A stretch of DNA of 64,000 nt from Flavobacterium nitratireducens. Its GTDB lineage: Bacteria; Bacteroidota; Bacteroidia; Flavobacteriales; Flavobacteriaceae. The stretch is from contig NZ_CP121111.1 in assembly GCF_029625335.1 (NCBI RefSeq), forward strand, positions 1,302,001 to 1,366,000, written 5' to 3'. The translations under genes and the position numbers were made by a program. Every line of letters starts with the position of its first letter. Position 1 is the first letter of the stretch. Shown in pieces: positions 1-64,000 of this stretch. The notes beneath the pieces are model-generated. The model worked only from the letters and a program-made list of their open reading frames with translations. It made no database searches and had not been told where the DNA came from.

Positions 1-1304
1 CCTAAATCCTCCCATTGGTGCTTTTAGATGGGTAATTTTCAAATCGGGAAAATAAATAACATCAAATCCTTGATTGCGTAATTGCATTCCAAAATCGGTA
101 TCTTCACCATAACCAAATTCTAAGGCTTTATCAAATCGTACATTTTTAAGACAGCTATTTTTCACAAAACTATTACCGGAGCCAAAAATCCCCGATTGAT
201 GAATAGTATTATAGTGTTGGATTTCGTTCTGCTGTAAACAGGAAGTAGTTAAAGCCAATACCTTGTATTGTTCTATCTTTTCAAATGTTTTTTCAAAAAA
301 TATTGCATCAAATCGAATATCATCATCAGCTAAAAACACCCACTTACTACTTACCTCAGCCAAAGCCATATTTCTAGCATTACAAGCCCCTGCCTGATGT
401 GTAAAAAAATGCTGAATTTGAAACGGCCAATTTCCATTCTTTATATAATCTAATTCTGGCAGGCTTTCTGGAATAGGATTCTGTTCCACAATGATTACTT
501 TTTTAGGCAAATGGGTTTGTACCGCCAAATCCTTCAGGACATCATAAAGGTATTCTTTTCTTCCAATGGTTGGAATAATGACATCTATCGAAAAATCGCT
601 TTCAAACTCTTTCGTTGATTGTACCAGAATAGAATCTAAATTCAATGGGATTTTTTTCTACTCTTAAAAAATAAAGCATAACAAAAAGGAGCCACTGGAA
701 ATCGTTTCTCAAAAAGCATTAGGTTTAAAAACAATAACAACAACCACCTTTTTTTATAATGCTGTCTTACGAAACGGAAAAGAGTGAAAAAACCAGCAGT
801 AATTTTCGTATTACGCTCTTGATTAATCGTAGTTAGCAATCGAGGTTCGGAATAACAAAAAAGGCCTGCTATCATTCCTAACTTAGCCATTGAATTTAAA
901 AAATATTCAAAATCTGCCCCATTAGGTATAAGTCTCCCCATTTTAAGTACAACCGAAGCATGTATACCACCTGCATCAGCACTCATTAACCAGGTAGGAT
1001 ATGATACTTGCTTATTGACCTTGATAAAGGGGGACTCTTCCACATAGCCAATAGCGGCTGGAATATAAAACTGCTTTGCCATCGTATAAGAGGCCATAAT
1101 TTTATAATGATGGAAAATTTTTTCCAAATTATCACAATTCAAATATGAAGCAACTTCTTCACTGCACCAAATCAACCAATCTTGAGGATAATTCTCGGCT
1201 AAACGAACTAAAGCAGTAGCCATAGAAAACTGAGGAAAATCTAAGTTTTCACCATTTCTTACTACCTGAACTAATTTGTTATTGTTATGGTAAAGGATTA
1301 TCAC
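1..1304 (-). pseudogene. GT2-type glycosyltransferase, frameshifted and cut by window edge
   Basis: The first part (1304 to 642, 220 residues, start MIILYHNNNK) is a helper-like N-terminal region that includes IGYVEESPFIKV and ends in FFKSRKKSH. The second part, from about 657 leftwards past base 1, is a GT2 catalytic domain in the -1 frame, with VDVIIPTIGRKEYLYDV, the metal-binding FLADDD and GYGEDTDFGMQLRNQG. I recall flavobacterial proteins with both parts in one chain. The two frames meet at an A7 run (T7 on the plus strand, 651-657), and one extra A would join them. The run is also a formal A_AAA_AAA slippery site, so -1 frameshifting is possible. The start overlaps the stop of the upstream gene by 4 bases. 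The acceptor and sugar are unknown. Confidence 0.75.
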
Positions 1305-2460
1305 TTGCTATTTTTTTTATCTATCAATTGCTGATAAAAGCTTATATTTTGTTGCACTATTTTCTTCGTATCAAATTGTAACTCTACTCGCTGGCGAGCA
1401 TTAGCACCTATTACTAAACACTGCTTTTTATTTTGTAATAGTTGTACAATTCTATGAGCAAATGTAATAGGGTCTTTTGGTGAAACCAAATAACCACTTT
1501 TACCATCTGTTATTAACTCCTGAGCCCAACCAAAATTAGAATTCACCACTGCTTTCTGCATTGCCATCGCTTCAATAGTCACCATGCCTAAGGTTTCTGC
1601 AAAAGTAGGAAACACGCAAACATTAGCTTTTTTGATGTAGTGCTGCACTTCCTCATAAGGTATTTTACCTAAATAATGCACCTTTTCGATATCCGAAGCC
1701 TTAAATTCTTTCCGTAGCAATTCCCAAGTTGAATGCGATTGTGAGTATACATCAGCAGCGTCACCTCCTATCAGAAGTAATTTCGCCTCAGGGAATTGTT
1801 CGCATACTTTGTTAAAAATAGCAGGCAATTCAAAAACTCCTTTTTTTCTAATTAGCGTTCCTACATACAAGATTAAACCTTCTTCAAATAAGGCTGGAGC
1901 CTTATTTTCAAATCGAGCCAAATCCAAACCATAATTAATAATTTGAATTTCTTTGTCTTTTAAGTTGAAAAGCTGTTTCGATAATTCACCTGCAAAAGAA
2001 GTTGGGGCTATAAAAGCATCTGCTTTTGAAATAGCATTTTTTTCAAAAAGAAATTCTTCCACTTTTGTTTTCGTTTTTCCAAATGACAAAAATAAGTATC
2101 ACTTCCATGAAAACGAATTAGCAAAGGAATTTTGAATTTCATAAAGGCAGTAATCCCTGTCCAATCGGCTGCTTCAATTAAATCAATCTTTTGTTGTTTA
2201 ATAACCGAATTGCAATAGTTCTCAATATATTTTCGATGAAAAAACCAAGTTAAAAATTGGAACTTTTTATACTTTATACTGTGAATTTGAATTTCATTAT
2301 CGGTGAAAACTTTTTGTTCTTTTTGACCATACACCAATATTGTCACCTTAACTCCTTGATGGACTAAAGCTTTTGCTAAGTTTTGAATACTCGTGCCTAT
2401 CCCAGCTGCATGAGCTAGCTTAGTATGAGGATATTCGGGAGTCAAGAAGGCAATATGCAT
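1301..2460 (-). pseudogene. GT4-type glycosyltransferase, frameshifted
   Basis: Reconstructed GT-B enzyme of about 385 residues. The N-terminal half (2460 to about 2040) begins MHIAFLTPEYPHTKLAHAAG and carries the glycine-rich acceptor loop and IRFHGSDTYF. The C-terminal half (about 2040 to 1301) has LILYVGTLIRKKGVFELP, the nucleotide-binding domain, and the GT4 motif FAETLGMVTIEAMAMQKAVV. The halves are in different frames and meet at an A7 run (T7 on plus, 2037-2043). One added A gives a continuous KKNAISKADAFIAPTSFAG reading. It starts immediately after the SGNH gene and overlaps the next glycosyltransferase by 4 bases. It is a retaining glycosyltransferase by family, and the donor is not predictable. 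Confidence 0.8.
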
Positions 2461-3339
2461 CTATTTTATTTTAAAAAAATCATTGATAATTCTGGCTGTA
2501 AAGATTCTGGCACCGGCATCATTCATATGTCCACAGGAAGAAAAATATTGGTCTTCCTCTACTACCTTTTCGTAGTTATGAATTTCTGGATAAGCTTTTT
2601 TTACTTTTTCAAAATAGTCAATCCCTTTTGTATTTTCACACATGGGTGTCATTACAGCAATGAACTTAATATTATTGGCAGCGCAAATATTCTTTATTTC
2701 TTCGTAATATTTGTTTTTCAATGGCTTTAATGTTCTAATATCATTCTTCATCCTGCCTTTTTTATTTCCTAAAGCATGATATCCTCCTTTATCTAAAATA
2801 TTCGTTGGCTGCTTACTAAAAGTCTTATACATTTCCCTGAAACCAATTAAAGCATCAAAATTAATATATCGATAAAAGGGAATGAAATAGATTTGCATAT
2901 AATCAGGCTCAGGTGCAAAATGATTTTTGATTGTTTCAGAGTCGTGAAGGTAAGGCAAAAATTTGGCTGCAACTGTTTCGGAACGCTTTTCGTTAGACAA
3001 ATTCAAATCGGCTTCCAGCATCAGTGTTTTAATTTTGTAGCCTCGTTCCATCATTAATTTTAACATCAACGAAGCTTCAAACAAATGCCCTCCACTGATT
3101 CCATAATTGAAGGTTTTCAAGCCTTTTTGCTCAAACATTTCGGTCACAAAATGGTTATTGGCTCTGGAAGACCCTAAAATGACTACATCATAATTTGTAG
3201 CTTTGGAATTGTAAACATAGTCTATTTTATTTCGATTATTCGAATGCAAATAAACTGAGGTATAGCTATAGTCTAATACTACTGCAATTAGCAATAGTAT
3301 GATTATTGTTTTTATGGTGAATTGTAGAAATTGTTTCAT
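2461..3339 (-). CDS. SGNH-hydrolase-like membrane-anchored protein, probable polysaccharide O-acetylation partner
   Basis: 292 residues. One hydrophobic anchor lies at about residues 6-24, followed by an extracytoplasmic domain. GSSR at 56-59 looks like the block I nucleophile region of SGNH-type O-acetyl esterases/transferases. A C-terminal SCGHMNDAG (His271, Asp274) supplies a plausible catalytic dyad. Proteins of this kind commonly act with MBOAT acyltransferases to place acetyl groups on exported glycans. An MBOAT gene is indeed the next polysaccharide gene upstream, separated only by a GIY-YIG repeat island. The pairing is inferred, and no substrate is visible. Confidence 0.65.
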   Translation of the reverse strand: MKQFLQFTIKTIIILLLIAVVLDYSYTSVYLHSNNRNKIDYVYNSKATNYDVVILGSSRANNHFVTEMFEQKGLKTFNYGISGGHLFEASLMLKLMMERGYKIKTLMLEADLNLSNEKRSETVAAKFLPYLHDSETIKNHFAPEPDYMQIYFIPFYRYINFDALIGFREMYKTFSKQPTNILDKGGYHALGNKKGRMKNDIRTLKPLKNKYYEEIKNICAANNIKFIAVMTPMCENTKGIDYFEKVKKAYPEIHNYEKVVEEDQYFSSCGHMNDAGARIFTARIINDFFKIK

Positions 3340-3465
3340 TATTTTTTTTAACTGTATCTGTAAGAACTAATAAAGCTTTTCTTTATAGCTACTTTATGCG
3401 CTTTTTTCAACTTTTCGCAATCACTCGAGTTTGGCAGTTGCGACGAGATAAAAAAATGTGCGTTT

Positions 3466-3617
3466 GATTGTGTCATTCCTCCAGAGGAGAAATCTCATCT
3501 CGTTTATTACTTTTTCTTTACTCACTTTGTAGACTTTCTCTATGTGATTTCTCCCTTTGGTCGAAATGACAAAACAATCTGTGTAAGTGTGTCATTCCGA
3601 CGAAGGAGGAATCACAT
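3466..3617. repeat. REP-like palindromic repeats downstream of GIY-YIG gene
   Basis: Three related pieces lie here. One starts at 3470 (tgtcattcctccagagga). An inverted relative lies at about 3544-3571 (gtgatttctccctttggtcg...aatgac). A third at 3590-3617 (gtgtcattccgacgaagg) overlaps the 3' end of the GIY-YIG gene. The same sequence recurs at 4073-4103 on the other side of that gene. They are GC-richer than their surroundings and can fold into hairpins. Bases 3340-3465 hold nothing else I can identify. Confidence 0.7.
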
Positions 3618-3939
3618 CCCCATTTTTAAATCTTTCATTCAAGAACTCAAATTCCGGATTGAAAGAACGAATTAATTCTATTTTTTTAGTTCTATTCCAT
3701 CTTTTTAATTCTTTTTCTCTTGTGATTGCCAAATGTACCCAACTGTGTTTTTCATAATATACCAAAAACTCAATTCCATATTTTGCTGCAAACGTTTTAT
3801 TAGCTTCTTCAATATTTTTATGATGTTGTTGTAATCGTAGCTGTAAATTATTAGTCATACCAATACAATAAGTTGACCGATATTTATTGGTAATAATATA
3901 AACATAATAAGTATGACTTCCTTCTGTATAATCAAACAT
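3592..3939 (-). CDS. GIY-YIG domain protein (UPF0213-like) in a repeat island
   Basis: 115 residues. The N-terminal YYVYIITN followed by YCIGMTNNLQLRLQQH is the GIY-YIG fold signature. A conserved Glu/Lys-rich helix follows (ITREKELKRW). The usual YIG element reads CIG here, so a conserved tyrosine is replaced by cysteine. The last residues, DVIPPSSE, are encoded by the flanking palindromic repeat, which also supplies the stop codon. Small stand-alone GIY-YIG proteins are presumed nucleases, but few have a known role. It interrupts the MBOAT/SGNH pair and has no link to polysaccharide synthesis. Confidence 0.8.
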   Translation of the reverse strand: MFDYTEGSHTYYVYIITNKYRSTYCIGMTNNLQLRLQQHHKNIEEANKTFAAKYGIEFLVYYEKHSWVHLAITREKELKRWNRTKKIELIRSFNPEFEFLNERFKNGDVIPPSSE

Positions 3940-4009
3940 ACTTTTTTATTCAACTTAATTTAGGTGATGACAAAATACGATTAATTTTCTTTATTGAGTT
4001 TCTTTATGT

Positions 4010-4103
4010 GATCTGCTTCGCCTGTTCACTATAGCTCGAGTCTCCTTCGTCGAGATGACAAAATGCAGCTAGTGTGTCATTCCGACGAAGGAGGAATCAC
4101 ATC
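4010..4103. repeat. REP-like palindromic repeats upstream of GIY-YIG gene
   Basis: An inverted copy (atgtgatctgcttcgcct ... tccttcgtcgagatgacaaa) is followed by a direct copy at 4073-4103 (gtgtcattccgacgaagg). The latter is identical over about 30 bases to the copy overlapping the 3' end of the neighbouring GIY-YIG gene, so the gene is bracketed by matching repeats. Confidence 0.7.
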
Positions 4104-4142
4104 CTAAAATTATATATCAATCTTAAAAGTTTATACAAAATC

Positions 4143-5576
4143 CTAAAACTGAAAATAAATAAACTCTTTGTAATCCGAATAGGTTCCTAAAGCCATGATA
4201 GCGGCCAAACATAAAGCTAATTTTACTGTTTGATATTTACCCGAAATGGGTTCTTCTTTGGTGCGATTGTTCCATTCGACAGTGATAAACAGCAGCAGCA
4301 AGAGGATAATTTCATAGTTGTATCTTTCGTTAGCCAAATATTGGGTTTCGAAATGCCCATTGGTAAACATTTTTTTTAAATACAAAAAGGCATCTGTGAT
4401 TGTTTTAGCTCTAAAAAACACCCAAGCCAAACAACTTAGTGCAAAGGTGAGTACGATTTTGGCAACCGTTCTTACCGATTCCCAACTTCGATCTAAAACA
4501 ACTGTATCCAAATTGTTTCGATTGGATTTCCGTATAAGAAGTGGTAAAAAGTACAAGGCATTAATCAGCCCCCAAACTACATACGTCCAATTGGCACCAT
4601 GCCAAAAACCACTGACCAAAAAGATGATAAAGGTATTGCGGATTTTCATCCACATTCCGCCTTTGCTACCTCCTAACGGAATGTATAAATAGTCGCGAAA
4701 CCAAGAGGATAGCGAAATATGCCAACGACGCCAAAACTCGGCTATATCTCTTGAAAAATAAGGGTAATTAAAGTTACGTAATAACTCTAATCCGAACAAT
4801 TTGGACATCCCCAATGCCATATCGGAATAACCGGAAAAATCGCCGTAGATTTGGAAAGCAAAATAAACAGCTCCTAATACTAACGAGAATGAATTCATTG
4901 AGCCATAATGGTCAAAGATGGCATTAGCATAAGTCGCACAGGTATCGGCAATGACTACTTTTTTTAGTAATCCCCATAGCATTTGGTAGATTCCTGCTTT
5001 AGCCTGTTCGAAATTAAAACTTCGTTTTTCTTTGATCTCTGGCAATAAATGGGTTGCTCTTTCGATAGGTCCTGCCACCAAAAGCGGAAAATAACTCACA
5101 AACAGGGAATAATCGACAAAGTTGTATTCGGCTTTAATTCTTTTGTAATAAATATCAATTACATAGGATAGGCCGTGGAAGGTATAAAAAGAAATCCCCA
5201 CAGGTAAGACTACATCTAAAAGAAAAGGTGACGTTTTTAAACCAAATCCTTGCATTAGCTCCGCAAAAGAAGCCGCAAAGAAGTTATAATACTTAAACAA
5301 GCCCAGAAATCCTAAATTGACTCCGATACTCAACCAAAACCAAAATTTTCGACTGCTTTCTTTCTGGCTTTTTTCAATTCGAATACCCGTATAATAATCT
5401 AAAAAAGTCGAAAATACTAAAAGAAATAGGAAGCGCCAATCCCAACAGGAATAGAAATAATAACTGGCAATAATTAATAAACTATTTTGAGTGGTTTTGT
5501 TTTTGTTAAACACAAACCAATACAAAATAAAAACGAGGGGTAAAAAAATCGCAAAAGCGAAAGAGTTGAAAAACAT
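4143..5576 (-). CDS. MBOAT-family O-acyltransferase (AlgI-like)
   Basis: 477 residues with about ten to twelve hydrophobic segments, the usual size for bacterial MBOAT proteins. The diagnostic block WRRWHISLSSWFRDYLYIP is at about 282-300, with the catalytic histidine in FWHGANWTY (His326). The family moves an acyl group, usually acetyl, across the inner membrane to an extracytoplasmic acceptor. With the SGNH-like gene downstream this suggests O-acetylation of the polysaccharide made here. The sequence appears intact. The C-terminus KEFIYFQF is typical of the family. Confidence 0.9.
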   Translation of the reverse strand: MFFNSFAFAIFLPLVFILYWFVFNKNKTTQNSLLIIASYYFYSCWDWRFLFLLVFSTFLDYYTGIRIEKSQKESSRKFWFWLSIGVNLGFLGLFKYYNFFAASFAELMQGFGLKTSPFLLDVVLPVGISFYTFHGLSYVIDIYYKRIKAEYNFVDYSLFVSYFPLLVAGPIERATHLLPEIKEKRSFNFEQAKAGIYQMLWGLLKKVVIADTCATYANAIFDHYGSMNSFSLVLGAVYFAFQIYGDFSGYSDMALGMSKLFGLELLRNFNYPYFSRDIAEFWRRWHISLSSWFRDYLYIPLGGSKGGMWMKIRNTFIIFLVSGFWHGANWTYVVWGLINALYFLPLLIRKSNRNNLDTVVLDRSWESVRTVAKIVLTFALSCLAWVFFRAKTITDAFLYLKKMFTNGHFETQYLANERYNYEIILLLLLFITVEWNNRTKEEPISGKYQTVKLALCLAAIMALGTYSDYKEFIYFQF

Positions 5577-5581
5577 TTTTT

Positions 5582-5616
5582 GAGTTAAAAGTTATGAGTT
5601 AGAAGTTATGAGTTCT
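5582..5616. repeat. Degenerate heptamer repeat (GTTATGA/GTTAGAA type)
   Basis: About five consecutive 7-base units of the form GTTxxxA lie between the MBOAT gene and the upstream glycosyltransferase-like gene. It is a member of the dispersed heptamer family found at about ten other places in the window. Confidence 0.7.
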
Positions 5617-5699
5617 CTTCTTCCCTTATCTCAAAGTGGGGCAAATTCTCATTAACTAATTAAGCAGCAAATCTAGGATAAAATTTTCAAAATCTAATT

Positions 5700-7097
5700 T
5701 CATTTTACAATACTATCAATTGCATTCCAAATTTTCTCCGAGGCCTGTGTTGGCGTTTCACCTGCTACAATAGCATACCATTTTTTTCCTTCGGCAACAT
5801 TAGATAAATTCCCTTTCAATATCGCTTCGATTTGATCTGCCAATTGCTTTTTATCTGTACAAAAAACAGCAGCTTGCTGACTTGGCATTGATCTAAAATG
5901 AACGTATTTATAGTTTTGCCCAATGTCACGAATTCCTTTTTTCAATTGAGGCTGTTCATAATTATAATAAATACATGGCTTATTATGAGCTACAAAATCG
6001 AAAACTGTGGAAGAACACACATTGGTTACCAATTCAGAATGTGCACAAACATTATGCAATAATCCTAAATCGGCCTTAGTAGGAAATACTTCGTTCCAAT
6101 TTTTCCCTAAAGCCTTCCATAATGGATCTATTACTGCGATGATATCTTTATTAGCCTCAATTACTGCATTGTATCGGGAAGTAGTGTCAACAGGACATTT
6201 ACGATAGATAATCCCCAAATTATATCCTTTAGCGTTTAAAGTACGAACAGCATGAGCTAAATCTTCTAAATAATACTGATCTAATGGTGATGTGGTTTCA
6301 TCATCTCCTGAAAAACAAATGTATTTTTTTTGGATATCCAACTGATATTCGGCAAAAAAAGCTTCTCTACTTTGCGTTAGAGCAGTATCGTAATGCGGTT
6401 CAAATTGAGGTGTTCCCGTAACTATTAATTGGTTTTCCTTAACAAAAGGGTAATATTGTAGCATTTCCTTTTTCATCAAATCACTCCACACACAATAATA
6501 ATCGGTTTCTACCAATTGCATCGCTTTAGGCACATTATCCCAAGAATACACAAACGTTAAAGTAGGAATCCCTAAATCCTGTGCAGCCAATAAAGCGCCA
6601 ATAGATTGAGTAGCTCTTTGGGTAGTACAAAAAACCAAATCGGGTTTTATTTCTTCCAATTGTTTTTTGCAATACTGATACTTTTCGGTAGCACGTTCTA
6701 AAGCATTAATTCTTTTTCGAATTCGTACTATCCCTTTTTCAGAAGAATTCAAACCAATAAGCACTTTGATAAAAAGTGTCATCAAAGTATTCTTTAATCC
6801 ATTGTAATTAAAGGGAAATTTATAAGTTTGATATACTTGATCTTTGAACTTTTTGGTAGCAACATTCAGTTCAATATGTTTTCTAACACGACAATAGTAA
6901 GAAGTTAAAGGATGAATCTTTTGTGTCTTGATTTTTACTTCTTCATACCCTAATTCTTCTTGTAAAGGATAAACGGTATTGTTCCAATATATTATTTGGT
7001 TTCCACGCTCTTCACCAATTTCTTTAAATTGGGTAAAGGCAAAATTGCGAAGCCCTACACCATCCGGGAAAAAAACAAGGATTTTTTTATTGTTCAT
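5700..7097 (-). CDS. GT-B-like protein of unassigned specificity, next to nonulosonate genes
   Basis: 465 residues, no signal peptide, no membrane span. The N-terminus MNNKKILVFFPDGVGLRN and the central LDIQKKYICFSGDDETTSPL suggest two Rossmann-like lobes. A C-terminal segment (CSSTVFDFVAHNKPCIYYNY) resembles the donor-binding end of CDP-glycerol/UDP-glycosyltransferase-type GT-B enzymes. I do not recognise the exact family. It lies 56 bases downstream of neuB, so a transferase for the CMP-activated nonulosonic acid is a reasonable but unproven guess. Confidence 0.5.
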   Translation of the reverse strand: MNNKKILVFFPDGVGLRNFAFTQFKEIGEERGNQIIYWNNTVYPLQEELGYEEVKIKTQKIHPLTSYYCRVRKHIELNVATKKFKDQVYQTYKFPFNYNGLKNTLMTLFIKVLIGLNSSEKGIVRIRKRINALERATEKYQYCKKQLEEIKPDLVFCTTQRATQSIGALLAAQDLGIPTLTFVYSWDNVPKAMQLVETDYYCVWSDLMKKEMLQYYPFVKENQLIVTGTPQFEPHYDTALTQSREAFFAEYQLDIQKKYICFSGDDETTSPLDQYYLEDLAHAVRTLNAKGYNLGIIYRKCPVDTTSRYNAVIEANKDIIAVIDPLWKALGKNWNEVFPTKADLGLLHNVCAHSELVTNVCSSTVFDFVAHNKPCIYYNYEQPQLKKGIRDIGQNYKYVHFRSMPSQQAAVFCTDKKQLADQIEAILKGNLSNVAEGKKWYAIVAGETPTQASEKIWNAIDSIVK

Positions 7098-7153
7098 TGA
7101 TTATTTTTATGAGTGCAAACCTAATGCTTATTTCTTTTTGCTTAAACAAAAAA

Positions 7154-8029
7154 TCAGCCTTTCTTATTCTTCAACTTCTCTCGTTGCACAACTTCAATTG
7201 GTAAAATATCACTGCTTTTAAATGTCAACGCCGAATGAACTGCATTTAAATCACGACTTAATTTTCGTAAGCCCATAGGTTCTAATGAAGCGGCATGATC
7301 GGTTCCTTTCCAGGTACGATCCAGTGTATAATGTCTTTCGATAATATTGGCTCCTAAAGTATAAGCTGCTATATCAACTGCTATCCCTAAATGATGCCCT
7401 GAAAAACCAATGTGTTTGACCTTTTCTCCATATTTAGCTATTAGCAAATTAATATCTAGCAAGCAAACATCTTCAAATGGTACCGGATATCCAGATGTAC
7501 AGTTGTACAAAACCAAATCCTGATTACGCCCTTTTTCAATAAAGAAATTGACTAGTTCTTCAGTTTCATTTTTAGTTGTCATTCCTGTCGAAATATGAAT
7601 CTCACCTTGGTAATTTTCGCATAACCAAGATAACATCGCATAATTATTATTACAAGCAGAAGGAATTTTAATAAAATCAGGATGTAATGTAGCAATTTCT
7701 TTAGCGGAAGTCAAATCCCAAACCGAAGTAGAATATGTAATACCAACCGATTCACAGTAATTTTTCAATTCGGCATGTTGGTTTAGACCAAATTCCAAAT
7801 ACTCTCTATGCGCGCCATAGGTATCCCCATACGCATTGGAACTATTGGGATGTGGAGCATTGTATTGCTCTTCCGTTAGTAATTCTTTATTATTTCTTTT
7901 CTGAAATTTGACTGCATCGGCATTACAAAATATTTTAGCAATTTTGATGAGCTCCTTAGCAATTTCCATTTCCCCCTTATGATTGCAACCTATTTCGGCA
8001 ATTACATAGGGTTTTTTATAGTTATTCAT
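7154..8029 (-). CDS. neuB: NeuB-family nonulosonic acid synthase
   Basis: 291 residues. NeuB-type TIM-barrel motifs are present in order: YVIAEIGCNHKG at the N-terminus, AVKFQKRN, FIKIPSACNN, ISTGMTTKNE, HIGFSGHHLG and IIERHYTLDRTWKGTDHA. The family condenses phosphoenolpyruvate with an N-acyl hexosamine to give sialic acid or a related nine-carbon sugar. It lacks the C-terminal SAF (antifreeze-like) domain that usually brings NeuB to about 340-350 residues; the reading frame ends cleanly in KLKNKKG. No hydrolysing NeuC/LegG-type epimerase is visible, so the exact sugar is open. A fused NeuA-HAD gene lies upstream beyond a repeat island. Confidence 0.85.
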   Translation of the reverse strand: MNNYKKPYVIAEIGCNHKGEMEIAKELIKIAKIFCNADAVKFQKRNNKELLTEEQYNAPHPNSSNAYGDTYGAHREYLEFGLNQHAELKNYCESVGITYSTSVWDLTSAKEIATLHPDFIKIPSACNNNYAMLSWLCENYQGEIHISTGMTTKNETEELVNFFIEKGRNQDLVLYNCTSGYPVPFEDVCLLDINLLIAKYGEKVKHIGFSGHHLGIAVDIAAYTLGANIIERHYTLDRTWKGTDHAASLEPMGLRKLSRDLNAVHSALTFKSSDILPIEVVQREKLKNKKG

Positions 8030-8044
8030 TTACGTTTCGTTTTA

Positions 8045-8566
8045 TAATTTTCACACACCCCTAACCCCTCTCAAGAGGGGAATATAATAGTGCTAATCAA
8101 CAAATTTTATCTTTACACACATCATATCTCACACCCCTAACCCATCTCCAGAGGGGAATATAATAGAGCTAATTGATAACTTCTATTTTACATTTTAACT
8201 ACCTCAAATACTTTTACTTGATTTTTTTTTCTTTCACAACCTTATTACACTAATGCCCTTATTATTTTTTATGGAATCGTTACATCTTCGATTTCAAGAG
8301 AGGAACTCCTTAGTGCTAATTATAACTGATTTTACAATTTCAAATCTGGACTTTATCTAAAATAAAATACAAGACGAAAATATTATTAGGGACTTAACTT
8401 CCCTCTTGAGAGGGGTTGGGGTGTGTTTTTTAAACTCTTCAATAAAAAATTCAATCATCCTAATTACATTCTCCAAATCTATAGTCACTTGACTCTTACC
8501 ACACCTTACAACAATCCCCTGATTCAGCCCTGAATCTTTTTAATAGTCGTCATTCATTTACGAAAA
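8045..8566. repeat. Repeat island with palindromes and a DUF559 remnant
   Basis: Non-coding stretch upstream of neuB. Two copies of a palindrome-bearing unit (cacacccctaacccctctc...) start near 8051 and 8130. A segment at 8399-8520 resembles, on the minus strand, the 3' end of the DUF559 gene that follows: QVTxDxENVIRxIEFFIEEF is still readable, ending in the same palindrome. One arm of a direct repeat of about 36 bases lies at 8265-8301 (atggaatcgttacatcttcg), with its partner at 9030-9066. Confidence 0.7.
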
Positions 8567-8974
8567 CTAACTCCCCTCTTGAGAGGGGTTGGGGGTGTGT
8601 TTTTCAAACTCTTCAATAAAAAATTCTATTGCTCTAATTACGTTTTCGATATCCTTTGTGACTTGCTCATCTGTAAATCGTAATATGGTCACACCTAATT
8701 CCATCATTCTTTTTTCTTTTTTCAAATCTTTATTATGCACTTCAATTAATTGATGCGAATAACCATCTAATTCTATACCTAGCATTAATTCGTGACAAAA
8801 GAAATCTAAAATATAGTTATCTATAGGTTTTTGTCTGTGAAAATCATAACCATACATTTGTTTTCCTTTTAACTTCATCCAGAGGAATATCTCTGATTGT
8901 GTCGAATTATTTCTAAGTTCCCGAGCGTATTCTTTTAGTTTAGGATTTTAGGGGATGATTTTTCGTTTAGACAT
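8567..8974 (-). pseudogene. DUF559-family (very-short-patch-repair-like) protein with an early stop codon
   Basis: From ATG at 8974 the frame reads MSKRKIIP, a stop at 8950-8948, then NPKLKEYARELRNNSTQSEI and on to the end at 8567. All is in one frame, so a single nonsense change (family members usually have Tyr here) breaks an otherwise complete gene of about 135 residues. The part from 8878 (103 residues) could still be translated. LDFFCHELMLGIELDGYSHQ carries the acidic residues of the restriction-endonuclease-like fold. The C-terminal HTPNPSQEGS is encoded by the flanking palindromic repeat. DUF559 proteins are thought to be nuclease-like; no function is established. Confidence 0.75.
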
Positions 8975-8995
8975 GATGAAATATTTTATCTTTTT

Positions 8996-9312
8996 ACACA
9001 CCCCTAACCCCTCTAACTCCCTTTATTAATTTTTTATGGAATCGTTACATCTTCGATTTCAAGAGGGGAATACGATGACACTAATTACATCTACTACTAT
9101 ATCTTTACAACTTCTCTCTTTCTCACCTCCCTTGTCTCCCTCAAGAAGGGAATACGATGACGTTAATTATAAATTAGTCGCTCCAAAAATAGATTTTTCA
9201 ATTGCTTTTTATAATATTTCAAAGCAAAATGGAATTATTTTCCGAAAACTAACTCCCCTCTTGATAGAGGTTGGGGGTTTGTATTTTGAATTCTTCTACT
9301 TTCCCTTTTAGT
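8996..9312. repeat. Repeat island with a third DUF559 remnant
   Basis: Contains another palindrome unit (cacacccctaacccctcta), the second arm of the direct repeat at 9030-9066, a further unit near 9137-9172, and at 9249-9310 a degraded copy of the DUF559 3' end (minus strand VEEFKIQTPNLYQEGS). The plus-strand frame across 9036-9311 is a shadow of these repeats, not a gene. Confidence 0.65.
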
Positions 9313-10470
9313 CTAAAACCGTTCGTTATAAGCAATTATTTTTTCACAAGCTTCGCGAATTGCACCCTCAGCAGAAGCTTTCGTTAATAAATAATCGGCA
9401 TTAAGTTTTACTATTGTTGTGGCATTGGCCGGTGAAAATGACCATCCTGCTGCGCATATATTCGCTAAGTCATTTACATCATCGCCTATGTAGGCAAAAG
9501 AATTAAAATTAGTATTTTTGGTTTTAGCAAATTGTTGCAAAAAGGCATATTTATCTTTTACCCCTAAAAATGTATTTTCAATTTGGAGTTTTTTCATGCG
9601 TTGCGCCACTAAGGCTGAATTCTCAGATGTTATTACGACCACCTCAACCTGATTTTGACGTAATATCTCCAATCCCATTCCGTCACGCATATCAAAGGCT
9701 TTAGTCAATTCTCCTTCTGCCGAATAAAACACCTGTCCGTTAGTGAACACACCGTCAACATCTAACACTAAATAATCAATCCGTTGCTGTTGTTTTGCTT
9801 TTTTCAATCGGCTGGCTAAAAGTTCTTCTACAATTTTCCAATCGGTCATAGTGTCTATTTCAACCAACGTATTTTCAGGCATTGTCACTAAACCGATTTT
9901 ACCACTCACTCTGTTTTTAGATTCTAAAAAAGCCTGTTTTGTAGTAGCATAAACCGCTCCATTTTCTATTAACAAACCTTCAAAATCCTGACGCCTTGGA
10001 CGATGGAACACATCATAATTTTGAGGTGTTCCATTGGCATTCCAAGTAAAACGATGCGTATTAACTACGGTGAGAGCTGAATCGTAATTCTCTATTTCAA
10101 TTTTAGCTAAAGTGGTATTAATATCTCTAGCGGTAGTCATAGGCGAAGTCGCCTGCAACAAACACAGTACATCAAAATCGTATTGAATTTGTTGCGCAAA
10201 TTCCAACATAGCACTTTCGGTAGAAGCGGTATCCGTTGCATTTTCTTTGGAACGCAAAAGTGCTTTTACTTTTGGAGTCCAATGGTATTCTTTTGCGATA
10301 TAATCGATAATTTCCTCTTCATCGGTAAAGACAAAGACTTCATCCAAATCAGAAAAAATAGCTTCGCCTAAGACCCAAGAAAAAAGGGGGCGTCCCAGCA
10401 TTTTCTTTTTGTTCTTTCCAGGAATCCCTTTGGAATCTTTACGTAAGGGTATAATGGCTGTTTTTTTCAT
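9313..10470 (-). CDS. neuA: Acylneuraminate cytidylyltransferase fused to a HAD phosphatase
   Basis: 385 residues. Residues 1 to about 225 are a CMP-nonulosonate synthetase: the nucleotide-binding start TAIIPLRKDSKGIPGKNKKK, then LLQATSPMT. From about 235 a KdsC-like HAD domain follows, with LVLDVDGVFTNGQ (nucleophile Asp), VVITSENS and YIGDDVNDLANI. Such fusions occur in Bacteroidota, where the phosphatase may dephosphorylate the 9-phosphate made by a NeuB-type synthase before CMP activation. The pathway fit with neuB downstream is good. The distance from neuB is due to the DUF559 repeat island. Confidence 0.9.
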   Translation of the reverse strand: MKKTAIIPLRKDSKGIPGKNKKKMLGRPLFSWVLGEAIFSDLDEVFVFTDEEEIIDYIAKEYHWTPKVKALLRSKENATDTASTESAMLEFAQQIQYDFDVLCLLQATSPMTTARDINTTLAKIEIENYDSALTVVNTHRFTWNANGTPQNYDVFHRPRRQDFEGLLIENGAVYATTKQAFLESKNRVSGKIGLVTMPENTLVEIDTMTDWKIVEELLASRLKKAKQQQRIDYLVLDVDGVFTNGQVFYSAEGELTKAFDMRDGMGLEILRQNQVEVVVITSENSALVAQRMKKLQIENTFLGVKDKYAFLQQFAKTKNTNFNSFAYIGDDVNDLANICAAGWSFSPANATTIVKLNADYLLTKASAEGAIREACEKIIAYNERF

Positions 10471-10501
10471 TTTCTATATTCTAAAAATCAAATATACTGT
10501 T

Positions 10502-11338
10502 TTATGTTTTTTGAGTTTCTTTTTTAAATGGACAAACTTCAATTAAACCATTCCTAAGAGATTCTATTATTTCGACTTTGGGCAAACTGGGATAAGTTAC
10601 AAATAGTTGCTCCAATTGTAAATCAGAATAACAATCTATTTGCAATTCTGGCTTATAAAATTCTATTGCTACCGATTCTAAATAATCCTGATACTTGATA
10701 TCATCTCCAAAAACCATGTTAGAAAACTTTTGCCAAACTGCAGGAATTCCATAAGCATGAGCCACAATAATTCCATGTAAAGAAGAAGATATTATCTTTT
10801 CACATTGCAAAAATTCAATTGTTTTAGATTCTATATCTGTAGTCATCATATCGATAAGTATTACCTCTGAATTATTCCTAAACCAATTGGACACCAATTT
10901 ATAATCATTGTAATGAGGGACAATTCCATACTTGTATTTTTTTTGAACTGGTGGATTAAAATAACGAGGTAACAACAAGGCTGGATCTCCATAAATTTCG
11001 GGCACTTCATAGCCAAGTTTCAAAAGAAAATTTCTAGTTTGAGGCCCACGTACGGCTAAAAATCGAGCATTTTTAATTGAATATTCTTTGCTAATAATAC
11101 CGCTACCCCACACAATACATTTATGATTGACATGGGTTAAAATACTTCCTACCGTTACGTAAATAGGCAAAAAATAATCCAATATAGACCATTTTTTAGG
11201 CCAGGCAAAAGCAACCGTTTTTCCTGATATTTTTGCTACCAGATAAGCCCCTAAGACATCGCCATAATTTTCTTTAGCTTTGCCTTGAATTATTTTTTCG
11301 TTCCACCAAAAAAGGCGGATTTTGGTTGAAAATTTCAT
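10502..11338 (-). CDS. Polysaccharide pyruvyl transferase family protein
   Basis: About 278 residues from ATG at 11338 (MKFSTKIRLFWWNEK). The frame is open further upstream to 11425, but that part overlaps the previous gene and lacks family similarity, so I choose the internal start. Motifs: KENYGDVLGAYLV near the start, ILTHVNHKCIVWGSGIISKE, FLAVRGPQTRNFLL, YGDPALLLP, and the late CEKIISSSLHGIIVAHAYGI. The family includes enzymes adding pyruvate ketals to sugars, and related sugar-active proteins. The exact acceptor is unknown. Confidence 0.8.
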   Translation of the reverse strand: MKFSTKIRLFWWNEKIIQGKAKENYGDVLGAYLVAKISGKTVAFAWPKKWSILDYFLPIYVTVGSILTHVNHKCIVWGSGIISKEYSIKNARFLAVRGPQTRNFLLKLGYEVPEIYGDPALLLPRYFNPPVQKKYKYGIVPHYNDYKLVSNWFRNNSEVILIDMMTTDIESKTIEFLQCEKIISSSLHGIIVAHAYGIPAVWQKFSNMVFGDDIKYQDYLESVAIEFYKPELQIDCYSDLQLEQLFVTYPSLPKVEIIESLRNGLIEVCPFKKETQKT

Positions 11339-11393
11339 TATTTTAAATCTTTGTTCTTGCACATAATTATAATTGCATTTTTTCAAAAAAATG

Positions 11394-12569
11394 TTAATTT
11401 GATAAATCTGTCCTGCTCCAACCAAGCACCCTCAATACAATTAAATCATACTTTTTTACTTCTTGATTCCTCAAATAATGATATTCTAAGTTAGACTTAA
11501 TCGTTTTATTGTTATGATTTATTCCATTTTCAATTAAAGATACATCACTAATAACTTTTAAAAAAAGTTGTTTCATATCCTCAGAATCTTCTGGATTTTC
11601 AATCAACATTCCATTCATTCCATCTTTAATAATTTCGGCTGTTGCTCCTCCCTGATTAGATTGAATAGGAAATACTTCCATACAAATGGCTTCTAACAAA
11701 GTATTGGGAATTCCATCGGAGTTGCTATTTCCAATATAAACCAACGATTTCCCCATAAGCTTGATAACTTCTTCATGTAATATCTTTCCTTTTATTTCAA
11801 AATTTCCCCAATGTTGTAGTGGTGATTTTTCTACAAAATCAAAAACTGCTGCATCCGCTCCAAAAACTACAACTTCAAAACCAACAAGTACCTCTTGCAA
11901 CTGTTCTATAGCTTTTAAAACTGGAATTGCCCGCCCTGAACGCCCTTGAAATCCTTTAATTAGAATCGTTTTTCGCTCTTTGACAGGGCTTTTATAGTGC
12001 TGTATTTTTTCCATATCAAATCCACCACCACCAGGAAAAACCCCAAGAAACTCCCCAACAAAACCATGTTGTTTTGCAATTTTATAATCGCGTTGGCAAT
12101 CCGTAAACAAATAATTCACTCTTGGCAAAACACGTTTGATGTCTTGTAAATATTTATACTCATTTTGAAAATAAAACAAATCACTTCCCCAGGAAGAATA
12201 GACCCACTTTTGGTTAGGGTATTTTTCCATAACTGTAATAATGGGCGTACAGGAAACATACAAAGCAAAACTATGTACCACATCCGGTTTGATTTCGTTG
12301 AGATAGGCTTCAAAAACAGCGGCAGTATCCCGTTCATTTATTTTTTGAATCCATGCATAAGTTTTGGGAAAATTAGATTTTACAAAAACACGACCCGGAT
12401 AATTCCATCGTAATTTCCATGCCGTTTTTTGCTCTACCCAAGCTATTCTTTCCGCTTGCTGACTCATTCCTGTGATATCAAACCAGTAGACTTCATGACC
12501 GGAGTCCTGAAGTTGGCTTGTCCATCTAAAGAAATGAAGTGATGGCATAGAAACCATTAGTATTTTCAT
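11394..12569 (-). CDS. GT4-type glycosyltransferase
   Basis: 391 residues. GT-B layout: N-terminal MKILMVSMPSLHFFRW, WVYSSWGSDLFYF in the acceptor lobe, then KTILIKGFQGRSGRAIPVLK and the donor lobe motif SDGIPNTLLEAICMEVFPI, with the glutamates expected for GT4. No membrane segment. It follows a GT2 gene by about 100 bases and precedes the pyruvyl-transferase-like gene, so it probably belongs to the same long operon. Specificity cannot be read. Confidence 0.8.
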   Translation of the reverse strand: MKILMVSMPSLHFFRWTSQLQDSGHEVYWFDITGMSQQAERIAWVEQKTAWKLRWNYPGRVFVKSNFPKTYAWIQKINERDTAAVFEAYLNEIKPDVVHSFALYVSCTPIITVMEKYPNQKWVYSSWGSDLFYFQNEYKYLQDIKRVLPRVNYLFTDCQRDYKIAKQHGFVGEFLGVFPGGGGFDMEKIQHYKSPVKERKTILIKGFQGRSGRAIPVLKAIEQLQEVLVGFEVVVFGADAAVFDFVEKSPLQHWGNFEIKGKILHEEVIKLMGKSLVYIGNSNSDGIPNTLLEAICMEVFPIQSNQGGATAEIIKDGMNGMLIENPEDSEDMKQLFLKVISDVSLIENGINHNNKTIKSNLEYHYLRNQEVKKYDLIVLRVLGWSRTDLSN

Positions 12570-12672
12570 ATATAGCTGCTAATTGTTGTTTTTTGATAAA
12601 ATAGTTCTAAATAAATTTTCTAAAACCCCACTGGAACTAAAGCCTGAACAATAATACTTTTGTACCTTCCTT

Positions 12673-13746
12673 TCAGGATTGAAAATACATTTTGAATTGA
12701 ATAATATTTTTTTGACGATTAAAACTATAGTCATAGGGATTATTTCTGTACTGTTTGATAATGGTTTCTAATAACAGATTATTCACTGTATCCATATCAT
12801 AAACAGGCTGATATTTCTTTCCTACTATTCTTTTTAATTGGTTTTTTACTTTTTCCACTCCTGACACGGCTTTTATTTCTATTGCTATTACTTCATTTGT
12901 AAAATTAGCCATTTGGGCTAAAACCGCATTAATTTCTAATATTGTTGCTTTCAATTGCAACACATAAGCTTCTTTAGTTAGTTTTTCGTAATCGCTCAAA
13001 AGCGGTACTTTACCCCACTCAAGATTTTGATTCACTATTATTCGGTTGGTTTTTTGAGTTTGAATCATATAAGAATGATTGATTCGTTCAAGGAGCGAAT
13101 GAAAAGGATGTATACTAGACTTAGAACGATACACTTTTGGGTGCCACTGATGCTTTAGTAAAATTTCTTTATCGTAGAAAAACAACTTCAAGCCCGCATT
13201 TTTCATTCGGATGTGAATATCAGTATCTTCTGCTCCCCAACCGTGGTAAAACTCGTCGTAACCATTGAGAGATTGTAAAACTGAAGTAGGAAACATGGTT
13301 GTTCCTGTTACTTCTTTATTCCCTTTAAAAATGACTTTATATTCATTAAAATCCTTGCTTAACAAAGACTCTTGTTGAGATAAAAATCCATATTGAAAAT
13401 AATGTACTTCATCATTATTCCCTAGTCCCAAAGCCACCTCTATAAAAGTAGGAGCAAAAATCAAATCGATATCTCCTACTACAAAATAGGCTGTGGTTGT
13501 TTGTTGTAAAGCCATATTAATAGCTCTACATTTATGCCAAAGTTGGCCTTGAGTAGGACAATTAATCAATCTAATCTTTGGATATTGTTGCAGTAAATTA
13601 CCTAATTCTAATTGATAGGCAAAATCTGAACCATAATCCACCACCACACAATCAAAATCCTGACAATTTTGTTGACTTAAAGATTGCAAGCAGTTTTTCA
13701 CGATTTGTAAATCACGGTTACGATTGGTTAGGACAAGCGTTATCAT
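12673..13746 (-). CDS. GT2 glycosyltransferase with galactosyltransferase-type C-terminal motif
   Basis: 357 residues. GT-A start MITLVLTNRNRDLQIVKNCL, CVVVDYGSDF, the metal site FVVGDIDLIFAP, and the second motif FYHGWGAEDTDIHIRMKNAG, which is characteristic of the C-terminal galactosyltransferase/chondroitin-polymerase-like subdomain. A long lysine-rich tail follows. The start codon overlaps the previous gene's stop by 4 bases, indicating translational coupling. Confidence 0.85.
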   Translation of the reverse strand: MITLVLTNRNRDLQIVKNCLQSLSQQNCQDFDCVVVDYGSDFAYQLELGNLLQQYPKIRLINCPTQGQLWHKCRAINMALQQTTTAYFVVGDIDLIFAPTFIEVALGLGNNDEVHYFQYGFLSQQESLLSKDFNEYKVIFKGNKEVTGTTMFPTSVLQSLNGYDEFYHGWGAEDTDIHIRMKNAGLKLFFYDKEILLKHQWHPKVYRSKSSIHPFHSLLERINHSYMIQTQKTNRIIVNQNLEWGKVPLLSDYEKLTKEAYVLQLKATILEINAVLAQMANFTNEVIAIEIKAVSGVEKVKNQLKRIVGKKYQPVYDMDTVNNLLLETIIKQYRNNPYDYSFNRQKNIIQFKMYFQS

Positions 13747-14660
13747 TTAAAACTTTTATATAAAGAATAAAAATACATTTTTGTAACAGCATTTTGCTGT
13801 AAATCGTATTGTAAATTATAAAAAAATAATTTTAAAGCACGCCAATATGATCCTTCTCTATTGTATCGAACCATTAAACTAATTTTTCTTTTGATTAAAG
13901 CCTCCTCGACTATTTTTTGCTTATGTGCAAAATTCAAATCTATTAAAATATCTTTTGTTATAAGCAAATCCGTTTTAACAATGGCACTTACTTTTTTTCT
14001 AATTTTAAAAGACTCCCCAATATCCACTCTATAAACAGCCGTAACTTCGTCTAAAAAATAAATTTTTCCACTTTCTTTTATGGTCCATAAATAGGTTGGC
14101 CAATCTCCATAAGGGTATTTTAAAATCCATTTAGGAAGCTGGTTCTGATTGTTTTGAATATTCTTAAAAAGGGTAGTAACTGAAGGTATATAATTATCAA
14201 AAATTAAGTCATCAAAATTAGTAGTTCTCCCTTTTGTATTTGCTACTGATTCTTTAAATTCTCCATTAGGAAAAAGTTTTCGAACACGAGTATAAACAAT
14301 TGAAAAATCAGGATTTGATTCTAAAAAATCAACTTGCTTTTGTAGTTTGTATTTATCAATCCAATAATCATCTCCATCACAAATAGCAATGTATTTACCA
14401 TCACATTCCTTAATGGTACGCATATAATTAGCGATCAAACCAATATTTTTATCTAAAGCTGGAAGCAATTTTATATTATTAGGATACTGTGAAGCAAAAT
14501 TTTCACATATTTGCCTAGTAGAATCAGTACTACAATCTTCTCCTATGACTAATTGGTATGCAAAATCCGTTTGTTGCATTAAAACACTTTCAATAGTCTG
14601 AGTTATAAATTGTTCTTGATTATAGGTTAAAATAAAGACACTGACAGTAATCTTAGTCAT
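13743..14660 (-). CDS. GT2 glycosyltransferase
   Basis: 305 residues. VSVFILTYNQEQFITQTIES at the N-terminus, VIGEDCSTDSTRQIC, then DGDDYWIDKYKLQKQVDFL, the DxD-type site with the W typical of this subfamily. Overlaps the next gene by 4 bases and starts 11 bases after the preceding one. Inverting transferase by family; the substrate is unknown. Confidence 0.85.
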   Translation of the reverse strand: MTKITVSVFILTYNQEQFITQTIESVLMQQTDFAYQLVIGEDCSTDSTRQICENFASQYPNNIKLLPALDKNIGLIANYMRTIKECDGKYIAICDGDDYWIDKYKLQKQVDFLESNPDFSIVYTRVRKLFPNGEFKESVANTKGRTTNFDDLIFDNYIPSVTTLFKNIQNNQNQLPKWILKYPYGDWPTYLWTIKESGKIYFLDEVTAVYRVDIGESFKIRKKVSAIVKTDLLITKDILIDLNFAHKQKIVEEALIKRKISLMVRYNREGSYWRALKLFFYNLQYDLQQNAVTKMYFYSLYKSFK

Positions 14661-14671
14661 TTAATGTATTT

Positions 14672-15496
14672 CTATTTAAAAAGACGAAAGCCGAAAAAAG
14701 TCTCACAAAATAAATTCAACACCTTTTTCCTTCCTTTAATAATTCTCATTTTTTTTAATTTCTCCATTTCAGAATTTAAAGCAATAAATGACCCCAGATG
14801 CTTTACATAAAAATCAGCATGTTTTACTGATAAATAGTTATATAATTCTTCTTTATCTGAAATTTTCAAGTCCACATGTCTAGATTTTTCTTTTATTCTA
14901 TAATAAAAACCTATTTTATTTAGTTGGCATACATTACCTCCATTTTTTAATAAAGCAATCCAAAACTCCCAATCTTCTAGTCCCAAAACCATATTAACAT
15001 CATAGCCTCCCACTCTTTGCCAGTCGGCTTTTCTATATAATGCAGAACAAAAAATCATATTGTACAAGCCTAATTTTGAAATATCAAATGGAGGTAAATA
15101 CCATAGACCTGATTCCTCTCCAAATTTCTCAGCCCTGGCATAAACTACTTTAAGACTTGGATCTTTTTGAAATTCATTAATAGCTAATTCTAAATAATCA
15201 TTTGCTATTTTATCATCAGCATCTAAGGCTAATATAAATTCAGCTTTTGCTTGATTAATACCAAAGTTTCTTGCACTAGCTATTCCTCCATTATCTTTAT
15301 ACCTATATTTAAATCGACTGTCTTTTGCTATCCATTCCTTAGCAATTTGAGCTGTCTTATCTGGACTACCATCATCAACAATGATACATTCCCAGTCTTG
15401 ATACCTTTGATCTATTACTGATTGTAATGCTTCTCCCAAGTATTGTGCTTGTTTGTAACATGGAACGATTATTGAAATTAATGGATAAATAATCAT
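14672..15496 (-). CDS. GT2 glycosyltransferase
   Basis: 274 residues. ISIIVPCYKQAQYLGEALQS, IIVDDGSPDKTAQIA, ALDADDKIANDYLE and GLEDWEFWIALLKNGG. Clearly paralogous to the gene at 17312-18174 and, less closely, to 18174-19019, with the same block order. Overlaps the acyltransferase gene upstream by 4 bases. This repetition suggests local duplication followed by divergence of acceptor specificity. Confidence 0.85.
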   Translation of the reverse strand: MIIYPLISIIVPCYKQAQYLGEALQSVIDQRYQDWECIIVDDGSPDKTAQIAKEWIAKDSRFKYRYKDNGGIASARNFGINQAKAEFILALDADDKIANDYLELAINEFQKDPSLKVVYARAEKFGEESGLWYLPPFDISKLGLYNMIFCSALYRKADWQRVGGYDVNMVLGLEDWEFWIALLKNGGNVCQLNKIGFYYRIKEKSRHVDLKISDKEELYNYLSVKHADFYVKHLGSFIALNSEMEKLKKMRIIKGRKKVLNLFCETFFGFRLFK

Positions 15497-16539
15497 ATTT
15501 CTAGTTTTGTTAATTTTAATTTCAACGCTTTTTTCTCAATCAAGTGCCATGAAAAATAACCCAGAATAACAGAAAGCGGTATTGAAGAAATCATTAAGGC
15601 ATATGAATCCAATTTAAAGAACCACATTAAACTTTGTTGAATTGGAAAACTGTAAATGTAAATACCATAAGAAGCATCACCAAAATTCCCAAAATCTTTA
15701 ATCCCAGGAATTGTAGAAAAACCTAATAATAGAATAAAAAATGGCAACAAAACATGTTTTGTCAAATCATAAAAATTAAAATAAATCGAGAAAGTTAAGA
15801 GTATTAATGACAAGAACAAAAACCATTTCTTATACTTAATTTTTTCAAATTCCAATGAAGCCAAAACGCTTCCGGCAATAAAAAAAGCACCTAAATTTAG
15901 TACATGAATACCTAACAAGTTAAATAAACTAAAGCCTGCTAATTTTGGTAGAAGAAAAAGATACAACATATAAAAAATAAAAAATGCTAAACTTAACAAA
16001 AAAGTTAAAGCTTTCTTTTTATTTTTCATACAATAAAGTATTGATAAGGCAACATATAAAGTAAATTCATACCTAATAGTCCATAAAGAACCATTAATGG
16101 AATGATAGCTATTTGTATCAAAAATTCCTTTTATACCTGACTGAAATCCATATAAACTTAAATTGTAGGGTAAATAAGTCAACGCTTCAATATTTTGTAA
16201 AAAAGGAGTTTTATTTACATATATAATTGGAGCTAAAAACAACGTTAGTATCAATACAATTATAAGTGCTGGAAAAAGTCTTAAAAATCGTTTCTTATAA
16301 TAGTCTAAAAGACTTTTACTTCTTTGTAAACTTTTAAAAATAAAATAACCACTTATAATAAAAAACCCATTTAAACCAATTTGGGAAAATGTTAATTGTC
16401 CATTTGAAATCTTATAAATCCCAACATTATCCTCAGTACTTCCAGATAAAGCATACGCATGAGAAATAACCACCAAAAGAGCAAATAGGAATCGTAGGAA
16501 ATCAAAATTATTATTTGTTAATCTTAGCTCCATCTTCAA
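15493..16539 (-). CDS. Acyltransferase family 3 (OafA/NodX-like) membrane protein
   Basis: 348 residues with about ten hydrophobic segments. The family start FDFLRFLFALLVVISHAYAL contains the conserved His in the first span; LNGFFIISGYFIFKS and KKRFLRLFPALII follow. This family O-acylates exported sugars from the cytoplasmic acyl-CoA pool. It sits inside the glycosyltransferase run with 4-base overlaps on both sides, so it is likely to modify the same repeat unit. Confidence 0.9.
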   Translation of the reverse strand: MKMELRLTNNNFDFLRFLFALLVVISHAYALSGSTEDNVGIYKISNGQLTFSQIGLNGFFIISGYFIFKSLQRSKSLLDYYKKRFLRLFPALIIVLILTLFLAPIIYVNKTPFLQNIEALTYLPYNLSLYGFQSGIKGIFDTNSYHSINGSLWTIRYEFTLYVALSILYCMKNKKKALTFLLSLAFFIFYMLYLFLLPKLAGFSLFNLLGIHVLNLGAFFIAGSVLASLEFEKIKYKKWFLFLSLILLTFSIYFNFYDLTKHVLLPFFILLLGFSTIPGIKDFGNFGDASYGIYIYSFPIQQSLMWFFKLDSYALMISSIPLSVILGYFSWHLIEKKALKLKLTKLEI

Positions 16540-17315
16540 AACTGTTTCGGTTTATTCCTTATAAACTTAATTAAGTAAAAAAAGCGTAAAAAAGCGTATT
16601 TGATTTCAATAAAAAAGTTTTTACAGGCGTTCCATATATTCCCTAAAAGACCTTTCAAAGTTTGAATAAAAGTAATATCCTGATGCCATAATTGATAATT
16701 TCCCACTACATCATTTTTAAAACGGAAAAACTGTTGTTTAGGTGTTCTGTACATTTCATAATGAAAAATAGATGGAACAAAATCAATTTCGTAACCCGCT
16801 TTTAAAACTCGTACAGTCCATTCTTTGTCTTCAAAAGTAGCTACATCATTTCTAAAAGAGTGCTTTTCCCAAACACTTCTTCTAAAAGCAGATCCTGAAA
16901 ATATCAAACCCGATTTATTAGGGTCTGTTGTAGCCCTAACTTTGTTTATGTAATTACGGTAATCATTGGTAGAATGCAAACAACGTAATCCTGCTAAATT
17001 TGGATTGGATTCAAACTTTTCACGAATTAATTTAAAAAAATCATGGCTTACAGGGTAAGAATGCGCACTAAAAATCACTACAATAGGCTCTTTTGCTTCC
17101 TGAGCCGCAACATTAGCACTTCCTCCATAGGAAAATTGCTCAATAGTTATGAATCTTGCTCCAAATTGTTGGCTTATAGCTGCACTTTCATCAGTAGAAC
17201 AATTATCAATAACAATGATTTCGGCTATATCCTCCGAATACCTTTCTGTCAGATTCTTTAACAAAAATGACAAGGCGTGTACTTGGTTTTTATTTCGGAT
17301 AACTACTGAAATCAT
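16536..17315 (-). CDS. GT2 glycosyltransferase lacking an obvious DxD motif
   Basis: 259 residues. VVIRNKNQVHALSFLLKNL, IIVIDNCSTDESAAI and FSYGGSANVAAQEAKEP mark the GT2 N-terminal lobe. Where most GT2 enzymes have DxD it reads IFSAHSYPVSHDF, a pattern I associate with rhamnosyltransferase-like members. FEDKEWTVRVLKAGYEI follows. With an rml operon in the window a rhamnosyltransferase is attractive but inferred. Four-base overlaps on both sides. Confidence 0.8.
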   Translation of the reverse strand: MISVVIRNKNQVHALSFLLKNLTERYSEDIAEIIVIDNCSTDESAAISQQFGARFITIEQFSYGGSANVAAQEAKEPIVVIFSAHSYPVSHDFFKLIREKFESNPNLAGLRCLHSTNDYRNYINKVRATTDPNKSGLIFSGSAFRRSVWEKHSFRNDVATFEDKEWTVRVLKAGYEIDFVPSIFHYEMYRTPKQQFFRFKNDVVGNYQLWHQDITFIQTLKGLLGNIWNACKNFFIEIKYAFLRFFYLIKFIRNKPKQF

Positions 17316-18174
17316 TTGCTATTTCTTTTATTGGAAAACAATTGAGAGACTATTTTAAAAGGTTTCAACACCAATTTCCCAATTTTATATTCAATTGAAT
17401 TCTTAATTTGCATTTTCCCTATACGATGCGTTTTGATATAGTAAAAAAGTACCTCAGCTGTGTTATCAAAATGCCTGCAATAGATATCCTGGTGTTTTCT
17501 AAAAATATATTCCATATTGGCTTCTGCATGATTAGTAATAGTATCCACCAGCATCGATTTTTTAGACTTCCGATAATAGAACAAAAATGCTGGTACAAAC
17601 TGAAACTCCCAGCCTCTCTTGGTCACATTTAACCAAAACTCCCAATCTTCAAAACCTTTTACCATGCTTTCATCATAGCCTCCTACTTGCTCCCAACATT
17701 GTTTTCTAAATAATGATGAAGGCATCAATTTATTTTCAAACATTAAATCACAATAATTGCTACCCGAAGCCTTATATTCTTTTATAATGTTTGTTCTATT
17801 TTTTATAAAAAAATAGCGGTAACAAGAAACTATTGCAAGTCTATCATTTGATTCTAAAACTGGAACTATTTTATTTAAATAATCCGAGTGCAAAATATCA
17901 TCGGCATCTAAGGGCAAAATAAATTCTCCATTCGCGGCTTTGATACCGGCATTTCGTGCAGCAGACAAACCTCCATTTTGTTGATATATATATTGAAAAC
18001 GATTGTCTTTTTCCAGCCATTGCTGCGCTACTAAATCGGTATTATCTGGGCTTCCATCGTTGACAATAACACATTCCCAGTTGGTGTAAGTCTGTTCTAA
18101 TACTGATTGCAAAGCTTCACTTAAAAGTGAGCCTGCTTGTAACAGGGAACAATTATGGATACTAATGCACTCAT
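17312..18174 (-). pseudogene. GT2 glycosyltransferase, frameshifted near its start
   Basis: The natural start is ATG at 18174, overlapping the preceding stop as TGATG, and reads MSALVSIIVPCYKQAHF before a stop. Adding one T to the T4 run (A4 on plus, 18123-18126) continues into LSEALQSVLEQTYTNWE in the main frame, which has VNDGSPDNTD, PLDADDILHSDYL and GFEDWEFWLNVTKRG. As read, the main frame opens upstream with an implausible, cysteine-rich leader out of frame with the family. Paralogue of 14672-15496. This is one of two shifts in the window not at a 7-base homopolymer. Confidence 0.8.
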
Positions 18175-19019
18175 CAATTTGTAAAAATCTTTTTAATAAT
18201 ACGCAAAGGTTGCAAAAAAAACTCCCCAAGGATATACTCCTTCGATTTTTTAGCTTTGTGAATGCTATTTCTTAAAAGTGAATTTTGACGTAATAATTGA
18301 AAAACATAAAAATCCATATACCTTTCATACACTTCTTTATGTTTCAAGTAAATATACTGCCTTAATTCAAAATCATTATTTTTCAATGCTATTTGGTCTC
18401 TGGATACTTTCTTAATACGATAATGTGATAAAACTTCTTTTATTATATGAATGCTTCCTCCTTGTTTTAAAATTGCAATCCAAAATTCCCAATCTTCATA
18501 ACCCGCTTGCATTTTTTCATCAAATCCTCCTACTATTTCCCATGATTGTTTACGAAACATGGTACTGGCTCTTCCATTATTAATTACAATGAAATCTTTC
18601 AAATTACCTCCTAAAGGTTTTATAATTTCAATAGTTTTATGCTCTTTAAATGTTCTACAGTAACTACTTACCGCAATAGCGTTATTGTCTTGAATTAATA
18701 TTGCAACCGCTTTTTCTATAAAAGAAGGTTCGTAGTAATCATCGGCATCGAGATTAACAATATAATCCGTTTTAGCTAGACTTACAGCATGATTCCTAGC
18801 AGCGCTTACCCCTCTATTTTCCTGAAAAACAACTTCCAGTAAAGGATGTGTTATACTTTTTAATGTTTTTTGAGTTTTGGCATCAGAACCGTCATCTACA
18901 ACTATAATCTTTTCTGGTAAAAGTGTTTGTTTGTATAGGGATTGTAATGCTTCCATGATGTATTGCCCATCATTATAACAGGGAATAATTGCCGTTACAT
19001 TACTACTCTTGCCTTTCAT
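18174..19019 (-). CDS. GT2 glycosyltransferase
   Basis: 281 residues. VTAIIPCYNDGQYIMEALQS, IIVVDDGSDAKTQKTL, NLDADDYYEPSFIE and GYEDWEFWIAILKQGGS. Same block order as its two paralogues downstream, with a C-terminal basic stretch after the catalytic domain. The stop overlaps the next start (TGATG). It follows the preceding GT2 gene closely. Confidence 0.85.
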   Translation of the reverse strand: MKGKSSNVTAIIPCYNDGQYIMEALQSLYKQTLLPEKIIVVDDGSDAKTQKTLKSITHPLLEVVFQENRGVSAARNHAVSLAKTDYIVNLDADDYYEPSFIEKAVAILIQDNNAIAVSSYCRTFKEHKTIEIIKPLGGNLKDFIVINNGRASTMFRKQSWEIVGGFDEKMQAGYEDWEFWIAILKQGGSIHIIKEVLSHYRIKKVSRDQIALKNNDFELRQYIYLKHKEVYERYMDFYVFQLLRQNSLLRNSIHKAKKSKEYILGEFFLQPLRIIKKIFTN

Positions 19020-19029
19020 TATTTATAAA

Positions 19030-19992
19030 TTATTCTATATTTTTCTTTGAGTACAAAAATGGGAAAAGCATTTGTCTATACCTAATAATAGGAAAATATT
19101 TAATGCTGAAAAGAGTAAAAAGCAATTGGGGCTGTGAGAAAAAAAATTGTGCCCAAGCTTTAATGTTTATATACATTTTGTTATGCTCTTGGTATCTTAG
19201 CATCCAAATCCATTTTAAAATATCATCGATAGTGGCAGCTTTAACTTGATTTTTGCTACACCAGACAGCAAGCGTTTCATGCATTTTAATATTATATATT
19301 TTGTACAAGTCTTCTTTATCAAAAATATTATTATCATGGACTCCTCGAATAGCGACTGCTCTATCAATAATTCCAGTTTCTAAACGGCATTTAATAGCCA
19401 TTTTCCAAAACATTTCCGAATCCTCTGCCACTACTAATTCTTCATTAAATAATCCTGTAGCTTGAAAAACGGATTTTTTTACTGTTAATCCATCAATTTG
19501 AAAATGACCACATCTTCCATACAACAAATTCTTAAACAAGTTTTCTGGTGTTATTTTTTGACTAACCGTATAGAGTTGGTGCGTTTTTAATTCTTGCTCT
19601 GTTGCAGTCCTATAAAAATGAAAGCCTACAGCATTATACACCCCATCACAATCAGGAACTTCTTGAAACAACTTGAAATCATTGGTAAATCGATTGGGTA
19701 AAAAATAATCATCAGCATCCAGAAAGGCTATATAATCCCCTGTAGCTTTTTGAATCCCAATGTTTCGAGTAGCAGAGCGTCCTTTGTTAAGCTTATTGGG
19801 ATGATGACATAATTTAATTTTAGGATACTTAGACTGAAGTTCTTTAACTATTTGTATTGTAGTATCGGTACTTCCATCATCTACTACAATAATCTCGCTT
19901 ACTTCAATTTGTTCTAAGCAGGATTCAATCGCTTTATTAATAAAACGTTCTGCATTGTAAGTTGGGATTATTATTGATAGAGAATATTGCAT
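19030..19992 (-). CDS. GT2 glycosyltransferase
   Basis: 320 residues. YSLSIIIPTYNAERFINKAI, EIIVVDDGSTDTTIQIV, FLDADDYFLPNRF and a late LVVAEDSEMFWKMAIKCRLE that aligns with the conserved ED acceptor motif. The C-terminus is hydrophobic and basic. It sits between the FkbM-like methyltransferase and the next GT2 gene in the same direction. Donor unknown. Confidence 0.85.
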   Translation of the reverse strand: MQYSLSIIIPTYNAERFINKAIESCLEQIEVSEIIVVDDGSTDTTIQIVKELQSKYPKIKLCHHPNKLNKGRSATRNIGIQKATGDYIAFLDADDYFLPNRFTNDFKLFQEVPDCDGVYNAVGFHFYRTATEQELKTHQLYTVSQKITPENLFKNLLYGRCGHFQIDGLTVKKSVFQATGLFNEELVVAEDSEMFWKMAIKCRLETGIIDRAVAIRGVHDNNIFDKEDLYKIYNIKMHETLAVWCSKNQVKAATIDDILKWIWMLRYQEHNKMYINIKAWAQFFFSQPQLLFTLFSIKYFPIIRYRQMLFPFLYSKKNIE

Positions 19993-20022
19993 ATACTATT
20001 ATTTTAAAATAAATTCTCTATT

Positions 20023-20911
20023 CTAATTTGTTTTTTTGAAAGCATAAATCATACCTGTTAATTCATCATAAGTTCTTGAAAAATAATCAAAACCAGATTT
20101 AATTAACATTTGTTCTATGACTTCAGCCCCTTTATCATGCCACTCCAATAGTAATACATCAATTTTATGAATCATCCCAGATTGACAAAGATCTTCTAAG
20201 ATTTCATATTCTCCTCCCTCACAATCCATTTTTACAATCAGTTTTTTATCCCTATTCTCAGACACTATTTTAGTTAATTCTAAAGTTGCTGATTCTATTT
20301 GAACTTCAATTTTTTTTGCATTAGTATTATTTTCATAACTAGGACTCGATTTACCTCGAAGTCCTGTATTTCCTTTGCAATTTTTATCAAATAAAAATAA
20401 TTCCTTGCGACTATTGTTACCTAATCCTATATTTTTTATAGTTGTTATTTTCTGGATTTTATTATTCAAACTAAAATTATATTGTGCCTGTTCAAACGTA
20501 TCTTTTACGGGTTCAAATGCATAAATCTTATCTACATAATCCAATCGTGAAAAAAAGAGATGTAATACCAATATTGGCTCCAATATCTATTACAACGGAT
20601 TGAGAGCTTGAAATAAAATCATAATCATTCCTAACAAATATTTCATTTAAAATATGAAATTCCTCCTCACTTTCTATATAAATACTAAGATCTAAAAAAC
20701 CTACTAAAAACCCCTCTCTATGATTAACAATAGAAAGTTCTTTAAACTTATTTTCTAAATTTTGAATATAATATTTGGATTGGAATAGCGTATTAAAATT
20801 CTCGTTCACATGATATTTTTTTAGAGGAAACATTAATTGCTCTCTTTCTTTATCCTTATTTATTATTCTATAACCCAACTTATTGATAACCGTATATAAA
20901 AGATTCCTCAT
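20023..20911 (-). pseudogene. FkbM-family methyltransferase, frameshifted
   Basis: The first part (20911 to about 20556) ends with the SAM-binding [16 protein letters not shown]. The second part, in another frame (to 20023), continues [19 protein letters not shown] and then [18 protein letters not shown] and LLLEWHD, the FkbM core. They join at a T7 run (A7 on plus, 20550-20556): removing one T or adding two restores one protein of about 295 residues. FkbM proteins O-methylate sugars or other small molecules, here presumably a residue of the glycan. Confidence 0.8.
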
Positions 20912-21036
20912 TTTTAAATAAAATAGTATTAATTATATCGCTAGATTTTTTGTTTCGCGCTACAAAAGTGATTTTAATTTATGCTTCAAATTATAACTTG
21001 GAAATGCAATAATTGCTTTTAACAAAAAATAACGCT

Positions 21037-21853
21037 TTACACAATGCTTTTTATTTTTTTAGCCCTTGCAAAACGAGACATGTAATAATTAGATTGAAAA
21101 ATTTTCATCTCTGTTTTTGTAAAATTATCAATGTCAATTTGATTTTTTTCTTCTCTTATAAGTATTTAACATAGCATAAAAATGCCAATATTTTGCCTTA
21201 TATTCATTTTCATTTGCTGAAATGCTATTGTTATGTTTCCTATATTGATATAAAACTTCATTCAAAAATACAACCACTCCAACCTCTTCCATTTTAAAAT
21301 ACAAATCTTGATCTACAGCCCTTTTCATCTTTTTATCAATACCAATAGTTAAATTGTATTTTTCCTTTTTGAAAGTTGCAAAAGCTGTCATAGCACCTGC
21401 TCCATAAGTCAAATAGGATTTACCAATAGGAATTGCTGCTCCATGTTTTCCCTCTTCAATCTGATTCAAATTGAAATCAACCAATTTATATTTTGAGGTA
21501 ACAATACTAATATTTGTATTTTCCTGATGAAGCTGAATCATTTTCTCAATAGCAACAGGAGATAAAGCATCATCAGGGTCTAAAAACCCACAAATTATTC
21601 CTTCTGCTAGACTTACACATTTATTTTTGGTAAAACCACAACCTTCATTCTCTTCGTTTAAAAATAATTTAAAACGTGAATCCCCCTCTATAAGTTTCTT
21701 AATCATAAATACTGAATCATCCGTAGAACCATCATCTACAATAATTACTTCCCAGTTCGTATAGGTTTGTTCAAGAATACTATGATAACAGTCTTTAAAA
21801 AAATGACCATTATTATAATTAGCCACTAATATGGAAACTAGGGGATTATTCAT
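21037..21853 (-). CDS. GT2 glycosyltransferase with a frameshifted C-terminal tail
   Basis: Start chosen at ATG 21853 (MNNPLVSILVANYN); it overlaps the stop of the upstream GT4 gene by 8 bases. Motifs: VIIVDDGSTDDSVF, CGFLDPDDALSPVAIE and RAVDQDLYFKMEEVG. As read it stops at 21134 in RRKKSN. In another frame the next bases encode QIDIDNFTKTEMKIFQSNYY and ...RFARAKKIKSIV, ending at 21037, a very plausible natural tail. The shift is at a 7-base run (21143-21149). The catalytic domain is complete either way. Bases 20912-21036 hold no further gene. Confidence 0.75.
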
Positions 21854-22966
21854 TTCTATAAATTGCTTTTTCAATTAATTCATCGATGGTTCTCAAATGT
21901 CTTTCTAATGTAAAACATTCTCTAATCCTATTTTTACCTTTAGCCCCAATTTGCAGTGCAAGAGATGTATTCTCCAAAAGTAACATCATTTTTTGAGCCA
22001 TCGCATCCACATCATGTTCAGGAACTAAAAAACCTGTTTCTCCATCAATAATTACATCAGGAATTCCTGCATGAAAAGTTGAAATTACTGGTAAACCTGC
22101 TGCCGAAGCTTCTAAAATAGCCACTGGAGTCCCTTCCTGATCTCCATTAATAGCTGTAATTGAATGTTGTACAAAAGCTAAACTTTTACTTAGATAAGCT
22201 TCAAAATCTTTAGGCGATAATACTCCTGGAAGTATAACATTATTTTCTAATTGATAATAGCTAACCAAATTTTTACATACTTCATACAATTCCCCATTTC
22301 CTCCAATAACTAATTGGGCTTTAGGGAATTTTTCTACTACTTGCTTAAAGGCTAAAATAGTATAATAGGGTGCTTTTTTATTAACAAATCGTCCTAACCC
22401 TATAAAAATTGGTTCCAAAAACTTTGGTACAATTTCTAAAAAAAGATTATTGGGACCATACGTATTATAGATTACCTTTTCCTGTGGACAACCCAACTCA
22501 ATAAGTTTATCCTTCATTGAAAGAGAAACCGCAATCACATAGGTACTGTAATCAAAAACCTCTTTGTAATTGTTACATGATTTTATAACCGAATCTACTG
22601 AGGCATCATAACCATGAAAATGAGTAATTAGTGGTATCTTTAAACACTTACAAATAGAAACAATGCGATAAGCTGTTGTACCATATTGAGCAAAAACTAA
22701 CTGAATTTTATTCTTCTTTAATGAAGAAATAAAAGCATGTTCAGCACTAGTAAGTAAGGTTAATCTTAATTTTCTTTTAATCTTTATGATTACTTTATTA
22801 AAATCACTATTTAGACTTCCTTTACCCTCTAAATAACTAGGCAAATGTCCTCCATAATAATAATAAATATTATCTCTTAATCCTTTTTTTGAGCCTGAAT
22901 AAAGGTTTCAGAATAAGCATTTTGAGATGGAGAAACCATCGCTATTCTGTTTTTTTGCAGTTCCAT
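21846..22966 (-). CDS. GT4-type glycosyltransferase with a frameshifted N-terminus
   Basis: The main frame (22844 to 21846, 332 residues) contains LITHFHGYDASVD, FIGLGRFVNKKAPYYTILAF, LVIGGNGELYEVC and the GT4 motif NGDQEGTPVAILEASAAGLP. Its own N-terminus is too short. ATG at 22966 reads MELQKNRIAMVSPSQNAYSE, a proper GT-B start, then hits a stop after QAQKKD. One extra A at the A7 run (T7 on plus, 22884-22890) links it to GLRDNIYYYYGGHLPSYLEG. The restored length of about 373 is normal for the family. Confidence 0.8.
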
Positions 22967-22970
22967 AAAT

Positions 22971-23923
22971 TCAATTATTATCCCTTTTTAAACAATCGTA
23001 TCTAAAACATAAATAATTCCAAATAAAAAAATGAATTGTTCTATTCTCTAATTTCACATTATAAAATGTTTTTAATAAAACTTCTGTAACAGAATGCAAA
23101 CGAAACCACTTCTTATACAAATTTAATTCTGCTCTTACATTTTTTATTTTAGCCTCTAACATAAAAAAGCGTATATCTTTTTCTTCAAGCAACCTCTTTT
23201 TTTCTCGTGAATACTGTTATGATTTCTAGTAACACTATGATGATTTCTAAAACAATTCAGCTTTTTTTTACAAAAAAAAACTTTCGATTTTAAAGCTATT
23301 TTAATCCAAAAATACCAATCCCCACACATTTTCATTTGTAATAACGATTCTGAGAAAAAAAAGTTATCAACTAAATTTCTCCTAAAAATTACCGCACTTG
23401 CATTAGGTATCACATTAAAAAAACTTAAATATAACTGTATAAATTGCCTTCCATCCATTTCAAAATTATCGACCCAAATATTCGGTTGAAAATATTTAGT
23501 ATAATTGATTCTATGATATATTTGGTGACAATTTACATCAACATCAATTGTTTGACAATAGCCCAAACCAATAGTTGAATCTTTAATCATTGCATCTATT
23601 ATATTGTCAATAAAATCCAACTCGCAATAATCATCACTCTCTGCAATCCAGATGTATTCTCCTTTTGCAAAAGCAATCCCATTTTCCCATTGTTTAAATG
23701 GACTACCTGAATTTACTTCATTAAAAACACAACAACTTACTTTAGGATGCTTTGCATATTCTAAAAGAATTTCTCGGCTATTATCTGTACTACAATCGTC
23801 TAACAAAATTACCTCAAAATTAGAATAGCTTTGATTAAAAACACTCTCTAAACGCTGTTTTAAAAAACGTTCGTGATTGTAATTGGGAACTATTATAGAA
23901 ATTAATGGTGGAGATTCATTCAT
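22971..23923 (-). pseudogene. GT2 glycosyltransferase, frameshifted
   Basis: The N-terminal 240 residues carry PLISIIVPNYNHERFLKQRL, ILLDDCSTDNSREIL, IWIAESDDYCELDFID and the acceptor-side CGDWYFWIKIALKS. The frame then drifts into GCLKKKIYAFLC and stops. One added A at the A7 run (T7 on plus, 23197-23203) continues instead into KRLLEEKDIRFFMLEAKIKN and the tail ending at 22971. The catalytic domain is intact, so the as-read product may still be active but with a foreign tail. The preceding A8 and T9 runs in this gene are in frame. Confidence 0.8.
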
Positions 23924-23975
23924 ATTTTACTCATTCAAACCTAAATTTAAAAATCATTCAAAAAATTACCAGTAA

Positions 23976-24803
23976 TTAATTTTTAAACATTTTTTTTAAT
24001 AATTTGACGGGATATAAAATAAAATTACCTACTCTATAAGAATTACAATTCCTTAATATTTGAATAAACTTTTCTTCTTGCTGAAAATTCAATATTTGAG
24101 AACCATTAAAAAAAGAACAAGGTTGACTATTAAAATCCCTATTAGAAGCAATAGCTATTAAATATATTGATTCTATAGGGTCTCCTTTCTTTATTATCGA
24201 AAAATCTCCACTATAAGTAAAAATTTCATTTTTATTAAATTGACTATTTATATATGAATTCCCGTTTATATAAGATTGACCTAAAAACTGTTGTTTAGAA
24301 AAAAATTTTTTAACTAGGTTAAAAAAATCTTCCTTATAAAGTTCTTTCACATGATATTTATTTTTGTAACCCCTTCTGTCAGTATAATAATATTTATCAG
24401 GTGTTGAAATAATTAAAAGCCCATCTGGTTTTAAAATACGTTTAATTTCCATCATCATTTCATCATGTTTATCATGATGCTCTATAGTTTCAAAGCTCAC
24501 TACTACATCAATAGATTTATCTTCGATTGGAATTGAATCTGCTGCTCCTATCTTAAAACTTAAGTTCTCACTAACATATTTCTCTTTAGCATTAAAAATA
24601 GTGTCGGAATCAATATCTATTCCAATTACAGAATGAGCTATTTTACTCATTAAAAAACTACCGTATCCTTCACCACAAGCAATATCTACAACAACCTTAT
24701 TTGTAAGATAATCAAGTACTATAGCATATCTGTGTAAATGCTCTATTGAATTATTAGTATTTACGAATGTTTCTAATCTTTCCCCCGTCCAATCTTTTTT
24801 CAT
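23976..24803 (-). CDS. Class I SAM-dependent methyltransferase
   Basis: 275 residues. SAM motif I VVDIACGEGYGSFLM, then VIGIDIDSDTIFNAKEKYV, VVSFETIEHH and ILKPDGLLIISTPDKYYYTD, the standard Methyltransf_11 layout. It starts 3 bases after the restored stop of the Wzt gene, so the two are probably cotranslated. In ABC-exported O-polysaccharides, methyltransferases next to Wzt often cap the non-reducing end as the chain-termination signal. That role is plausible here but inferred. Confidence 0.85.
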   Translation of the reverse strand: MKKDWTGERLETFVNTNNSIEHLHRYAIVLDYLTNKVVVDIACGEGYGSFLMSKIAHSVIGIDIDSDTIFNAKEKYVSENLSFKIGAADSIPIEDKSIDVVVSFETIEHHDKHDEMMMEIKRILKPDGLLIISTPDKYYYTDRRGYKNKYHVKELYKEDFFNLVKKFFSKQQFLGQSYINGNSYINSQFNKNEIFTYSGDFSIIKKGDPIESIYLIAIASNRDFNSQPCSFFNGSQILNFQQEEKFIQILRNCNSYRVGNFILYPVKLLKKMFKN

Positions 24804-24806
24804 TTT

Positions 24807-26117
24807 TTATTCCCAATTTAATAGTGGTCTAATTAGACCTGGTATATTATGAGTATATTCTCCTCTAATTGTTTTATCATTTTTATTCTCAAGAGACATT
24901 AAATCCAACTATATCCATTTCATGAAACTCAACAAAAAATGGATTATATCGTAAAATTGCAAAACTACAAGTATAATTCCCCTCAGCTAGCAAATTTTTA
25001 GGTATAATAATAGTTTTTTTATACGAATTAATTGGAAAAGGCTTAACTAAAGTTAATGAGTTAGAATCGTGAGAACTTAATATGTGTACTCCTTGTGAAT
25101 TAAATAAATTAAAACCATGTGTAAACAATTGATTTTCTTTTAATATATCATACGTGAATTCAATTTTAATATCCTGTGTAGTTAAATGATTCAAACCTTG
25201 TTGATTATAAGCATCAATTACTTTTACTTCTTTCATTTTAATAAAATCCGAACCTGGAGGTATCTCATTATCCCAATTCCTATAAGAATGAAAATTTGAT
25301 TTTTTTAAATAAGTATTAATACAATTATCAATCTCTCCTTCAAAAACCACTTTCCCATGTTCTAAAACAATTCCCCTAGTACACAAACTCTTCACTGCCG
25401 CCATATTATGACTCACAAACAATACGGTTCTTCCTTCGCCTCTGGAAATATCCTGCATTTTACCAATGGCTTTTTTTGGAATTCGGCATCGCCTACGGCT
25501 AACACCTCATCAACAACCAAAATTTCAGGTTCGAGAAAGGCAGCTACAGCAAAAGCCAAACGAACGGTCATTCCGCTACTGTAGCGTTTTACAGGAGTGT
25601 CAATATAACGCTCACAGCCTGAAAATTCGATAATCTCATCGAGTTTGGTTGTGATTTCGCTCTTGGTCATTCCTAAAATAGCACCATTGAGATAGATGTT
25701 TTCCCTGCCTGTTAATTCGCCATTAAAACCGGTACCTACTTCTAATAAAGAAGCGATACGACCACGGGATTTAATAGTTCCTGTTGTGGGAGCTGTAACC
25801 TTTGAAAGAATTTTTAAGAGCGTTGATTTTCCTGCTCCGTTTTTACCAATGATTCCTAAAACTTCTCCTCGCTCCACTTCAAAATTGATATCCTGTAACG
25901 CCCATACATAATCGGAACTTCCCTTTGTGGAACGATCATTCACATCGCCTATTTTTAAATACGGATCTTCTTTTCCCCGAATACGGTGCCACCAACGATT
26001 AATGTCATGACTAAGCGTACCGGTTCCTACCGTACCTAATCGGTATTGCTTGGAGATGTTTTCGGCTTTTAGAATAATATTCTTGTTGTGAGTTCTGGGT
26101 TCTGGGTTGTCGGGCAT
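24807..26117 (-). pseudogene. wzt: Wzt-like polysaccharide ABC transporter ATPase, frameshifted twice
   Basis: N-terminal ABC domain: IIGKNGAGKSTLLKILSKVT (Walker A), YSSGMTVRLAFAVAAFLEPE (signature) and EILVVDEVLAVGD (Walker B). After AEFQ the frame breaks at an A7 run (T7 on plus, 25471-25477). One added A gives QKKAIGKMQDISRGEGRTVL and the H-loop FVSHNMAAV. A C-terminal Wzt-type glycan-binding domain follows. As read it ends at 24889 in GFNVS. A second shift at a short CT repeat (24892-24898) would extend it by LENKNDKTIRGEYTHNIPGL and RPLLNWE, the typical end, to 24807. The first residues, MPDNPEPRTHNKN, are encoded by heptamer repeats. Energises export with the upstream permease. Confidence 0.85.
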
Positions 26118-26220
26118 TGTTTGAGTTGTGAGTTCTGGGTTCTGGGTTGTGAGTTGTGAGTTCTGGGTTCTGGGTTCTGGATTCTAAAACCTCTAAAACT
26201 CATAACTCAATACTCACAAC
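26086..26220. repeat. Degenerate heptamer repeat array with inverted arms
   Basis: About fifteen 7-base units alternating TTGTGAG, TTCTGGG and variants, followed at 26190-26220 by the reverse-complement form (CTCATAA, CTCACAA). The array extends into the 5' end of the Wzt gene and lies downstream of the S23-like gene. The opposing arms could form a long hairpin. Confidence 0.85.
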
Positions 26221-26225
26221 TGATG

Positions 26226-26600
26226 CTATTTCCAATTTTGTTCTACATACTTTATAAAGTTAAAAATTTTTCCACCTAAATTTTCATAACGCTGTATTAA
26301 TGATTCAAAATCCGGTTTCAAATTAGGATATAGTACTACTATTTTATAAATATGACCAATTGTCTCTAAACAACTAGAATGAGAAAAAACCAAAAACCGA
26401 ATAAAATCAGCTTTATATTTTCTTCTTCCATATCCTTCTACTATATTAGACACTACACTATCTGAAGAGCGCCGCAACTGACTTCCTAACTCATACAATT
26501 CGTACTTGGGTAACTTTAGACTATTAGGATGTACCGTTAAAAACAAATCCAAACCAATATTGTAAATGTCTAAATCTTTATAACTTTTAAAATCGCTCAT
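26226..26600 (-). CDS. S23/four-helix-bundle family protein
   Basis: 124 residues, all helical in appearance, with the family signature LRRSSDSVVSNIVEGYGRRK at about 43-62 and KADFIRFLVFSHSSCLETIG. This family includes proteins encoded in 23S rRNA intervening sequences and many stand-alone copies of unknown role. It separates the two ABC transporter genes wzm and wzt, and is bounded on both sides by heptamer repeat arrays, so it looks like a later insertion in the operon. Confidence 0.85.
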   Translation of the reverse strand: MSDFKSYKDLDIYNIGLDLFLTVHPNSLKLPKYELYELGSQLRRSSDSVVSNIVEGYGRRKYKADFIRFLVFSHSSCLETIGHIYKIVVLYPNLKPDFESLIQRYENLGGKIFNFIKYVEQNWK

Positions 26601-26605
26601 GTTTT

Positions 26606-26692
26606 TTTGTTGTGGGTTATCAGTTGTGGGTTATCAGTTGTGGGTTATCAGTTGGACTATCTCATAACTGACAACTCACAACTCATAACTGC
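26606..26692. repeat. Degenerate heptamer repeat array with inverted arms
   Basis: Plus-strand units GTTGTGG and GTTATCA alternate three times. A short spacer follows, then the inverted arm CTCATAA/CTGACAA/CTCACAA/CTCATAA. It fills the gap between the Wzm stop and the S23-like start. The inverted arms can pair over more than 20 bases, so it may act as a weak terminator or attenuator. Confidence 0.85.
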
Positions 26693-27561
26693 TTAAACCG
26701 TATCAATAAAACTCTTTTCTACCTTATTAAAAACTAATAAACCTAAAATAAAAACGATGATCGTAATCGACGCTGTATACATAATGCCATAAACAGAAAT
26801 TTCCCCCACATTCAGTAACATGACTCGGGATGTTTCAATGATATAGGCCAATGGATTGTATTGTACTAACCAGCTGTATTGTGGCATTTTCTTTTCAATA
26901 AGTGCCATAGGATAAACTACTGCCGAAAGGTACATTAACAATTGTACTCCAAAACCAATAAGGTAATTTAAATCACGGTATTTAGTCACCATTGAAGAAA
27001 TAATCATTCCTAAGCCTAAGCCCAAAATCCCCATTAAAACGATTAACAAAGGAAAAAACAAAACCCAAATGGTGAGTCCTATTGCTGCTCCATTCCAATA
27101 GAAATAAAGATAAAAACAAATGAAAATTATAAATTGGATACCAAATTTCAATAAGTTAGATATCACCACCGAAAGCGGCGTTATTATCCTAGGGAAATAT
27201 ACCTTACCAAAGATCCCTGCGTTGGCCGCAAAGGTATTGGAAGTTCCATTCAAACAAGTGGTAAAATAATTCCAAACGGTAATTCCTGCCATATTAAATA
27301 AAAAAGGAGGTACTGCTCCTGTTTCGATACCTGCAACGGTATTAAAAATAATGGTAAAGGTAATGGATGTAAATAAGGGTTGAATGAGATACCAAAGTGG
27401 CCCTAAAACGGTTTGCTTGTACACGGTTACTACATCTCTTTTGACAAAAAGAAATAATAAATCACGATAGCGCCAAACTTCATTTAGATTCAGAGAAAAA
27501 AACTGTTTTTGGGTTTGATTTCAAACAGCCAATCTTCATCAACAGTATCTTTTGGTTTCAT
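26693..27561 (-). CDS. wzm: Wzm-like polysaccharide ABC transporter permease, N-terminus frameshifted
   Basis: The main frame (27424 to 26693, 243 residues) starts at MYKQTVLGPLWYLIQPLFTS and contains six hydrophobic segments of the ABC2 exporter type, ending in FNKVEKSFIDTV. The family normally has about 45 more residues. These are present from ATG 27561 (MKPKDTVDEDWLFEIKPKNS) and LNEVWRYRDLLFLFVKRDVV, but separated by a stop. One added T at the T7 run (A7 on plus, 27496-27502) joins them. Partner of Wzt in exporting a completed lipid-linked polysaccharide. Confidence 0.85.
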
Positions 27562-27685
27562 TATTTTTAATTCAATAATTCTTTGTTGTAAATATAAATC
27601 TCATTCTCTAAACCCACCAAAAATAACCGACTAATAACCTAAAAAGACTAAAAACTACCCGTTTTAAAAGAAAATCCTTGTTTGT

Positions 27686-27857
27686 TGTGGGGTTGTGGGT
27701 TGTGAGTTGTGAGTTGTGGGTTGTGAGTTGTGGGTTGTGAGTTCTGAGTTCTGAGTTCTGAGTTGTGGGTTGTGGGGTATTTTTTTTCTGCCCCTAAAGG
27801 GGAAAAGAAATTTATAAAATTCCAATACCTAACTCATAACTCACAACCCAGAACTCA
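27686..27857. repeat. Heptamer array plus half-palindrome upstream of capC
   Basis: Heptamers GTTGTGG/GTTGTGA/GTTCTGA at 27686-27777 and the inverted arm at 27826-27857. Between them lies cccctaaaggggaaaagaaa, half of a palindrome seen complete at 28803-28844. The 27562-27895 gap otherwise holds the 5' flank of wzm and the capC promoter. Confidence 0.8.
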
Positions 27858-27883
27858 TCATTTCAATCTCATCACTTTTTCCT

Positions 27884-27892
27884 TATCTTTGC
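27884..27892 (+). promoter_or_regulatory. Bacteroidota-type -7 box for capC-like gene
   Basis: TATCTTTGC matches the Bacteroidota sigma-70 -7 consensus TAnnTTTG and lies only four bases before the ATG at 27896, so the transcript would be leaderless or nearly so. The -33 element is weak (TTTC near 27861). The box is seen; the use is inferred. Confidence 0.5.
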
Positions 27893-27895
27893 ACT

Positions 27896-28633
27896 ATGTT
27901 TACACTTTTTAAATCCAAGCCGGTTTTGAAGGATTTAATTCCGGACAACCATGTTGATATTCATTCCCATCTTCTTCCTGGTATTGATGATGGCGCTAAA
28001 AATTTTGAAGATTCCTTACGTTTAACGCAAGCTTTGAAAAGTTTTGGCGTTTCTCAATTCATTACCACACCTCACGTTATTCAACATGTTTGGGAAAACA
28101 GTCATGAACAGATTCTAGCCAATAAAAACAGTACTGTTGAGGCACTTCGTAAAAACAACATTAGTGTACCATTTCAAGCAGCTGCCGAATATTTAATGGA
28201 TGACCAATTTGTTCGTTTGTTCCAATCGGAAGCATTATTGACTTTGAAAGATAATTATGTTTTGGTTGAAATGTCATACATCAATGCACCTATTCAGTTG
28301 TATTCTATTTTATTTGATTTAAGAGTGGCCGGATATACTCCTGTTCTTGCCCATCCAGAACGCTATTTGTTTTACCATAAAAATATAAACGAATACGAGA
28401 AATTAAAAAAGGCGGGCTGTTTGTTTCAATTAAATTTATTAGCTGTTACTGGCTATTACGGGGAGAACATCACCAAAGTGGCTGAAAACTTGCTTCAAAA
28501 AGGCCTGTATGATTTTGTAGGTTCCGATGTACATCACAACAATCATATTGCTGCTTTTGATCAAAAGGTCAAATTAAAAGACTTGAATCCTCTGAAAGAG
28601 GTTATAGGAAACAATCAGTTTTTTAAGGTTTAA
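27896..28633 (+). CDS. PHP-type protein-tyrosine phosphatase (CapC/CpsB/YwqE-like)
   Basis: 245 residues. Metal-binding PHP motifs in order: VDIHSHLLPGIDDGAKNFED near residue 20, FITTPHV, LVEMSY, VLAHPERY and the C-terminal YDFVGSDVHHNNH. In Gram-positive and Bacteroidota capsule systems this Mn-dependent phosphatase dephosphorylates the Wzc/CpsD tyrosine kinase, regulating chain length and export. It is the only convincing plus-strand gene in the window, diverging from wzm, with its own promoter-like box. Two candidate kinases (34903-37260, 60953-63406) are present. Confidence 0.9.
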   Translation: MFTLFKSKPVLKDLIPDNHVDIHSHLLPGIDDGAKNFEDSLRLTQALKSFGVSQFITTPHVIQHVWENSHEQILANKNSTVEALRKNNISVPFQAAAEYLMDDQFVRLFQSEALLTLKDNYVLVEMSYINAPIQLYSILFDLRVAGYTPVLAHPERYLFYHKNINEYEKLKKAGCLFQLNLLAVTGYYGENITKVAENLLQKGLYDFVGSDVHHNNHIAAFDQKVKLKDLNPLKEVIGNNQFFKV

Positions 28634-28671
28634 TTTTTTATTTTTTACCCTAGAAATCATGTCGGTTTTTC

Positions 28672-28800
28672 AGTTGTGGGGTGTGGGTTGTCGGTTATCA
28701 GTTGTCGGTACAGTTCTCAAGTGAATTTCTTTTCTTCCCCCTGCCCCTTTAAAAAAGTTATGGGTTATCAGTTGTGGGTTGTGGGTTGTGGGTTGTCAAA
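28672..28800. repeat. Degenerate heptamer repeats downstream of capC-like gene
   Basis: Runs of GTTGTGG/GTTATCA/GTTGTCG at 28672-28712 and 28759-28798, with a partial palindrome (gaatttcttttcttccccct) between them. They occupy the space between the phosphatase and the convergent PglF-like gene. Confidence 0.8.
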
Positions 28801-28802
28801 TG

Positions 28803-28844
28803 AATTTCTTTTCTTTCCCCTGCCCCTAAAGGGGAAAAGAAATT
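28803..28844. repeat. Long AT/GC palindrome (possible bidirectional terminator)
   Basis: AATTTCTTTTC at the left pairs with GAAAAGAAATT at the right, and inside CCCCT pairs with AGGGG. It lies between convergent genes, where a bidirectional terminator would be useful. Related copies are at 27787-27812 (half), about 28723-28753 (half) and 33265-33310. Confidence 0.7.
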
Positions 28845-28873
28845 TACATGTAATTGCTAATCCTATACGTTAT

Positions 28874-28915
28874 AATTTTCGGCTCCCTTTAGGGCTGGGG
28901 AAAAGCGAAAATTTT
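28874..28915. repeat. Palindromic element, TTTTCGGCTCCC type
   Basis: Arms AAATTTTCG-like and CGAAAATTT flank a CCCTTTAGGG core. A near-identical copy lies at 33196-33236, there too beside the other palindrome family. Heptamers of the CTTCTAA form follow at 28919-28975. Confidence 0.7.
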
Positions 28916-28975
28916 TCTACTTCTAACTCCTAACTTCCCTCTTCTAACTTCCCTCTCCTAACTTCCCACTTAGCA

Positions 28976-30943
28976 TCATTTATCCAACACCTCATAAGTA
29001 GAGTTCATACTTTTGAACTCAGGAACTATTCGTTTCATTTTTGCCACGATGGCTTCCTTATTATGAAAATTTGCGATGGTAATTAGTTCTTCTATTTCGT
29101 CATGCAAAATTTCAAATTCTTCCTGAATTTCTTCAGCAATCATAATTTTTTGGTGATGAGTTGGGATGGTTTTAGAAGTATCGTTGAGTAATTCTTCATA
29201 CAACTTTTCACCTGGACGCAAACCAACTATCTTGATTTTAATGTCTTGATCCGGAACAAAGCCTGCTAATTTGATCATTTTTCGAGCTAAATCAATAATT
29301 TTCACGGGTTTGCCCATATCAAAGATATAAATTTCTCCTCCTTTGCCCATTGCTCCTGCTTCTAATACCAACTGACAAGCTTCAGGAATGGTCATAAAAT
29401 ACCGAATAATATCTGGATGTGTAATGGTTATAGGTCCTCCTTCGGCAATTTGTTTAGTAAACAATGGTACAACTGAACCGTTAGAACCCAAGACATTACC
29501 AAATCGAGTAGTAATAAATTTGGTACTCATAGCGGTTTTATTAGCAACTGATTTTAACTGTAAGGATTGTACATATTTTTCAGCAATTCGCTTACTAGCT
29601 CCCATGACATTACTAGGATTTACTGCTTTATCTGTAGAAACCATAACAAAACTTTTCACTTTGTATTGGCAAGATAAATTGGCTACATTTAGAGTTCCCT
29701 CCACGTTAGTCAAGATCGCCTGAGAAGGATTTTCTTCCATAAGCGGAACGTGTTTATAAGCTGCCGCATGGTATACCACTTCTGGACGATAGTCTTTAAA
29801 AATGCGTTCAATAGTGTCTTTGTTTCTAATATCCGCTACTATTGTCTGAATGATTGAATTTGTATTTAAAGCCATGAGTTCTAAAGACAGATTATGCAAA
29901 GGTGTTTCGGCCTGATCCACAGCAATAATCTTTGTGGGTTTAAAAAACAATACCTGTCTAACAATTTCACTACCGATAGAACCAGCTGCACCAGTTATCA
30001 ATATTGTACACTCCTTAATTTGTTTTGAGATCGATTTACTATCTAAAACTATTGGTTTTCTATCCAGTAAGTCTTCAATCTGTATACTTTTTACTTTTTG
30101 AGAAATCTCTTTTTGATTTTCCCAATCTGTAATGGCAGGTACAACATAAACCTTATAATTGAGTTCTAAACATTGTTCTACGATAACCAATCGCTCTTCT
30201 TTAGACAAACTTTTATCCGCAATAATAACCCCCTCTGCTCCCACAGAACGCATTAAAGTAGGCAACTTTTTCTTTTGAATTAAAATAGGTAAGTCCATCA
30301 TTCGTTTAGACGAATTTTGACTGTTCCTGTCTACAAAACCAACGATTTTAAAACGGGTTGGGATCTCAAGTTTTAATGATTTAGCTACAGCTAGAGCATT
30401 AGCATCGGTACCATAAATAAGGGTCCTTGGTAAATTGATACGATTTTTTTCTGAAAAAACTTGTTCAAAAACTTGTTTCACTACCACACGATACATGAAT
30501 AAACCACAAAAAGAGAGAATCATGTATATAAATAAAGCGGTGTTTAAATATATTTTAGTAGCATAAAAAAATTCATAAACTGCATTTCCTGAAACAAAAA
30601 TGAAAAAGACCGAAACTTGAGAAAATAATAATTTAATAGCATCGGTATAGGAAGAATACCTAATAATACCAGCATATGTTCTGAAAATCCAAAAAAAGTA
30701 AAGGTTAACACCTACTAATAAACAAATAAATTTAAGCTTGTTCTCAAAAGAAATAAAATGCAAGCCTATACCATTAATTATTAACTTTGTGAAGAAAAAA
30801 CTAGCAATTAAGACTGCTAAATCGATAGCTAAAACTATCCATCTGGGCAAATAACTTAAATTTCTTATATTAAGAATTAAATTATTTCCAGAAGAAAAAG
30901 GCAATATTAACCTTTTAAAATCTTGTTTCGTATAATTATTCAA
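28976..30943 (-). CDS. PglF/WbpM/CapD-like UDP-GlcNAc 4,6-dehydratase
   Basis: 655 residues. Four hydrophobic segments in the first 160 residues, a CoA-binding-like Rossmann region (TLIYGTDANALAVAKSL), then the SDR domain: ILITGAAGSIGSEIVRQ, VYHAAAYKHVPLMEENP and VSTDKAVNPSNVMGASKRIA. The catalytic Tyr of classical SDRs is Met (MxxxK), as in the membrane-bound 4,6-dehydratases. The family makes the UDP-4-keto-6-deoxy sugar used by PglE/PglD-type enzymes, whose candidates are at 38542 and 39699. It lies 137 bases downstream of rmlA. Confidence 0.92.
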   Translation of the reverse strand: MNNYTKQDFKRLILPFSSGNNLILNIRNLSYLPRWIVLAIDLAVLIASFFFTKLIINGIGLHFISFENKLKFICLLVGVNLYFFWIFRTYAGIIRYSSYTDAIKLLFSQVSVFFIFVSGNAVYEFFYATKIYLNTALFIYMILSFCGLFMYRVVVKQVFEQVFSEKNRINLPRTLIYGTDANALAVAKSLKLEIPTRFKIVGFVDRNSQNSSKRMMDLPILIQKKKLPTLMRSVGAEGVIIADKSLSKEERLVIVEQCLELNYKVYVVPAITDWENQKEISQKVKSIQIEDLLDRKPIVLDSKSISKQIKECTILITGAAGSIGSEIVRQVLFFKPTKIIAVDQAETPLHNLSLELMALNTNSIIQTIVADIRNKDTIERIFKDYRPEVVYHAAAYKHVPLMEENPSQAILTNVEGTLNVANLSCQYKVKSFVMVSTDKAVNPSNVMGASKRIAEKYVQSLQLKSVANKTAMSTKFITTRFGNVLGSNGSVVPLFTKQIAEGGPITITHPDIIRYFMTIPEACQLVLEAGAMGKGGEIYIFDMGKPVKIIDLARKMIKLAGFVPDQDIKIKIVGLRPGEKLYEELLNDTSKTIPTHHQKIMIAEEIQEEFEILHDEIEELITIANFHNKEAIVAKMKRIVPEFKSMNSTYEVLDK

Positions 30944-31079
30944 GAATACTCTATTTTATTATATTAACAATAACAAATATAAACATTAACGATTAAAACA
31001 TCTAAAGTAATAAATTTCAACCTATTATAGATTTACTAAACCTACAAACATTCATTTCAAACAAAAAAAATGTAATTAA

Positions 31080-31949
31080 TCAAAATTTATGTTTTAATAA
31101 TCCTAGCAAATACTCTCCATAACCTGATTTTTTTAAAGGTTCGGCCAAACTTTGTAATTGAATGTCGGATATAAAACCTTGACGCCAAGCTATCTCTTCA
31201 ATACATCCTACTTTTAATCCTTGTCGTTCTTCAATAACTTGTACAAATTGTCCTGCTTGCATCAAACTATTAAATGTTCCTGTATCTAGCCAAGCGGTTC
31301 CTCTACTCAAGATACCTACTTTTAATTTGCCTTGTTCTAAATAGGCTTTGTTCACATCGGTTATTTCATACTCGCCTCTGGCACTAGGTTGAATATTTTT
31401 GGCAATCTCCACTACCGAATTATCATAAAAATACAAACCTGGTACGGCATAATTCGATTTAGGCTGTAATGGTTTTTCTTCGATTGAAATGGCTTTTAGT
31501 TCTTTGTCAAATTCAACTACACCATATCGTTCAGGATCCGAAACATGATAAGCAAAAACGACTCCACCATCTGGATTGGTATTGGATTGTAACAATTCAT
31601 CCATATTGGAGCCAAAGAAAATATTATCACCCAAAACCAAAGCAACACTATCCTTACCTATAAATTCTTCTCCAATCACAAAAGCCTGAGCTAAACCATT
31701 TGGGATTGCTTGTTCGGCATAACTAAATTGACAGCCAATAGCAGATCCATCCCCTAACAACTTTTTAAAATTAGGTAAATCGTGGGGTGTTGAAATAATT
31801 AAAATCTCATTAATTCCCGCAGTCATTAAAGTGGACAATGGATAATAAATCATTGGCTTGTCATACACAGGCATCATTTGCTTACTCACCGCTAAAGTAA
31901 GTGGATGCAAACGTGTACCTGAACCTCCGGCTAGTATAATTCCTTTCAT
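31080..31949 (-). CDS. rmlA: Glucose-1-phosphate thymidylyltransferase
   Basis: 289 residues, standard length. [20 protein letters not shown] at the N-terminus, [36 protein letters not shown] and [14 protein letters not shown]. First step of dTDP-L-rhamnose synthesis, making dTDP-glucose. Last gene of the C-D-B-A order. A short heptamer stretch (31960-31990) precedes it. Confidence 0.97.
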
Positions 31950-32029
31950 TTCTTAAAGTTATGAGATATGGGTTATGAGTTATAAGTTTGTACCCTACAA
32001 AGACAAATAACCCATAAGATTATTAAAAA

Positions 32030-33076
32030 TCAAGAATACTGTTTTTGATAATAAGAAGCATAGGCTCCCGAAGTCACATTATCTAACCACTCTTGGTTGT
32101 TCATGTACCAGTTAACCGTTTTTTCTAAGCCTTCTTCAAAAGTTACTGAGGGTTTCCATCCTAATTCTTTATTGATTTTCGTGGCATCAATCGCATAACG
32201 AAGGTCATGACCAGGACGATCTTTTACATAAGTAATTAATCGCTCTGAAGTTCCAGCAACTCTACCTAATTTTTCGTCCATGATTTTGCAAAGTAACTTT
32301 ACCAAATCAATATTCTGCCATTCGTTAAAACCACCAATATTATAGGTGTCATGATTTTTACCTTCATGAAAAACCAAATCAATAGCCACCGCATGGTCTT
32401 CTACAAAAAGCCAGTCACGGGTATATTTTCCATCACCATAAACTGGTAGAGCTTTATTATTAATGATGTTATTAATAAACAATGGAATTAATTTTTCTGG
32501 AAAATGATTCGGTCCATAATTATTAGAACAATTAGTCAACACATAAGGCAAACCATAGGTTTCTCCATAGGCACGCACAAAATGGTCCGAACTCGCTTTA
32601 GAAGCCGAATAAGGGGAATTAGGATCATAGGCTGTGGTTTCTGTGAATAAGCCTTCTGCTCCTAAACTTCCATACACCTCATCAGTACTGATATGATAAA
32701 AGCGTTTTCCTTTTTGATTATCTTTCCAACAATTTTTTGCAGCATTCAATAAATTAACGGTTCCAATTACATTGGTTTTTACAAATGCCATCGGATCGGT
32801 TATGGAACGATCTACATGCGATTCGGCGGCTAAATGCAACACTCCATCAAATTGATGTTCATCAAAAAGAGCGTTGATGAAATTTTCATCTACAATATCT
32901 CCTTTTATAAAAGTATAATTGGGCGCTTTTTCAATATCGGCAATATTCTCTAAATTTCCCGCATAGGTTAAAGCATCCAAATTAAAAATTTGGTATTCAG
33001 GATACCTCGTTACAAATCGTCTTACAACATGAGAACCAATAAATCCAGCCCCACCGGTAATTAGTATTTTTTTCAT
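32030..33076 (-). CDS. rmlB: dTDP-glucose 4,6-dehydratase
   Basis: About 348 residues from ATG 33076 (MKKILITGGAGFIGSHVVRR). The frame is open a further 33 codons upstream, but those residues precede the Rossmann start and are not family-like. Catalytic motif HISTDEVYGSLG, then YSASKASSDHFVRAYGETYG with YxxxK, and GPNHFPEKLIPLFINN. Second step of dTDP-L-rhamnose synthesis. Confidence 0.97.
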   Translation of the reverse strand: MKKILITGGAGFIGSHVVRRFVTRYPEYQIFNLDALTYAGNLENIADIEKAPNYTFIKGDIVDENFINALFDEHQFDGVLHLAAESHVDRSITDPMAFVKTNVIGTVNLLNAAKNCWKDNQKGKRFYHISTDEVYGSLGAEGLFTETTAYDPNSPYSASKASSDHFVRAYGETYGLPYVLTNCSNNYGPNHFPEKLIPLFINNIINNKALPVYGDGKYTRDWLFVEDHAVAIDLVFHEGKNHDTYNIGGFNEWQNIDLVKLLCKIMDEKLGRVAGTSERLITYVKDRPGHDLRYAIDATKINKELGWKPSVTFEEGLEKTVNWYMNNQEWLDNVTSGAYASYYQKQYS

Positions 33077-33195
33077 TTCTATTTTTTCTCGCGAATTAAA
33101 TCGAATTTTATACGAATTAATCCAAATTTTTGAAATTAAATATTCTTTTTTGTTTACTCCGTTTAAAAGGAGCAAAGATTTAGTACATTATTATT

Positions 33196-33310
33196 AAATT
33201 TTCGGCTCCCTTTAGGGCTGGGGAAAGCGAAAATTTATGTTTTCTTTCGGAGACTCAGTCACTAAAATTTCTTTTTCTTTCCCCTCCCTAAAGGGTGGAA
33301 AAAGAAATTT
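33196..33310. repeat. Two palindromes between rmlB and rmlD
   Basis: 33196-33236 is the TTTTCGGCTCCC-type palindrome. 33265-33310 has perfect 13-base arms (AAATTTCTTTTTC with its complement) around a CCCT...AGGG core. Heptamers of the CTTCTAA type follow to 33350. They may weaken transcription between the two rml genes. Confidence 0.75.
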
Positions 33311-33332
33311 GCTAACTCCTAACTTCCAGCTT

Positions 33333-34193
33333 CTAACTTCTAACTTTCAATAATTCCATACACTTCCTCAAACTTTCTTTATAATCCGGAACTACCACCC
33401 CAAAAGTATTTTTAATCTTAGTTTTATCTAATAAAGAATAAGCAGGTCGTTTTGCTGGTGTTGGATAAGCTGAAGAAGGTATTCCGTTAACCTCACAATC
33501 AAAATTACCTATTTCTTGAATCGCTAAAGCAAATTCGTACCAGCTAATTTCACCTTCATTGGAGAAATTATAAATTCCGGCTTGCCAATTTGAATGATTG
33601 ATAATAGTCAAAATAGCTTGGGCTAAATCGGCGGCGTAAGTTGGACTACCTATTTGGTCATTTACCACATTTAGAGTATCTCTTTCCTGCATTAAACGAG
33701 ACATAGTTTTCACAAAATTATTCCCAAAACTGGAATACACCCATGAAGTTCGAATAATGACTGCATCTGGATTTTGTTTTTGACAAGCTTTTTCTCCAGC
33801 TAGTTTGGTAAGACCATATACATTGATAGGAGCAGTTGGCTCATCTTCAGTCAATGCCACAGCCGAATTTCCATCAAAAACATAATCAGTAGAAATATGG
33901 ATAATTTTACAGCTATTTGTATAACTCCATTGGGCCATAATAGAAACTGCCTTATGATTTAGAACATCTGACAATTCGAATTCAGATTCCGCCTTATCAA
34001 CAGCTGTGTGTGCAGCACAATTAATTAAAATTTGAGGATTAATTTTGGCAATTGCAAGCGTTAAATTTTCTAAATCACATAAGTCTAATTCCTGATAATC
34101 TGTAAAAAACCATTCAAAATCAGTATTTTTTGAAAGTACTCTTAACTCAGAACCCAACTGGCCATTAGCACCAGTAACTAATATTTTACTCAT
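33333..34193 (-). CDS. rmlD: dTDP-4-dehydrorhamnose reductase
   Basis: 286 residues. KILVTGANGQLGSELRVLSK, INCAAHTAVDKAESE, HISTDYVFDGNSA, NVYGLTKLAGEKA with YxxxK, and IIRTSWVYSSFGNNFVKTM. Final reduction to dTDP-L-rhamnose. Complete, with RmlC upstream. Confidence 0.96.
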   Translation of the reverse strand: MSKILVTGANGQLGSELRVLSKNTDFEWFFTDYQELDLCDLENLTLAIAKINPQILINCAAHTAVDKAESEFELSDVLNHKAVSIMAQWSYTNSCKIIHISTDYVFDGNSAVALTEDEPTAPINVYGLTKLAGEKACQKQNPDAVIIRTSWVYSSFGNNFVKTMSRLMQERDTLNVVNDQIGSPTYAADLAQAILTIINHSNWQAGIYNFSNEGEISWYEFALAIQEIGNFDCEVNGIPSSAYPTPAKRPAYSLLDKTKIKNTFGVVVPDYKESLRKCMELLKVRS

Positions 34194-34269
34194 CTAATAT
34201 TCCTAATTAATACGTATTTCACAAATTATTCTAATCACCAACCTATCACTCATCACTGACTATTCATTA

Positions 34270-34818
34270 TTAAAATCCCAAATCAATATCTTTAAAGGCC
34301 GGAAGTATTAAATCTTTTTCTGAAACAATTACTTTATTGGAATCCATTTGCCAGTCAATATTTAATGTAGGATCATCAAAACGAATTCCTCTTTCACTTT
34401 CTTTATGATAGACCTGATCTACTTTATACATAACTGAAGCAGTTTCGCTTAATACCGAAAATCCATGTGCAAAACCATGTGGAATCATTAATTGCTTCTT
34501 GTTCTCGGCGCTTAAAACAATAGAAAAATGTTGACCGTAAGTGGGTGAATTTTTTCGCAAATCAACCGCTACATCCAGAATTTCTCCTTGCAAAACCCGA
34601 ACTAATTTAGCCTGAGCAAAAGGATTGATTTGCAGATGTAACCCTCTAATAACCCCGCGTGTGGAAAATGATTGATTGTCCTGAATGAAATTGTAATGAA
34701 TTCCATTTTCCTGAAATTTCGCCTGATTATAGGCTTCAAAAAAATAACCTCTTTCATCTTTAAAGACAGCAGGTTGAATAACTAATAAATCCTTGATTGT
34801 TGTTTCTTCGATGATCAT
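34270..34818 (-). CDS. rmlC: dTDP-4-dehydrorhamnose 3,5-epimerase
   Basis: 182 residues from ATG 34818 (MIIEETTIKDLLVIQPAVFK). The open frame extends 11 codons further, but the internal start matches the family. Cupin motifs GYFFEAYNQAKF, RGVIRGLHLQ, LDVAVDLRKNSPTYG and PHGFAHGFSVLSETASVMYK are present. Third step of the rhamnose pathway. Confidence 0.96.
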   Translation of the reverse strand: MIIEETTIKDLLVIQPAVFKDERGYFFEAYNQAKFQENGIHYNFIQDNQSFSTRGVIRGLHLQINPFAQAKLVRVLQGEILDVAVDLRKNSPTYGQHFSIVLSAENKKQLMIPHGFAHGFSVLSETASVMYKVDQVYHKESERGIRFDDPTLNIDWQMDSNKVIVSEKDLILPAFKDIDLGF

Positions 34819-34902
34819 TATTTCTATTAAAAATAAAAAACATAAAAACATTATAAAATCAAATCCTATAACTTTTTGATGTTTTTGTAATGTAATTTCT
34901 AA

Positions 34903-37260
34903 TTATATTTTAAAGATTTTTTTATACCAAGGTGTTTTCTCTACTTTCACACCGTAACCATAACCATAACCATAACCTTTCGTAGAGTCGGTATCGTTTA
35001 ACAACATACACATATTTGGTAATTTTTGATCCTTGTGTAAACCGTTTGGTATATCCAACATGCGTTTTTCTAAGAAATTAGCACGGGCTACATAAATAAA
35101 AGTATCAGCATGCTTAGCTATTAAAAGAGTATCCGTTACTAAACTTACAGGAGCGGTATCCACAATAATATAATCATACTGCTTTTTTAATGTTTCAAAT
35201 AAAACATCTACTTTTTTACTCATCAATAATTCGGCTGGATTAGGTGGAATTACCCCTGCTGGCAACACATGAAAATCCTCATAGCCTTTTTGTTGAATAA
35301 TCAAATCCTCTAAACTCAATTCTTTTGAAGACAAATAATTAGTCACCCCTCTATCTGGCAAGGTTAAATACTCATCAAGTCTCGGATTTCTAATATCCAT
35401 CCCTATCAATAATACTTTCTTGCCCGACAATGCAAAAGTAGCAGCCAAATTCACAGAGACAAAAGTTTTTCCTTCTTTAGGAAAAGTCGAAGTCAGGAAA
35501 ATAGTTTTGGCAATGCCTTCTGGCACTTTAGCCAACATGAATTCTAGATTAGTCCTAATAATACGCAAAGCTTCAGCCGAACTCGATCTACTTTCTGACT
35601 GCATAATGGAGGAAGCATCTTCAGATGTAGGTACATCCCCAATAAATGGTATTTGTGTTTTCCCCTCTAAATCCAGACGACTTTTAATTTTTGTATCAAA
35701 TAAATCCATCAGATAAATAATTCCAAATGGAATCAAAAGACCTAATAATAAAGCTGCCAAATAAATAATAGCCTTTTTAGGAGACACCGGCTTTTTAGAC
35801 CCCATGGCCGCATCAATTACTCTGGCATTCGCCTCGGTGGATGCAAGAGAAATAGCGGTCTCTTCGCGTTTCTGTAATAAATACAAATACAATTGTTCCT
35901 TTACTTTTTGCTGACGGTCAATAATACGAAACTGACGCTCCTGTGTAGGGATCTTTTGGATTTTAGAAGCGATCATACCCTCATGAGCATCTAACTTTCT
36001 TTTTTGGATATTCAGACTCGATTGCAAACGCCCCAAACTGGATGATACGCTGGCTTTTAACGCACTGATTTGTTCGTCCAGTTTTATTACTGCAGGATTG
36101 CTTTCTGTGGCCGATTTCAGGATTCTGTTTCGTTCCAATACCAATTGATTATAGGAATTTATCAATCCGGAAGCATTGGTATCTGAAATTAAATTTACCG
36201 GCAATAAATCAGCATTACGACTTTTTTTCATAAAATCCAGCATATTTGCCACCACCTGCAATTGAATATCAACCTCAGCAATTTTTTTATTGTATTCATC
36301 TGAACCTTCAATAAAAAGAGCCGCTTCGGATGGAATATCGGTCAGTTTATTGGATCGCTTAAACGATTCCACATCCTGCTCAACTCCCGCTAACTCTTTG
36401 GTAATCAAATTCAGACGCTCCGCTATAAATTCAGAGGTATGCTCCGATATGATGTTTTTATCCTGAACGGCATTTTCATTATAGTTTTGAACCAAAGTAT
36501 TTAAAAAATCTTCCTCTCGTTCCACTACAGGACTAACCATAGCTAATTCTACCACACTGGAGGTCTTACTCAGAGGAGTCACCTTAAGCCTCCCTCTGAA
36601 ATCTTCCGTTGCGCTTTGTAAAGGAGCAATTATTACATTCAGTTTCAGTTTTTCTGCATTCGATAAAAAGGCTGTTTTGTTAATCGTCAATTCACCAAAA
36701 AGCGTTTCTATCGCTCTTCCATAATGAAACTGCTCTTTCCCCTGCAAAGGATCTTCCTGATCTTCAACCAGGTTTTTTAAGGTAAATGTATCAGTTGATA
36801 GCGACTCAAATTGAAACACAAAAGTATCTTGTAACAAATCCTGAGTTTGTCTTCCTAAAGTTACAACAATTGGTCTCTTCTTGTAGATAACTGTACTTTT
36901 GATCTTACCTTCTGATACTAAAGTAACATTCAAATGTAATTTTTGAATAGTACTTTCCACCAAGGTACGTGACTTGAGAATCTCCACTTCATTATCCAGA
37001 TTATTTTTAAGACCAGTGGTAATCCCCATATCCGCAAAAGCTGAAAGCTCTGAAAGCCCCCCACCTTTTTTCTCATCTTTTACCAGTATCGTAGTACTTA
37101 CCTGGTATTGAGGAACGGCATATCTCAAATATACAAAAGCAATCAAAACTGCCACCAAAACAACCAGTACAAACCATTTCCAGTGTACCAAATATTTATC
37201 TAATTCTGCCCGTAAATGAAATTCCTGTTCCTGACTCTCTTTTGATATATAATTTTCCAT
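34903..37260 (-). CDS. Wzc-type chain-length regulator and BY-kinase (copy 1)
   Basis: 785 residues. An N-terminal Wzz domain with a span at about 30-50, a long periplasmic part with coiled coil, a second span near 500, then the BY-kinase: Walker A STFPKEGKTFVSVNLA, A' LLIGMDIRNPRLD and Walker B YDYIIVDTAP. The C-terminal tyrosine cluster GYGYGYGYGV is the autophosphorylation tail. Works with the Wza-like protein just upstream in polymer length control and export. A second, divergent copy is at 60953. Confidence 0.95.
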   Translation of the reverse strand: MENYISKESQEQEFHLRAELDKYLVHWKWFVLVVLVAVLIAFVYLRYAVPQYQVSTTILVKDEKKGGGLSELSAFADMGITTGLKNNLDNEVEILKSRTLVESTIQKLHLNVTLVSEGKIKSTVIYKKRPIVVTLGRQTQDLLQDTFVFQFESLSTDTFTLKNLVEDQEDPLQGKEQFHYGRAIETLFGELTINKTAFLSNAEKLKLNVIIAPLQSATEDFRGRLKVTPLSKTSSVVELAMVSPVVEREEDFLNTLVQNYNENAVQDKNIISEHTSEFIAERLNLITKELAGVEQDVESFKRSNKLTDIPSEAALFIEGSDEYNKKIAEVDIQLQVVANMLDFMKKSRNADLLPVNLISDTNASGLINSYNQLVLERNRILKSATESNPAVIKLDEQISALKASVSSSLGRLQSSLNIQKRKLDAHEGMIASKIQKIPTQERQFRIIDRQQKVKEQLYLYLLQKREETAISLASTEANARVIDAAMGSKKPVSPKKAIIYLAALLLGLLIPFGIIYLMDLFDTKIKSRLDLEGKTQIPFIGDVPTSEDASSIMQSESRSSSAEALRIIRTNLEFMLAKVPEGIAKTIFLTSTFPKEGKTFVSVNLAATFALSGKKVLLIGMDIRNPRLDEYLTLPDRGVTNYLSSKELSLEDLIIQQKGYEDFHVLPAGVIPPNPAELLMSKKVDVLFETLKKQYDYIIVDTAPVSLVTDTLLIAKHADTFIYVARANFLEKRMLDIPNGLHKDQKLPNMCMLLNDTDSTKGYGYGYGYGVKVEKTPWYKKIFKI

Positions 37261-37271
37261 TAAAAATTGTA

Positions 37272-38056
37272 TTAAAAAGTCCTTAGTAAAATAGCGGCTA
37301 ATGTCATTAACAAAGAACTAATCGAAATTATAACACCGGTATTAGGCCCCACCGCTGAGCCATTAACTTTCACTTTATTAGGTTCAACATAAACAACATC
37401 ATTTTGAGCCAGATAATAAAAAGGCGAATGAATAAAATCGGCTTTGGTAATATCGACACGGTTATAGGATTTTACCCCATCAATTTCCCTTATTATCAAA
37501 ACATTATCCCTTCTGCCATAAATAGTCAAATCTCTTGCTTTACTTATCGCTTCGATCAAAGTAATACGTTCTGACTCTATCTGATAAGTTCCCGGTGAAT
37601 TAACCTCTCCCTGAACCGATACCTTAAAATTGGTAATTCGGAGATTAATAATCGGATTTTTGACATACGTCCCAATTTTATTTTCTAATAAATGGATCAC
37701 TTCGGTACGGCTTAATCCCCCCACTTTCAGTTTTCCCAAAACCGGAAACTGAATATAACCATAGGCATCTACCAAATAGGTTTGAAGTGTTCTTTGTCCC
37801 GTAGATAACAAGGGGTTGGCTGCTGTGGTCACTGACTCAGAAGTCAAATTAAAAGGAGCAGCGATTTCTGGATCTTCTGCAGAAACAATAATCATCAACA
37901 CATCGTCCGGTTGCAGCTTAATTTCATAAGACTCCGCTTTCTCACTCACATTGGTCGTATCTATATTCTGATAGTAAACCACCGAGTTTCGGGAGGCACA
38001 GGAAACAAACAAAGCGACTACAAAAAAAGAAGCGCTTTAGGAAGTAAATATTTCAT
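37272..38056 (-). CDS. Wza-like outer-membrane export lipoprotein (copy 1), signal peptide frameshifted
   Basis: The main frame from 38012 contains SCASRNSVVYYQNIDTTN, a Poly_export domain (QPDDVLMIIVSAEDPEI) and SLBB-like repeats (VQGEVNSPGTYQI), plus a hydrophobic C-terminus. ATG at 38056 gives MKYLLPKALLF, then a stop. One added T at the T7 run (A7 on plus, 38022-38028) yields LLFFVVALFVSCAS, a perfect lipoprotein signal with lipobox VSC. The restored length of about 261 is normal. It lies 12 bases upstream of Wzc copy 1. Confidence 0.9.
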
Positions 38057-38073
38057 TATAATTATTTTTTTTG

Positions 38074-38081
38074 CGAAAGTA
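38074..38081 (-). promoter_or_regulatory. Candidate -7 box upstream of wza copy 1
   Basis: On the minus strand TACTTTCG, one base from TAnnTTTG, 17 bases before the restored ATG at 38056. A new transcription unit starting here would cover wza, wzc and rml. The rest of 38082-38341 shows no gene. Confidence 0.4.
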
Positions 38082-38341
38082 AGCATTTTATAGAAACATC
38101 GAAAATTAGAGTGTTTATCTTACAACAAAAACGAACCCTTATTTTAAACTAAAAGGCAGAAACAAACACATTAACAACATTTTAGTCGACAGAATTTATT
38201 TATCAAAATTTCAAATAAAAACAAGTTTAAAACTTGATAAACATTAGTTTTCTTCTTTTTATCTCTTTTTAATATAAAAAGAGGATTAATGAATCCTGTA
38301 ATAGATATTAATATTTAAGCCGTTGGGTGAAATTATCATAA

Positions 38342-38491
38342 ACGTCAGTTCAGGTGTTTTTTTGCGTAATGAAATGAAGCCATAAATGTTCCGATAGCTA
38401 TCGGCACCAGAACCGTTTTTTATTATAATTTTTCTTGTTTTCGATACTATTTTCTTCCAGAAGCTTCGGGAGAAAATCACTCGAACTGACG
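38342..38491. repeat. Single repeat element with inverted CGTCAGTTCGAGTG ends
   Basis: The left end cgtcagttcaggtg is matched by the inverted right end cactcgaactgacg. Inside is the perfect 14-base palindrome CCGATAGCTATCGG (38391-38404). The ends are the same as those in the 242-bp array at 55250-57830. It lies between the PglE-like gene and wza. A 64-codon minus-strand frame here is an artefact of the repeat. Confidence 0.65.
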
Positions 38492-38541
38492 AAATTTAAT
38501 AATCAAAAACAAATTCGCCTGACGGATTATAGTTAACTTTT

Positions 38542-39690
38542 TTAGCTTTCAGTGTACTTAAAAAAATCTTCTAAAACCATTTTAATTCTGGTACGGTCTG
38601 CTTCTGACAAATTAGATCCCGAAGGCAGGCAAAGTCCTTTTTCAAACAGCTTTTCTGCTACTTTTTCTCCATAATAGGGAGCCTCTCTAAAAACAGGCTG
38701 CAAATGCATCGGTTTCCACAATGGCCGGCTTTCGATATTAGCCGTTTCCAATGCCAGGCGAAGATCTTCTCTGGTTTTTCCACCACATAAATCCGGTTCC
38801 ATAACGATAGCGGTAAGCCAATGATTGGAATGATAATCAGTATTGGGTTCGCTCAAGACACTTACTCCTTTAATTGTTGCAAAATAATCCGCGTACCACT
38901 TATTCATATCTCGACGCAAATTCACGTGCTTGTCCAACACTTCCATCTGACCACGACCAATACCCGCACAAATATTACTCATACGGTAATTATATCCTAT
39001 TTCCGAATGTTGGTAATGCGGTGCATTGTCTCTGGCTTGTGTTGACAAAAAAACCGCTTTATCTTTGATTTCTTTGTTTTTACAAACAATAGCTCCTCCA
39101 CCTGAAGTGGTGATGATTTTATTTCCATTGAAAGACAAAATAGCCATATCTCCCAAAGTCCCACATTTACGACCTTTATAAGTACTTCCTAAGGCTTCTG
39201 CACTATCTTCCACCAAAGGAATATCATACTTTTTACAGATTTCAATAATTTCATCCGTTTTAAAAGGCATTCCGTACAAATGCACACCAATCACGGCCTT
39301 AGGTTTCTTTCCTTTTGCTATGCGGTCAACAATAGCTTCTTCCAAAGCCTTAGGATTTAAATTCCAGGTATCGATTTCGCTGTCCACAAAAACCGGAATC
39401 GCCCCCATATAAGCAATTGGATTCGCTGAGGCAGCAAAAGTCATAGACTGACAAATCACCTCATCACCTTCCTTAACCCCCAGCAGAATTAAAGCCAAAT
39501 GCAAAGCTGCTGTTCCGGAACTTAAAGCTCCCACATGAACATTTTCTTTCAAATAGTTTTCCAAATCAGCTTCAAAACCATTTACATTCGGTCCTAAAGG
39601 GGCTACCCAATTCGTTTCAAAAGCCTCATCAACATAGTTTTTTTCAGTTCCTCCCATATGCGGAGAAGAAAGCCATATTTTATTATTCAT
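38542..39690 (-). CDS. DegT/DnrJ/EryC1 aminotransferase (PglE-like)
   Basis: 382 residues. IWLSSPHMGGTEKNYVDEAF, LSSGTAALHLALILLGVKEG, LVEDSAEALGSTYKG, and the PLP lysine in ILSFNGNKIITTSGGGAIV. This is the subgroup that aminates UDP-4-keto-6-deoxy-GlcNAc. With a PglD-like acetyltransferase and a PglC-like transferase immediately upstream and a PglF-like dehydratase at 28976, synthesis of a bacillosamine-type sugar is well supported. Confidence 0.92.
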   Translation of the reverse strand: MNNKIWLSSPHMGGTEKNYVDEAFETNWVAPLGPNVNGFEADLENYLKENVHVGALSSGTAALHLALILLGVKEGDEVICQSMTFAASANPIAYMGAIPVFVDSEIDTWNLNPKALEEAIVDRIAKGKKPKAVIGVHLYGMPFKTDEIIEICKKYDIPLVEDSAEALGSTYKGRKCGTLGDMAILSFNGNKIITTSGGGAIVCKNKEIKDKAVFLSTQARDNAPHYQHSEIGYNYRMSNICAGIGRGQMEVLDKHVNLRRDMNKWYADYFATIKGVSVLSEPNTDYHSNHWLTAIVMEPDLCGGKTREDLRLALETANIESRPLWKPMHLQPVFREAPYYGEKVAEKLFEKGLCLPSGSNLSEADRTRIKMVLEDFFKYTES

Positions 39691-39698
39691 AATTGTAT

Positions 39699-40301
39699 TT
39701 ACAAATTACTAATTTCCTTTATTTTGATAACCCTTCCCGGATTTCCTACAACAGTTGCCCCGTCAGGTACATCTTTAGTAATAACACTACCGGCACCTAT
39801 CATACACCATTTACCAATTTTGACACCTTGAATAACAACTGCACCAATACCAACCTGAGTTCCTTCACCTACTTTCACATCTCCAGCCAAACCAGCATTA
39901 GGCGAAATATGTACATAATCTTCTAACACACAATCATGATCAACTGTTGCATTGGTGTTAATGATACAGTGCTGCCCAACTATAGTATCTGAATTAATTA
40001 TTGCACCAGCCATAATAACTGTTCCTTTTCCTATTGTTGCTCTTTTAGATATTTTACTCTTAAGGTGGCAAAGAGTTTGGTAATCAAAATCATGTTCTTG
40101 AACCACTCTTTTCCTTACAGCATTATTCCCAATTGATATAATAGCTCTAACAGCTTCTACTGGAACATGATGTATTACTTCATAATCTAACAATTCCTTC
40201 TTAGATTGGTCTGCATCAATAAAAGCATTAATGGCTATATTGTTTTCTTCAGCGATTTCAGCTACTACTTTGCCATGCCCGCTAGCTCCGTATAAATACA
40301 T
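39699..40301 (-). CDS. PglD-like sugar O/N-acetyltransferase
   Basis: 200 residues. N-terminal Rossmann-like YLYGASGHGKVVAEIAEENN, then a left-handed beta helix with hexapeptide repeats, including TIVGQHCIINTNATVDHDC and the late IGAGSVITKDVPDGATVVGN. Acetyl-CoA dependent; adds the second acetyl group to the amino sugar. Eight bases upstream of the aminotransferase gene. Confidence 0.92.
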   Translation of the reverse strand: MYLYGASGHGKVVAEIAEENNIAINAFIDADQSKKELLDYEVIHHVPVEAVRAIISIGNNAVRKRVVQEHDFDYQTLCHLKSKISKRATIGKGTVIMAGAIINSDTIVGQHCIINTNATVDHDCVLEDYVHISPNAGLAGDVKVGEGTQVGIGAVVIQGVKIGKWCMIGAGSVITKDVPDGATVVGNPGRVIKIKEISNL

Positions 40302-40316
40302 CTGTAATTTTAAAAT

Positions 40317-40931
40317 TTAATTATGTCCGTTAAAAGCGTCTGTAGTAACATGTCCCTGTTGCGAAATTCCTTCACTTTTGAATACCTTCTTAAAAGTCAA
40401 AAAAAACACTTTCAAATCTACTAACAACGAAAGATTATCTACATACCACACATCCAGTTCCAACTTTTTTTGCCAACTGATGGCATTTCGACCATTTACC
40501 TGAGCCCAACCGGTAATTCCAGGACGGACATCATGACGTCGTTTTTGCGTTTCATTATACAAAGACAAATATTGTGGCAATAGAGGTCGTGGCCCTATCA
40601 GGCTCATATCCCCTTTCAATACATTAATCAACTGCGGAATTTCATCCAAAGAGGTTTTACGAACAAAAGCTCCAATAGGTGTCAAACGATCAGAATCTGA
40701 CAATAAATTCCCTTGAGAATCTGTTTTATCGTTCATAGTCTTGAACTTGATGATCTTAAAAATTTTTTCATTCAACCCCGGACGTGCCTGAAAGAAAAAA
40801 GGTTTTCCGTCATTCGCAAAAAACAGTCCGATAATTACCAATAAAAATATCGGTAACAACACAATCAGTCCGATTAATGCAACTAAAAAATCCAAAGGTC
40901 GTTTTAGATAGCTCTTATACATTTTTTTCAA
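40317..40931 (-). CDS. Undecaprenyl-phosphate sugar-phosphate transferase (PglC-like)
   Basis: 204 residues, the small single-membrane-segment form. [20 protein letters not shown], the DE dyad in [31 protein letters not shown], and [19 protein letters not shown]. Attaches the first sugar-1-phosphate, probably the bacillosamine-type sugar, to the lipid carrier at the inner membrane. Initiates the repeat unit that Wzx would flip. Confidence 0.93.
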
Positions 40932-42083
40932 GCGATTTATATTCTTCGAGCAATGCTTCCCAAACTAATTGTTGTTCGTATCGTGAAGTAATCATTTTTC
41001 TTGAATTGGATTGTAGTTCCTTATAGAATAAATTATCATCGATTAATCGCCTCATTGCAATCTCTATAGCCTTTGCATCTTTTACCGGAATAATTATCCC
41101 ATTCAGTCCTTCTTTTATAATTTCATTACAACCGTTTATATCTGTTACAATTGATGGTAATTCCATAGCCCCGGCCTGCATCACCACATTAGGATAACCT
41201 TCACGATATGAAGGAAAAACAAGAGCATTGCTTATTGCAAAATAAGGGCGTACGTCTTCTTGGAAACCTACTGAAATAATATTGGAATTAGATTCTATTT
41301 GTTGTAAAGTTATAGGTTTTAAGGGATCCAACTCAGATTCCAAAGGACCGACTAATAAAAGTTTATGAGTTGTGAGTCGTGAGTCGTGAGTCGTAATTTG
41401 AGAAAAAGTATCTACTAATTCATTAATCCCTTTATCCCCAACTAAACGCCCCACAAAAACGAATACAAAATCCCCTTCGTTGATATTCAATGATTCTTTA
41501 AGATTTTTTTCTCAATTACCGTTATCTGCTCTGGTGAAAAAAAATCGCAGTCTATTCCATTAACATTGCCATTTGCCAAAACCTTCAATGGTTTTTTAGT
41601 AATACCGTAAGTTATCAAATCATTTTTCACTCCCTGACCTTCCGGATATACATTGGTGGCAGCCCAGCACAGGAGCTGATCCATCTTAATCAAGAGTTGT
41701 TGCATCAAGCCCTTCTTGGTGGGGAATATTAAACCCGTGAAAGTATGTATCCTTATCGGAACCCCTGCCATTTTACCAGCCAACATAGTCAGCAAACCAG
41801 CTTTTGGGGTGATGGAATGCACTATAGACGGTTTTTCCTTGCAAAATAGAAGATACAATTTCCATAAAGAAACTAAATCCACAAAAGGTGAAATTGATCT
41901 TTCCATATTTACACTTACTGTACGAACCTTTTCGCGGTCAGAAACCACTTTCAAATTATCATCATCCCCAGATACGGCAATTACTTCATACTGATTTTTT
42001 AAAAAAGACAACTGACCTCTTAGTAGATAATTTAGAGACATCGATACTGTCGCAGTTCGAATTAGTTTAACTTTAGTAGACAC
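40915..42083 (-). pseudogene. GT4-type glycosyltransferase, frameshifted, with heptamer repeats in the coding region
   Basis: The N-terminal lobe (42083 to about 41510) has KLIRTATVSMSLNYLLRGQL, VHSITPKAGLLTMLAGKMAG and HTFTGLIFPT, then NVNGIDCDFFSPEQ, and stops after KKILKNH. The C-terminal lobe resumes NINEGDFVFVFVGRLVGDKG and has FPSYREGYPNVVMQAGAMEL. One added A at the A7 run (T7 on plus, 41504-41510) joins them as EKKNLKESLNINEGD. In the donor lobe, ITTHDSRLTTHK is encoded by heptamer repeats at 41362-41396, an in-frame insertion relative to what I expect for the family. Confidence 0.85.
41362..41396. repeat. Heptamer repeat inside a coding region
   Basis: Five consecutive units (ATGAGTT, GTGAGTC type) read on the plus strand. 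The same family is otherwise intergenic. Confidence 0.8.
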
Positions 42084-43176
42084 TTTTGTACAATTCTATA
42101 TGTTGAGTTACCATTTTCTTAATATCATATTGTTCAGATTTAATCATACATCTTTTCACGGTATCTTCATACAGAGTCTCATTTCCTAAAAATTCCTGGA
42201 TTCGAGATGCTAATTCTTCCGAATTACCACATTCAAAAAGAACTCCAGCCCCATCTACAATATCAGATAACCCAGGTACATTTGACGCTATAAATGGTTT
42301 TCCTGAAGCCATCCCCTCTATACTGGACAAAGACATTCCCTCATATTTAGAAGATAAAACGACAACATCTACAGTCCTTAAAAGTTGAGGTATATCCATT
42401 CTTTGTCCCAAGAAAAAAACTCTATCTGTAAGAGATAATTCTGAAACTAACAATTCACATTCTTTTCTGGTTTCTCCATCACCTACTAAAAGCAAAACAA
42501 CATTTTTAGGCAATAAGGCCATAGCTTTTATCAAAGTCTTCTGATCTTTTTGAGGTCTAAAAGCTGACACCTGTAAAATTAACGAATCCGATTTTTTAAT
42601 AATTGGATATATTTCTGTTTTATTATGAATAGGCATTGCCGATCGAATTGCATCCAAATTCACTCCGTTATTGATAGTTACAAATCTACTCTCAAACTTT
42701 GGAATATAATTCCTATATATTCCGTATATTTCATCAGAAATAAAAACCAATCTTTTATAGTGGGAGTAAACAATTTTTTCCACAGCCTTGAAATAGTTCT
42801 TCTGAATCCTTCTGTTGGTAGTGTTGTGCTCAGTAAATATCAATTTACACTTTCCTCCAATTAATAAATTTGCAAAAACGGTATAATATTGAGCAGGAAA
42901 CAAATGCACATGAGCAATATCATATCGCCTTAAATAAGGCATTAGTTTTAAAATATTCAACGGATTATAAATATCTTTATAATTTCCTGATTCTTTCAAC
43001 ACAAACACCTTACAACATCCAAGAGACTTCAAGGCATTGATAAACTGATGATTATTATTCCAAAGCACCAATATATCCATTTCTATCCCAGACTTTCTAT
43101 ACAAAGGAATGGTATCCAACAACAATTTTTCTGCGCCGCCAGTTCCGAGAGAATTTATTATTAGAAGAATTTTCAT
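42073..43176 (-). CDS. GT4-type glycosyltransferase
   Basis: 367 residues. MKILLIINSLGTGGAEKLLL, IFTEHNTTNRRIQKNY, LQVSAFRPQKDQKTLIKAMA, and the GT4 donor motif SKYEGMSLSSIEGMASGKPF. No membrane span. Its end overlaps the next glycosyltransferase gene by 11 bases. Substrate unknown. The 162 bases upstream show no gene. Confidence 0.9.
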   Translation of the reverse strand: MKILLIINSLGTGGAEKLLLDTIPLYRKSGIEMDILVLWNNNHQFINALKSLGCCKVFVLKESGNYKDIYNPLNILKLMPYLRRYDIAHVHLFPAQYYTVFANLLIGGKCKLIFTEHNTTNRRIQKNYFKAVEKIVYSHYKRLVFISDEIYGIYRNYIPKFESRFVTINNGVNLDAIRSAMPIHNKTEIYPIIKKSDSLILQVSAFRPQKDQKTLIKAMALLPKNVVLLLVGDGETRKECELLVSELSLTDRVFFLGQRMDIPQLLRTVDVVVLSSKYEGMSLSSIEGMASGKPFIASNVPGLSDIVDGAGVLFECGNSEELASRIQEFLGNETLYEDTVKRCMIKSEQYDIKKMVTQHIELYKSVY

Positions 43177-43338
43177 AATAAATAGATTTTAGTTTTATAA
43201 TTTCTCATTTCCGGAATTATCATATACAGAGTACTTATGAACCGAAAAGCATATCCTGTAAAATGTCTAATAAAAATTGACTACTACGCAGTACAAATCC
43301 CAATTGAAAATAGCCTTTGTTCTGTTTAGTGATTGTAA

Positions 43339-45542
43339 TTATAATCCTTTTATTAAGTTATCAAACTTAAGTTCTATTTGCTTCAGATACATCTCATCAT
43401 TATAATACGTTTTGAAAACTGATTGGATTTTTTCATCAAGTTGAATTGAATTAATGACTCTTTTTTCAAAATCTATAATCTGTTGTGCCTTTTTATATAC
43501 CGAGCTCTTTGAGTTCAAACAAATAGAATACTCTCCCAAGTCTATGTTTTCCACAAAAGCGTGTACTGAATCAGTATAAATAGGTATAATAGCACTTGCT
43601 AAATATGAATTCATTTTTGTTGGAGTACTTACGTTATTTACTAATATATCCTCCCTAATTATAAAACCATATTTATATCTCATCAATTCTTTTTGTAAAT
43701 CGCTCAAATTAACATATTTTATTTCAACATTATTTATTCCATATTTACTTACCATGTCAAAAGCTTCATCTTGTTCCTTCACGAGGAGAGTCAATGAAGC
43801 TAGTGGAATTTCTTGTTGTATAGCTTTAAAAATTTGAAGAGTTTCCTCTACACACTGCCAAGTTGCCATACTACCTGCGTAAACAAAACTTGGATATTTA
43901 TATCTCTCTCCTGTTGAACTTGCTAACCCTGATAAATATTTTAAATTATAACAAGGCATAACGAGATAATTCTGTTTATTATAAAAATATTTATTCCTAT
44001 AATGCCTTAACATCCTATTAGAAACGACAAATAACAAAGTTGAATATCTTATTGAGATAAATTCGATTAAACATTTTAACAAATACACTATCTTGTTATT
44101 TCTGCCACTCAAAAAATATTCTTCAGGAGCTACTCCTTGAGCCCAATAAATTGTTTTAAGGAATGGGTAACGAAACTTTGCCATACAGAAATACTTTTCT
44201 GTTATCGTAAAAATAATATCTTTTCCCTCAACATTGCCTAATTTAGTGCGGTACTCCATATCTATTCCCATAGATAAGAATACTTTTTCAATTAACCCAA
44301 CATAGTAGATAGTAGCATCATTTAATGAACGCTCATCATAATAAAAAATAACTTTCATTTTTTTCTTTTGTACTGGAGAAAGTTTTGGATTTTTTGAGCT
44401 TTCAACATTCAAAAACACAAAACTTATCATATAGAGATAAAAGAAATTGTGGTTAAATAAAATTTGGTCTGAAAATAGAACCGCTACAAAAATCAAAAAA
44501 TATCCAGTCGTAAACTTATTATTAAATCCTTTTTTTAATATCAACAAAAAAACAAAGAAACCAATTACCCCAAATGAAAAAACTGCCATAAAAAAAGAAT
44601 TAGCATAATTGTATGCCTCCGCAAAATTGTGCTGTAACTGAAAGTCTCCTAATTGATTATGACCTATTCCAAATAAAAAATCCTTAAACTCAAAATAATC
44701 AAATGTCTTTAAGACACCAAATACTCTAATATTATCATTTAACGAACTTGTATCCAACTTGTTTGAATAATCTTCATTTATAGCTTCAAATTTATCAGAA
44801 TACAACATCATGAAAAGTACCAATGGAATAATGCTCAATAAAACATAACCTATACTCTTAGCAGAAGAAACAGAATGACGAATTAGCATTATCCCTAACA
44901 ATACAATACCTAATGTACTTGTAGATAATATTAACCCCAAAGTAAATAATCCGAACATCCAGTAATTTTTTCTCTCCAAATTACGATACATAATTGGCAC
45001 AATGTATATAGCAAAATGGGAAGGTTCTTTAAAAAAAGAGGTTGGTCTTCCATAAAGAATGGACCCTCCAAATGTTTCAATATCAAATCCATCTTTTACA
45101 AAATTAGCTATCGGAAGTCTTAATGGCAAAGGCTTGTCAAAGAAGTAATATGAAACATATTGAATAAACACCCCCAACACCGCGAACAACCCAAAATAAT
45201 TTATTATTTTTTCAATTTCAGAATCATATATGTAGTTTTTTTTATAAAACGACAAAAACAACGCAAAAACTAAAACCTGAATAGAATTATTTATAAATAT
45301 ATTGCTTTTATTAGCCGTAGAAAGGCCATAAGATAAAATATTTAACACCACAAGTATAGCGAAATACAAAAAAAGCATTCTATCAAACTGAAATTTCCTA
45401 TTAACTAGAACTAACAACAACATTCCGAACAATAATGCGAAAGTATCAACCCCAACATTTGGTATCAATTCATAAATACCAATCATTGGACACAACATTA
45501 TTATGTAGAGTATTATTTTATTTGCTTTTTTTCAGTTAACAT
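43339..45542 (-). CDS. Wzy-type polymerase read as one frame with a downstream glycosyltransferase
   Basis: As read, 719 residues from 45498. Residues 1 to about 378 form ten or more hydrophobic segments with RPTSFFKEPSHFAIYIV, typical of Wzy/O-antigen ligase proteins. From residue 381 a soluble GT-B-like protein begins, MKVIFYYDERSLNDATIYYV, ending KFDNLIKGL. Two homopolymers matter. One added A at T7 45526-45532 extends the N-terminus to ATG 45542 (MLTEKKANKIILYIIMLCPM). One added A at T7 44358-44364 makes the polymerase stop at 44336 and leaves the transferase as a separate gene from ATG 44358. I think two genes are more likely than a real fusion. Confidence 0.75.
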
Positions 45543-45558
45543 AAAAAATGTATTGTAT

Positions 45559-46587
45559 CTAATTTAAATTAGAAACTATGCTTATTAAAAATTTTAAACA
45601 CTTTATTTTCATTTTTATCGATAATATACTTGCCCCCATTACAATTATAAACAACATATTATAAATATCTACTTTAAATGAAATTCTTGAAACACCATAT
45701 TTAAATTTAAACAAATGCAATAAAGATTCAAATTCTGTCTTTTCCGCTGTGAAGGATAATTGCCTTCTAGTATCAAATAATGAGTGTATCGTATATATAA
45801 CCCATCTATTCATTTCTTGATATGAGCGGATAAAAAAATCCTTACCAGCTTTATTTAATTTTAAAACCTCCTCTCTTAGATTGTGATTTATCAATACATA
45901 TTGTTTAAACTTTTCTATATCTATTAGTTTTTGAGTTAAGGAATTTCCTTCGTTTGATATCCTATAATGATACCCTCTTTCAAAAGAAACCGAAAATTTA
46001 CTTACAAACCGAATATATTCGAGCGTAAAAATATGATCTTCGCCCAACGAAAAATTCTCATCAAACCTCACATTATGTCCATCAACAATATCCTTTCTAA
46101 ACAACTTGAAACAAGGTGAATTAAATAAATTATTTTTCTCAGAATACATAAAAAATTCCAAAAAGTTTTCAAATTTTGAAACAAATCCTGAACCGCTAAC
46201 AATTTGTTCATCGGCATTTTTTACATATCCCTGTATAACAAAATCTTCTTCCCATGAAAATAAAACAATAAAGTTTTGCAGGTAATCTACATCTAACCAA
46301 TCATCTGCATCTATAAAACATAACCATTCACCTCTTGCTTCCTTAATTCCTAAATTCCTTGCAGAACTTACTCCACGATTTTCTTTATGAAAAACTTTTA
46401 TTCTACTATCCTTTATCGCATATTCATCGCATATTTCTCCTGATCTATCAGGAGAACCATCATTTACAAGAATTAGCTCAAAATTATCATAACTCTGCAT
46501 TAATATACTTTCCAAACACTCTATAAGATATTTTTCAACCTTATAGACTGGTACTATAATAGATATTTTAGGATAATTACAAATCAT
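45559..46587 (-). CDS. GT2 glycosyltransferase
   Basis: 342 residues. KISIIVPVYKVEKYLIECLE, LVNDGSPDRSGEICDEYA, CFIDADDWLDVDYL and FSLGEDHIFTLEYIRFV. Layout like capsule beta-1,3-glycosyltransferases of the EpsJ/CpsI type. A hydrophobic C-terminus may associate with the membrane. Overlaps the pyruvyl-transferase-like gene by 4 bases. Confidence 0.9.
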   Translation of the reverse strand: MICNYPKISIIVPVYKVEKYLIECLESILMQSYDNFELILVNDGSPDRSGEICDEYAIKDSRIKVFHKENRGVSSARNLGIKEARGEWLCFIDADDWLDVDYLQNFIVLFSWEEDFVIQGYVKNADEQIVSGSGFVSKFENFLEFFMYSEKNNLFNSPCFKLFRKDIVDGHNVRFDENFSLGEDHIFTLEYIRFVSKFSVSFERGYHYRISNEGNSLTQKLIDIEKFKQYVLINHNLREEVLKLNKAGKDFFIRSYQEMNRWVIYTIHSLFDTRRQLSFTAEKTEFESLLHLFKFKYGVSRISFKVDIYNMLFIIVMGASILSIKMKIKCLKFLISIVSNLN

Positions 46588-47720
46588 ACATTGACTAAAT
46601 ACTCATCAAAAACAATAAAATTATTTTTTGATTCTTCAATAATTAAAGAACTTACTTTATGCGAACTATTTTTCATATCATTAAAACATTCCAAAGCATC
46701 AATATTCTTTAAATTAGAAAATTCAGAAAAAACACCTTGATAACCTATATCATCAAGTACATTTGTCATTTTATTACTATATGTAATTGGAAAAAGGTTC
46801 TGTCCTAATAACAAACTTAAGATCATAGAATGAAAACGAACACAAAACATCGACTCCACTTTAGCATATTGAATTAAAAATTTATCAACATCTCCATCAT
46901 AATTTACAACATTAATCCTATTTCTTAAGTTTAGCGACACTAAAGAGATAACTTTCGATATTACATTTTCATCCCCTTCTGCTTTACAAAAAGAAAATAA
47001 GTAAACATCTTCTCCATTTTGCAAAGCGATTTCTATCACTTGACTCACAAATTTTAAATAATCCATTTCGTATTGAGATAATTCTTCTCTTTCTGAAATA
47101 TCAATTAGAGAAAACCCAATACTTTTTTTCGTTTTTTCAACTTTAGGCAAACCCAACTGAAAAACAACATCTGGACAAACCCTAACATTAGATAAATCTT
47201 TAAAAAGATTTTTTGAATAAAGTTCCCTAAAGCAAATATCTGTATAACCTTTAAAAACTTCCATATAGTAATCCTTATATGAATCTGTTAAATATGGTCC
47301 AAAATTAGCTCCGATTATAAATTTTGGTTTATTATCAAATACTTTCGTTATCAGCTTGTTCACATGATCTGTTTCTCCCATTTCACTATCATACTGCATA
47401 AACAATGATCCACCTATATAAACATACCCATCTGATAGTTCATATTCATTCTGATAAAATTTTTCTAAATCATTTAATATTATGTTACCCTTAGCTTTCA
47501 ATGAGAAAAAACCAATTAACTTTAGAGCAACTCTGCTCAATAAATTAAAACTTGGCATTTTAGTAATCACAACGTTTTTATATTTCTTAAAATTACTCCT
47601 ATATGCAATAGGAGCAATTATTCTAAACGTTATTTCCGGATAACGTTCTATTATGATTTTTAAAAAAAGATCATCTCCTAAATTACAATTTGTGTATGCT
47701 TTAACTAAAACTGTTTTCAT
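46584..47720 (-). CDS. Polysaccharide pyruvyl transferase family protein
   Basis: 378 residues. KAYTNCNLGDDLFLKIIIER at the N-terminus, YVYIGGSLFMQY, FIIGANFGPY, FRELYSKNLF, VRVCPDVVFQLGLP, and the late MFCVRFHSMILSLLLGQ. A CsaB/WcaK-like fold. May add a pyruvyl ketal or act as a sugar transferase; members of this family do both. Lies two bases after Wzx. Confidence 0.85.
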   Translation of the reverse strand: MKTVLVKAYTNCNLGDDLFLKIIIERYPEITFRIIAPIAYRSNFKKYKNVVITKMPSFNLLSRVALKLIGFFSLKAKGNIILNDLEKFYQNEYELSDGYVYIGGSLFMQYDSEMGETDHVNKLITKVFDNKPKFIIGANFGPYLTDSYKDYYMEVFKGYTDICFRELYSKNLFKDLSNVRVCPDVVFQLGLPKVEKTKKSIGFSLIDISEREELSQYEMDYLKFVSQVIEIALQNGEDVYLFSFCKAEGDENVISKVISLVSLNLRNRINVVNYDGDVDKFLIQYAKVESMFCVRFHSMILSLLLGQNLFPITYSNKMTNVLDDIGYQGVFSEFSNLKNIDALECFNDMKNSSHKVSSLIIEESKNNFIVFDEYLVNV

Positions 47721-47722
47721 AT

Positions 47723-49252
47723 TTACATTTTAACCGATAGTTTTTTCACTCTTGCTTTAGCAAATGATAAAACAAAATTTCTTTCATTATCACTCAACCC
47801 AACAGCAAATATTGAGACCAAATTAAGGACTGTTAACCCCAAAGACTTCAAACAAAAGTCGACATATGGATTTAGTGTATAAACAGTAATAAATTGACTT
47901 GCCGTAAATGTTATTAAAGTAATCACAAAAATCTTCTTCATTACTTTATGTATAAATTCGTAAATATTTAAATCTAATAAATACTTCAAAAACAATACTC
48001 GTCCTATCAATGAAATCGCATTTACACCTATAATAACATAAAAAATTATTTTGGGATCATAATAGATTCTTAAGAGAAGATAGGAAATAGGTAAACATAG
48101 AAATATAAAACTACCTAGAACCATTTGATACCACTTTATATTTCCTGTAGCTTGAGCTCCAATCATCAATGGGCCAGAAATACAATCAATTAAAACACCC
48201 ACTAAACACATAACAACAAAAGATGATGTGTAATTTGGAGGTGTTTTAAGCCAAAGCCCTAATACAAAATCAATGTTATAAATAATTGGAGACACTATTA
48301 AAAACATTAAAAAATAAGAAAATTTTGAACTTTGAAAAATAAGTTTTAATGATTGTTCTTTGTTACCTGCAGAATAGTGTTTTATAATTTGAGGATTAAC
48401 TGCCATTTGAAAATTAGTCACAAAAACCTGTACCGCCGATTGCACCTGCATACTTATACCATATGCAGCATTGACAACTGTCCCAAAAAAAATATTTAAT
48501 AAAATATTTGATCCCTGTCCTCTGGCAACTGCAGCTAAATTTCCAAAAAGACTCCATCCCGAAAAAGACAATAATTTTTTATACAATTCTTTTTCATAGT
48601 AAAATTGATATTTACTTTCCTCAAAATTTACTTTGCAATAAATTTTATGAACTGACCTTGTGATAAAAGATAATAAAAATAACAATACTGCATAAAATAT
48701 TAATTTATCATAATCAAAAACTACAAGTAGGTAAACTACTAATAGCTTTAAAACAACCTCAGCTATACTCATATAAGCATAAATGCTCATTTTCTCCCTC
48801 GCCACGATTAAAGCATCATAAGGTACTTGAATTATCCCCAACAGGAAAGTGAAAACAGAAAATTGATATACCCAATTGACTGCATTCATCCTATGAAGTG
48901 GTAAATTCAATCGATAATTAACAAACCACAACCCTACAGTTTCAGCCAATAAAAAAATTAGCAGAGCAATCACTATATGAATATTTAATGTCGCATTAAA
49001 GGTCTTTTTCAATTGCACTAAATCATTCTTCCCTATATCAAAAGCTAAAAAACGATTTGTGGCTGAAGTCATAGCACTGTTAAAAAAACTAAACATAGTA
49101 ACTATACCTCCAACAATACTATAGGTACCATAATCTTCAACCCCTAATGTATTTAAAATCACTCTAGATGTATAAAGAGTTACCGCCATAGTCACAAGCA
49201 TCCTTATATAAAGGAATGCTGTATTTTTTGCTATAGTTTTATTAGCAGACAT
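47723..49252 (-). CDS. wzx: Wzx-type oligosaccharide flippase
   Basis: 509 residues, about twelve to fourteen hydrophobic segments. The family start NTAFLYIRMLVTMAVTLYTS followed by RVILNTLGVEDYGTYSIVGG is characteristic of polysaccharide flippases in Bacteroidota. Translocates the lipid-linked repeat unit to the periplasm for Wzy polymerisation. Its presence alongside Wzm/Wzt means that two export routes exist in the window. Confidence 0.92.
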   Translation of the reverse strand: MSANKTIAKNTAFLYIRMLVTMAVTLYTSRVILNTLGVEDYGTYSIVGGIVTMFSFFNSAMTSATNRFLAFDIGKNDLVQLKKTFNATLNIHIVIALLIFLLAETVGLWFVNYRLNLPLHRMNAVNWVYQFSVFTFLLGIIQVPYDALIVAREKMSIYAYMSIAEVVLKLLVVYLLVVFDYDKLIFYAVLLFLLSFITRSVHKIYCKVNFEESKYQFYYEKELYKKLLSFSGWSLFGNLAAVARGQGSNILLNIFFGTVVNAAYGISMQVQSAVQVFVTNFQMAVNPQIIKHYSAGNKEQSLKLIFQSSKFSYFLMFLIVSPIIYNIDFVLGLWLKTPPNYTSSFVVMCLVGVLIDCISGPLMIGAQATGNIKWYQMVLGSFIFLCLPISYLLLRIYYDPKIIFYVIIGVNAISLIGRVLFLKYLLDLNIYEFIHKVMKKIFVITLITFTASQFITVYTLNPYVDFCLKSLGLTVLNLVSIFAVGLSDNERNFVLSFAKARVKKLSVKM

Positions 49253-49348
49253 ACAAACTTAAATTAACAATTCAATTATTTACAATTAATTCCAGATAAG
49301 AATACAAGATATTCTAAACCAATCATTTCTACTTTTATCTGCATAACT

Positions 49349-50482
49349 TTATATATTTATTGCTTCTAAATTTGTAATGTATTCCACTATTCTCTTACAA
49401 GCTTTTCCATCCCCATAAGGATTATGTAATCCGCTCATCGTTTTATATCTCGTTTCATTAGACAACAAATCATTTGCCTCCGAAACGATTTTATTTTTAT
49501 CGGTTCCCACCAAAATAACAGTACCTGCTTCAACTGCTTCAGGACGTTCAGTTGTATCACGCATCACCAATACGGGCTTGCCCAAACTCGGAGCTTCTTC
49601 CTGGACTCCTCCCGAATCAGTTATGATCAGATAGGACTGATTCATCAACCAAACAAAGGCAGGATAAGCCAAAGGCTCTATTAAACAAATGTTATTAATT
49701 CCGGATAATATCTCATAAACAGGCTTCTGAACATTTGGATTAAAATGCACAGGATAAATAATCTGCACATCAGAATTTGTCTCTGCTACCTCCCTCAATG
49801 CTTCACAAATATTGATGAATCCCTGACCATGATTTTCCCTGCGGTGACCGGTAACCAAGATTAACTTTTTTCCAGAATCTATTATCGTTTTCAGTTTATT
49901 GATTTCCTCATTATCGATGTTCATCACTTTATCAGAGCTTTCAAAAAGCGCGTCAATAACTGTATTCCCTGTAATCAGTATATTTTCATTTTTCACACCC
50001 TCAGTTATAAGATTGTCTTCCGAAGTTACTGTTGGAGCAAAATGATAATCAGCTATACGACCGGTTACCTGTCGGTTTATTTCTTCAGGAAAAGGGGAAC
50101 GTTTGTTGTGGGTACGCAAACCTGCTTCCACATGACAAACTTTAGCCCCTGAATAAAATGCAGCAATTCCGGCCGCCATAGTAGTGGTTGTATCTCCATG
50201 CACATAGACATAATCCGGCTGAAAATCATCCAAAACTGTTTTCATTTCAGTGATAATATCGGCTGTCAGCGTATAAAGATTCTGATTAGGCTTCATTAAA
50301 TCCAAATCATAATCGGGTGTAATTTCAAAAAACTCTAATACCTGATCCAACATCTCTCTATGTTGAGCTGTCACACAAACTTTAGTTTCAAATTCAGAAC
50401 TTTTTTTAAATTCTTTTACTAGTGGAGCCATTTTTATAGCTTCCGGCCTTGTTCCAAATACTATCAAATTCTTTTTCTTCAT
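49349..50482 (-). CDS. wecB: UDP-N-acetylglucosamine 2-epimerase (non-hydrolysing)
   Basis: 377 residues, standard. [79 protein letters not shown] and [20 protein letters not shown]. Interconverts UDP-GlcNAc and UDP-ManNAc. Twenty-one bases after manC. Could feed the aminuronate branch with the dehydrogenase at 51563. Confidence 0.96.
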
Positions 50483-50503
50483 CCTATAAAGTACTTTTGA
50501 TCA

Positions 50504-51511
50504 TTACCCTAACAACTCAGGGTTAGTTTCTTCCAGTTCGTTATACAAATCCTTCACATCCTGCGAGTATTCCTTTTGCAGTACCAGATTGGCATTTTCA
50601 GTAGCTACCAAAATCGTATTTTTCATCCCTATAAATGCCGTATAATTTTGCACCCCTATCACCATATTGCCATTTTCATCCACCCGATGTCCTTTTGACA
50701 ATAAATAATCATACACCGATTCAAAAGAACCTAAATCAGACCATAAGAATTGGGAAGGCACCACCTTTATTTTTTTACTTCGTTCCATTACCGCATAATC
50801 TACACTAATCGAAGGAATATCCAATGACAACTCTAAGTCTAATTTCCCATGATCATTATGTTCCCAGGCTATTTTAGCTTTTTTATATACCTTAGGTTTA
50901 AAATGCTTCAATTCTTCTAACAAAACTCCTGCCTTAAAACAGAACATCCCACTGTTCCATAAAAAATTTTTCTTAGCAATAAAACTCTTTGCCGTTTCTA
51001 AATTGGGTTTTTCTCTAAAAGAAACCACATTTTCCCCTTTGTATTCAATATAACCATAACCGGTTTCCGGTTTGGTAGGATGTATTCCAAAAGTAACTAT
51101 ATAGCCGTTAGCTGCTTTCTCAATAGCTTCAGTAACGGCCAGATCATACAGCTCTTTCTTTTCTATGATATGATCCATAGGTGTTACGATAAGAATGTCT
51201 TCTGGGTCTGCGGCAAAAGCAGCAAATGCAATCGCAGCAGCCGTATTGCGCGGTGTAGACTCCACAATATCCAAATAAGGAATATTCATCTTGTCTAAAA
51301 TGACCTTACTTAATTGGCAATTATCGACATTCCCTACAACAATTACTTTATCTGCAATTTCTCTGTTTCTTTCAACGGTTAACTCAAATAAAGATTTACC
51401 ATCAAAAATTTCTAAATATTGTTTGGGACGACTTTTACGTGACAAAGGCCACAAACGACTTCCTATACCTCCAGTTAGGATAACATGTATAATGTTTTGT
51501 TTTTTATTCAT
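50504..51511 (-). CDS. manC: Mannose-1-phosphate guanylyltransferase
   Basis: 335 residues. HVILTGGIGSRLWPLSRKSR with PKQYLEIFDG, STPRNTAAAIAFAA, VTPMDHII, REKPNLETAKSFI, LWNSGMFCFK and VDYAVMERS. Single-domain form without the C-terminal isomerase region. Produces GDP-mannose. No GDP-sugar dehydratase is visible, so mannose itself or a sugar made elsewhere is the likely product. Confidence 0.93.
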   Translation of the reverse strand: MNKKQNIIHVILTGGIGSRLWPLSRKSRPKQYLEIFDGKSLFELTVERNREIADKVIVVGNVDNCQLSKVILDKMNIPYLDIVESTPRNTAAAIAFAAFAADPEDILIVTPMDHIIEKKELYDLAVTEAIEKAANGYIVTFGIHPTKPETGYGYIEYKGENVVSFREKPNLETAKSFIAKKNFLWNSGMFCFKAGVLLEELKHFKPKVYKKAKIAWEHNDHGKLDLELSLDIPSISVDYAVMERSKKIKVVPSQFLWSDLGSFESVYDYLLSKGHRVDENGNMVIGVQNYTAFIGMKNTILVATENANLVLQKEYSQDVKDLYNELEETNPELLG

Positions 51512-51514
51512 CTC

Positions 51515-51548
51515 AGTTATGGGTTATGGGTTGTGGGTTGTGGGTTAG
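51515..51548. repeat. Heptamer repeat between tviB-like gene and manC
   Basis: Units GTTATGG, GTTATGG, GTTGTGG, GTTGTGG directly abutting the manC start codon region. Confidence 0.75.
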
Positions 51549-51562
51549 AATGTTAACAATAA

Positions 51563-52855
51563 TCAAAGTCTACCGTCAACTGCTGTACCCAAAACACCTT
51601 TTACATCATAAATAATACTATTATCATATTGGTGATTTGATAAATTCATTCTTAGAAATTCTGCGTGTGCTACTCCTAAAACTATTGCATCATATTTAAT
51701 CTCGTTAGTCAATTGTGTTTGGCTAATCAATCCATATTCTTTCATCACTTCTTCAGGATTTGCGAGCGGATCATATACTGTAACACTTATGCCATACTCT
51801 TTCAAAGCCTTTATTACGTCAATTATTTTAGTATTTCGCACATCTGGACAATTCTCTTTAAACGTAATTCCTAACATTAACAATGAGGCACCATTAACGG
51901 AAATTCCTTTTTTAATCATCAATTTGACCACTTGAGCAGCGACATATTCCCCCATACTGTCATTCAATCGTCTGCCTGCTAAAATAATTTCTGGATGGTA
52001 TCCTAATTCCTGTGCTTTTTGTGCCAAATAATAGGGATCAACCCCTATACAATGCCCTCCTACTAAACCCGGTTTAAAAGGAAGAAAATTCCATTTTGTT
52101 CCGGCTGCTTCTAATACCGCTTGCGTATCAATATTCATTAAACTAAAAATTTTAGCTAATTCATTTACGAAAGCAATATTGATATCTCTTTGTGAATTTT
52201 CAATGACTTTTGCCGCTTCGGCCACTTTGATGGAAGGTGCCAGATGGGTTCCAGCGGTAATAACCGATTGATAAAGATCATCTACTTTTTGACCTATTCC
52301 TGGTGTAGAGCCTGAAGTTACTTTTAAAATTTTATCAACGGTATGCAGTTTATCTCCAGGATTAATTCTTTCAGGGGAATAACCCGCAAAAAAGTCAACA
52401 TTAAATTGTAAGCCCGAAATGCGTTCTAAAACTGGCACACATTCCTCCTCAGTTACTCCTGGATAAACGGTCGATTCATAAATAACAATATCTCCTTTTT
52501 TCAAAACCTTTGCAACAGTCTCACTAGCCTTATACAAAGGGGTTAAATCAGGACGATTATTCTTATCTACGGGTGTAGGAACAGTCACAATATAGTAGTT
52601 ACAACCAGCTATGTCTTCTAATTGATTGCTGCAGTATAATCCCTTTTTATTTTTAATTTCATCTTTAGAAACTAAAACCGATTGTAATAGTGACGCACTG
52701 ACCTCAAGCGTACTGTCTATTCCTGAACTCAATTCTTCAATTCTATTTTGGTTGATATCAAAACCAACAACTGCATATTTTTCAGCGAATAGTCGAGCCA
52801 ATGGCAAACCCACATAACCAAGACCGATAACTCCTATTTTTGAATTTAAATTCAT
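51563..52855 (-). CDS. tviB: TviB/WbpO-like UDP-N-acetylhexosamine 6-dehydrogenase
   Basis: 430 residues. Rossmann [56 protein letters not shown], the central [20 protein letters not shown], and the catalytic Cys in [19 protein letters not shown]. Oxidises UDP-GlcNAc or UDP-GalNAc at C6. A WbpP/TviC-like 4-epimerase at 59485 would complete UDP-GalNAcA synthesis as in Vi antigen. It is the first gene after the HU-like terminator region. Confidence 0.92.
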
Positions 52856-52955
52856 GAATTAAACTATTAATTTCTACAGCTAACTTAAGTTTAGCCCAAC
52901 GCTTCGCGGTTCCAACCCACATAAAATGGACTGAAAACCGTATTTTTTATATTAG

Positions 52956-52963
52956 CAAATATA
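52956..52963 (-). promoter_or_regulatory. Candidate -7 box upstream of tviB-like gene
   Basis: Minus strand TATATTTG matches TAnnTTTG about 100 bases before the start codon. A second match, TATTTTTG, lies at 53081-53088, with TTTG 16 bases further upstream. The region is very AT-rich, so chance matches are expected. Bases 52856-53225 hold no gene. Confidence 0.3.
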
Positions 52964-53257
52964 ACGACAATAAGTCAGATATCTAATCAATTAATTCCCA
53001 CATTTAGTGGACAGCACCCACCAAGAAAGTTAAAAACCTAATTACCAAACCTATAAACACTAAGCGTTTCTAAAAAATTACAAAAATATCACCAAATTTA
53101 GTGACAAAAAAATACTTATAATTTAAAGTAAAACACTTCATATTTTAAAAAAAACCAACAAAAACTAGCTGTCCAAGAATAATTCAGAGTGTACTTATAA
53201 TAAATTTGGCTACATGCTTTGACTAGTGTATCTTTACAGAATAATTCGGAGAGTATC

Positions 53258-53337
53258 TGGAAGTACTCGAGGTCTTACAATAATTCTTTTGCTCAAAGAA
53301 AATGGTGTTCTAGCCCGCTTTTTTTGGGCTTTTTTTA
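53258..53337. repeat. Duplicated remnant of the HU-like gene's 3' end
   Basis: Bases 53258-53319 match 53661-53721 (tactcgaggtcttacaataa, then ttctagcccgctttt), which in the second location is the terminator arm and the last codons (KAG stop) of the HU-like gene. Only the end survived here, with one terminator arm altered. A short plus-strand hairpin AGCCC/GGGCT plus T-run lies at 53311-53335. A plus-strand frame of 77 codons over this region is not a credible gene. Confidence 0.7.
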
Positions 53338-53640
53338 TTGGAAAAATTGCCAATCCTTTAAGAATTCAAAACAGCCTATCAATCTCAAGCTTTATTAATA
53401 CTAACAATGGGATACTGATTTTAGTCACTTACATCTTGGCTTTCTCAGTTCAAACGTAGAGCCTCCTGTTCGATCGTAGGACTCTTTATAGGACAAAAAC
53501 AAAATATCCATCGATATAATTCATACTATTTCCAATTGGTACGGACGAGGTATTGCTTCCATCAGGACGAAGCAAAAAAATCATCAGGACGAAATTTTTA
53601 TATTATCCTGACAAAAAACATTGCAAAAAATACAATTGGC

Positions 53641-53678
53641 AAAAAAAAGACCCCGAGCACTGGAATACTCGAGGTCTT
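53641..53678 (-). terminator. Rho-independent terminator of the HU-like gene
   Basis: On the minus strand AAGACCTCGAG, a 10-base loop, then CTCGGGGTCTT and at least six further T. The stem is 11 pairs with one G-T wobble. It separates the regulator genes from the downstream tviB-led cluster, or is the point where antitermination would be tested. Confidence 0.85.
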
Positions 53679-53708
53679 ACAATAATCAGCTGCTCTGATT
53701 AAAGGGTT

Positions 53709-54092
53709 CTAGCCCGCTTTTCTAAATGTCAGATCATTTAACATTGATCGTAGTTTTTTCCCAGGACGGAAAAGAATTCGGCTCTTTTTAATGGCAGTAG
53801 AAGAAACTTCCGTTTCTGTTTCTTTGCCTTCTGAGCTAATTCCTACCTGAAAGTTCCCAAGTCGGCCCAAGTTAACAATTCGCCCCTGTGACAATTCGCC
53901 AATAATATTGTACTCCAGGGAGAGTAGAACAGCATAACAATCAGAAGCCGTAACAGTACATTGGTACGAAATCAGTTCTGCTAGTCTGTCAAAATCAACA
54001 GTTCCGTCTGCTAATGCAGCGGCATAAAATTTTTCAGGTGCATTGATGTCCTGAGGGTTCTTTCTTGGAAGAACCTGATACTTAATCGCCAT
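53709..54092 (-). CDS. HU-related DNA-binding protein
   Basis: 127 residues. MAIKYQVLPRKNPQDINAPE, the helical part ADGTVDFDRLAELISYQCTV, then IVNLGRLGNFQVGISSEGKE and RILFRPGKKLRSML, the HU-like beta-arm and C-terminus. Matches the Bacteroidota 'histone-like, putative' family, often found beside UpxY-type regulators at the head of capsule loci. Likely nucleoid-type binding, possibly a local regulator. Confidence 0.9.
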   Translation of the reverse strand: MAIKYQVLPRKNPQDINAPEKFYAAALADGTVDFDRLAELISYQCTVTASDCYAVLLSLEYNIIGELSQGRIVNLGRLGNFQVGISSEGKETETEVSSTAIKKSRILFRPGKKLRSMLNDLTFRKAG

Positions 54093-54165
54093 TGTAACAT
54101 GGTATTAAATTAATTAAAAAAATTTTGTCTTAGTATACCTATTAAAAGCACCTAACTGACACTTT

Positions 54166-54173
54166 CAAAGATA
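54166..54173 (-). promoter_or_regulatory. Candidate -7 box for the HU-like gene
   Basis: Minus strand TATCTTTG, an exact TAnnTTTG match, about 75 bases before the start codon. No clear -33 box. The remaining 54174-54627 is AT-rich and shows no gene. Confidence 0.5.
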
Positions 54174-54627
54174 CATAAGTCTTCTGATAATAAATAAGTA
54201 AGTTATTGACAAAAAAAAAACTTTTATATACAATAAATAAATTAAAAACAAGTATAACGTATTCATTTACAGTTATTTATTTTTTTAAATAGTATTTTAT
54301 CACAAAAAATAATGTTTATAATTATTTTTCTCGTTTACCAATTTCCACCAGCTCCAGCTGAAAAATCAAGTTGAATTTTAAAAAAATTATAAAATATTGG
54401 ACATTTTCACTATAAACGCCCACCTAAATTTTATATTGTATTGAAGATATTAAGCAATAGTATTACATTTGTATTGACTCTCACACAGCCATAATCCCGC
54501 TTAAGAGGAAAACTGTCAAGTAGAATTATTTATTAAAAAGGGAATAAATAATACGGAACGCTGTAGTAGATCTTCAAGAAATATTGGTATTCCGCTAAAG
54601 ATGATAACTAGCGCATTAGATATTCAC

Positions 54628-55092
54628 TTATTTTAGTTTCATCTTTAAAACACATCCTAACGACTCCAAAACAAGCACATAATTAGTTTTATTTACCTCC
54701 TGAACGATGGCTTCCTGAGACTTAAAAGGACCTGATTCCAAAACTATTTTATCTCCTACCTGAAGTGGAGCAACTGAAATTTCATATTGATTGGGAGTCG
54801 AAAGCCATTTTTTTATTGTATTAATTTCTTGATCACGCACAATAGCAGCTTTTCCTAACCAAAATAGATATCGCACAACACCTGATGACTGAAAAACAAG
54901 ATTTCTATCTTCTTCTTCCAAACGAACAAAAACATAGGAATTAAACAAGGGAACTTCTACTTTTTTCTTCCTATCCGACCATTGACGAATCTGAACCATC
55001 AAGGGGCAATAACATTCTATCCCCCTTTGAGTTAATTGCTCAGCTACTTTCTTTTCCCACTTCGGTTTTGTATACACTACATACCAATTCAT
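54628..55092 (-). CDS. UpxY-type NusG paralogue (transcription antiterminator)
   Basis: 154 residues. NGN domain start MNWYVVYTKPKWEKKVAEQL, ECYCPLMVQIRQWSDRKKKV, VPLFNSYVFVRL, then a KOW-like end VGDKIVLESGPFKSQEAIVQ. In Bacteroides, UpxY proteins bind the 5' leader of their own capsule operon and let RNA polymerase pass premature stops. Here it lies upstream of the HU-like gene and the Wzx/Wzy cluster, consistent with control of that long operon. Its own promoter was not found. Confidence 0.92.
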   Translation of the reverse strand: MNWYVVYTKPKWEKKVAEQLTQRGIECYCPLMVQIRQWSDRKKKVEVPLFNSYVFVRLEEEDRNLVFQSSGVVRYLFWLGKAAIVRDQEINTIKKWLSTPNQYEISVAPLQVGDKIVLESGPFKSQEAIVQEVNKTNYVLVLESLGCVLKMKLK

Positions 55093-55249
55093 TTCATTAG
55101 GCTTTAAATAACACAGAGGTTCTATTATTAAATTTTTTTTTTCAACTAATCAGTTTTAAACAAAATTGAATCTTGCTTATATTTTATTTCTCTATGTAAA
55201 CCTTGAAATCTCCCTGCATCAATTTAGTTGAAATTCAACATACAACTGA

Positions 55250-56624
55250 AAGTTTTCCCACCGTCAGTTCGAGTTGAATATCAATTTGCGACAGAAAATT
55301 GATTTGAAGTATCGAGAACCATTTTAAGCACTAAAGACTTCTCGATACATTTTGGCTTAATCACAACCCTACCTTAATTCAAATAAGTCAAGCCAAAACA
55401 CTCGAAGTGACGAAACAATCCAACATCTATCTCCCCCGTCAGTTCGAGTTAAAAACCAAAATACAACTGAAAATTCACCAGCCGTCAGTTCGAGTGATTT
55501 TTAAAGCAAAAAAATCATGTTTTATTAAAGAACACTCCGCTTTAAAAATAGTATCGAGAACCATTTTAAGCACTAACGACTTCTCAATATATTTTGGTTT
55601 AATCACAACCCTACCTTAATTCAAATAAGTCAAGCCAAAACACTCGTAGTGACGAAACAATCCAACATCTATCTCCCCCGTCAGTTCGAGTTAAAAACCA
55701 AAATACAACTGAAAATTCACCAGCCGTCAGTTCGAGTGATTTTTAAAGCAAAAAAATCATGTTTTATTAAAGAACACTCCGCTTTAAAAATAGTATCGAG
55801 AACCATTTTAAGCACTAACGACTTCTCAATACATTTTGGTTTAATCACAACCCTACCTTAATTCAAATAAGTCAAGCCAAAACACTCGAAGTGACGAAAC
55901 AATCCAACATCTATCTCCCCCGTCAGTTCGAGTTAAAAACCAAAATACAACTGAAAATTCACCAGCCGTCAGTTCGAGTGATTTTTAAAGCAAAAAAATC
56001 ATGTTTTATTAAAGAACACTCCGCTTTAAAAATAGTATCGAGAACCATTTTAAGCACTAACGACTTCTCAATACATTTTGGCTTAATCACAACCCTACCT
56101 TAATTCAAATAAGTCAAGCCAAAACACTCGAAGTGACGAAACAATCCAACATCTATCTCCCCCGTCAGTTCGAGTTAAAAACCAAAATACAACTGAAAAT
56201 TCACCAGCCGTCAGTTCGAGTGATTTTTAAAGCAAAAAAATCATGTTTTATTAAAGAACACTCCGCTTTAAAAATAGTATCGAGAACCATTTTAAGCACT
56301 AAAGACTTCTCGATACATTTTGGTTTAATCACAACCCTACCTTAATTCAAATAAGTCAAGCCAAAACACTCGAAGTGACGAAACAATCCAACATCTATCT
56401 CCCCCGTCAGTTCGAGTTAAAAACCAAAATACAACTGAAAATTCACCAGCCGTCAGTTCGAGTGATTTTTAAAGCAAAAAAATCATGTTTTATTAAAGAA
56501 CACTCCGCTTTAAAAATAGTATCGAGAACCATTTTAAGCACTAACGACTTCTCAATACATTTTGGTTTAATCACAACCCTACCTTAATTCAAATAAGTCA
56601 AGCCAAAACACTCGAAGTGACGAT
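55250..56624. repeat. Tandem array of 242-bp repeats, right-to-left block 1
   Basis: Near-identical units begin at 55407, 55649, 55891, 56133 and 56375, each 242 bases. A divergent first unit covers 55250-55406. Each unit has two direct copies of cgtcagttcgagt, an inverted pair gtatcgagaa/ttctcgatac (degraded to ttctcaatac in most copies) and the box cactcgaagtgacg, which resembles the inverse of cgtcagttcgagtg. Units differ at only a few bases. A 70-codon GTG-start plus-strand frame repeats with the units, but 242 is not a multiple of three and nothing supports translation. Confidence 0.95.
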
Positions 56625-56927
56625 TTAAACATCAAACTTCTTCTTTGCTAAATTCACAAGGGATTCAAAGTCATCATTAATCAAGGCTTCTTTCTTAGCT
56701 TTTGACCATTTTTTAATCTGTTTTTCTTTTTCTATTGCTAAATTAATATTTGTAAATTCACAATAGAAAACCAATTCAAGAGGTCTTCTTGAAAAAGTGT
56801 AACATTCTGGATAGAACCCAGAATTATGTTTAATAATCCTATCTGACAAATTACTCGTTACTCCTGTATAATATGTCCCATCTGAACATTTTAAAATATA
56901 CACATAAGACAATTTCATATACCCCAT
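56625..56927 (-). CDS. GIY-YIG domain protein embedded in the 242-bp repeat array
   Basis: 100 residues from ATG 56927 (MGYMKLSYVYILKCSDGTYY); the frame is open to 56957 but the extra residues are not family-like. YVYILKCSDGTYYTGVTSNL is the GIY-YIG core (YTG in place of YIG), followed by TNINLAIEKEKQIKKWSKAK with the conserved Glu. The stop codon lies 3 bases from the gtgacg box that ends repeat unit 56375. The other side is followed by a variant repeat unit. Different subfamily from the GIY-YIG gene at 3592. Presumed nuclease; role unknown. Confidence 0.85.
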   Translation of the reverse strand: MGYMKLSYVYILKCSDGTYYTGVTSNLSDRIIKHNSGFYPECYTFSRRPLELVFYCEFTNINLAIEKEKQIKKWSKAKKEALINDDFESLVNLAKKKFDV

Positions 56928-56964
56928 TTTTAAAATTGAACTAACTCTATTATTCAAGCTTTAA

Positions 56965-57830
56965 ACCAACATACAACTGAAAGTTTTCCCGCCGTCAGTT
57001 CGAGTTGAATATCAATTTGCGACAGAAAATTGATTTGAAGTATCGAGAACCATTTTAAGCACTAAAGACTTCTCGATACATTTTGGCTTAATCACAACCC
57101 TACCTTAATTCAAATAAGTCAAGCCAAAACACTCGAAGTGACGAAACAATCCAACATCTATCTCCCCCGTCAGTTCGAGTTAAAAACCAAAATACAACTG
57201 AAAATTCACCAGCCGTCAGTTCGAGTGATTTTTAAAGCAAAAAAATCATGTTTTATTAAAGAACACTCCGCTTTAAAAATAGTATCGAGAACCATTTTAA
57301 GCACTAACGACTTCTCAATACATTTTGGCTTAATCACAACCCTACCTTAATTCAAATAAGTCAAGCCAAAACACTCGAAGTGACGAAACAATCCAACATC
57401 TATCTCCCCCGTCAGTTCGAGTGATTTTTAAAGCAAAAAAATCATGTTTTATTAAAGAACACTCCGCTTTAAAAATAGTATCGAGAACCATTTTAAGCAC
57501 TAACGACTTCTCAATACATTTTGGTTTAATCACAACCCTACCTTAATTCAAATAAGTCAAGCCAAAACACTCGAAGTGACGAAACAATCCAACATCTATC
57601 TCCCCCGTCAGTTCGAGTTAAAAACCAAAATACAACTGAAAATTCACCAGCCGTCAGTTCGAGTGATTTTTAAAGCAAAAAAATCATGTTTTATTAAAGA
57701 ACACTCCGCTTTAAAAATAGTATCGAGAACCATTTTAAGCACTAACGACTTCTCAATACATTTTGGTTTAATCACAACCCTACCTTAATTCAAATCCATC
57801 AAGCCAAAACACTCGAAGTGACGAAAAGTC
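56965..57830. repeat. Tandem array of 242-bp repeats, block 2
   Basis: After the GIY-YIG gene comes a copy of the divergent unit (56965-57137, matching 55233-55406), then units at 57138, 57380 and 57576. The 57380 unit is 196 bases: exactly 46 bases between its two cgtcagttcgagt copies are missing, as expected from recombination between them. Confidence 0.95.
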
Positions 57831-57889
57831 ACCGTTAATTCGAATCATTTTTTTTACACGAATCCAATATAAAATAACATCACAACTCA

Positions 57890-57955
57890 ACGTCAGTTCA
57901 AGTGAATTTTCAGAAAACGCGAACAGCTTTTTCTGAAAATTTGTATCGAGAACCA
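57890..57955. repeat. Outlying repeat element with hairpin
   Basis: cgtcagttcaagtg followed by a stem attttcagaaaa/ttttctgaaaat and gtatcgagaacc, the same modules as the array in a different arrangement. It lies just past the 3' end of the ugd gene. Confidence 0.65.
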
Positions 57956-57981
57956 ATCACATCCGATTCATCAAGACCAAT

Positions 57982-59373
57982 TCACGACCCAATCGCCTGA
58001 TATACAAAACCTATACGTTCTAATTCATTTCGATTTAAAATATTTCTGCCATCAAAAACAAAAGCTGGTTTTTGCATGTCATCATAAATTTTTTGCCAAT
58101 CATAGTTCACAAATTCATCCCATTCTGTAAGAATTGCAATAGCATGCGCATTTTTACAGGCTTCATAAGGATTTTCATAAGACAAAATACTTTCTGAATT
58201 TTCATCAGCAGATCTTGTTTGTAAATAATCCAAGTCAGCCAAGACTTTTTTTCTTGAAACCTTAGGGTCGTAAACAGCAATTGCTGCATTTTCGCTAATC
58301 AAATCATCAGCTACATAAATCGCTGCCGATTCTCTGGTATCATTAGTATCTTTTTTGAAAGCCCAGCCTAAAAAAGTAATCTTTTTACCAGAAACAGTAT
58401 TATAAAGTGTTTTTACAATTTTATCAGAAAATCGTCTTTTTTGATGGTCATTCATTATAATAACTTGTTCCCAATAATCAGCTACTTCATTTAAACCATA
58501 CGATTTAGCGATATACACCAAATTCAAAATATCTTTTTGAAAACATGAACCACCAAAACCTACTGAAGCTTTTAAAAATTTAGGCCCAATTCGGCTATCC
58601 ATTCCTATGGCTCTCGCCACTTCGTTCACATCGGCACCTGTTTTTTCGCACAGTTCTGATAGGGCATTTATAGAAGAAATTCGTTGCGCCAAAAAAGCAT
58701 TAGCAGTCAATTTTGACAATTCAGACGACCAAACATTGGTTGTTAAAATCTTCTCTACGCCCACCCAATTCGAATACACATCTACCAAGGCCTGAATGGC
58801 TTTTTGCCCCTCTTCATTAGTATCTCCCCCAATTAATATTCGATCAGGAAACAACAAATCCTGAACAGCTGTACCTTCTGCTAAAAATTCAGGATTAGAA
58901 AGTATTTGAAACTTCACTCCATTTCCAGTATTATCTAAAATACTTTTTATCGCCTCGGCAGTTCGCACCGGCAAAGTCGATTTTTCAACTACAATTTTAT
59001 CCGACTTAGCTACCTTGGCAATCTGTCGGGCACATAATTCAATGTATTTTAAATCGGCCGCCATGCCTTTTCCTTTACCATAGGTTTTGGTAGGTGTATT
59101 TACCGAAATAAAAATCATCTCTGCTTCATCGATAGCTTTATCCACCTCGGTAGAAAAAAACAAATTACGACCTCTGGCCTCTTTTACAATTTCCGAAAGT
59201 CCGGGTTCGTAAATTGGAATATTATTCACATCCGCATCATTCCAGGCTGCAATTCTTTCGATATTCAAATCCACTACAGTCACTTGAATATGTGGGCATT
59301 TCTGAGCAATAATTGCCATGGTAGGTCCACCTACATAGCCTGCACCAATGCAACAAATTTTTGTAATTTTCAT
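57982..59373 (-). CDS. ugd: UDP-glucose 6-dehydrogenase
   Basis: 463 residues, the longer form also seen in eukaryotes. [78 protein letters not shown], and the catalytic Cys in [20 protein letters not shown]. Makes UDP-glucuronic acid. It is followed downstream only by repeats for about 2.9 kb. A heptamer stretch (59431-59481) separates it from the epimerase upstream. Confidence 0.95.
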
Positions 59374-59430
59374 TTATTTTGTAATATGTTATGTGTTTTG
59401 GGTTATTGGTAAAACTATAATCTAAATAAA

Positions 59431-59481
59431 TAACTTCTACCTTCTAACTTCTAATTTCTAACTTCTAATTTCTAACTTCTT
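59431..59481. repeat. Heptamer repeat, CTTCTAA form
   Basis: Seven units TAACTTC/TAATTTC in a row on the plus strand (TTAGAAG on the minus strand) between ugd and the epimerase gene. Confidence 0.8.
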
Positions 59482-59484
59482 TCT

Positions 59485-60468
59485 TTATTTCAAATTATTC
59501 CAGTACCAATCAACTGCTATTTTTAATCCTTCTTGTAAAGAGTATTTTGGATTATAACCTAATAATTCTTTTGCTTTATCAATACTAGCTAAAGAATGTG
59601 GAATATCTCCTAATCGATTAGGACCATGTATCACAGTAACATTAGCAATTGCTGGATCATAAACCTTTAAATAGTATTTTAAATAAGCCACCAAATCATT
59701 TAATGTATTTCTATCTCCAAAGGCGGTATTGTAAACGGTATTCACAGCAGTTATATTATCAGTAGCCATTGCTAATTCATTCATTTGAATAACATTATCA
59801 ATATAGGTAAAATCACGTGAGTAATTTCCATCACCATTTATAGTTATGCTTTCATGTTTCATTAATTGCATAACAAATTTTGGAATTACCGCTGCATAAG
59901 CCCCATTTGGATCTTGTTTTTGACCAAAAACATTAAAATAACGCAATCCAATGGTTTCTATTCCGTAGGTTTTACTAAAAATTTCCGCGTACAATTCGTT
60001 CACATATTTTGTAATTGCATAGGGTGAAAGCGGTTTTCCTATCACCTCTTCTACCTTTGGCAAGCCAACTGAATCTCCATAAGTTGAAGAACTAGCTGCA
60101 TATACAAATCGCTTTACTTGGGCTTCTGTTGCTGCTTGGAGCATATTTAAAAAACCAGAAACATTGACGTCATTAGTAGTAATTGGATCTTTAATCGAAC
60201 GAGGCACTGAACCTAAGGCTGCTTGATGCAACACATAATCAACTCCTTGAAGAGCTTTTTGACAATCTTCATAATTTCTAATATCTCCTTCAATCAAAGT
60301 AAAATTAGAATTAGAGAAACAATCTTTTAAATTATGTCGGTGACCTGTAGCAAAATTATCTAAACAGATTACTCGATTCCCTCTGGATAAAAAATATTCA
60401 CAAAGATTAGAACCAATGAAACCTGCTCCTCCCGTAATTAAAATGGTATAATTTGTTATTTCTCTCAT
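59485..60468 (-). CDS. WbpP/TviC-like UDP-N-acetylglucosamine 4-epimerase
   Basis: 327 residues. ILITGGAGFIGSNLCEYFLS, VDYVLHQAALGSVPRSIKDP, VYAASSSTYGDSVGLPKVEE, the YxxxK in LSPYAITKYVNELYAEIF and LRYFNVFGQKQDPNGAYAAV. The SVPRSI and QDPNGAYAAVIP blocks are those of the N-acetylated-substrate epimerases rather than GalE. Pairs functionally with the TviB-like dehydrogenase at 51563, although the repeat array separates them. Confidence 0.93.
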   Translation of the reverse strand: MREITNYTILITGGAGFIGSNLCEYFLSRGNRVICLDNFATGHRHNLKDCFSNSNFTLIEGDIRNYEDCQKALQGVDYVLHQAALGSVPRSIKDPITTNDVNVSGFLNMLQAATEAQVKRFVYAASSSTYGDSVGLPKVEEVIGKPLSPYAITKYVNELYAEIFSKTYGIETIGLRYFNVFGQKQDPNGAYAAVIPKFVMQLMKHESITINGDGNYSRDFTYIDNVIQMNELAMATDNITAVNTVYNTAFGDRNTLNDLVAYLKYYLKVYDPAIANVTVIHGPNRLGDIPHSLASIDKAKELLGYNPKYSLQEGLKIAVDWYWNNLK

Positions 60469-60517
60469 CTTTATATTTAAAATTCACAACTAAGACCTTG
60501 TTTAAAAGGCATCAAAA

Positions 60518-60952
60518 ACATCCGTTCGAGTCGAGAACCATTCTGACAACAAAACTTCTCGATACATTTTGGCTTATTCAAGAACCTTTTTTAGTCCAAC
60601 TCTTTCAAGCCAAAACACTCGAAGTGACGACACAACGATTACACGAACGCCTCCAATCGTCAGTTCGATGTCTAATTTTTATTCTTTTAAAAAAAACTAA
60701 TATAAAATAACGTTGATACTTTGTCAATCAAATTATGTTTTTTTAGTTGTCCTTAGCTTTCGCAGTCGAGTGTCAAATGTTTGAAGAATGCGTAAAAAGA
60801 AAAGCTGTTTGAGTCCCGACACTTCGGGACGAGTTCTTTTCTTTTAGCATTCGAAAACTAATTTGACCGACGAGGAAGCGTAAGACTTGATTTTTTTGTT
60901 TCTTTTTTGATCAAGCAAAAAAGAAAATTCCTTTCCACAAAATTCTATTCCC
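60518..60952. repeat. Repeat element and large imperfect hairpin between wzc copy 2 and the epimerase
   Basis: 60518-60670 is a single divergent copy of the array modules (gttcgagtcgagaacc, ttctcgatacattttggc, cactcgaagtgacg, cgtcagttcgat). At 60797-60848, GTCCCGA/TCGGGAC forms a 7-pair stem within a wider pairing of aaaagaaaag and cttttctttt, a plausible terminator or attenuator. The rest of the interval shows no gene. Confidence 0.65.
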
Positions 60953-63406
60953 CTACGCTTTTCTAATCTTCTTCATTATTTTATCCAAAATCCCTCTTGG
61001 CTTCTCCTCTTCATGATATCCATTAGAATATTCTCCATAACCATAGCCATATCCGTATCCATAAGACGAGCCATATTTAGCTTTATTTTCAAAACCATTC
61101 AAAATAATACTTACGTTATGCATCTCTCCTCGTTTGACTCTATTATTCAACAACGGAATCATTTCTTTTTTGGTAATATTTTGTCTAATAATGTACAATG
61201 TTACATCTGCATATTGACCTAATTCTAAAGAATCGGAAACCAAACCTACCGGTGGTGTATCCAAAATAATATAATCGTACTCTTTTTTCAATTCGGCTAT
61301 AAAATCAATCATAGATTCCCCCATAATTAATTCGGAAGGATTGGGCGGAACTGGTCCTGAAAGAATTACATCAAGGAAAGGTATCTGGGTATGATTTACA
61401 ATTTCTTTCAAACTTTTTTGTTTTATCAAATAATTCACAACACCCACATCATTACGAAGATTAAATTCTTCAAATAATTTTGGCTTTCGCAAATCTAGAC
61501 CCACAATTACTGTTTTCTTTTCGCTTAAAGCAAAAACAGTAGCAATATTTATTGAACAAAACGTTTTGCCCTCTCCACTTATTGAAGAAGTAATCATTAA
61601 GGTTTTACCGCCTTCAACCTTTTGTTTTTTGTACAAAAACTGCAATGAAGAACGTATCGCTCGGAAAGATTCAGACATCGCTGATTTCGGTTTTTCAAAA
61701 ACAGCTAACTCGCCTTTTTCCTTATAAACACCTACTACACCTAACAAAGGTATTTTAGTTCGCCCCGTCACATCCTCAGCTTTTTGAATAGAATTATTAA
61801 TCAAAAAGAGAATAAATATAAATACTAATGGAATTGTAATACCTACAAAAACCGCCAAAACATAATTAACAGATGTCTTAGGCCCAATCAAACCGCCACC
61901 CACATCTTTTGCAGGGTCAATAAAATGAATATCAGATAAATTAGCGGCTTTAACAATATCTGCTTCGCTTCTTTTTTGGAGAAATGTACTGTAAATATTA
62001 TCGCTTAAATCATACTTCCTCTTTATTTTAATCAACTCTTGTTGGTCATCAGGCAATTGCCTGATACTTCCCTCGGCTTGATTAATTTTACTATTTACCA
62101 ACCCTAAATCAAATTGCAAAGACGATTTTGCCGAAGCTATATTTTCCAACAAAACATTTTTAATAGCTTCCATCTGACTATCAAACTCCCTGAAAATTTT
62201 ATCGCTTTTTACTGCATAAGCCATTTCAGAACGTTCTGTAGAAAGTGCTATCAACTTTGAAACATTAGCCACAACATTAGGATCATCTATTCCGGCCACC
62301 GATGGAGCAGGTAACTTTGAATAATCTACACTGTTTTTTAAATAGGCTTTTAATGAATTGTAATACGAAATCTTTCTAGCTATGGCATCTTTTTCAACAT
62401 CATATTGCGAGATTTTTTCCGAAAATTTAGCACCTCCGTCTTCTAAATTAACAACATCTTTTCCTTTTTTAAAAGACTTTAATTCATCTCCAGCGGTTTT
62501 CAATTGTGATTCCATTGCTACTAGGGTACTATCAATAAAATTAATCGTATTGGTAGCAAATTGATTCTTACTATCTAACTGCCTTTTGATAAGCATATTT
62601 ACTGTGGCATTAAGATACTCAACTAACCTTGCTTTATTAGTACCTTGCAAACGTAGTGTAAGAAGTGAAGCTCCTTTTTCATCCAATCGTACTCCAACTC
62701 CTTTGTATCGGGAAACAGTTCCATTAAAATCATTAAAACGAACAAAATATTCTTTGCCTTTGTAAAATCCTGGATTTTCGCTTATGTACAATTTCCAATG
62801 TAAAAAAGGCAAAGAAACCTCTTCACCAACTTTATATTTCCTAATAAAATCCCCAATTACAACATTTGTTGAACCATAGGAATTATCCGCATATTTAATT
62901 AATGAAACGGAATTCGTTGTAAAGGGTATTTTGATTTGATATTCGTTTTCTGTTAAAAAAGTAATACTGATTAAATTCCCTGCCAACTGTCCTTTATTTT
63001 TATCAATACTTACTTGAAAAGGCACAGCTCCATAGGCATCAACCATATTGTACTTTTCTTGTTGCAAATAGTCTATGTAAAACTGCAATTTATCAACCAC
63101 TAATTCGTTATGCGAACGCGATTGTAAAGTGGTAGAAATAGTTTGCATTTGATCAGATACGCCACCCCAATTAAAAGTCAAACTGGTATTTGAAGTAAAC
63201 AATGGATTTCTTTCTTCCTTAACCGAAATAAGGGTCTCCATCTCATAAATTTTTTCCTTACGAATATTTACTTGATAGGCAATAGTTAAGGCAATGGTTA
63301 AGCTCAATAAAAACCATTTCCAATAGCTTAGAATTTTAAACAACAAGCCTTTAAAATCAAAACTTACATGATTTTCAAATATGGAAAAGTCTTTTATATC
63401 TAACAT
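60953..63406 (-). CDS. Wzc-type chain-length regulator and BY-kinase (copy 2)
   Basis: 817 residues. N-terminal Wzz domain with a span at about 33-48, a long coiled-coil periplasmic part, a second span near 535, then Walker A TSSISGEGKTFCSINIA, A' VIVGLDLRKPKLFEE and Walker B YDYIILDTPPVGL. The C-terminal SYGYGYGYGYGEYS tail carries the phosphorylatable tyrosines. Only moderately similar to copy 1, so the two are not a recent duplication. Lies 16 bases after the Wza-like gene. Confidence 0.95.
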   Translation of the reverse strand: MLDIKDFSIFENHVSFDFKGLLFKILSYWKWFLLSLTIALTIAYQVNIRKEKIYEMETLISVKEERNPLFTSNTSLTFNWGGVSDQMQTISTTLQSRSHNELVVDKLQFYIDYLQQEKYNMVDAYGAVPFQVSIDKNKGQLAGNLISITFLTENEYQIKIPFTTNSVSLIKYADNSYGSTNVVIGDFIRKYKVGEEVSLPFLHWKLYISENPGFYKGKEYFVRFNDFNGTVSRYKGVGVRLDEKGASLLTLRLQGTNKARLVEYLNATVNMLIKRQLDSKNQFATNTINFIDSTLVAMESQLKTAGDELKSFKKGKDVVNLEDGGAKFSEKISQYDVEKDAIARKISYYNSLKAYLKNSVDYSKLPAPSVAGIDDPNVVANVSKLIALSTERSEMAYAVKSDKIFREFDSQMEAIKNVLLENIASAKSSLQFDLGLVNSKINQAEGSIRQLPDDQQELIKIKRKYDLSDNIYSTFLQKRSEADIVKAANLSDIHFIDPAKDVGGGLIGPKTSVNYVLAVFVGITIPLVFIFILFLINNSIQKAEDVTGRTKIPLLGVVGVYKEKGELAVFEKPKSAMSESFRAIRSSLQFLYKKQKVEGGKTLMITSSISGEGKTFCSINIATVFALSEKKTVIVGLDLRKPKLFEEFNLRNDVGVVNYLIKQKSLKEIVNHTQIPFLDVILSGPVPPNPSELIMGESMIDFIAELKKEYDYIILDTPPVGLVSDSLELGQYADVTLYIIRQNITKKEMIPLLNNRVKRGEMHNVSIILNGFENKAKYGSSYGYGYGYGYGEYSNGYHEEEKPRGILDKIMKKIRKA

Positions 63407-63422
63407 TTTTCGAAATGTATTT

Positions 63423-64000
63423 TTATCGCTTCAATAATAATAAAACCGTTGTACCCAGCGATAACAATGAAAATATAGTTCCTAGTGATTCTATACCCGT
63501 TTTTCCTGTTCCCCAAGTTTTTTGTTTCAGAGGTTTTACGTAAATATAATCGTTAGGTTGCAAATAATAATAAGGTGAATTGACAACATTTCTGTCTGTC
63601 AAGTCAATATCATGCATTTCATTACCTGTAGGTGTTTTTCTAATTATAGTAACCGCTTTTCTATTTCCCAAAAGAGTAATGTCACCTGAATTAGCAATTG
63701 CTTCCAAAACGTTAACATGCTCTTGAAACAAAGTTTTTGTTCCTGAACTTCCAACTTCGCCAAGAATAGTATACCGAAAACCTGCCAATTTAACGAGTAC
63801 AAAAATATTGGCCTCTTTTTTAAAATATTCTGCCAATAATTGTTTTTCAATACGTTGTCTTACTTCATCAAGGGTGTACCCAATAACATTCAATTCTCCT
63901 AAAACAGGAATTCGGATATTACCATGATCGTCTACTGTAAAACCACTAAAATACAAGGCCGATTCTGACTTAGCAGCACCTCCTTCAGTAGTTGTATTAA
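63423..64000 (-). CDS. Wza-like polysaccharide export protein (copy 2), N-terminus beyond window
   Basis: The frame is open to the window end, so at least 192 residues. TTTEGGAAKSESALYFSGFT, then the SLBB-type FTVDDHGNIRIPVLGELNVI, FRYTILGEVGSSGTKTLF, YYYLQPNDYIYVKPLK, and a C-terminal hydrophobic span before LLKR. An apparent internal start at 63956 is not the true one. Forms the outer-membrane exit partnered with Wzc copy 2. Confidence 0.9.
   Translation of the reverse strand, partial: NTTTEGGAAKSESALYFSGFTVDDHGNIRIPVLGELNVIGYTLDEVRQRIEKQLLAEYFKKEANIFVLVKLAGFRYTILGEVGSSGTKTLFQEHVNVLEAIANSGDITLLGNRKAVTIIRKTPTGNEMHDIDLTDRNVVNSPYYYLQPNDYIYVKPLKQKTWGTGKTGIESLGTIFSLLSLGTTVLLLLKR

Follow-up and report, generated by a model that had tools for sequence, protein, structure and literature searches.

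Why should small accessory genes of several families, scattered along one stretch of a bacterial chromosome, each be enclosed by repeats of their own? The question is raised by a 64,000-nucleotide segment of Flavobacterium nitratireducens (the window), in which an earlier note, made from the sequence alone, had named two GIY-YIG genes, one DUF559 gene and one S23 gene. All four were found at their positions, and a separate repeat family was seen around each of them (Table 1). The repeat was also said to encode the end of two of these genes, and indeed the final 28 nt of the gene at 3592 lie within the T2 repeat, while a type B repeat forms the C-terminus of the frame at 8567. The description of the genes as nuclease-like holds for GIY-YIG and DUF559 but not for S23, a four-helix-bundle family (TIGR02436) in which the nuclease fold is absent and for which 2gsc is the sole solved structure with a sequence match. 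Likewise, only part of the picture of palindromic islands survives: each gene has its own repeats, but the S23 flanks are two 7-nt-periodic arrays in facing orientation rather than REP-like palindromes, and the flank of the gene at 56625 consists of direct repeats (direct-repeat score 697, against only 26 for inverted ones). Two copies in the window appear decayed. The DUF559 frame has a stop at codon 9, its open part (8567-8878) running from an internal ATG, and the frame seen in relatives starts upstream of 8878; in the same island, 8412-8491 is 80% identical to 8586-8665 and is apparently what is left of a second DUF559 3' end. The gene at 3592, as read from sequence comparison, carries Cys at the position of the YIG tyrosine, which its relatives retain.

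Table 1. Accessory genes of the window and the repeats that surround them.
Feature	Position	Strand	Basis
Occupied MBOAT-SGNH intergenic site, 803 bp, holding the 3592 gene	3340-4142		
T2 repeat overlapping the 3592 gene, whose C-terminus it encodes	3586-3619	+	
GIY-YIG gene (PF01541), T2 subfamily	3592-3939	-	family match 8.8e-13
T2 repeat, inverted copy	4041-4063	-	repeat comparison
T2 repeat, 100% identical to 3586-3619	4071-4104	+	
Outer arm of type B repeat, with 97% complementarity to 8572-8600	8053-8081	-	
Apparent remnant, second DUF559 3' end and its type B repeat	8379-8491	-	
DUF559 (PD-(D/E)XK-type) frame, type B subfamily	8567-8974	-	Pfam match
Type B repeat, encodes end of DUF559 frame	8572-8600	+	
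Type B repeat, arm upstream of DUF559 gene	8996-9014	-	
7-nt array (GTTGTGA/GTTCTGG), S23 downstream arm	26085-26185	+	
S23 / 23S_rRNA_IVP four-helix-bundle gene	26226-26600	-	family match 1.9e-20
S23 upstream arm: 7-nt array 26609-26654 and stretch 26663-26689 inverted to downstream arm	26609-26689		
242-bp tandem units with GTCAGTTCGAGTG (T5), flanking the 56625 gene on one side	55308-56623	+	
GIY-YIG gene, T5 subfamily	56625-56957	-	family match 1.4e-16
More T5 units, other side of the 56625 gene	57213-57618	+	

The pairing extends well beyond the window. With a threshold set at the 95th percentile of controls (exceeded by 7 of the 131 small control ORFs), inverted repeats in facing orientation were found in the genus beside 25 of 40 GIY-YIG, 25 of 33 small DUF559 and 29 of 35 S23 genes. 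The outcome named in advance as refuting the idea, namely that these genes would have flanking repeats no more often than others do, was not observed. At least one passing locus was present in 17 of 26 GIY-YIG, 17 of 21 DUF559 and all 10 S23 site clusters. The REP/RAYT-like layout, an ORF between two inverted repeats, is seen in the majority of loci, not in all. The 33 DUF559 loci comprise 32 profile matches picked by their short open frame and the window copy, one of them (L142) sitting in a longer frame; the tandem GIY-YIG loci L143-L145 were left out. The DUF559 repeat motif was absent from 25 DUF559 loci in long frames (494-1386 codons; flanks up to 1.5 kb from the domain) and from 20 control regions. 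Of 32 weak partial DUF559 matches, five were retrieved; these had no inverted repeat above threshold and were treated as a different family. Outside the genus but within the phylum, inverted arms exceeded the threshold at only 10 of 28 GIY-YIG and 12 of 28 S23 loci (flanks were too short at one DUF559 locus and one GIY-YIG locus), and in a scan over many phyla the same layout was seen at 56 of 76 GIY-YIG loci; here 3 of 80 loci had insufficient flank, and L311, whose match was a run of N, was dropped (57/77 becoming 56/76). Many arms are complete repeat units on both sides of the gene. One T1 and one T2 arm, each folded alone, did no better than shuffled sequences. Short TTYTAA-like similarity occurs at some junctions of the units, with no target-site duplication established.

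The gene at 3592 lies at the MBOAT-SGNH junction, which was compared across genomes. Empty sites, whose existence the earlier note had made a point to check, do exist: in 16 of 30 genomes the junction is empty, with an overlapping TAATG instead. A gene is present in 8 of the 30, each time with its own repeat type (GIY-YIG with T2, GIY-YIG with T1 or DUF559 with C), and no mismatched type was recognised beside any of the eight; gene and repeat thus switch jointly at one site. No repeat was found in any of the 16 empty sites, which implies that the repeat came there together with the gene or earlier.

Repeat type also co-varies with protein ancestry, a check that the earlier note had proposed. 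In the two families covered by this test, repeat type changes 3 times on the DUF559 tree (minimum 3; at least 12 in shuffles) and 8 times on the GIY-YIG tree (minimum 6; at least 24 in shuffles), and the result holds with a single row per site. The GIY-YIG tree omits L097, L099 and L100 (not small free genes), L045, L093 and L058 (odd or broken frames), as well as L246 and L258; 11 of its 61 rows have no recognised repeat type and were excluded from the change count. Its resolution is weak, stars being present on 5 of 58 inner branches, with T7 labels scattered amid T1 and the tRNA-type rows not forming a single supported clade. Two DUF559 labels (L119 and L131), missed by the regular expression, were assigned to type A by eye from the arms. 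The GIY..YIG..R..H pattern of a homing-endonuclease-type catalytic domain is present in 58 of 61 GIY-YIG proteins by the widened form of the core expression (18 by the narrow form), and in 46 with the strict glutamate pattern added; D..ExD is found in 48 of 51 DUF559 proteins. One could still suppose that small accessory genes and repeats simply pile up at the same insertion-tolerant sites, and the MBOAT-SGNH junction does accept several different elements. Such coincidence of permissive sites is already disfavoured and seems very improbable, given the tree tests, the few control genes with flanking repeats (7/131) and the fact that each of the eight genes at that junction is accompanied by its own repeat type, no different type being recognised beside it. 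The flank excess, the tree match and the empty sites together make a gene with a cognate repeat well supported for GIY-YIG and DUF559; S23 shares the layout but is not a nuclease. We favour, with a probability of about 0.6, the reading that gene and surrounding inverted repeats are one REP/RAYT-like element built on GIY-YIG, small DUF559 or, less certainly, S23.

Gene and repeats also occur together across genomes. Among 121 genomes of the genus, the three DUF559 gene types co-occur with their matching repeats (Fisher P = 1.6e-10 for type A, 7e-9 for B and 1.2e-7 for C), and reversed-pattern controls gave zero for all three types. Distal copies alone, tallied by hand as those on a different contig or at a distance of more than 3 kb, still follow the gene for type A (P = 9e-4) and type B (P = 4e-7); G101 was taken as a gene-A genome in this test and not in the all-copy count. 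For type C, no association of distal copies with the gene was seen (0/6 versus 5/115, P = 1), and the earlier suggestion that the proteins recognise or spread their repeats is an inference. Exact type A, B and C patterns number only 1-17 copies per positive genome, and genomes with the repeat but without the gene exist; 16 of the 19 retrieved gene-less regions were examined. GIY-YIG genes occur in 121 and S23 genes in 119 of the 121 genomes. Type A repeats also lie in frame inside aroA, leuS and polA, recalling the Rickettsia palindromic elements, which are inserted within conserved proteins; here, in distinction, the repeat is also found beside a nuclease gene of its own type. These dispersed copies bear on another possibility, that the inverted repeats are RNA-level hairpins or terminators that curb potentially harmful small genes and are merely co-inherited with them. 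The transcript of a gene enclosed by inverted arms could indeed fold into an extended stem, like that of the Coxiella 23S rRNA intervening sequence (excerpt of PMC4990558), and terminator-like repeats are present at some tRNA-type copies. Yet gene-less copies of these repeat types are dispersed, type A even within coding frames, and four ancestry-tracking sequence types for one protein family exceed the needs of a stem, making RNA control a quite improbable account.

The S23 loci stand somewhat apart. Their genes sit between inverted 7-8-nt arrays; a common period of 7 was considered and dropped, as the largest site cluster of the genus reads period 8. In the same-site cluster, a locus's own arms barely beat swapped ones (mean 40.1 versus 34.0; own best in 1 of 16). 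The 23S rRNA intervening sequences with S23 share the protein family and an ORF between inverted repeats (excerpt of PMC4990558), but no rRNA match was found in the window or at the five G000 S23 loci (L101-L105; about 1.5 kb per side), where the arms are short-period arrays.

The REP/RAYT system (TnpA-REP; excerpt of PMC2817692) is similar in its gene between inverted palindromic repeats, its repeat type that follows the protein, its dispersed gene-less copies and its genomes with repeats but no gene. It differs in that the proteins here are GIY-YIG, DUF559 or 23S_rRNA_IVP by Pfam, with no Y1 HUH transposase (Transposase_17), and in the low exact-match copy numbers of the three DUF559 patterns. 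As regards binding, cleavage and movement of the units, we infer the following course. The protein would recognise its cognate repeat, either a palindrome or, for one short GIY-YIG group, a tRNA gene, and would break or nick the DNA there, whereupon repair may copy the whole unit, or the repeat alone, to a new location. Gene-less repeats would be the offspring of such events, the survivors being expected at places of low harm: gene junctions, tRNA genes with restored function and in-frame positions in coding sequence. More tentatively, and at somewhat less than even odds, GIY-YIG, DUF559 and possibly S23 proteins may be the makers of several widespread intergenic palindromes of bacteria across phyla (for example, TGTCATTCCCGCGAAGGCGGGAATCCA), as independently evolved counterparts of RAYT/REP in which each subfamily both recognises its own repeat and multiplies it. 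Where most short intergenic palindromes come from in genomes other than those with REP/RAYT has, to our knowledge, not been explained, and we know of no assigned function for the small GIY-YIG, DUF559 and S23 genes. A clear match between repeat type and nuclease subfamily names a candidate maker for such palindromes that is directly testable at the bench; it may explain the source of many scattered bacterial repeats and would suggest a role for these small genes, which are frequent in the genus. Our literature search found no description of the pairing. In evolving Legionella pneumophila, hotspots lie beside 11 GIY-YIG genes and at three segments with transposase and DUF559, their variants being of low frequency throughout and none fixed (excerpt of PMC12308824).

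The remaining alternative holds that the repeats and tRNAs are older and serve as targets into which free-standing homing endonuclease genes home, the flanks being a target that was split, not a component that travels with the gene. The GIY-YIG family does include such enzymes, for example that of phage T4 segB, located between tRNA genes (excerpt of PMC2988022). The units here share with the T4 seg genes the catalytic domain family, tRNA genes as occasional neighbours and, presumably, selfish behaviour; they differ in residing on bacterial chromosomes, in having mostly short palindromic repeats as neighbours and in flanks that behave as parts of the unit. Genomes with the repeat only would fit homing, as would the position of the gene, in four of five inspected tRNA-type loci (L043, L050, L091 and L098), between a complete tRNA and a partial, degenerate copy, but the repeat-free empty MBOAT-SGNH sites, the many arms that are entire repeat units on each side and the fact that S23 is not a nuclease argue against it, and we regard it as rather unlikely. 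At the fifth tRNA-type locus, L045, there is a partial tRNA copy only. Overall, GIY-YIG genes adjoin tRNA genes at 12 of 69 loci versus 1 of 131 controls; this group of short genes beside tRNA genes, and the spread of the repeat-flanked layout to other phyla, are invisible from the window alone.

The four small genes of the window do lie in repeat islands of their own, as the earlier note had claimed, and each gene is best explained, the S23 gene less certainly than the others, as forming one element with the inverted repeats on its two sides. A proposed check was whether such repeats flank GIY-YIG and DUF559 genes more often than chance; across the genus they do, and so do those of S23 genes. 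For 40 GIY-YIG, 35 S23 and 33 small DUF559 genes, the 1.5–2 kb of flank on one side was compared with that on the other and given the score of the strongest inverted match; the threshold was the 95th percentile of 131 control small ORFs from 20 arbitrary 20-kb regions. The GIY-YIG and S23 sets combine the 30 best-scoring loci of each genus search (mostly one per genome) with all matches in the F. nitratireducens genome, so that weak members of these families are under-represented. Inverted arms exceeded the threshold at 25 of 40 GIY-YIG, 29 of 35 S23 and 25 of 33 DUF559 loci, against 7 of 131 controls; none of five weak DUF559 matches did so. Direct repeats passed the controls' 95th percentile at 12/40, 0/35 and 7/33 loci, respectively (controls, 7/131). 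Because many loci represent the same site across species, site clusters were also counted: at least one member passed in 17/26 GIY-YIG, 10/10 S23 and 17/21 DUF559 clusters, and a majority in 15/26, 8/10 and 16/21.

Features of the window, with coordinates
Feature	Start	End	Remark
GIY-YIG gene	3592	3939	YIG tyrosine absent
DUF559 gene	8567	8878	early stop in frame
S23 gene	26226	26600	
7-nt array	27684	27776	no S23 gene
7-nt array	28756	28798	no S23 gene
Type C repeat	28876	28894	
Type C repeat	33199	33217	
7-nt array	51516	51547	no S23 gene
HU-HIG DNA-binding protein gene	53709	54092	
UpxY-type antiterminator gene	54628	55092	
GIY-YIG gene	56625	56957	
7-nt array	59431	59480	no S23 gene

The arrangement extends beyond the genus. 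In phylum-wide searches, which included a few same-genus genomes and used the threshold from the genus controls, inverted arms were found at 12/17 DUF559, 10/28 GIY-YIG and 12/28 S23 loci, and inverted or direct repeats at 15/17, 18/28 and 12/28. A GIY-YIG alignment was also run against named genomes, with flanks disregarded in the choice of loci; the best 80 come, by record title, from many phyla, inverted arms are present at 56 of the 76 usable ones (mispaired flanks, 16%), and TGTCATTCCCGCGnAnGCGGGAATCCA is frequent in those arms.

The repeats differ in kind from one family to the next. C-run/G-run hairpins, matched by regular expression, occur in 29 of 30 DUF559 arms; no DUF559 repeat motif was found at any of 25 loci where DUF559 is part of a long open frame, or in any of 20 control regions. 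TGTCA lies within 17/31 GIY-YIG, 1/29 S23 and 0/30 DUF559 arms. The S23 arms are short-period arrays, with lag 7 as the top self-similarity lag in 17/28 flanks of the phylum set and 10/35 of the genus set, where period 8 prevails in one large site cluster; elsewhere lag 7 leads in 3/67 GIY-YIG, 6/50 DUF559 and 10/131 control cases. Short-period arrays with period 7 or its multiples (overlapping rows counted) make up 18/29 in the window, 13/42 in other stretches of the same genome and 9/48 in other genomes.

Whether repeat and protein phylogenies co-vary was another proposed check; for DUF559 and GIY-YIG they do. On the DUF559 tree, repeat types A–D form four groups and need 3 changes, the fewest possible, and none of 300 shuffles needed fewer than 12. 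With one row per site the count is again 3, and the shuffles need 7 or more. The GIY-YIG tree, with types T1, T2, T3, T5, T6, T7 and tRNA on 50 labelled rows, requires 8 changes (minimum 6; shuffles, at least 24), or 8 against at least 19 with one row per site and label. This short tree has poor resolution, stars marking 5 of its 58 inner branches. Rows labelled T7 are intermixed with T1, and those of the tRNA type lie close together, yet form no single supported clade.

The pairing also holds where different elements occupy one site. Window gene 3592 lies between what we take to be an MBOAT-like and an SGNH-like gene, the latter without a Pfam match. Among the best 30 loci from a search of 121 genomes with the SGNH-like protein, 16 are empty sites of the kind that the earlier note proposed to look for, the two genes overlapping as TAATG; two have 21 and 69 bp, and 12 are expanded. 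Gene and repeats switch together: the F. nitratireducens junction holds a T2 GIY-YIG gene with T2 repeats, four others (G051, G110, G112, G029) T1 with T1, and three (G010, G025, G030) a type C DUF559 gene with type C repeats. In G029 and G030 the first gene lay beyond the 1.5-kb flank, and these two genomes were placed via loci L039 and L110, respectively. At the junction of G007 there are type C repeats and no gene; T1-like repeats, again with no gene, are present in G045 and, in degenerate form (by eye), in G017, and G005 has 298 bp with no recognised motif. No mismatched pair was found among these 12 junctions.

Repeats are also found without the gene. Exact patterns occur among the 121 genomes for type A in 26, B in 15 and C in 11; the reversed patterns gave zero matches there. 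Gene and matching repeat are associated (Fisher p=1.6e-10, 7e-9 and 1.2e-7 for A, B and C), in part trivially because gene flanks are included in the count; the lowest p for mismatched types is 1e-3. Distal copies accompany the gene for type A (8/18 genomes with it, 10/103 without; p=9e-4) and type B (7/8, 7/113; p=4e-7), but not for type C (0/6, 5/115; p=1), kinship being ignored throughout. Of 16 copies without a gene that were examined, 14 of type A and 2 of type B, five type A copies are located within long open frames: those of aroA (two copies, L167 and L173), leuS (L169), polA (L170) and L178. In the three conserved enzymes aroA, leuS and polA the repeat is inserted in-frame. A Pfam domain extends across the insertion in both aroA copies and in leuS, and the insertion in polA falls between domains; the aroA insertions of the two genomes are at a similar position. 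Separately, L166 (G046:C94) has a type A DUF559 match in a 1265-codon open frame, with adjoining repeat units ~421 bp apart.

A tRNA gene lies within 400 bp of 12/69 GIY-YIG, 0/63 S23, 0/51 DUF559 and 1/131 control genes; the 12 GIY-YIG products have 81–104 aa and adjoin eight different tRNA kinds. At four of five inspected loci (L043, L050, L091, L098), the gene is flanked by an intact tRNA and, on its opposite flank, by a tRNA copy that is partial and degenerate; at the fifth (L045) no more than a partial copy was observed. By eye, the DUF559 type A elements at the uvrA site are followed in 3 of 4 genomes by a degenerate version of the 3' end of uvrA. Both kinds of copy are consistent with an insertion by which the disrupted gene is restored. 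The degenerate tRNA copies at the four loci contain small perfect palindromes (for example, TCCGCCATGGCGGA) absent from the intact tRNA. Tandem GIY-YIG copies of equal score, about 320–910 bp apart, occur at L143, L144, L145 and G250:C1:1733881-1734727.

In the inferred mechanism, the protein would recognise its cognate repeat, the DNA would be broken there, and repair would then do the copying. Most of the proteins could be active, since 48/51 DUF559 and 58/61 GIY-YIG sequences retain their core patterns (46/61 GIY-YIG if the glutamate pattern is applied strictly). The S23 protein is not a nuclease and matches a single solved structure, 2gsc; DUF559 matches 3hrl, annotated as ‘endonuclease-like protein’, and the GIY-YIG profile the UPF0213 proteins 1zg2 and 1ywl. 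Independent support for the mechanism comes from evolving L. pneumophila: 11 mutation hotspots there flank GIY-YIG genes, and three more correspond to segments that carry a transposase together with DUF559. Of 61 long-range variants, 44% connect hotspots of these kinds; no hotspot mutation reached fixation, and the authors regard the GIY-YIG as a homing endonuclease or mobile element (PMC12308824). The closest architecture among the sources consulted is REP/RAYT (PMC2817692), and related observations are GIY-YIG in CPR rRNA insertions (PMC11270868) and S23 in the Coxiella IVS (PMC4990558); no description of this gene–repeat pairing was found in the open-licence subset of PubMed Central, from which subscription journals are mostly missing.

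The F. nitratireducens genome, one contig of 2.99 Mb, has 5 S23 matches, 2 small DUF559 genes and 11 GIY-YIG matches; at least three of the GIY-YIG matches (L097, L099, L100) do not represent small free-standing genes like those considered here. Neither of the two small DUF559 genes is of type C, the type of the two DUF559 repeats tabulated for the window.
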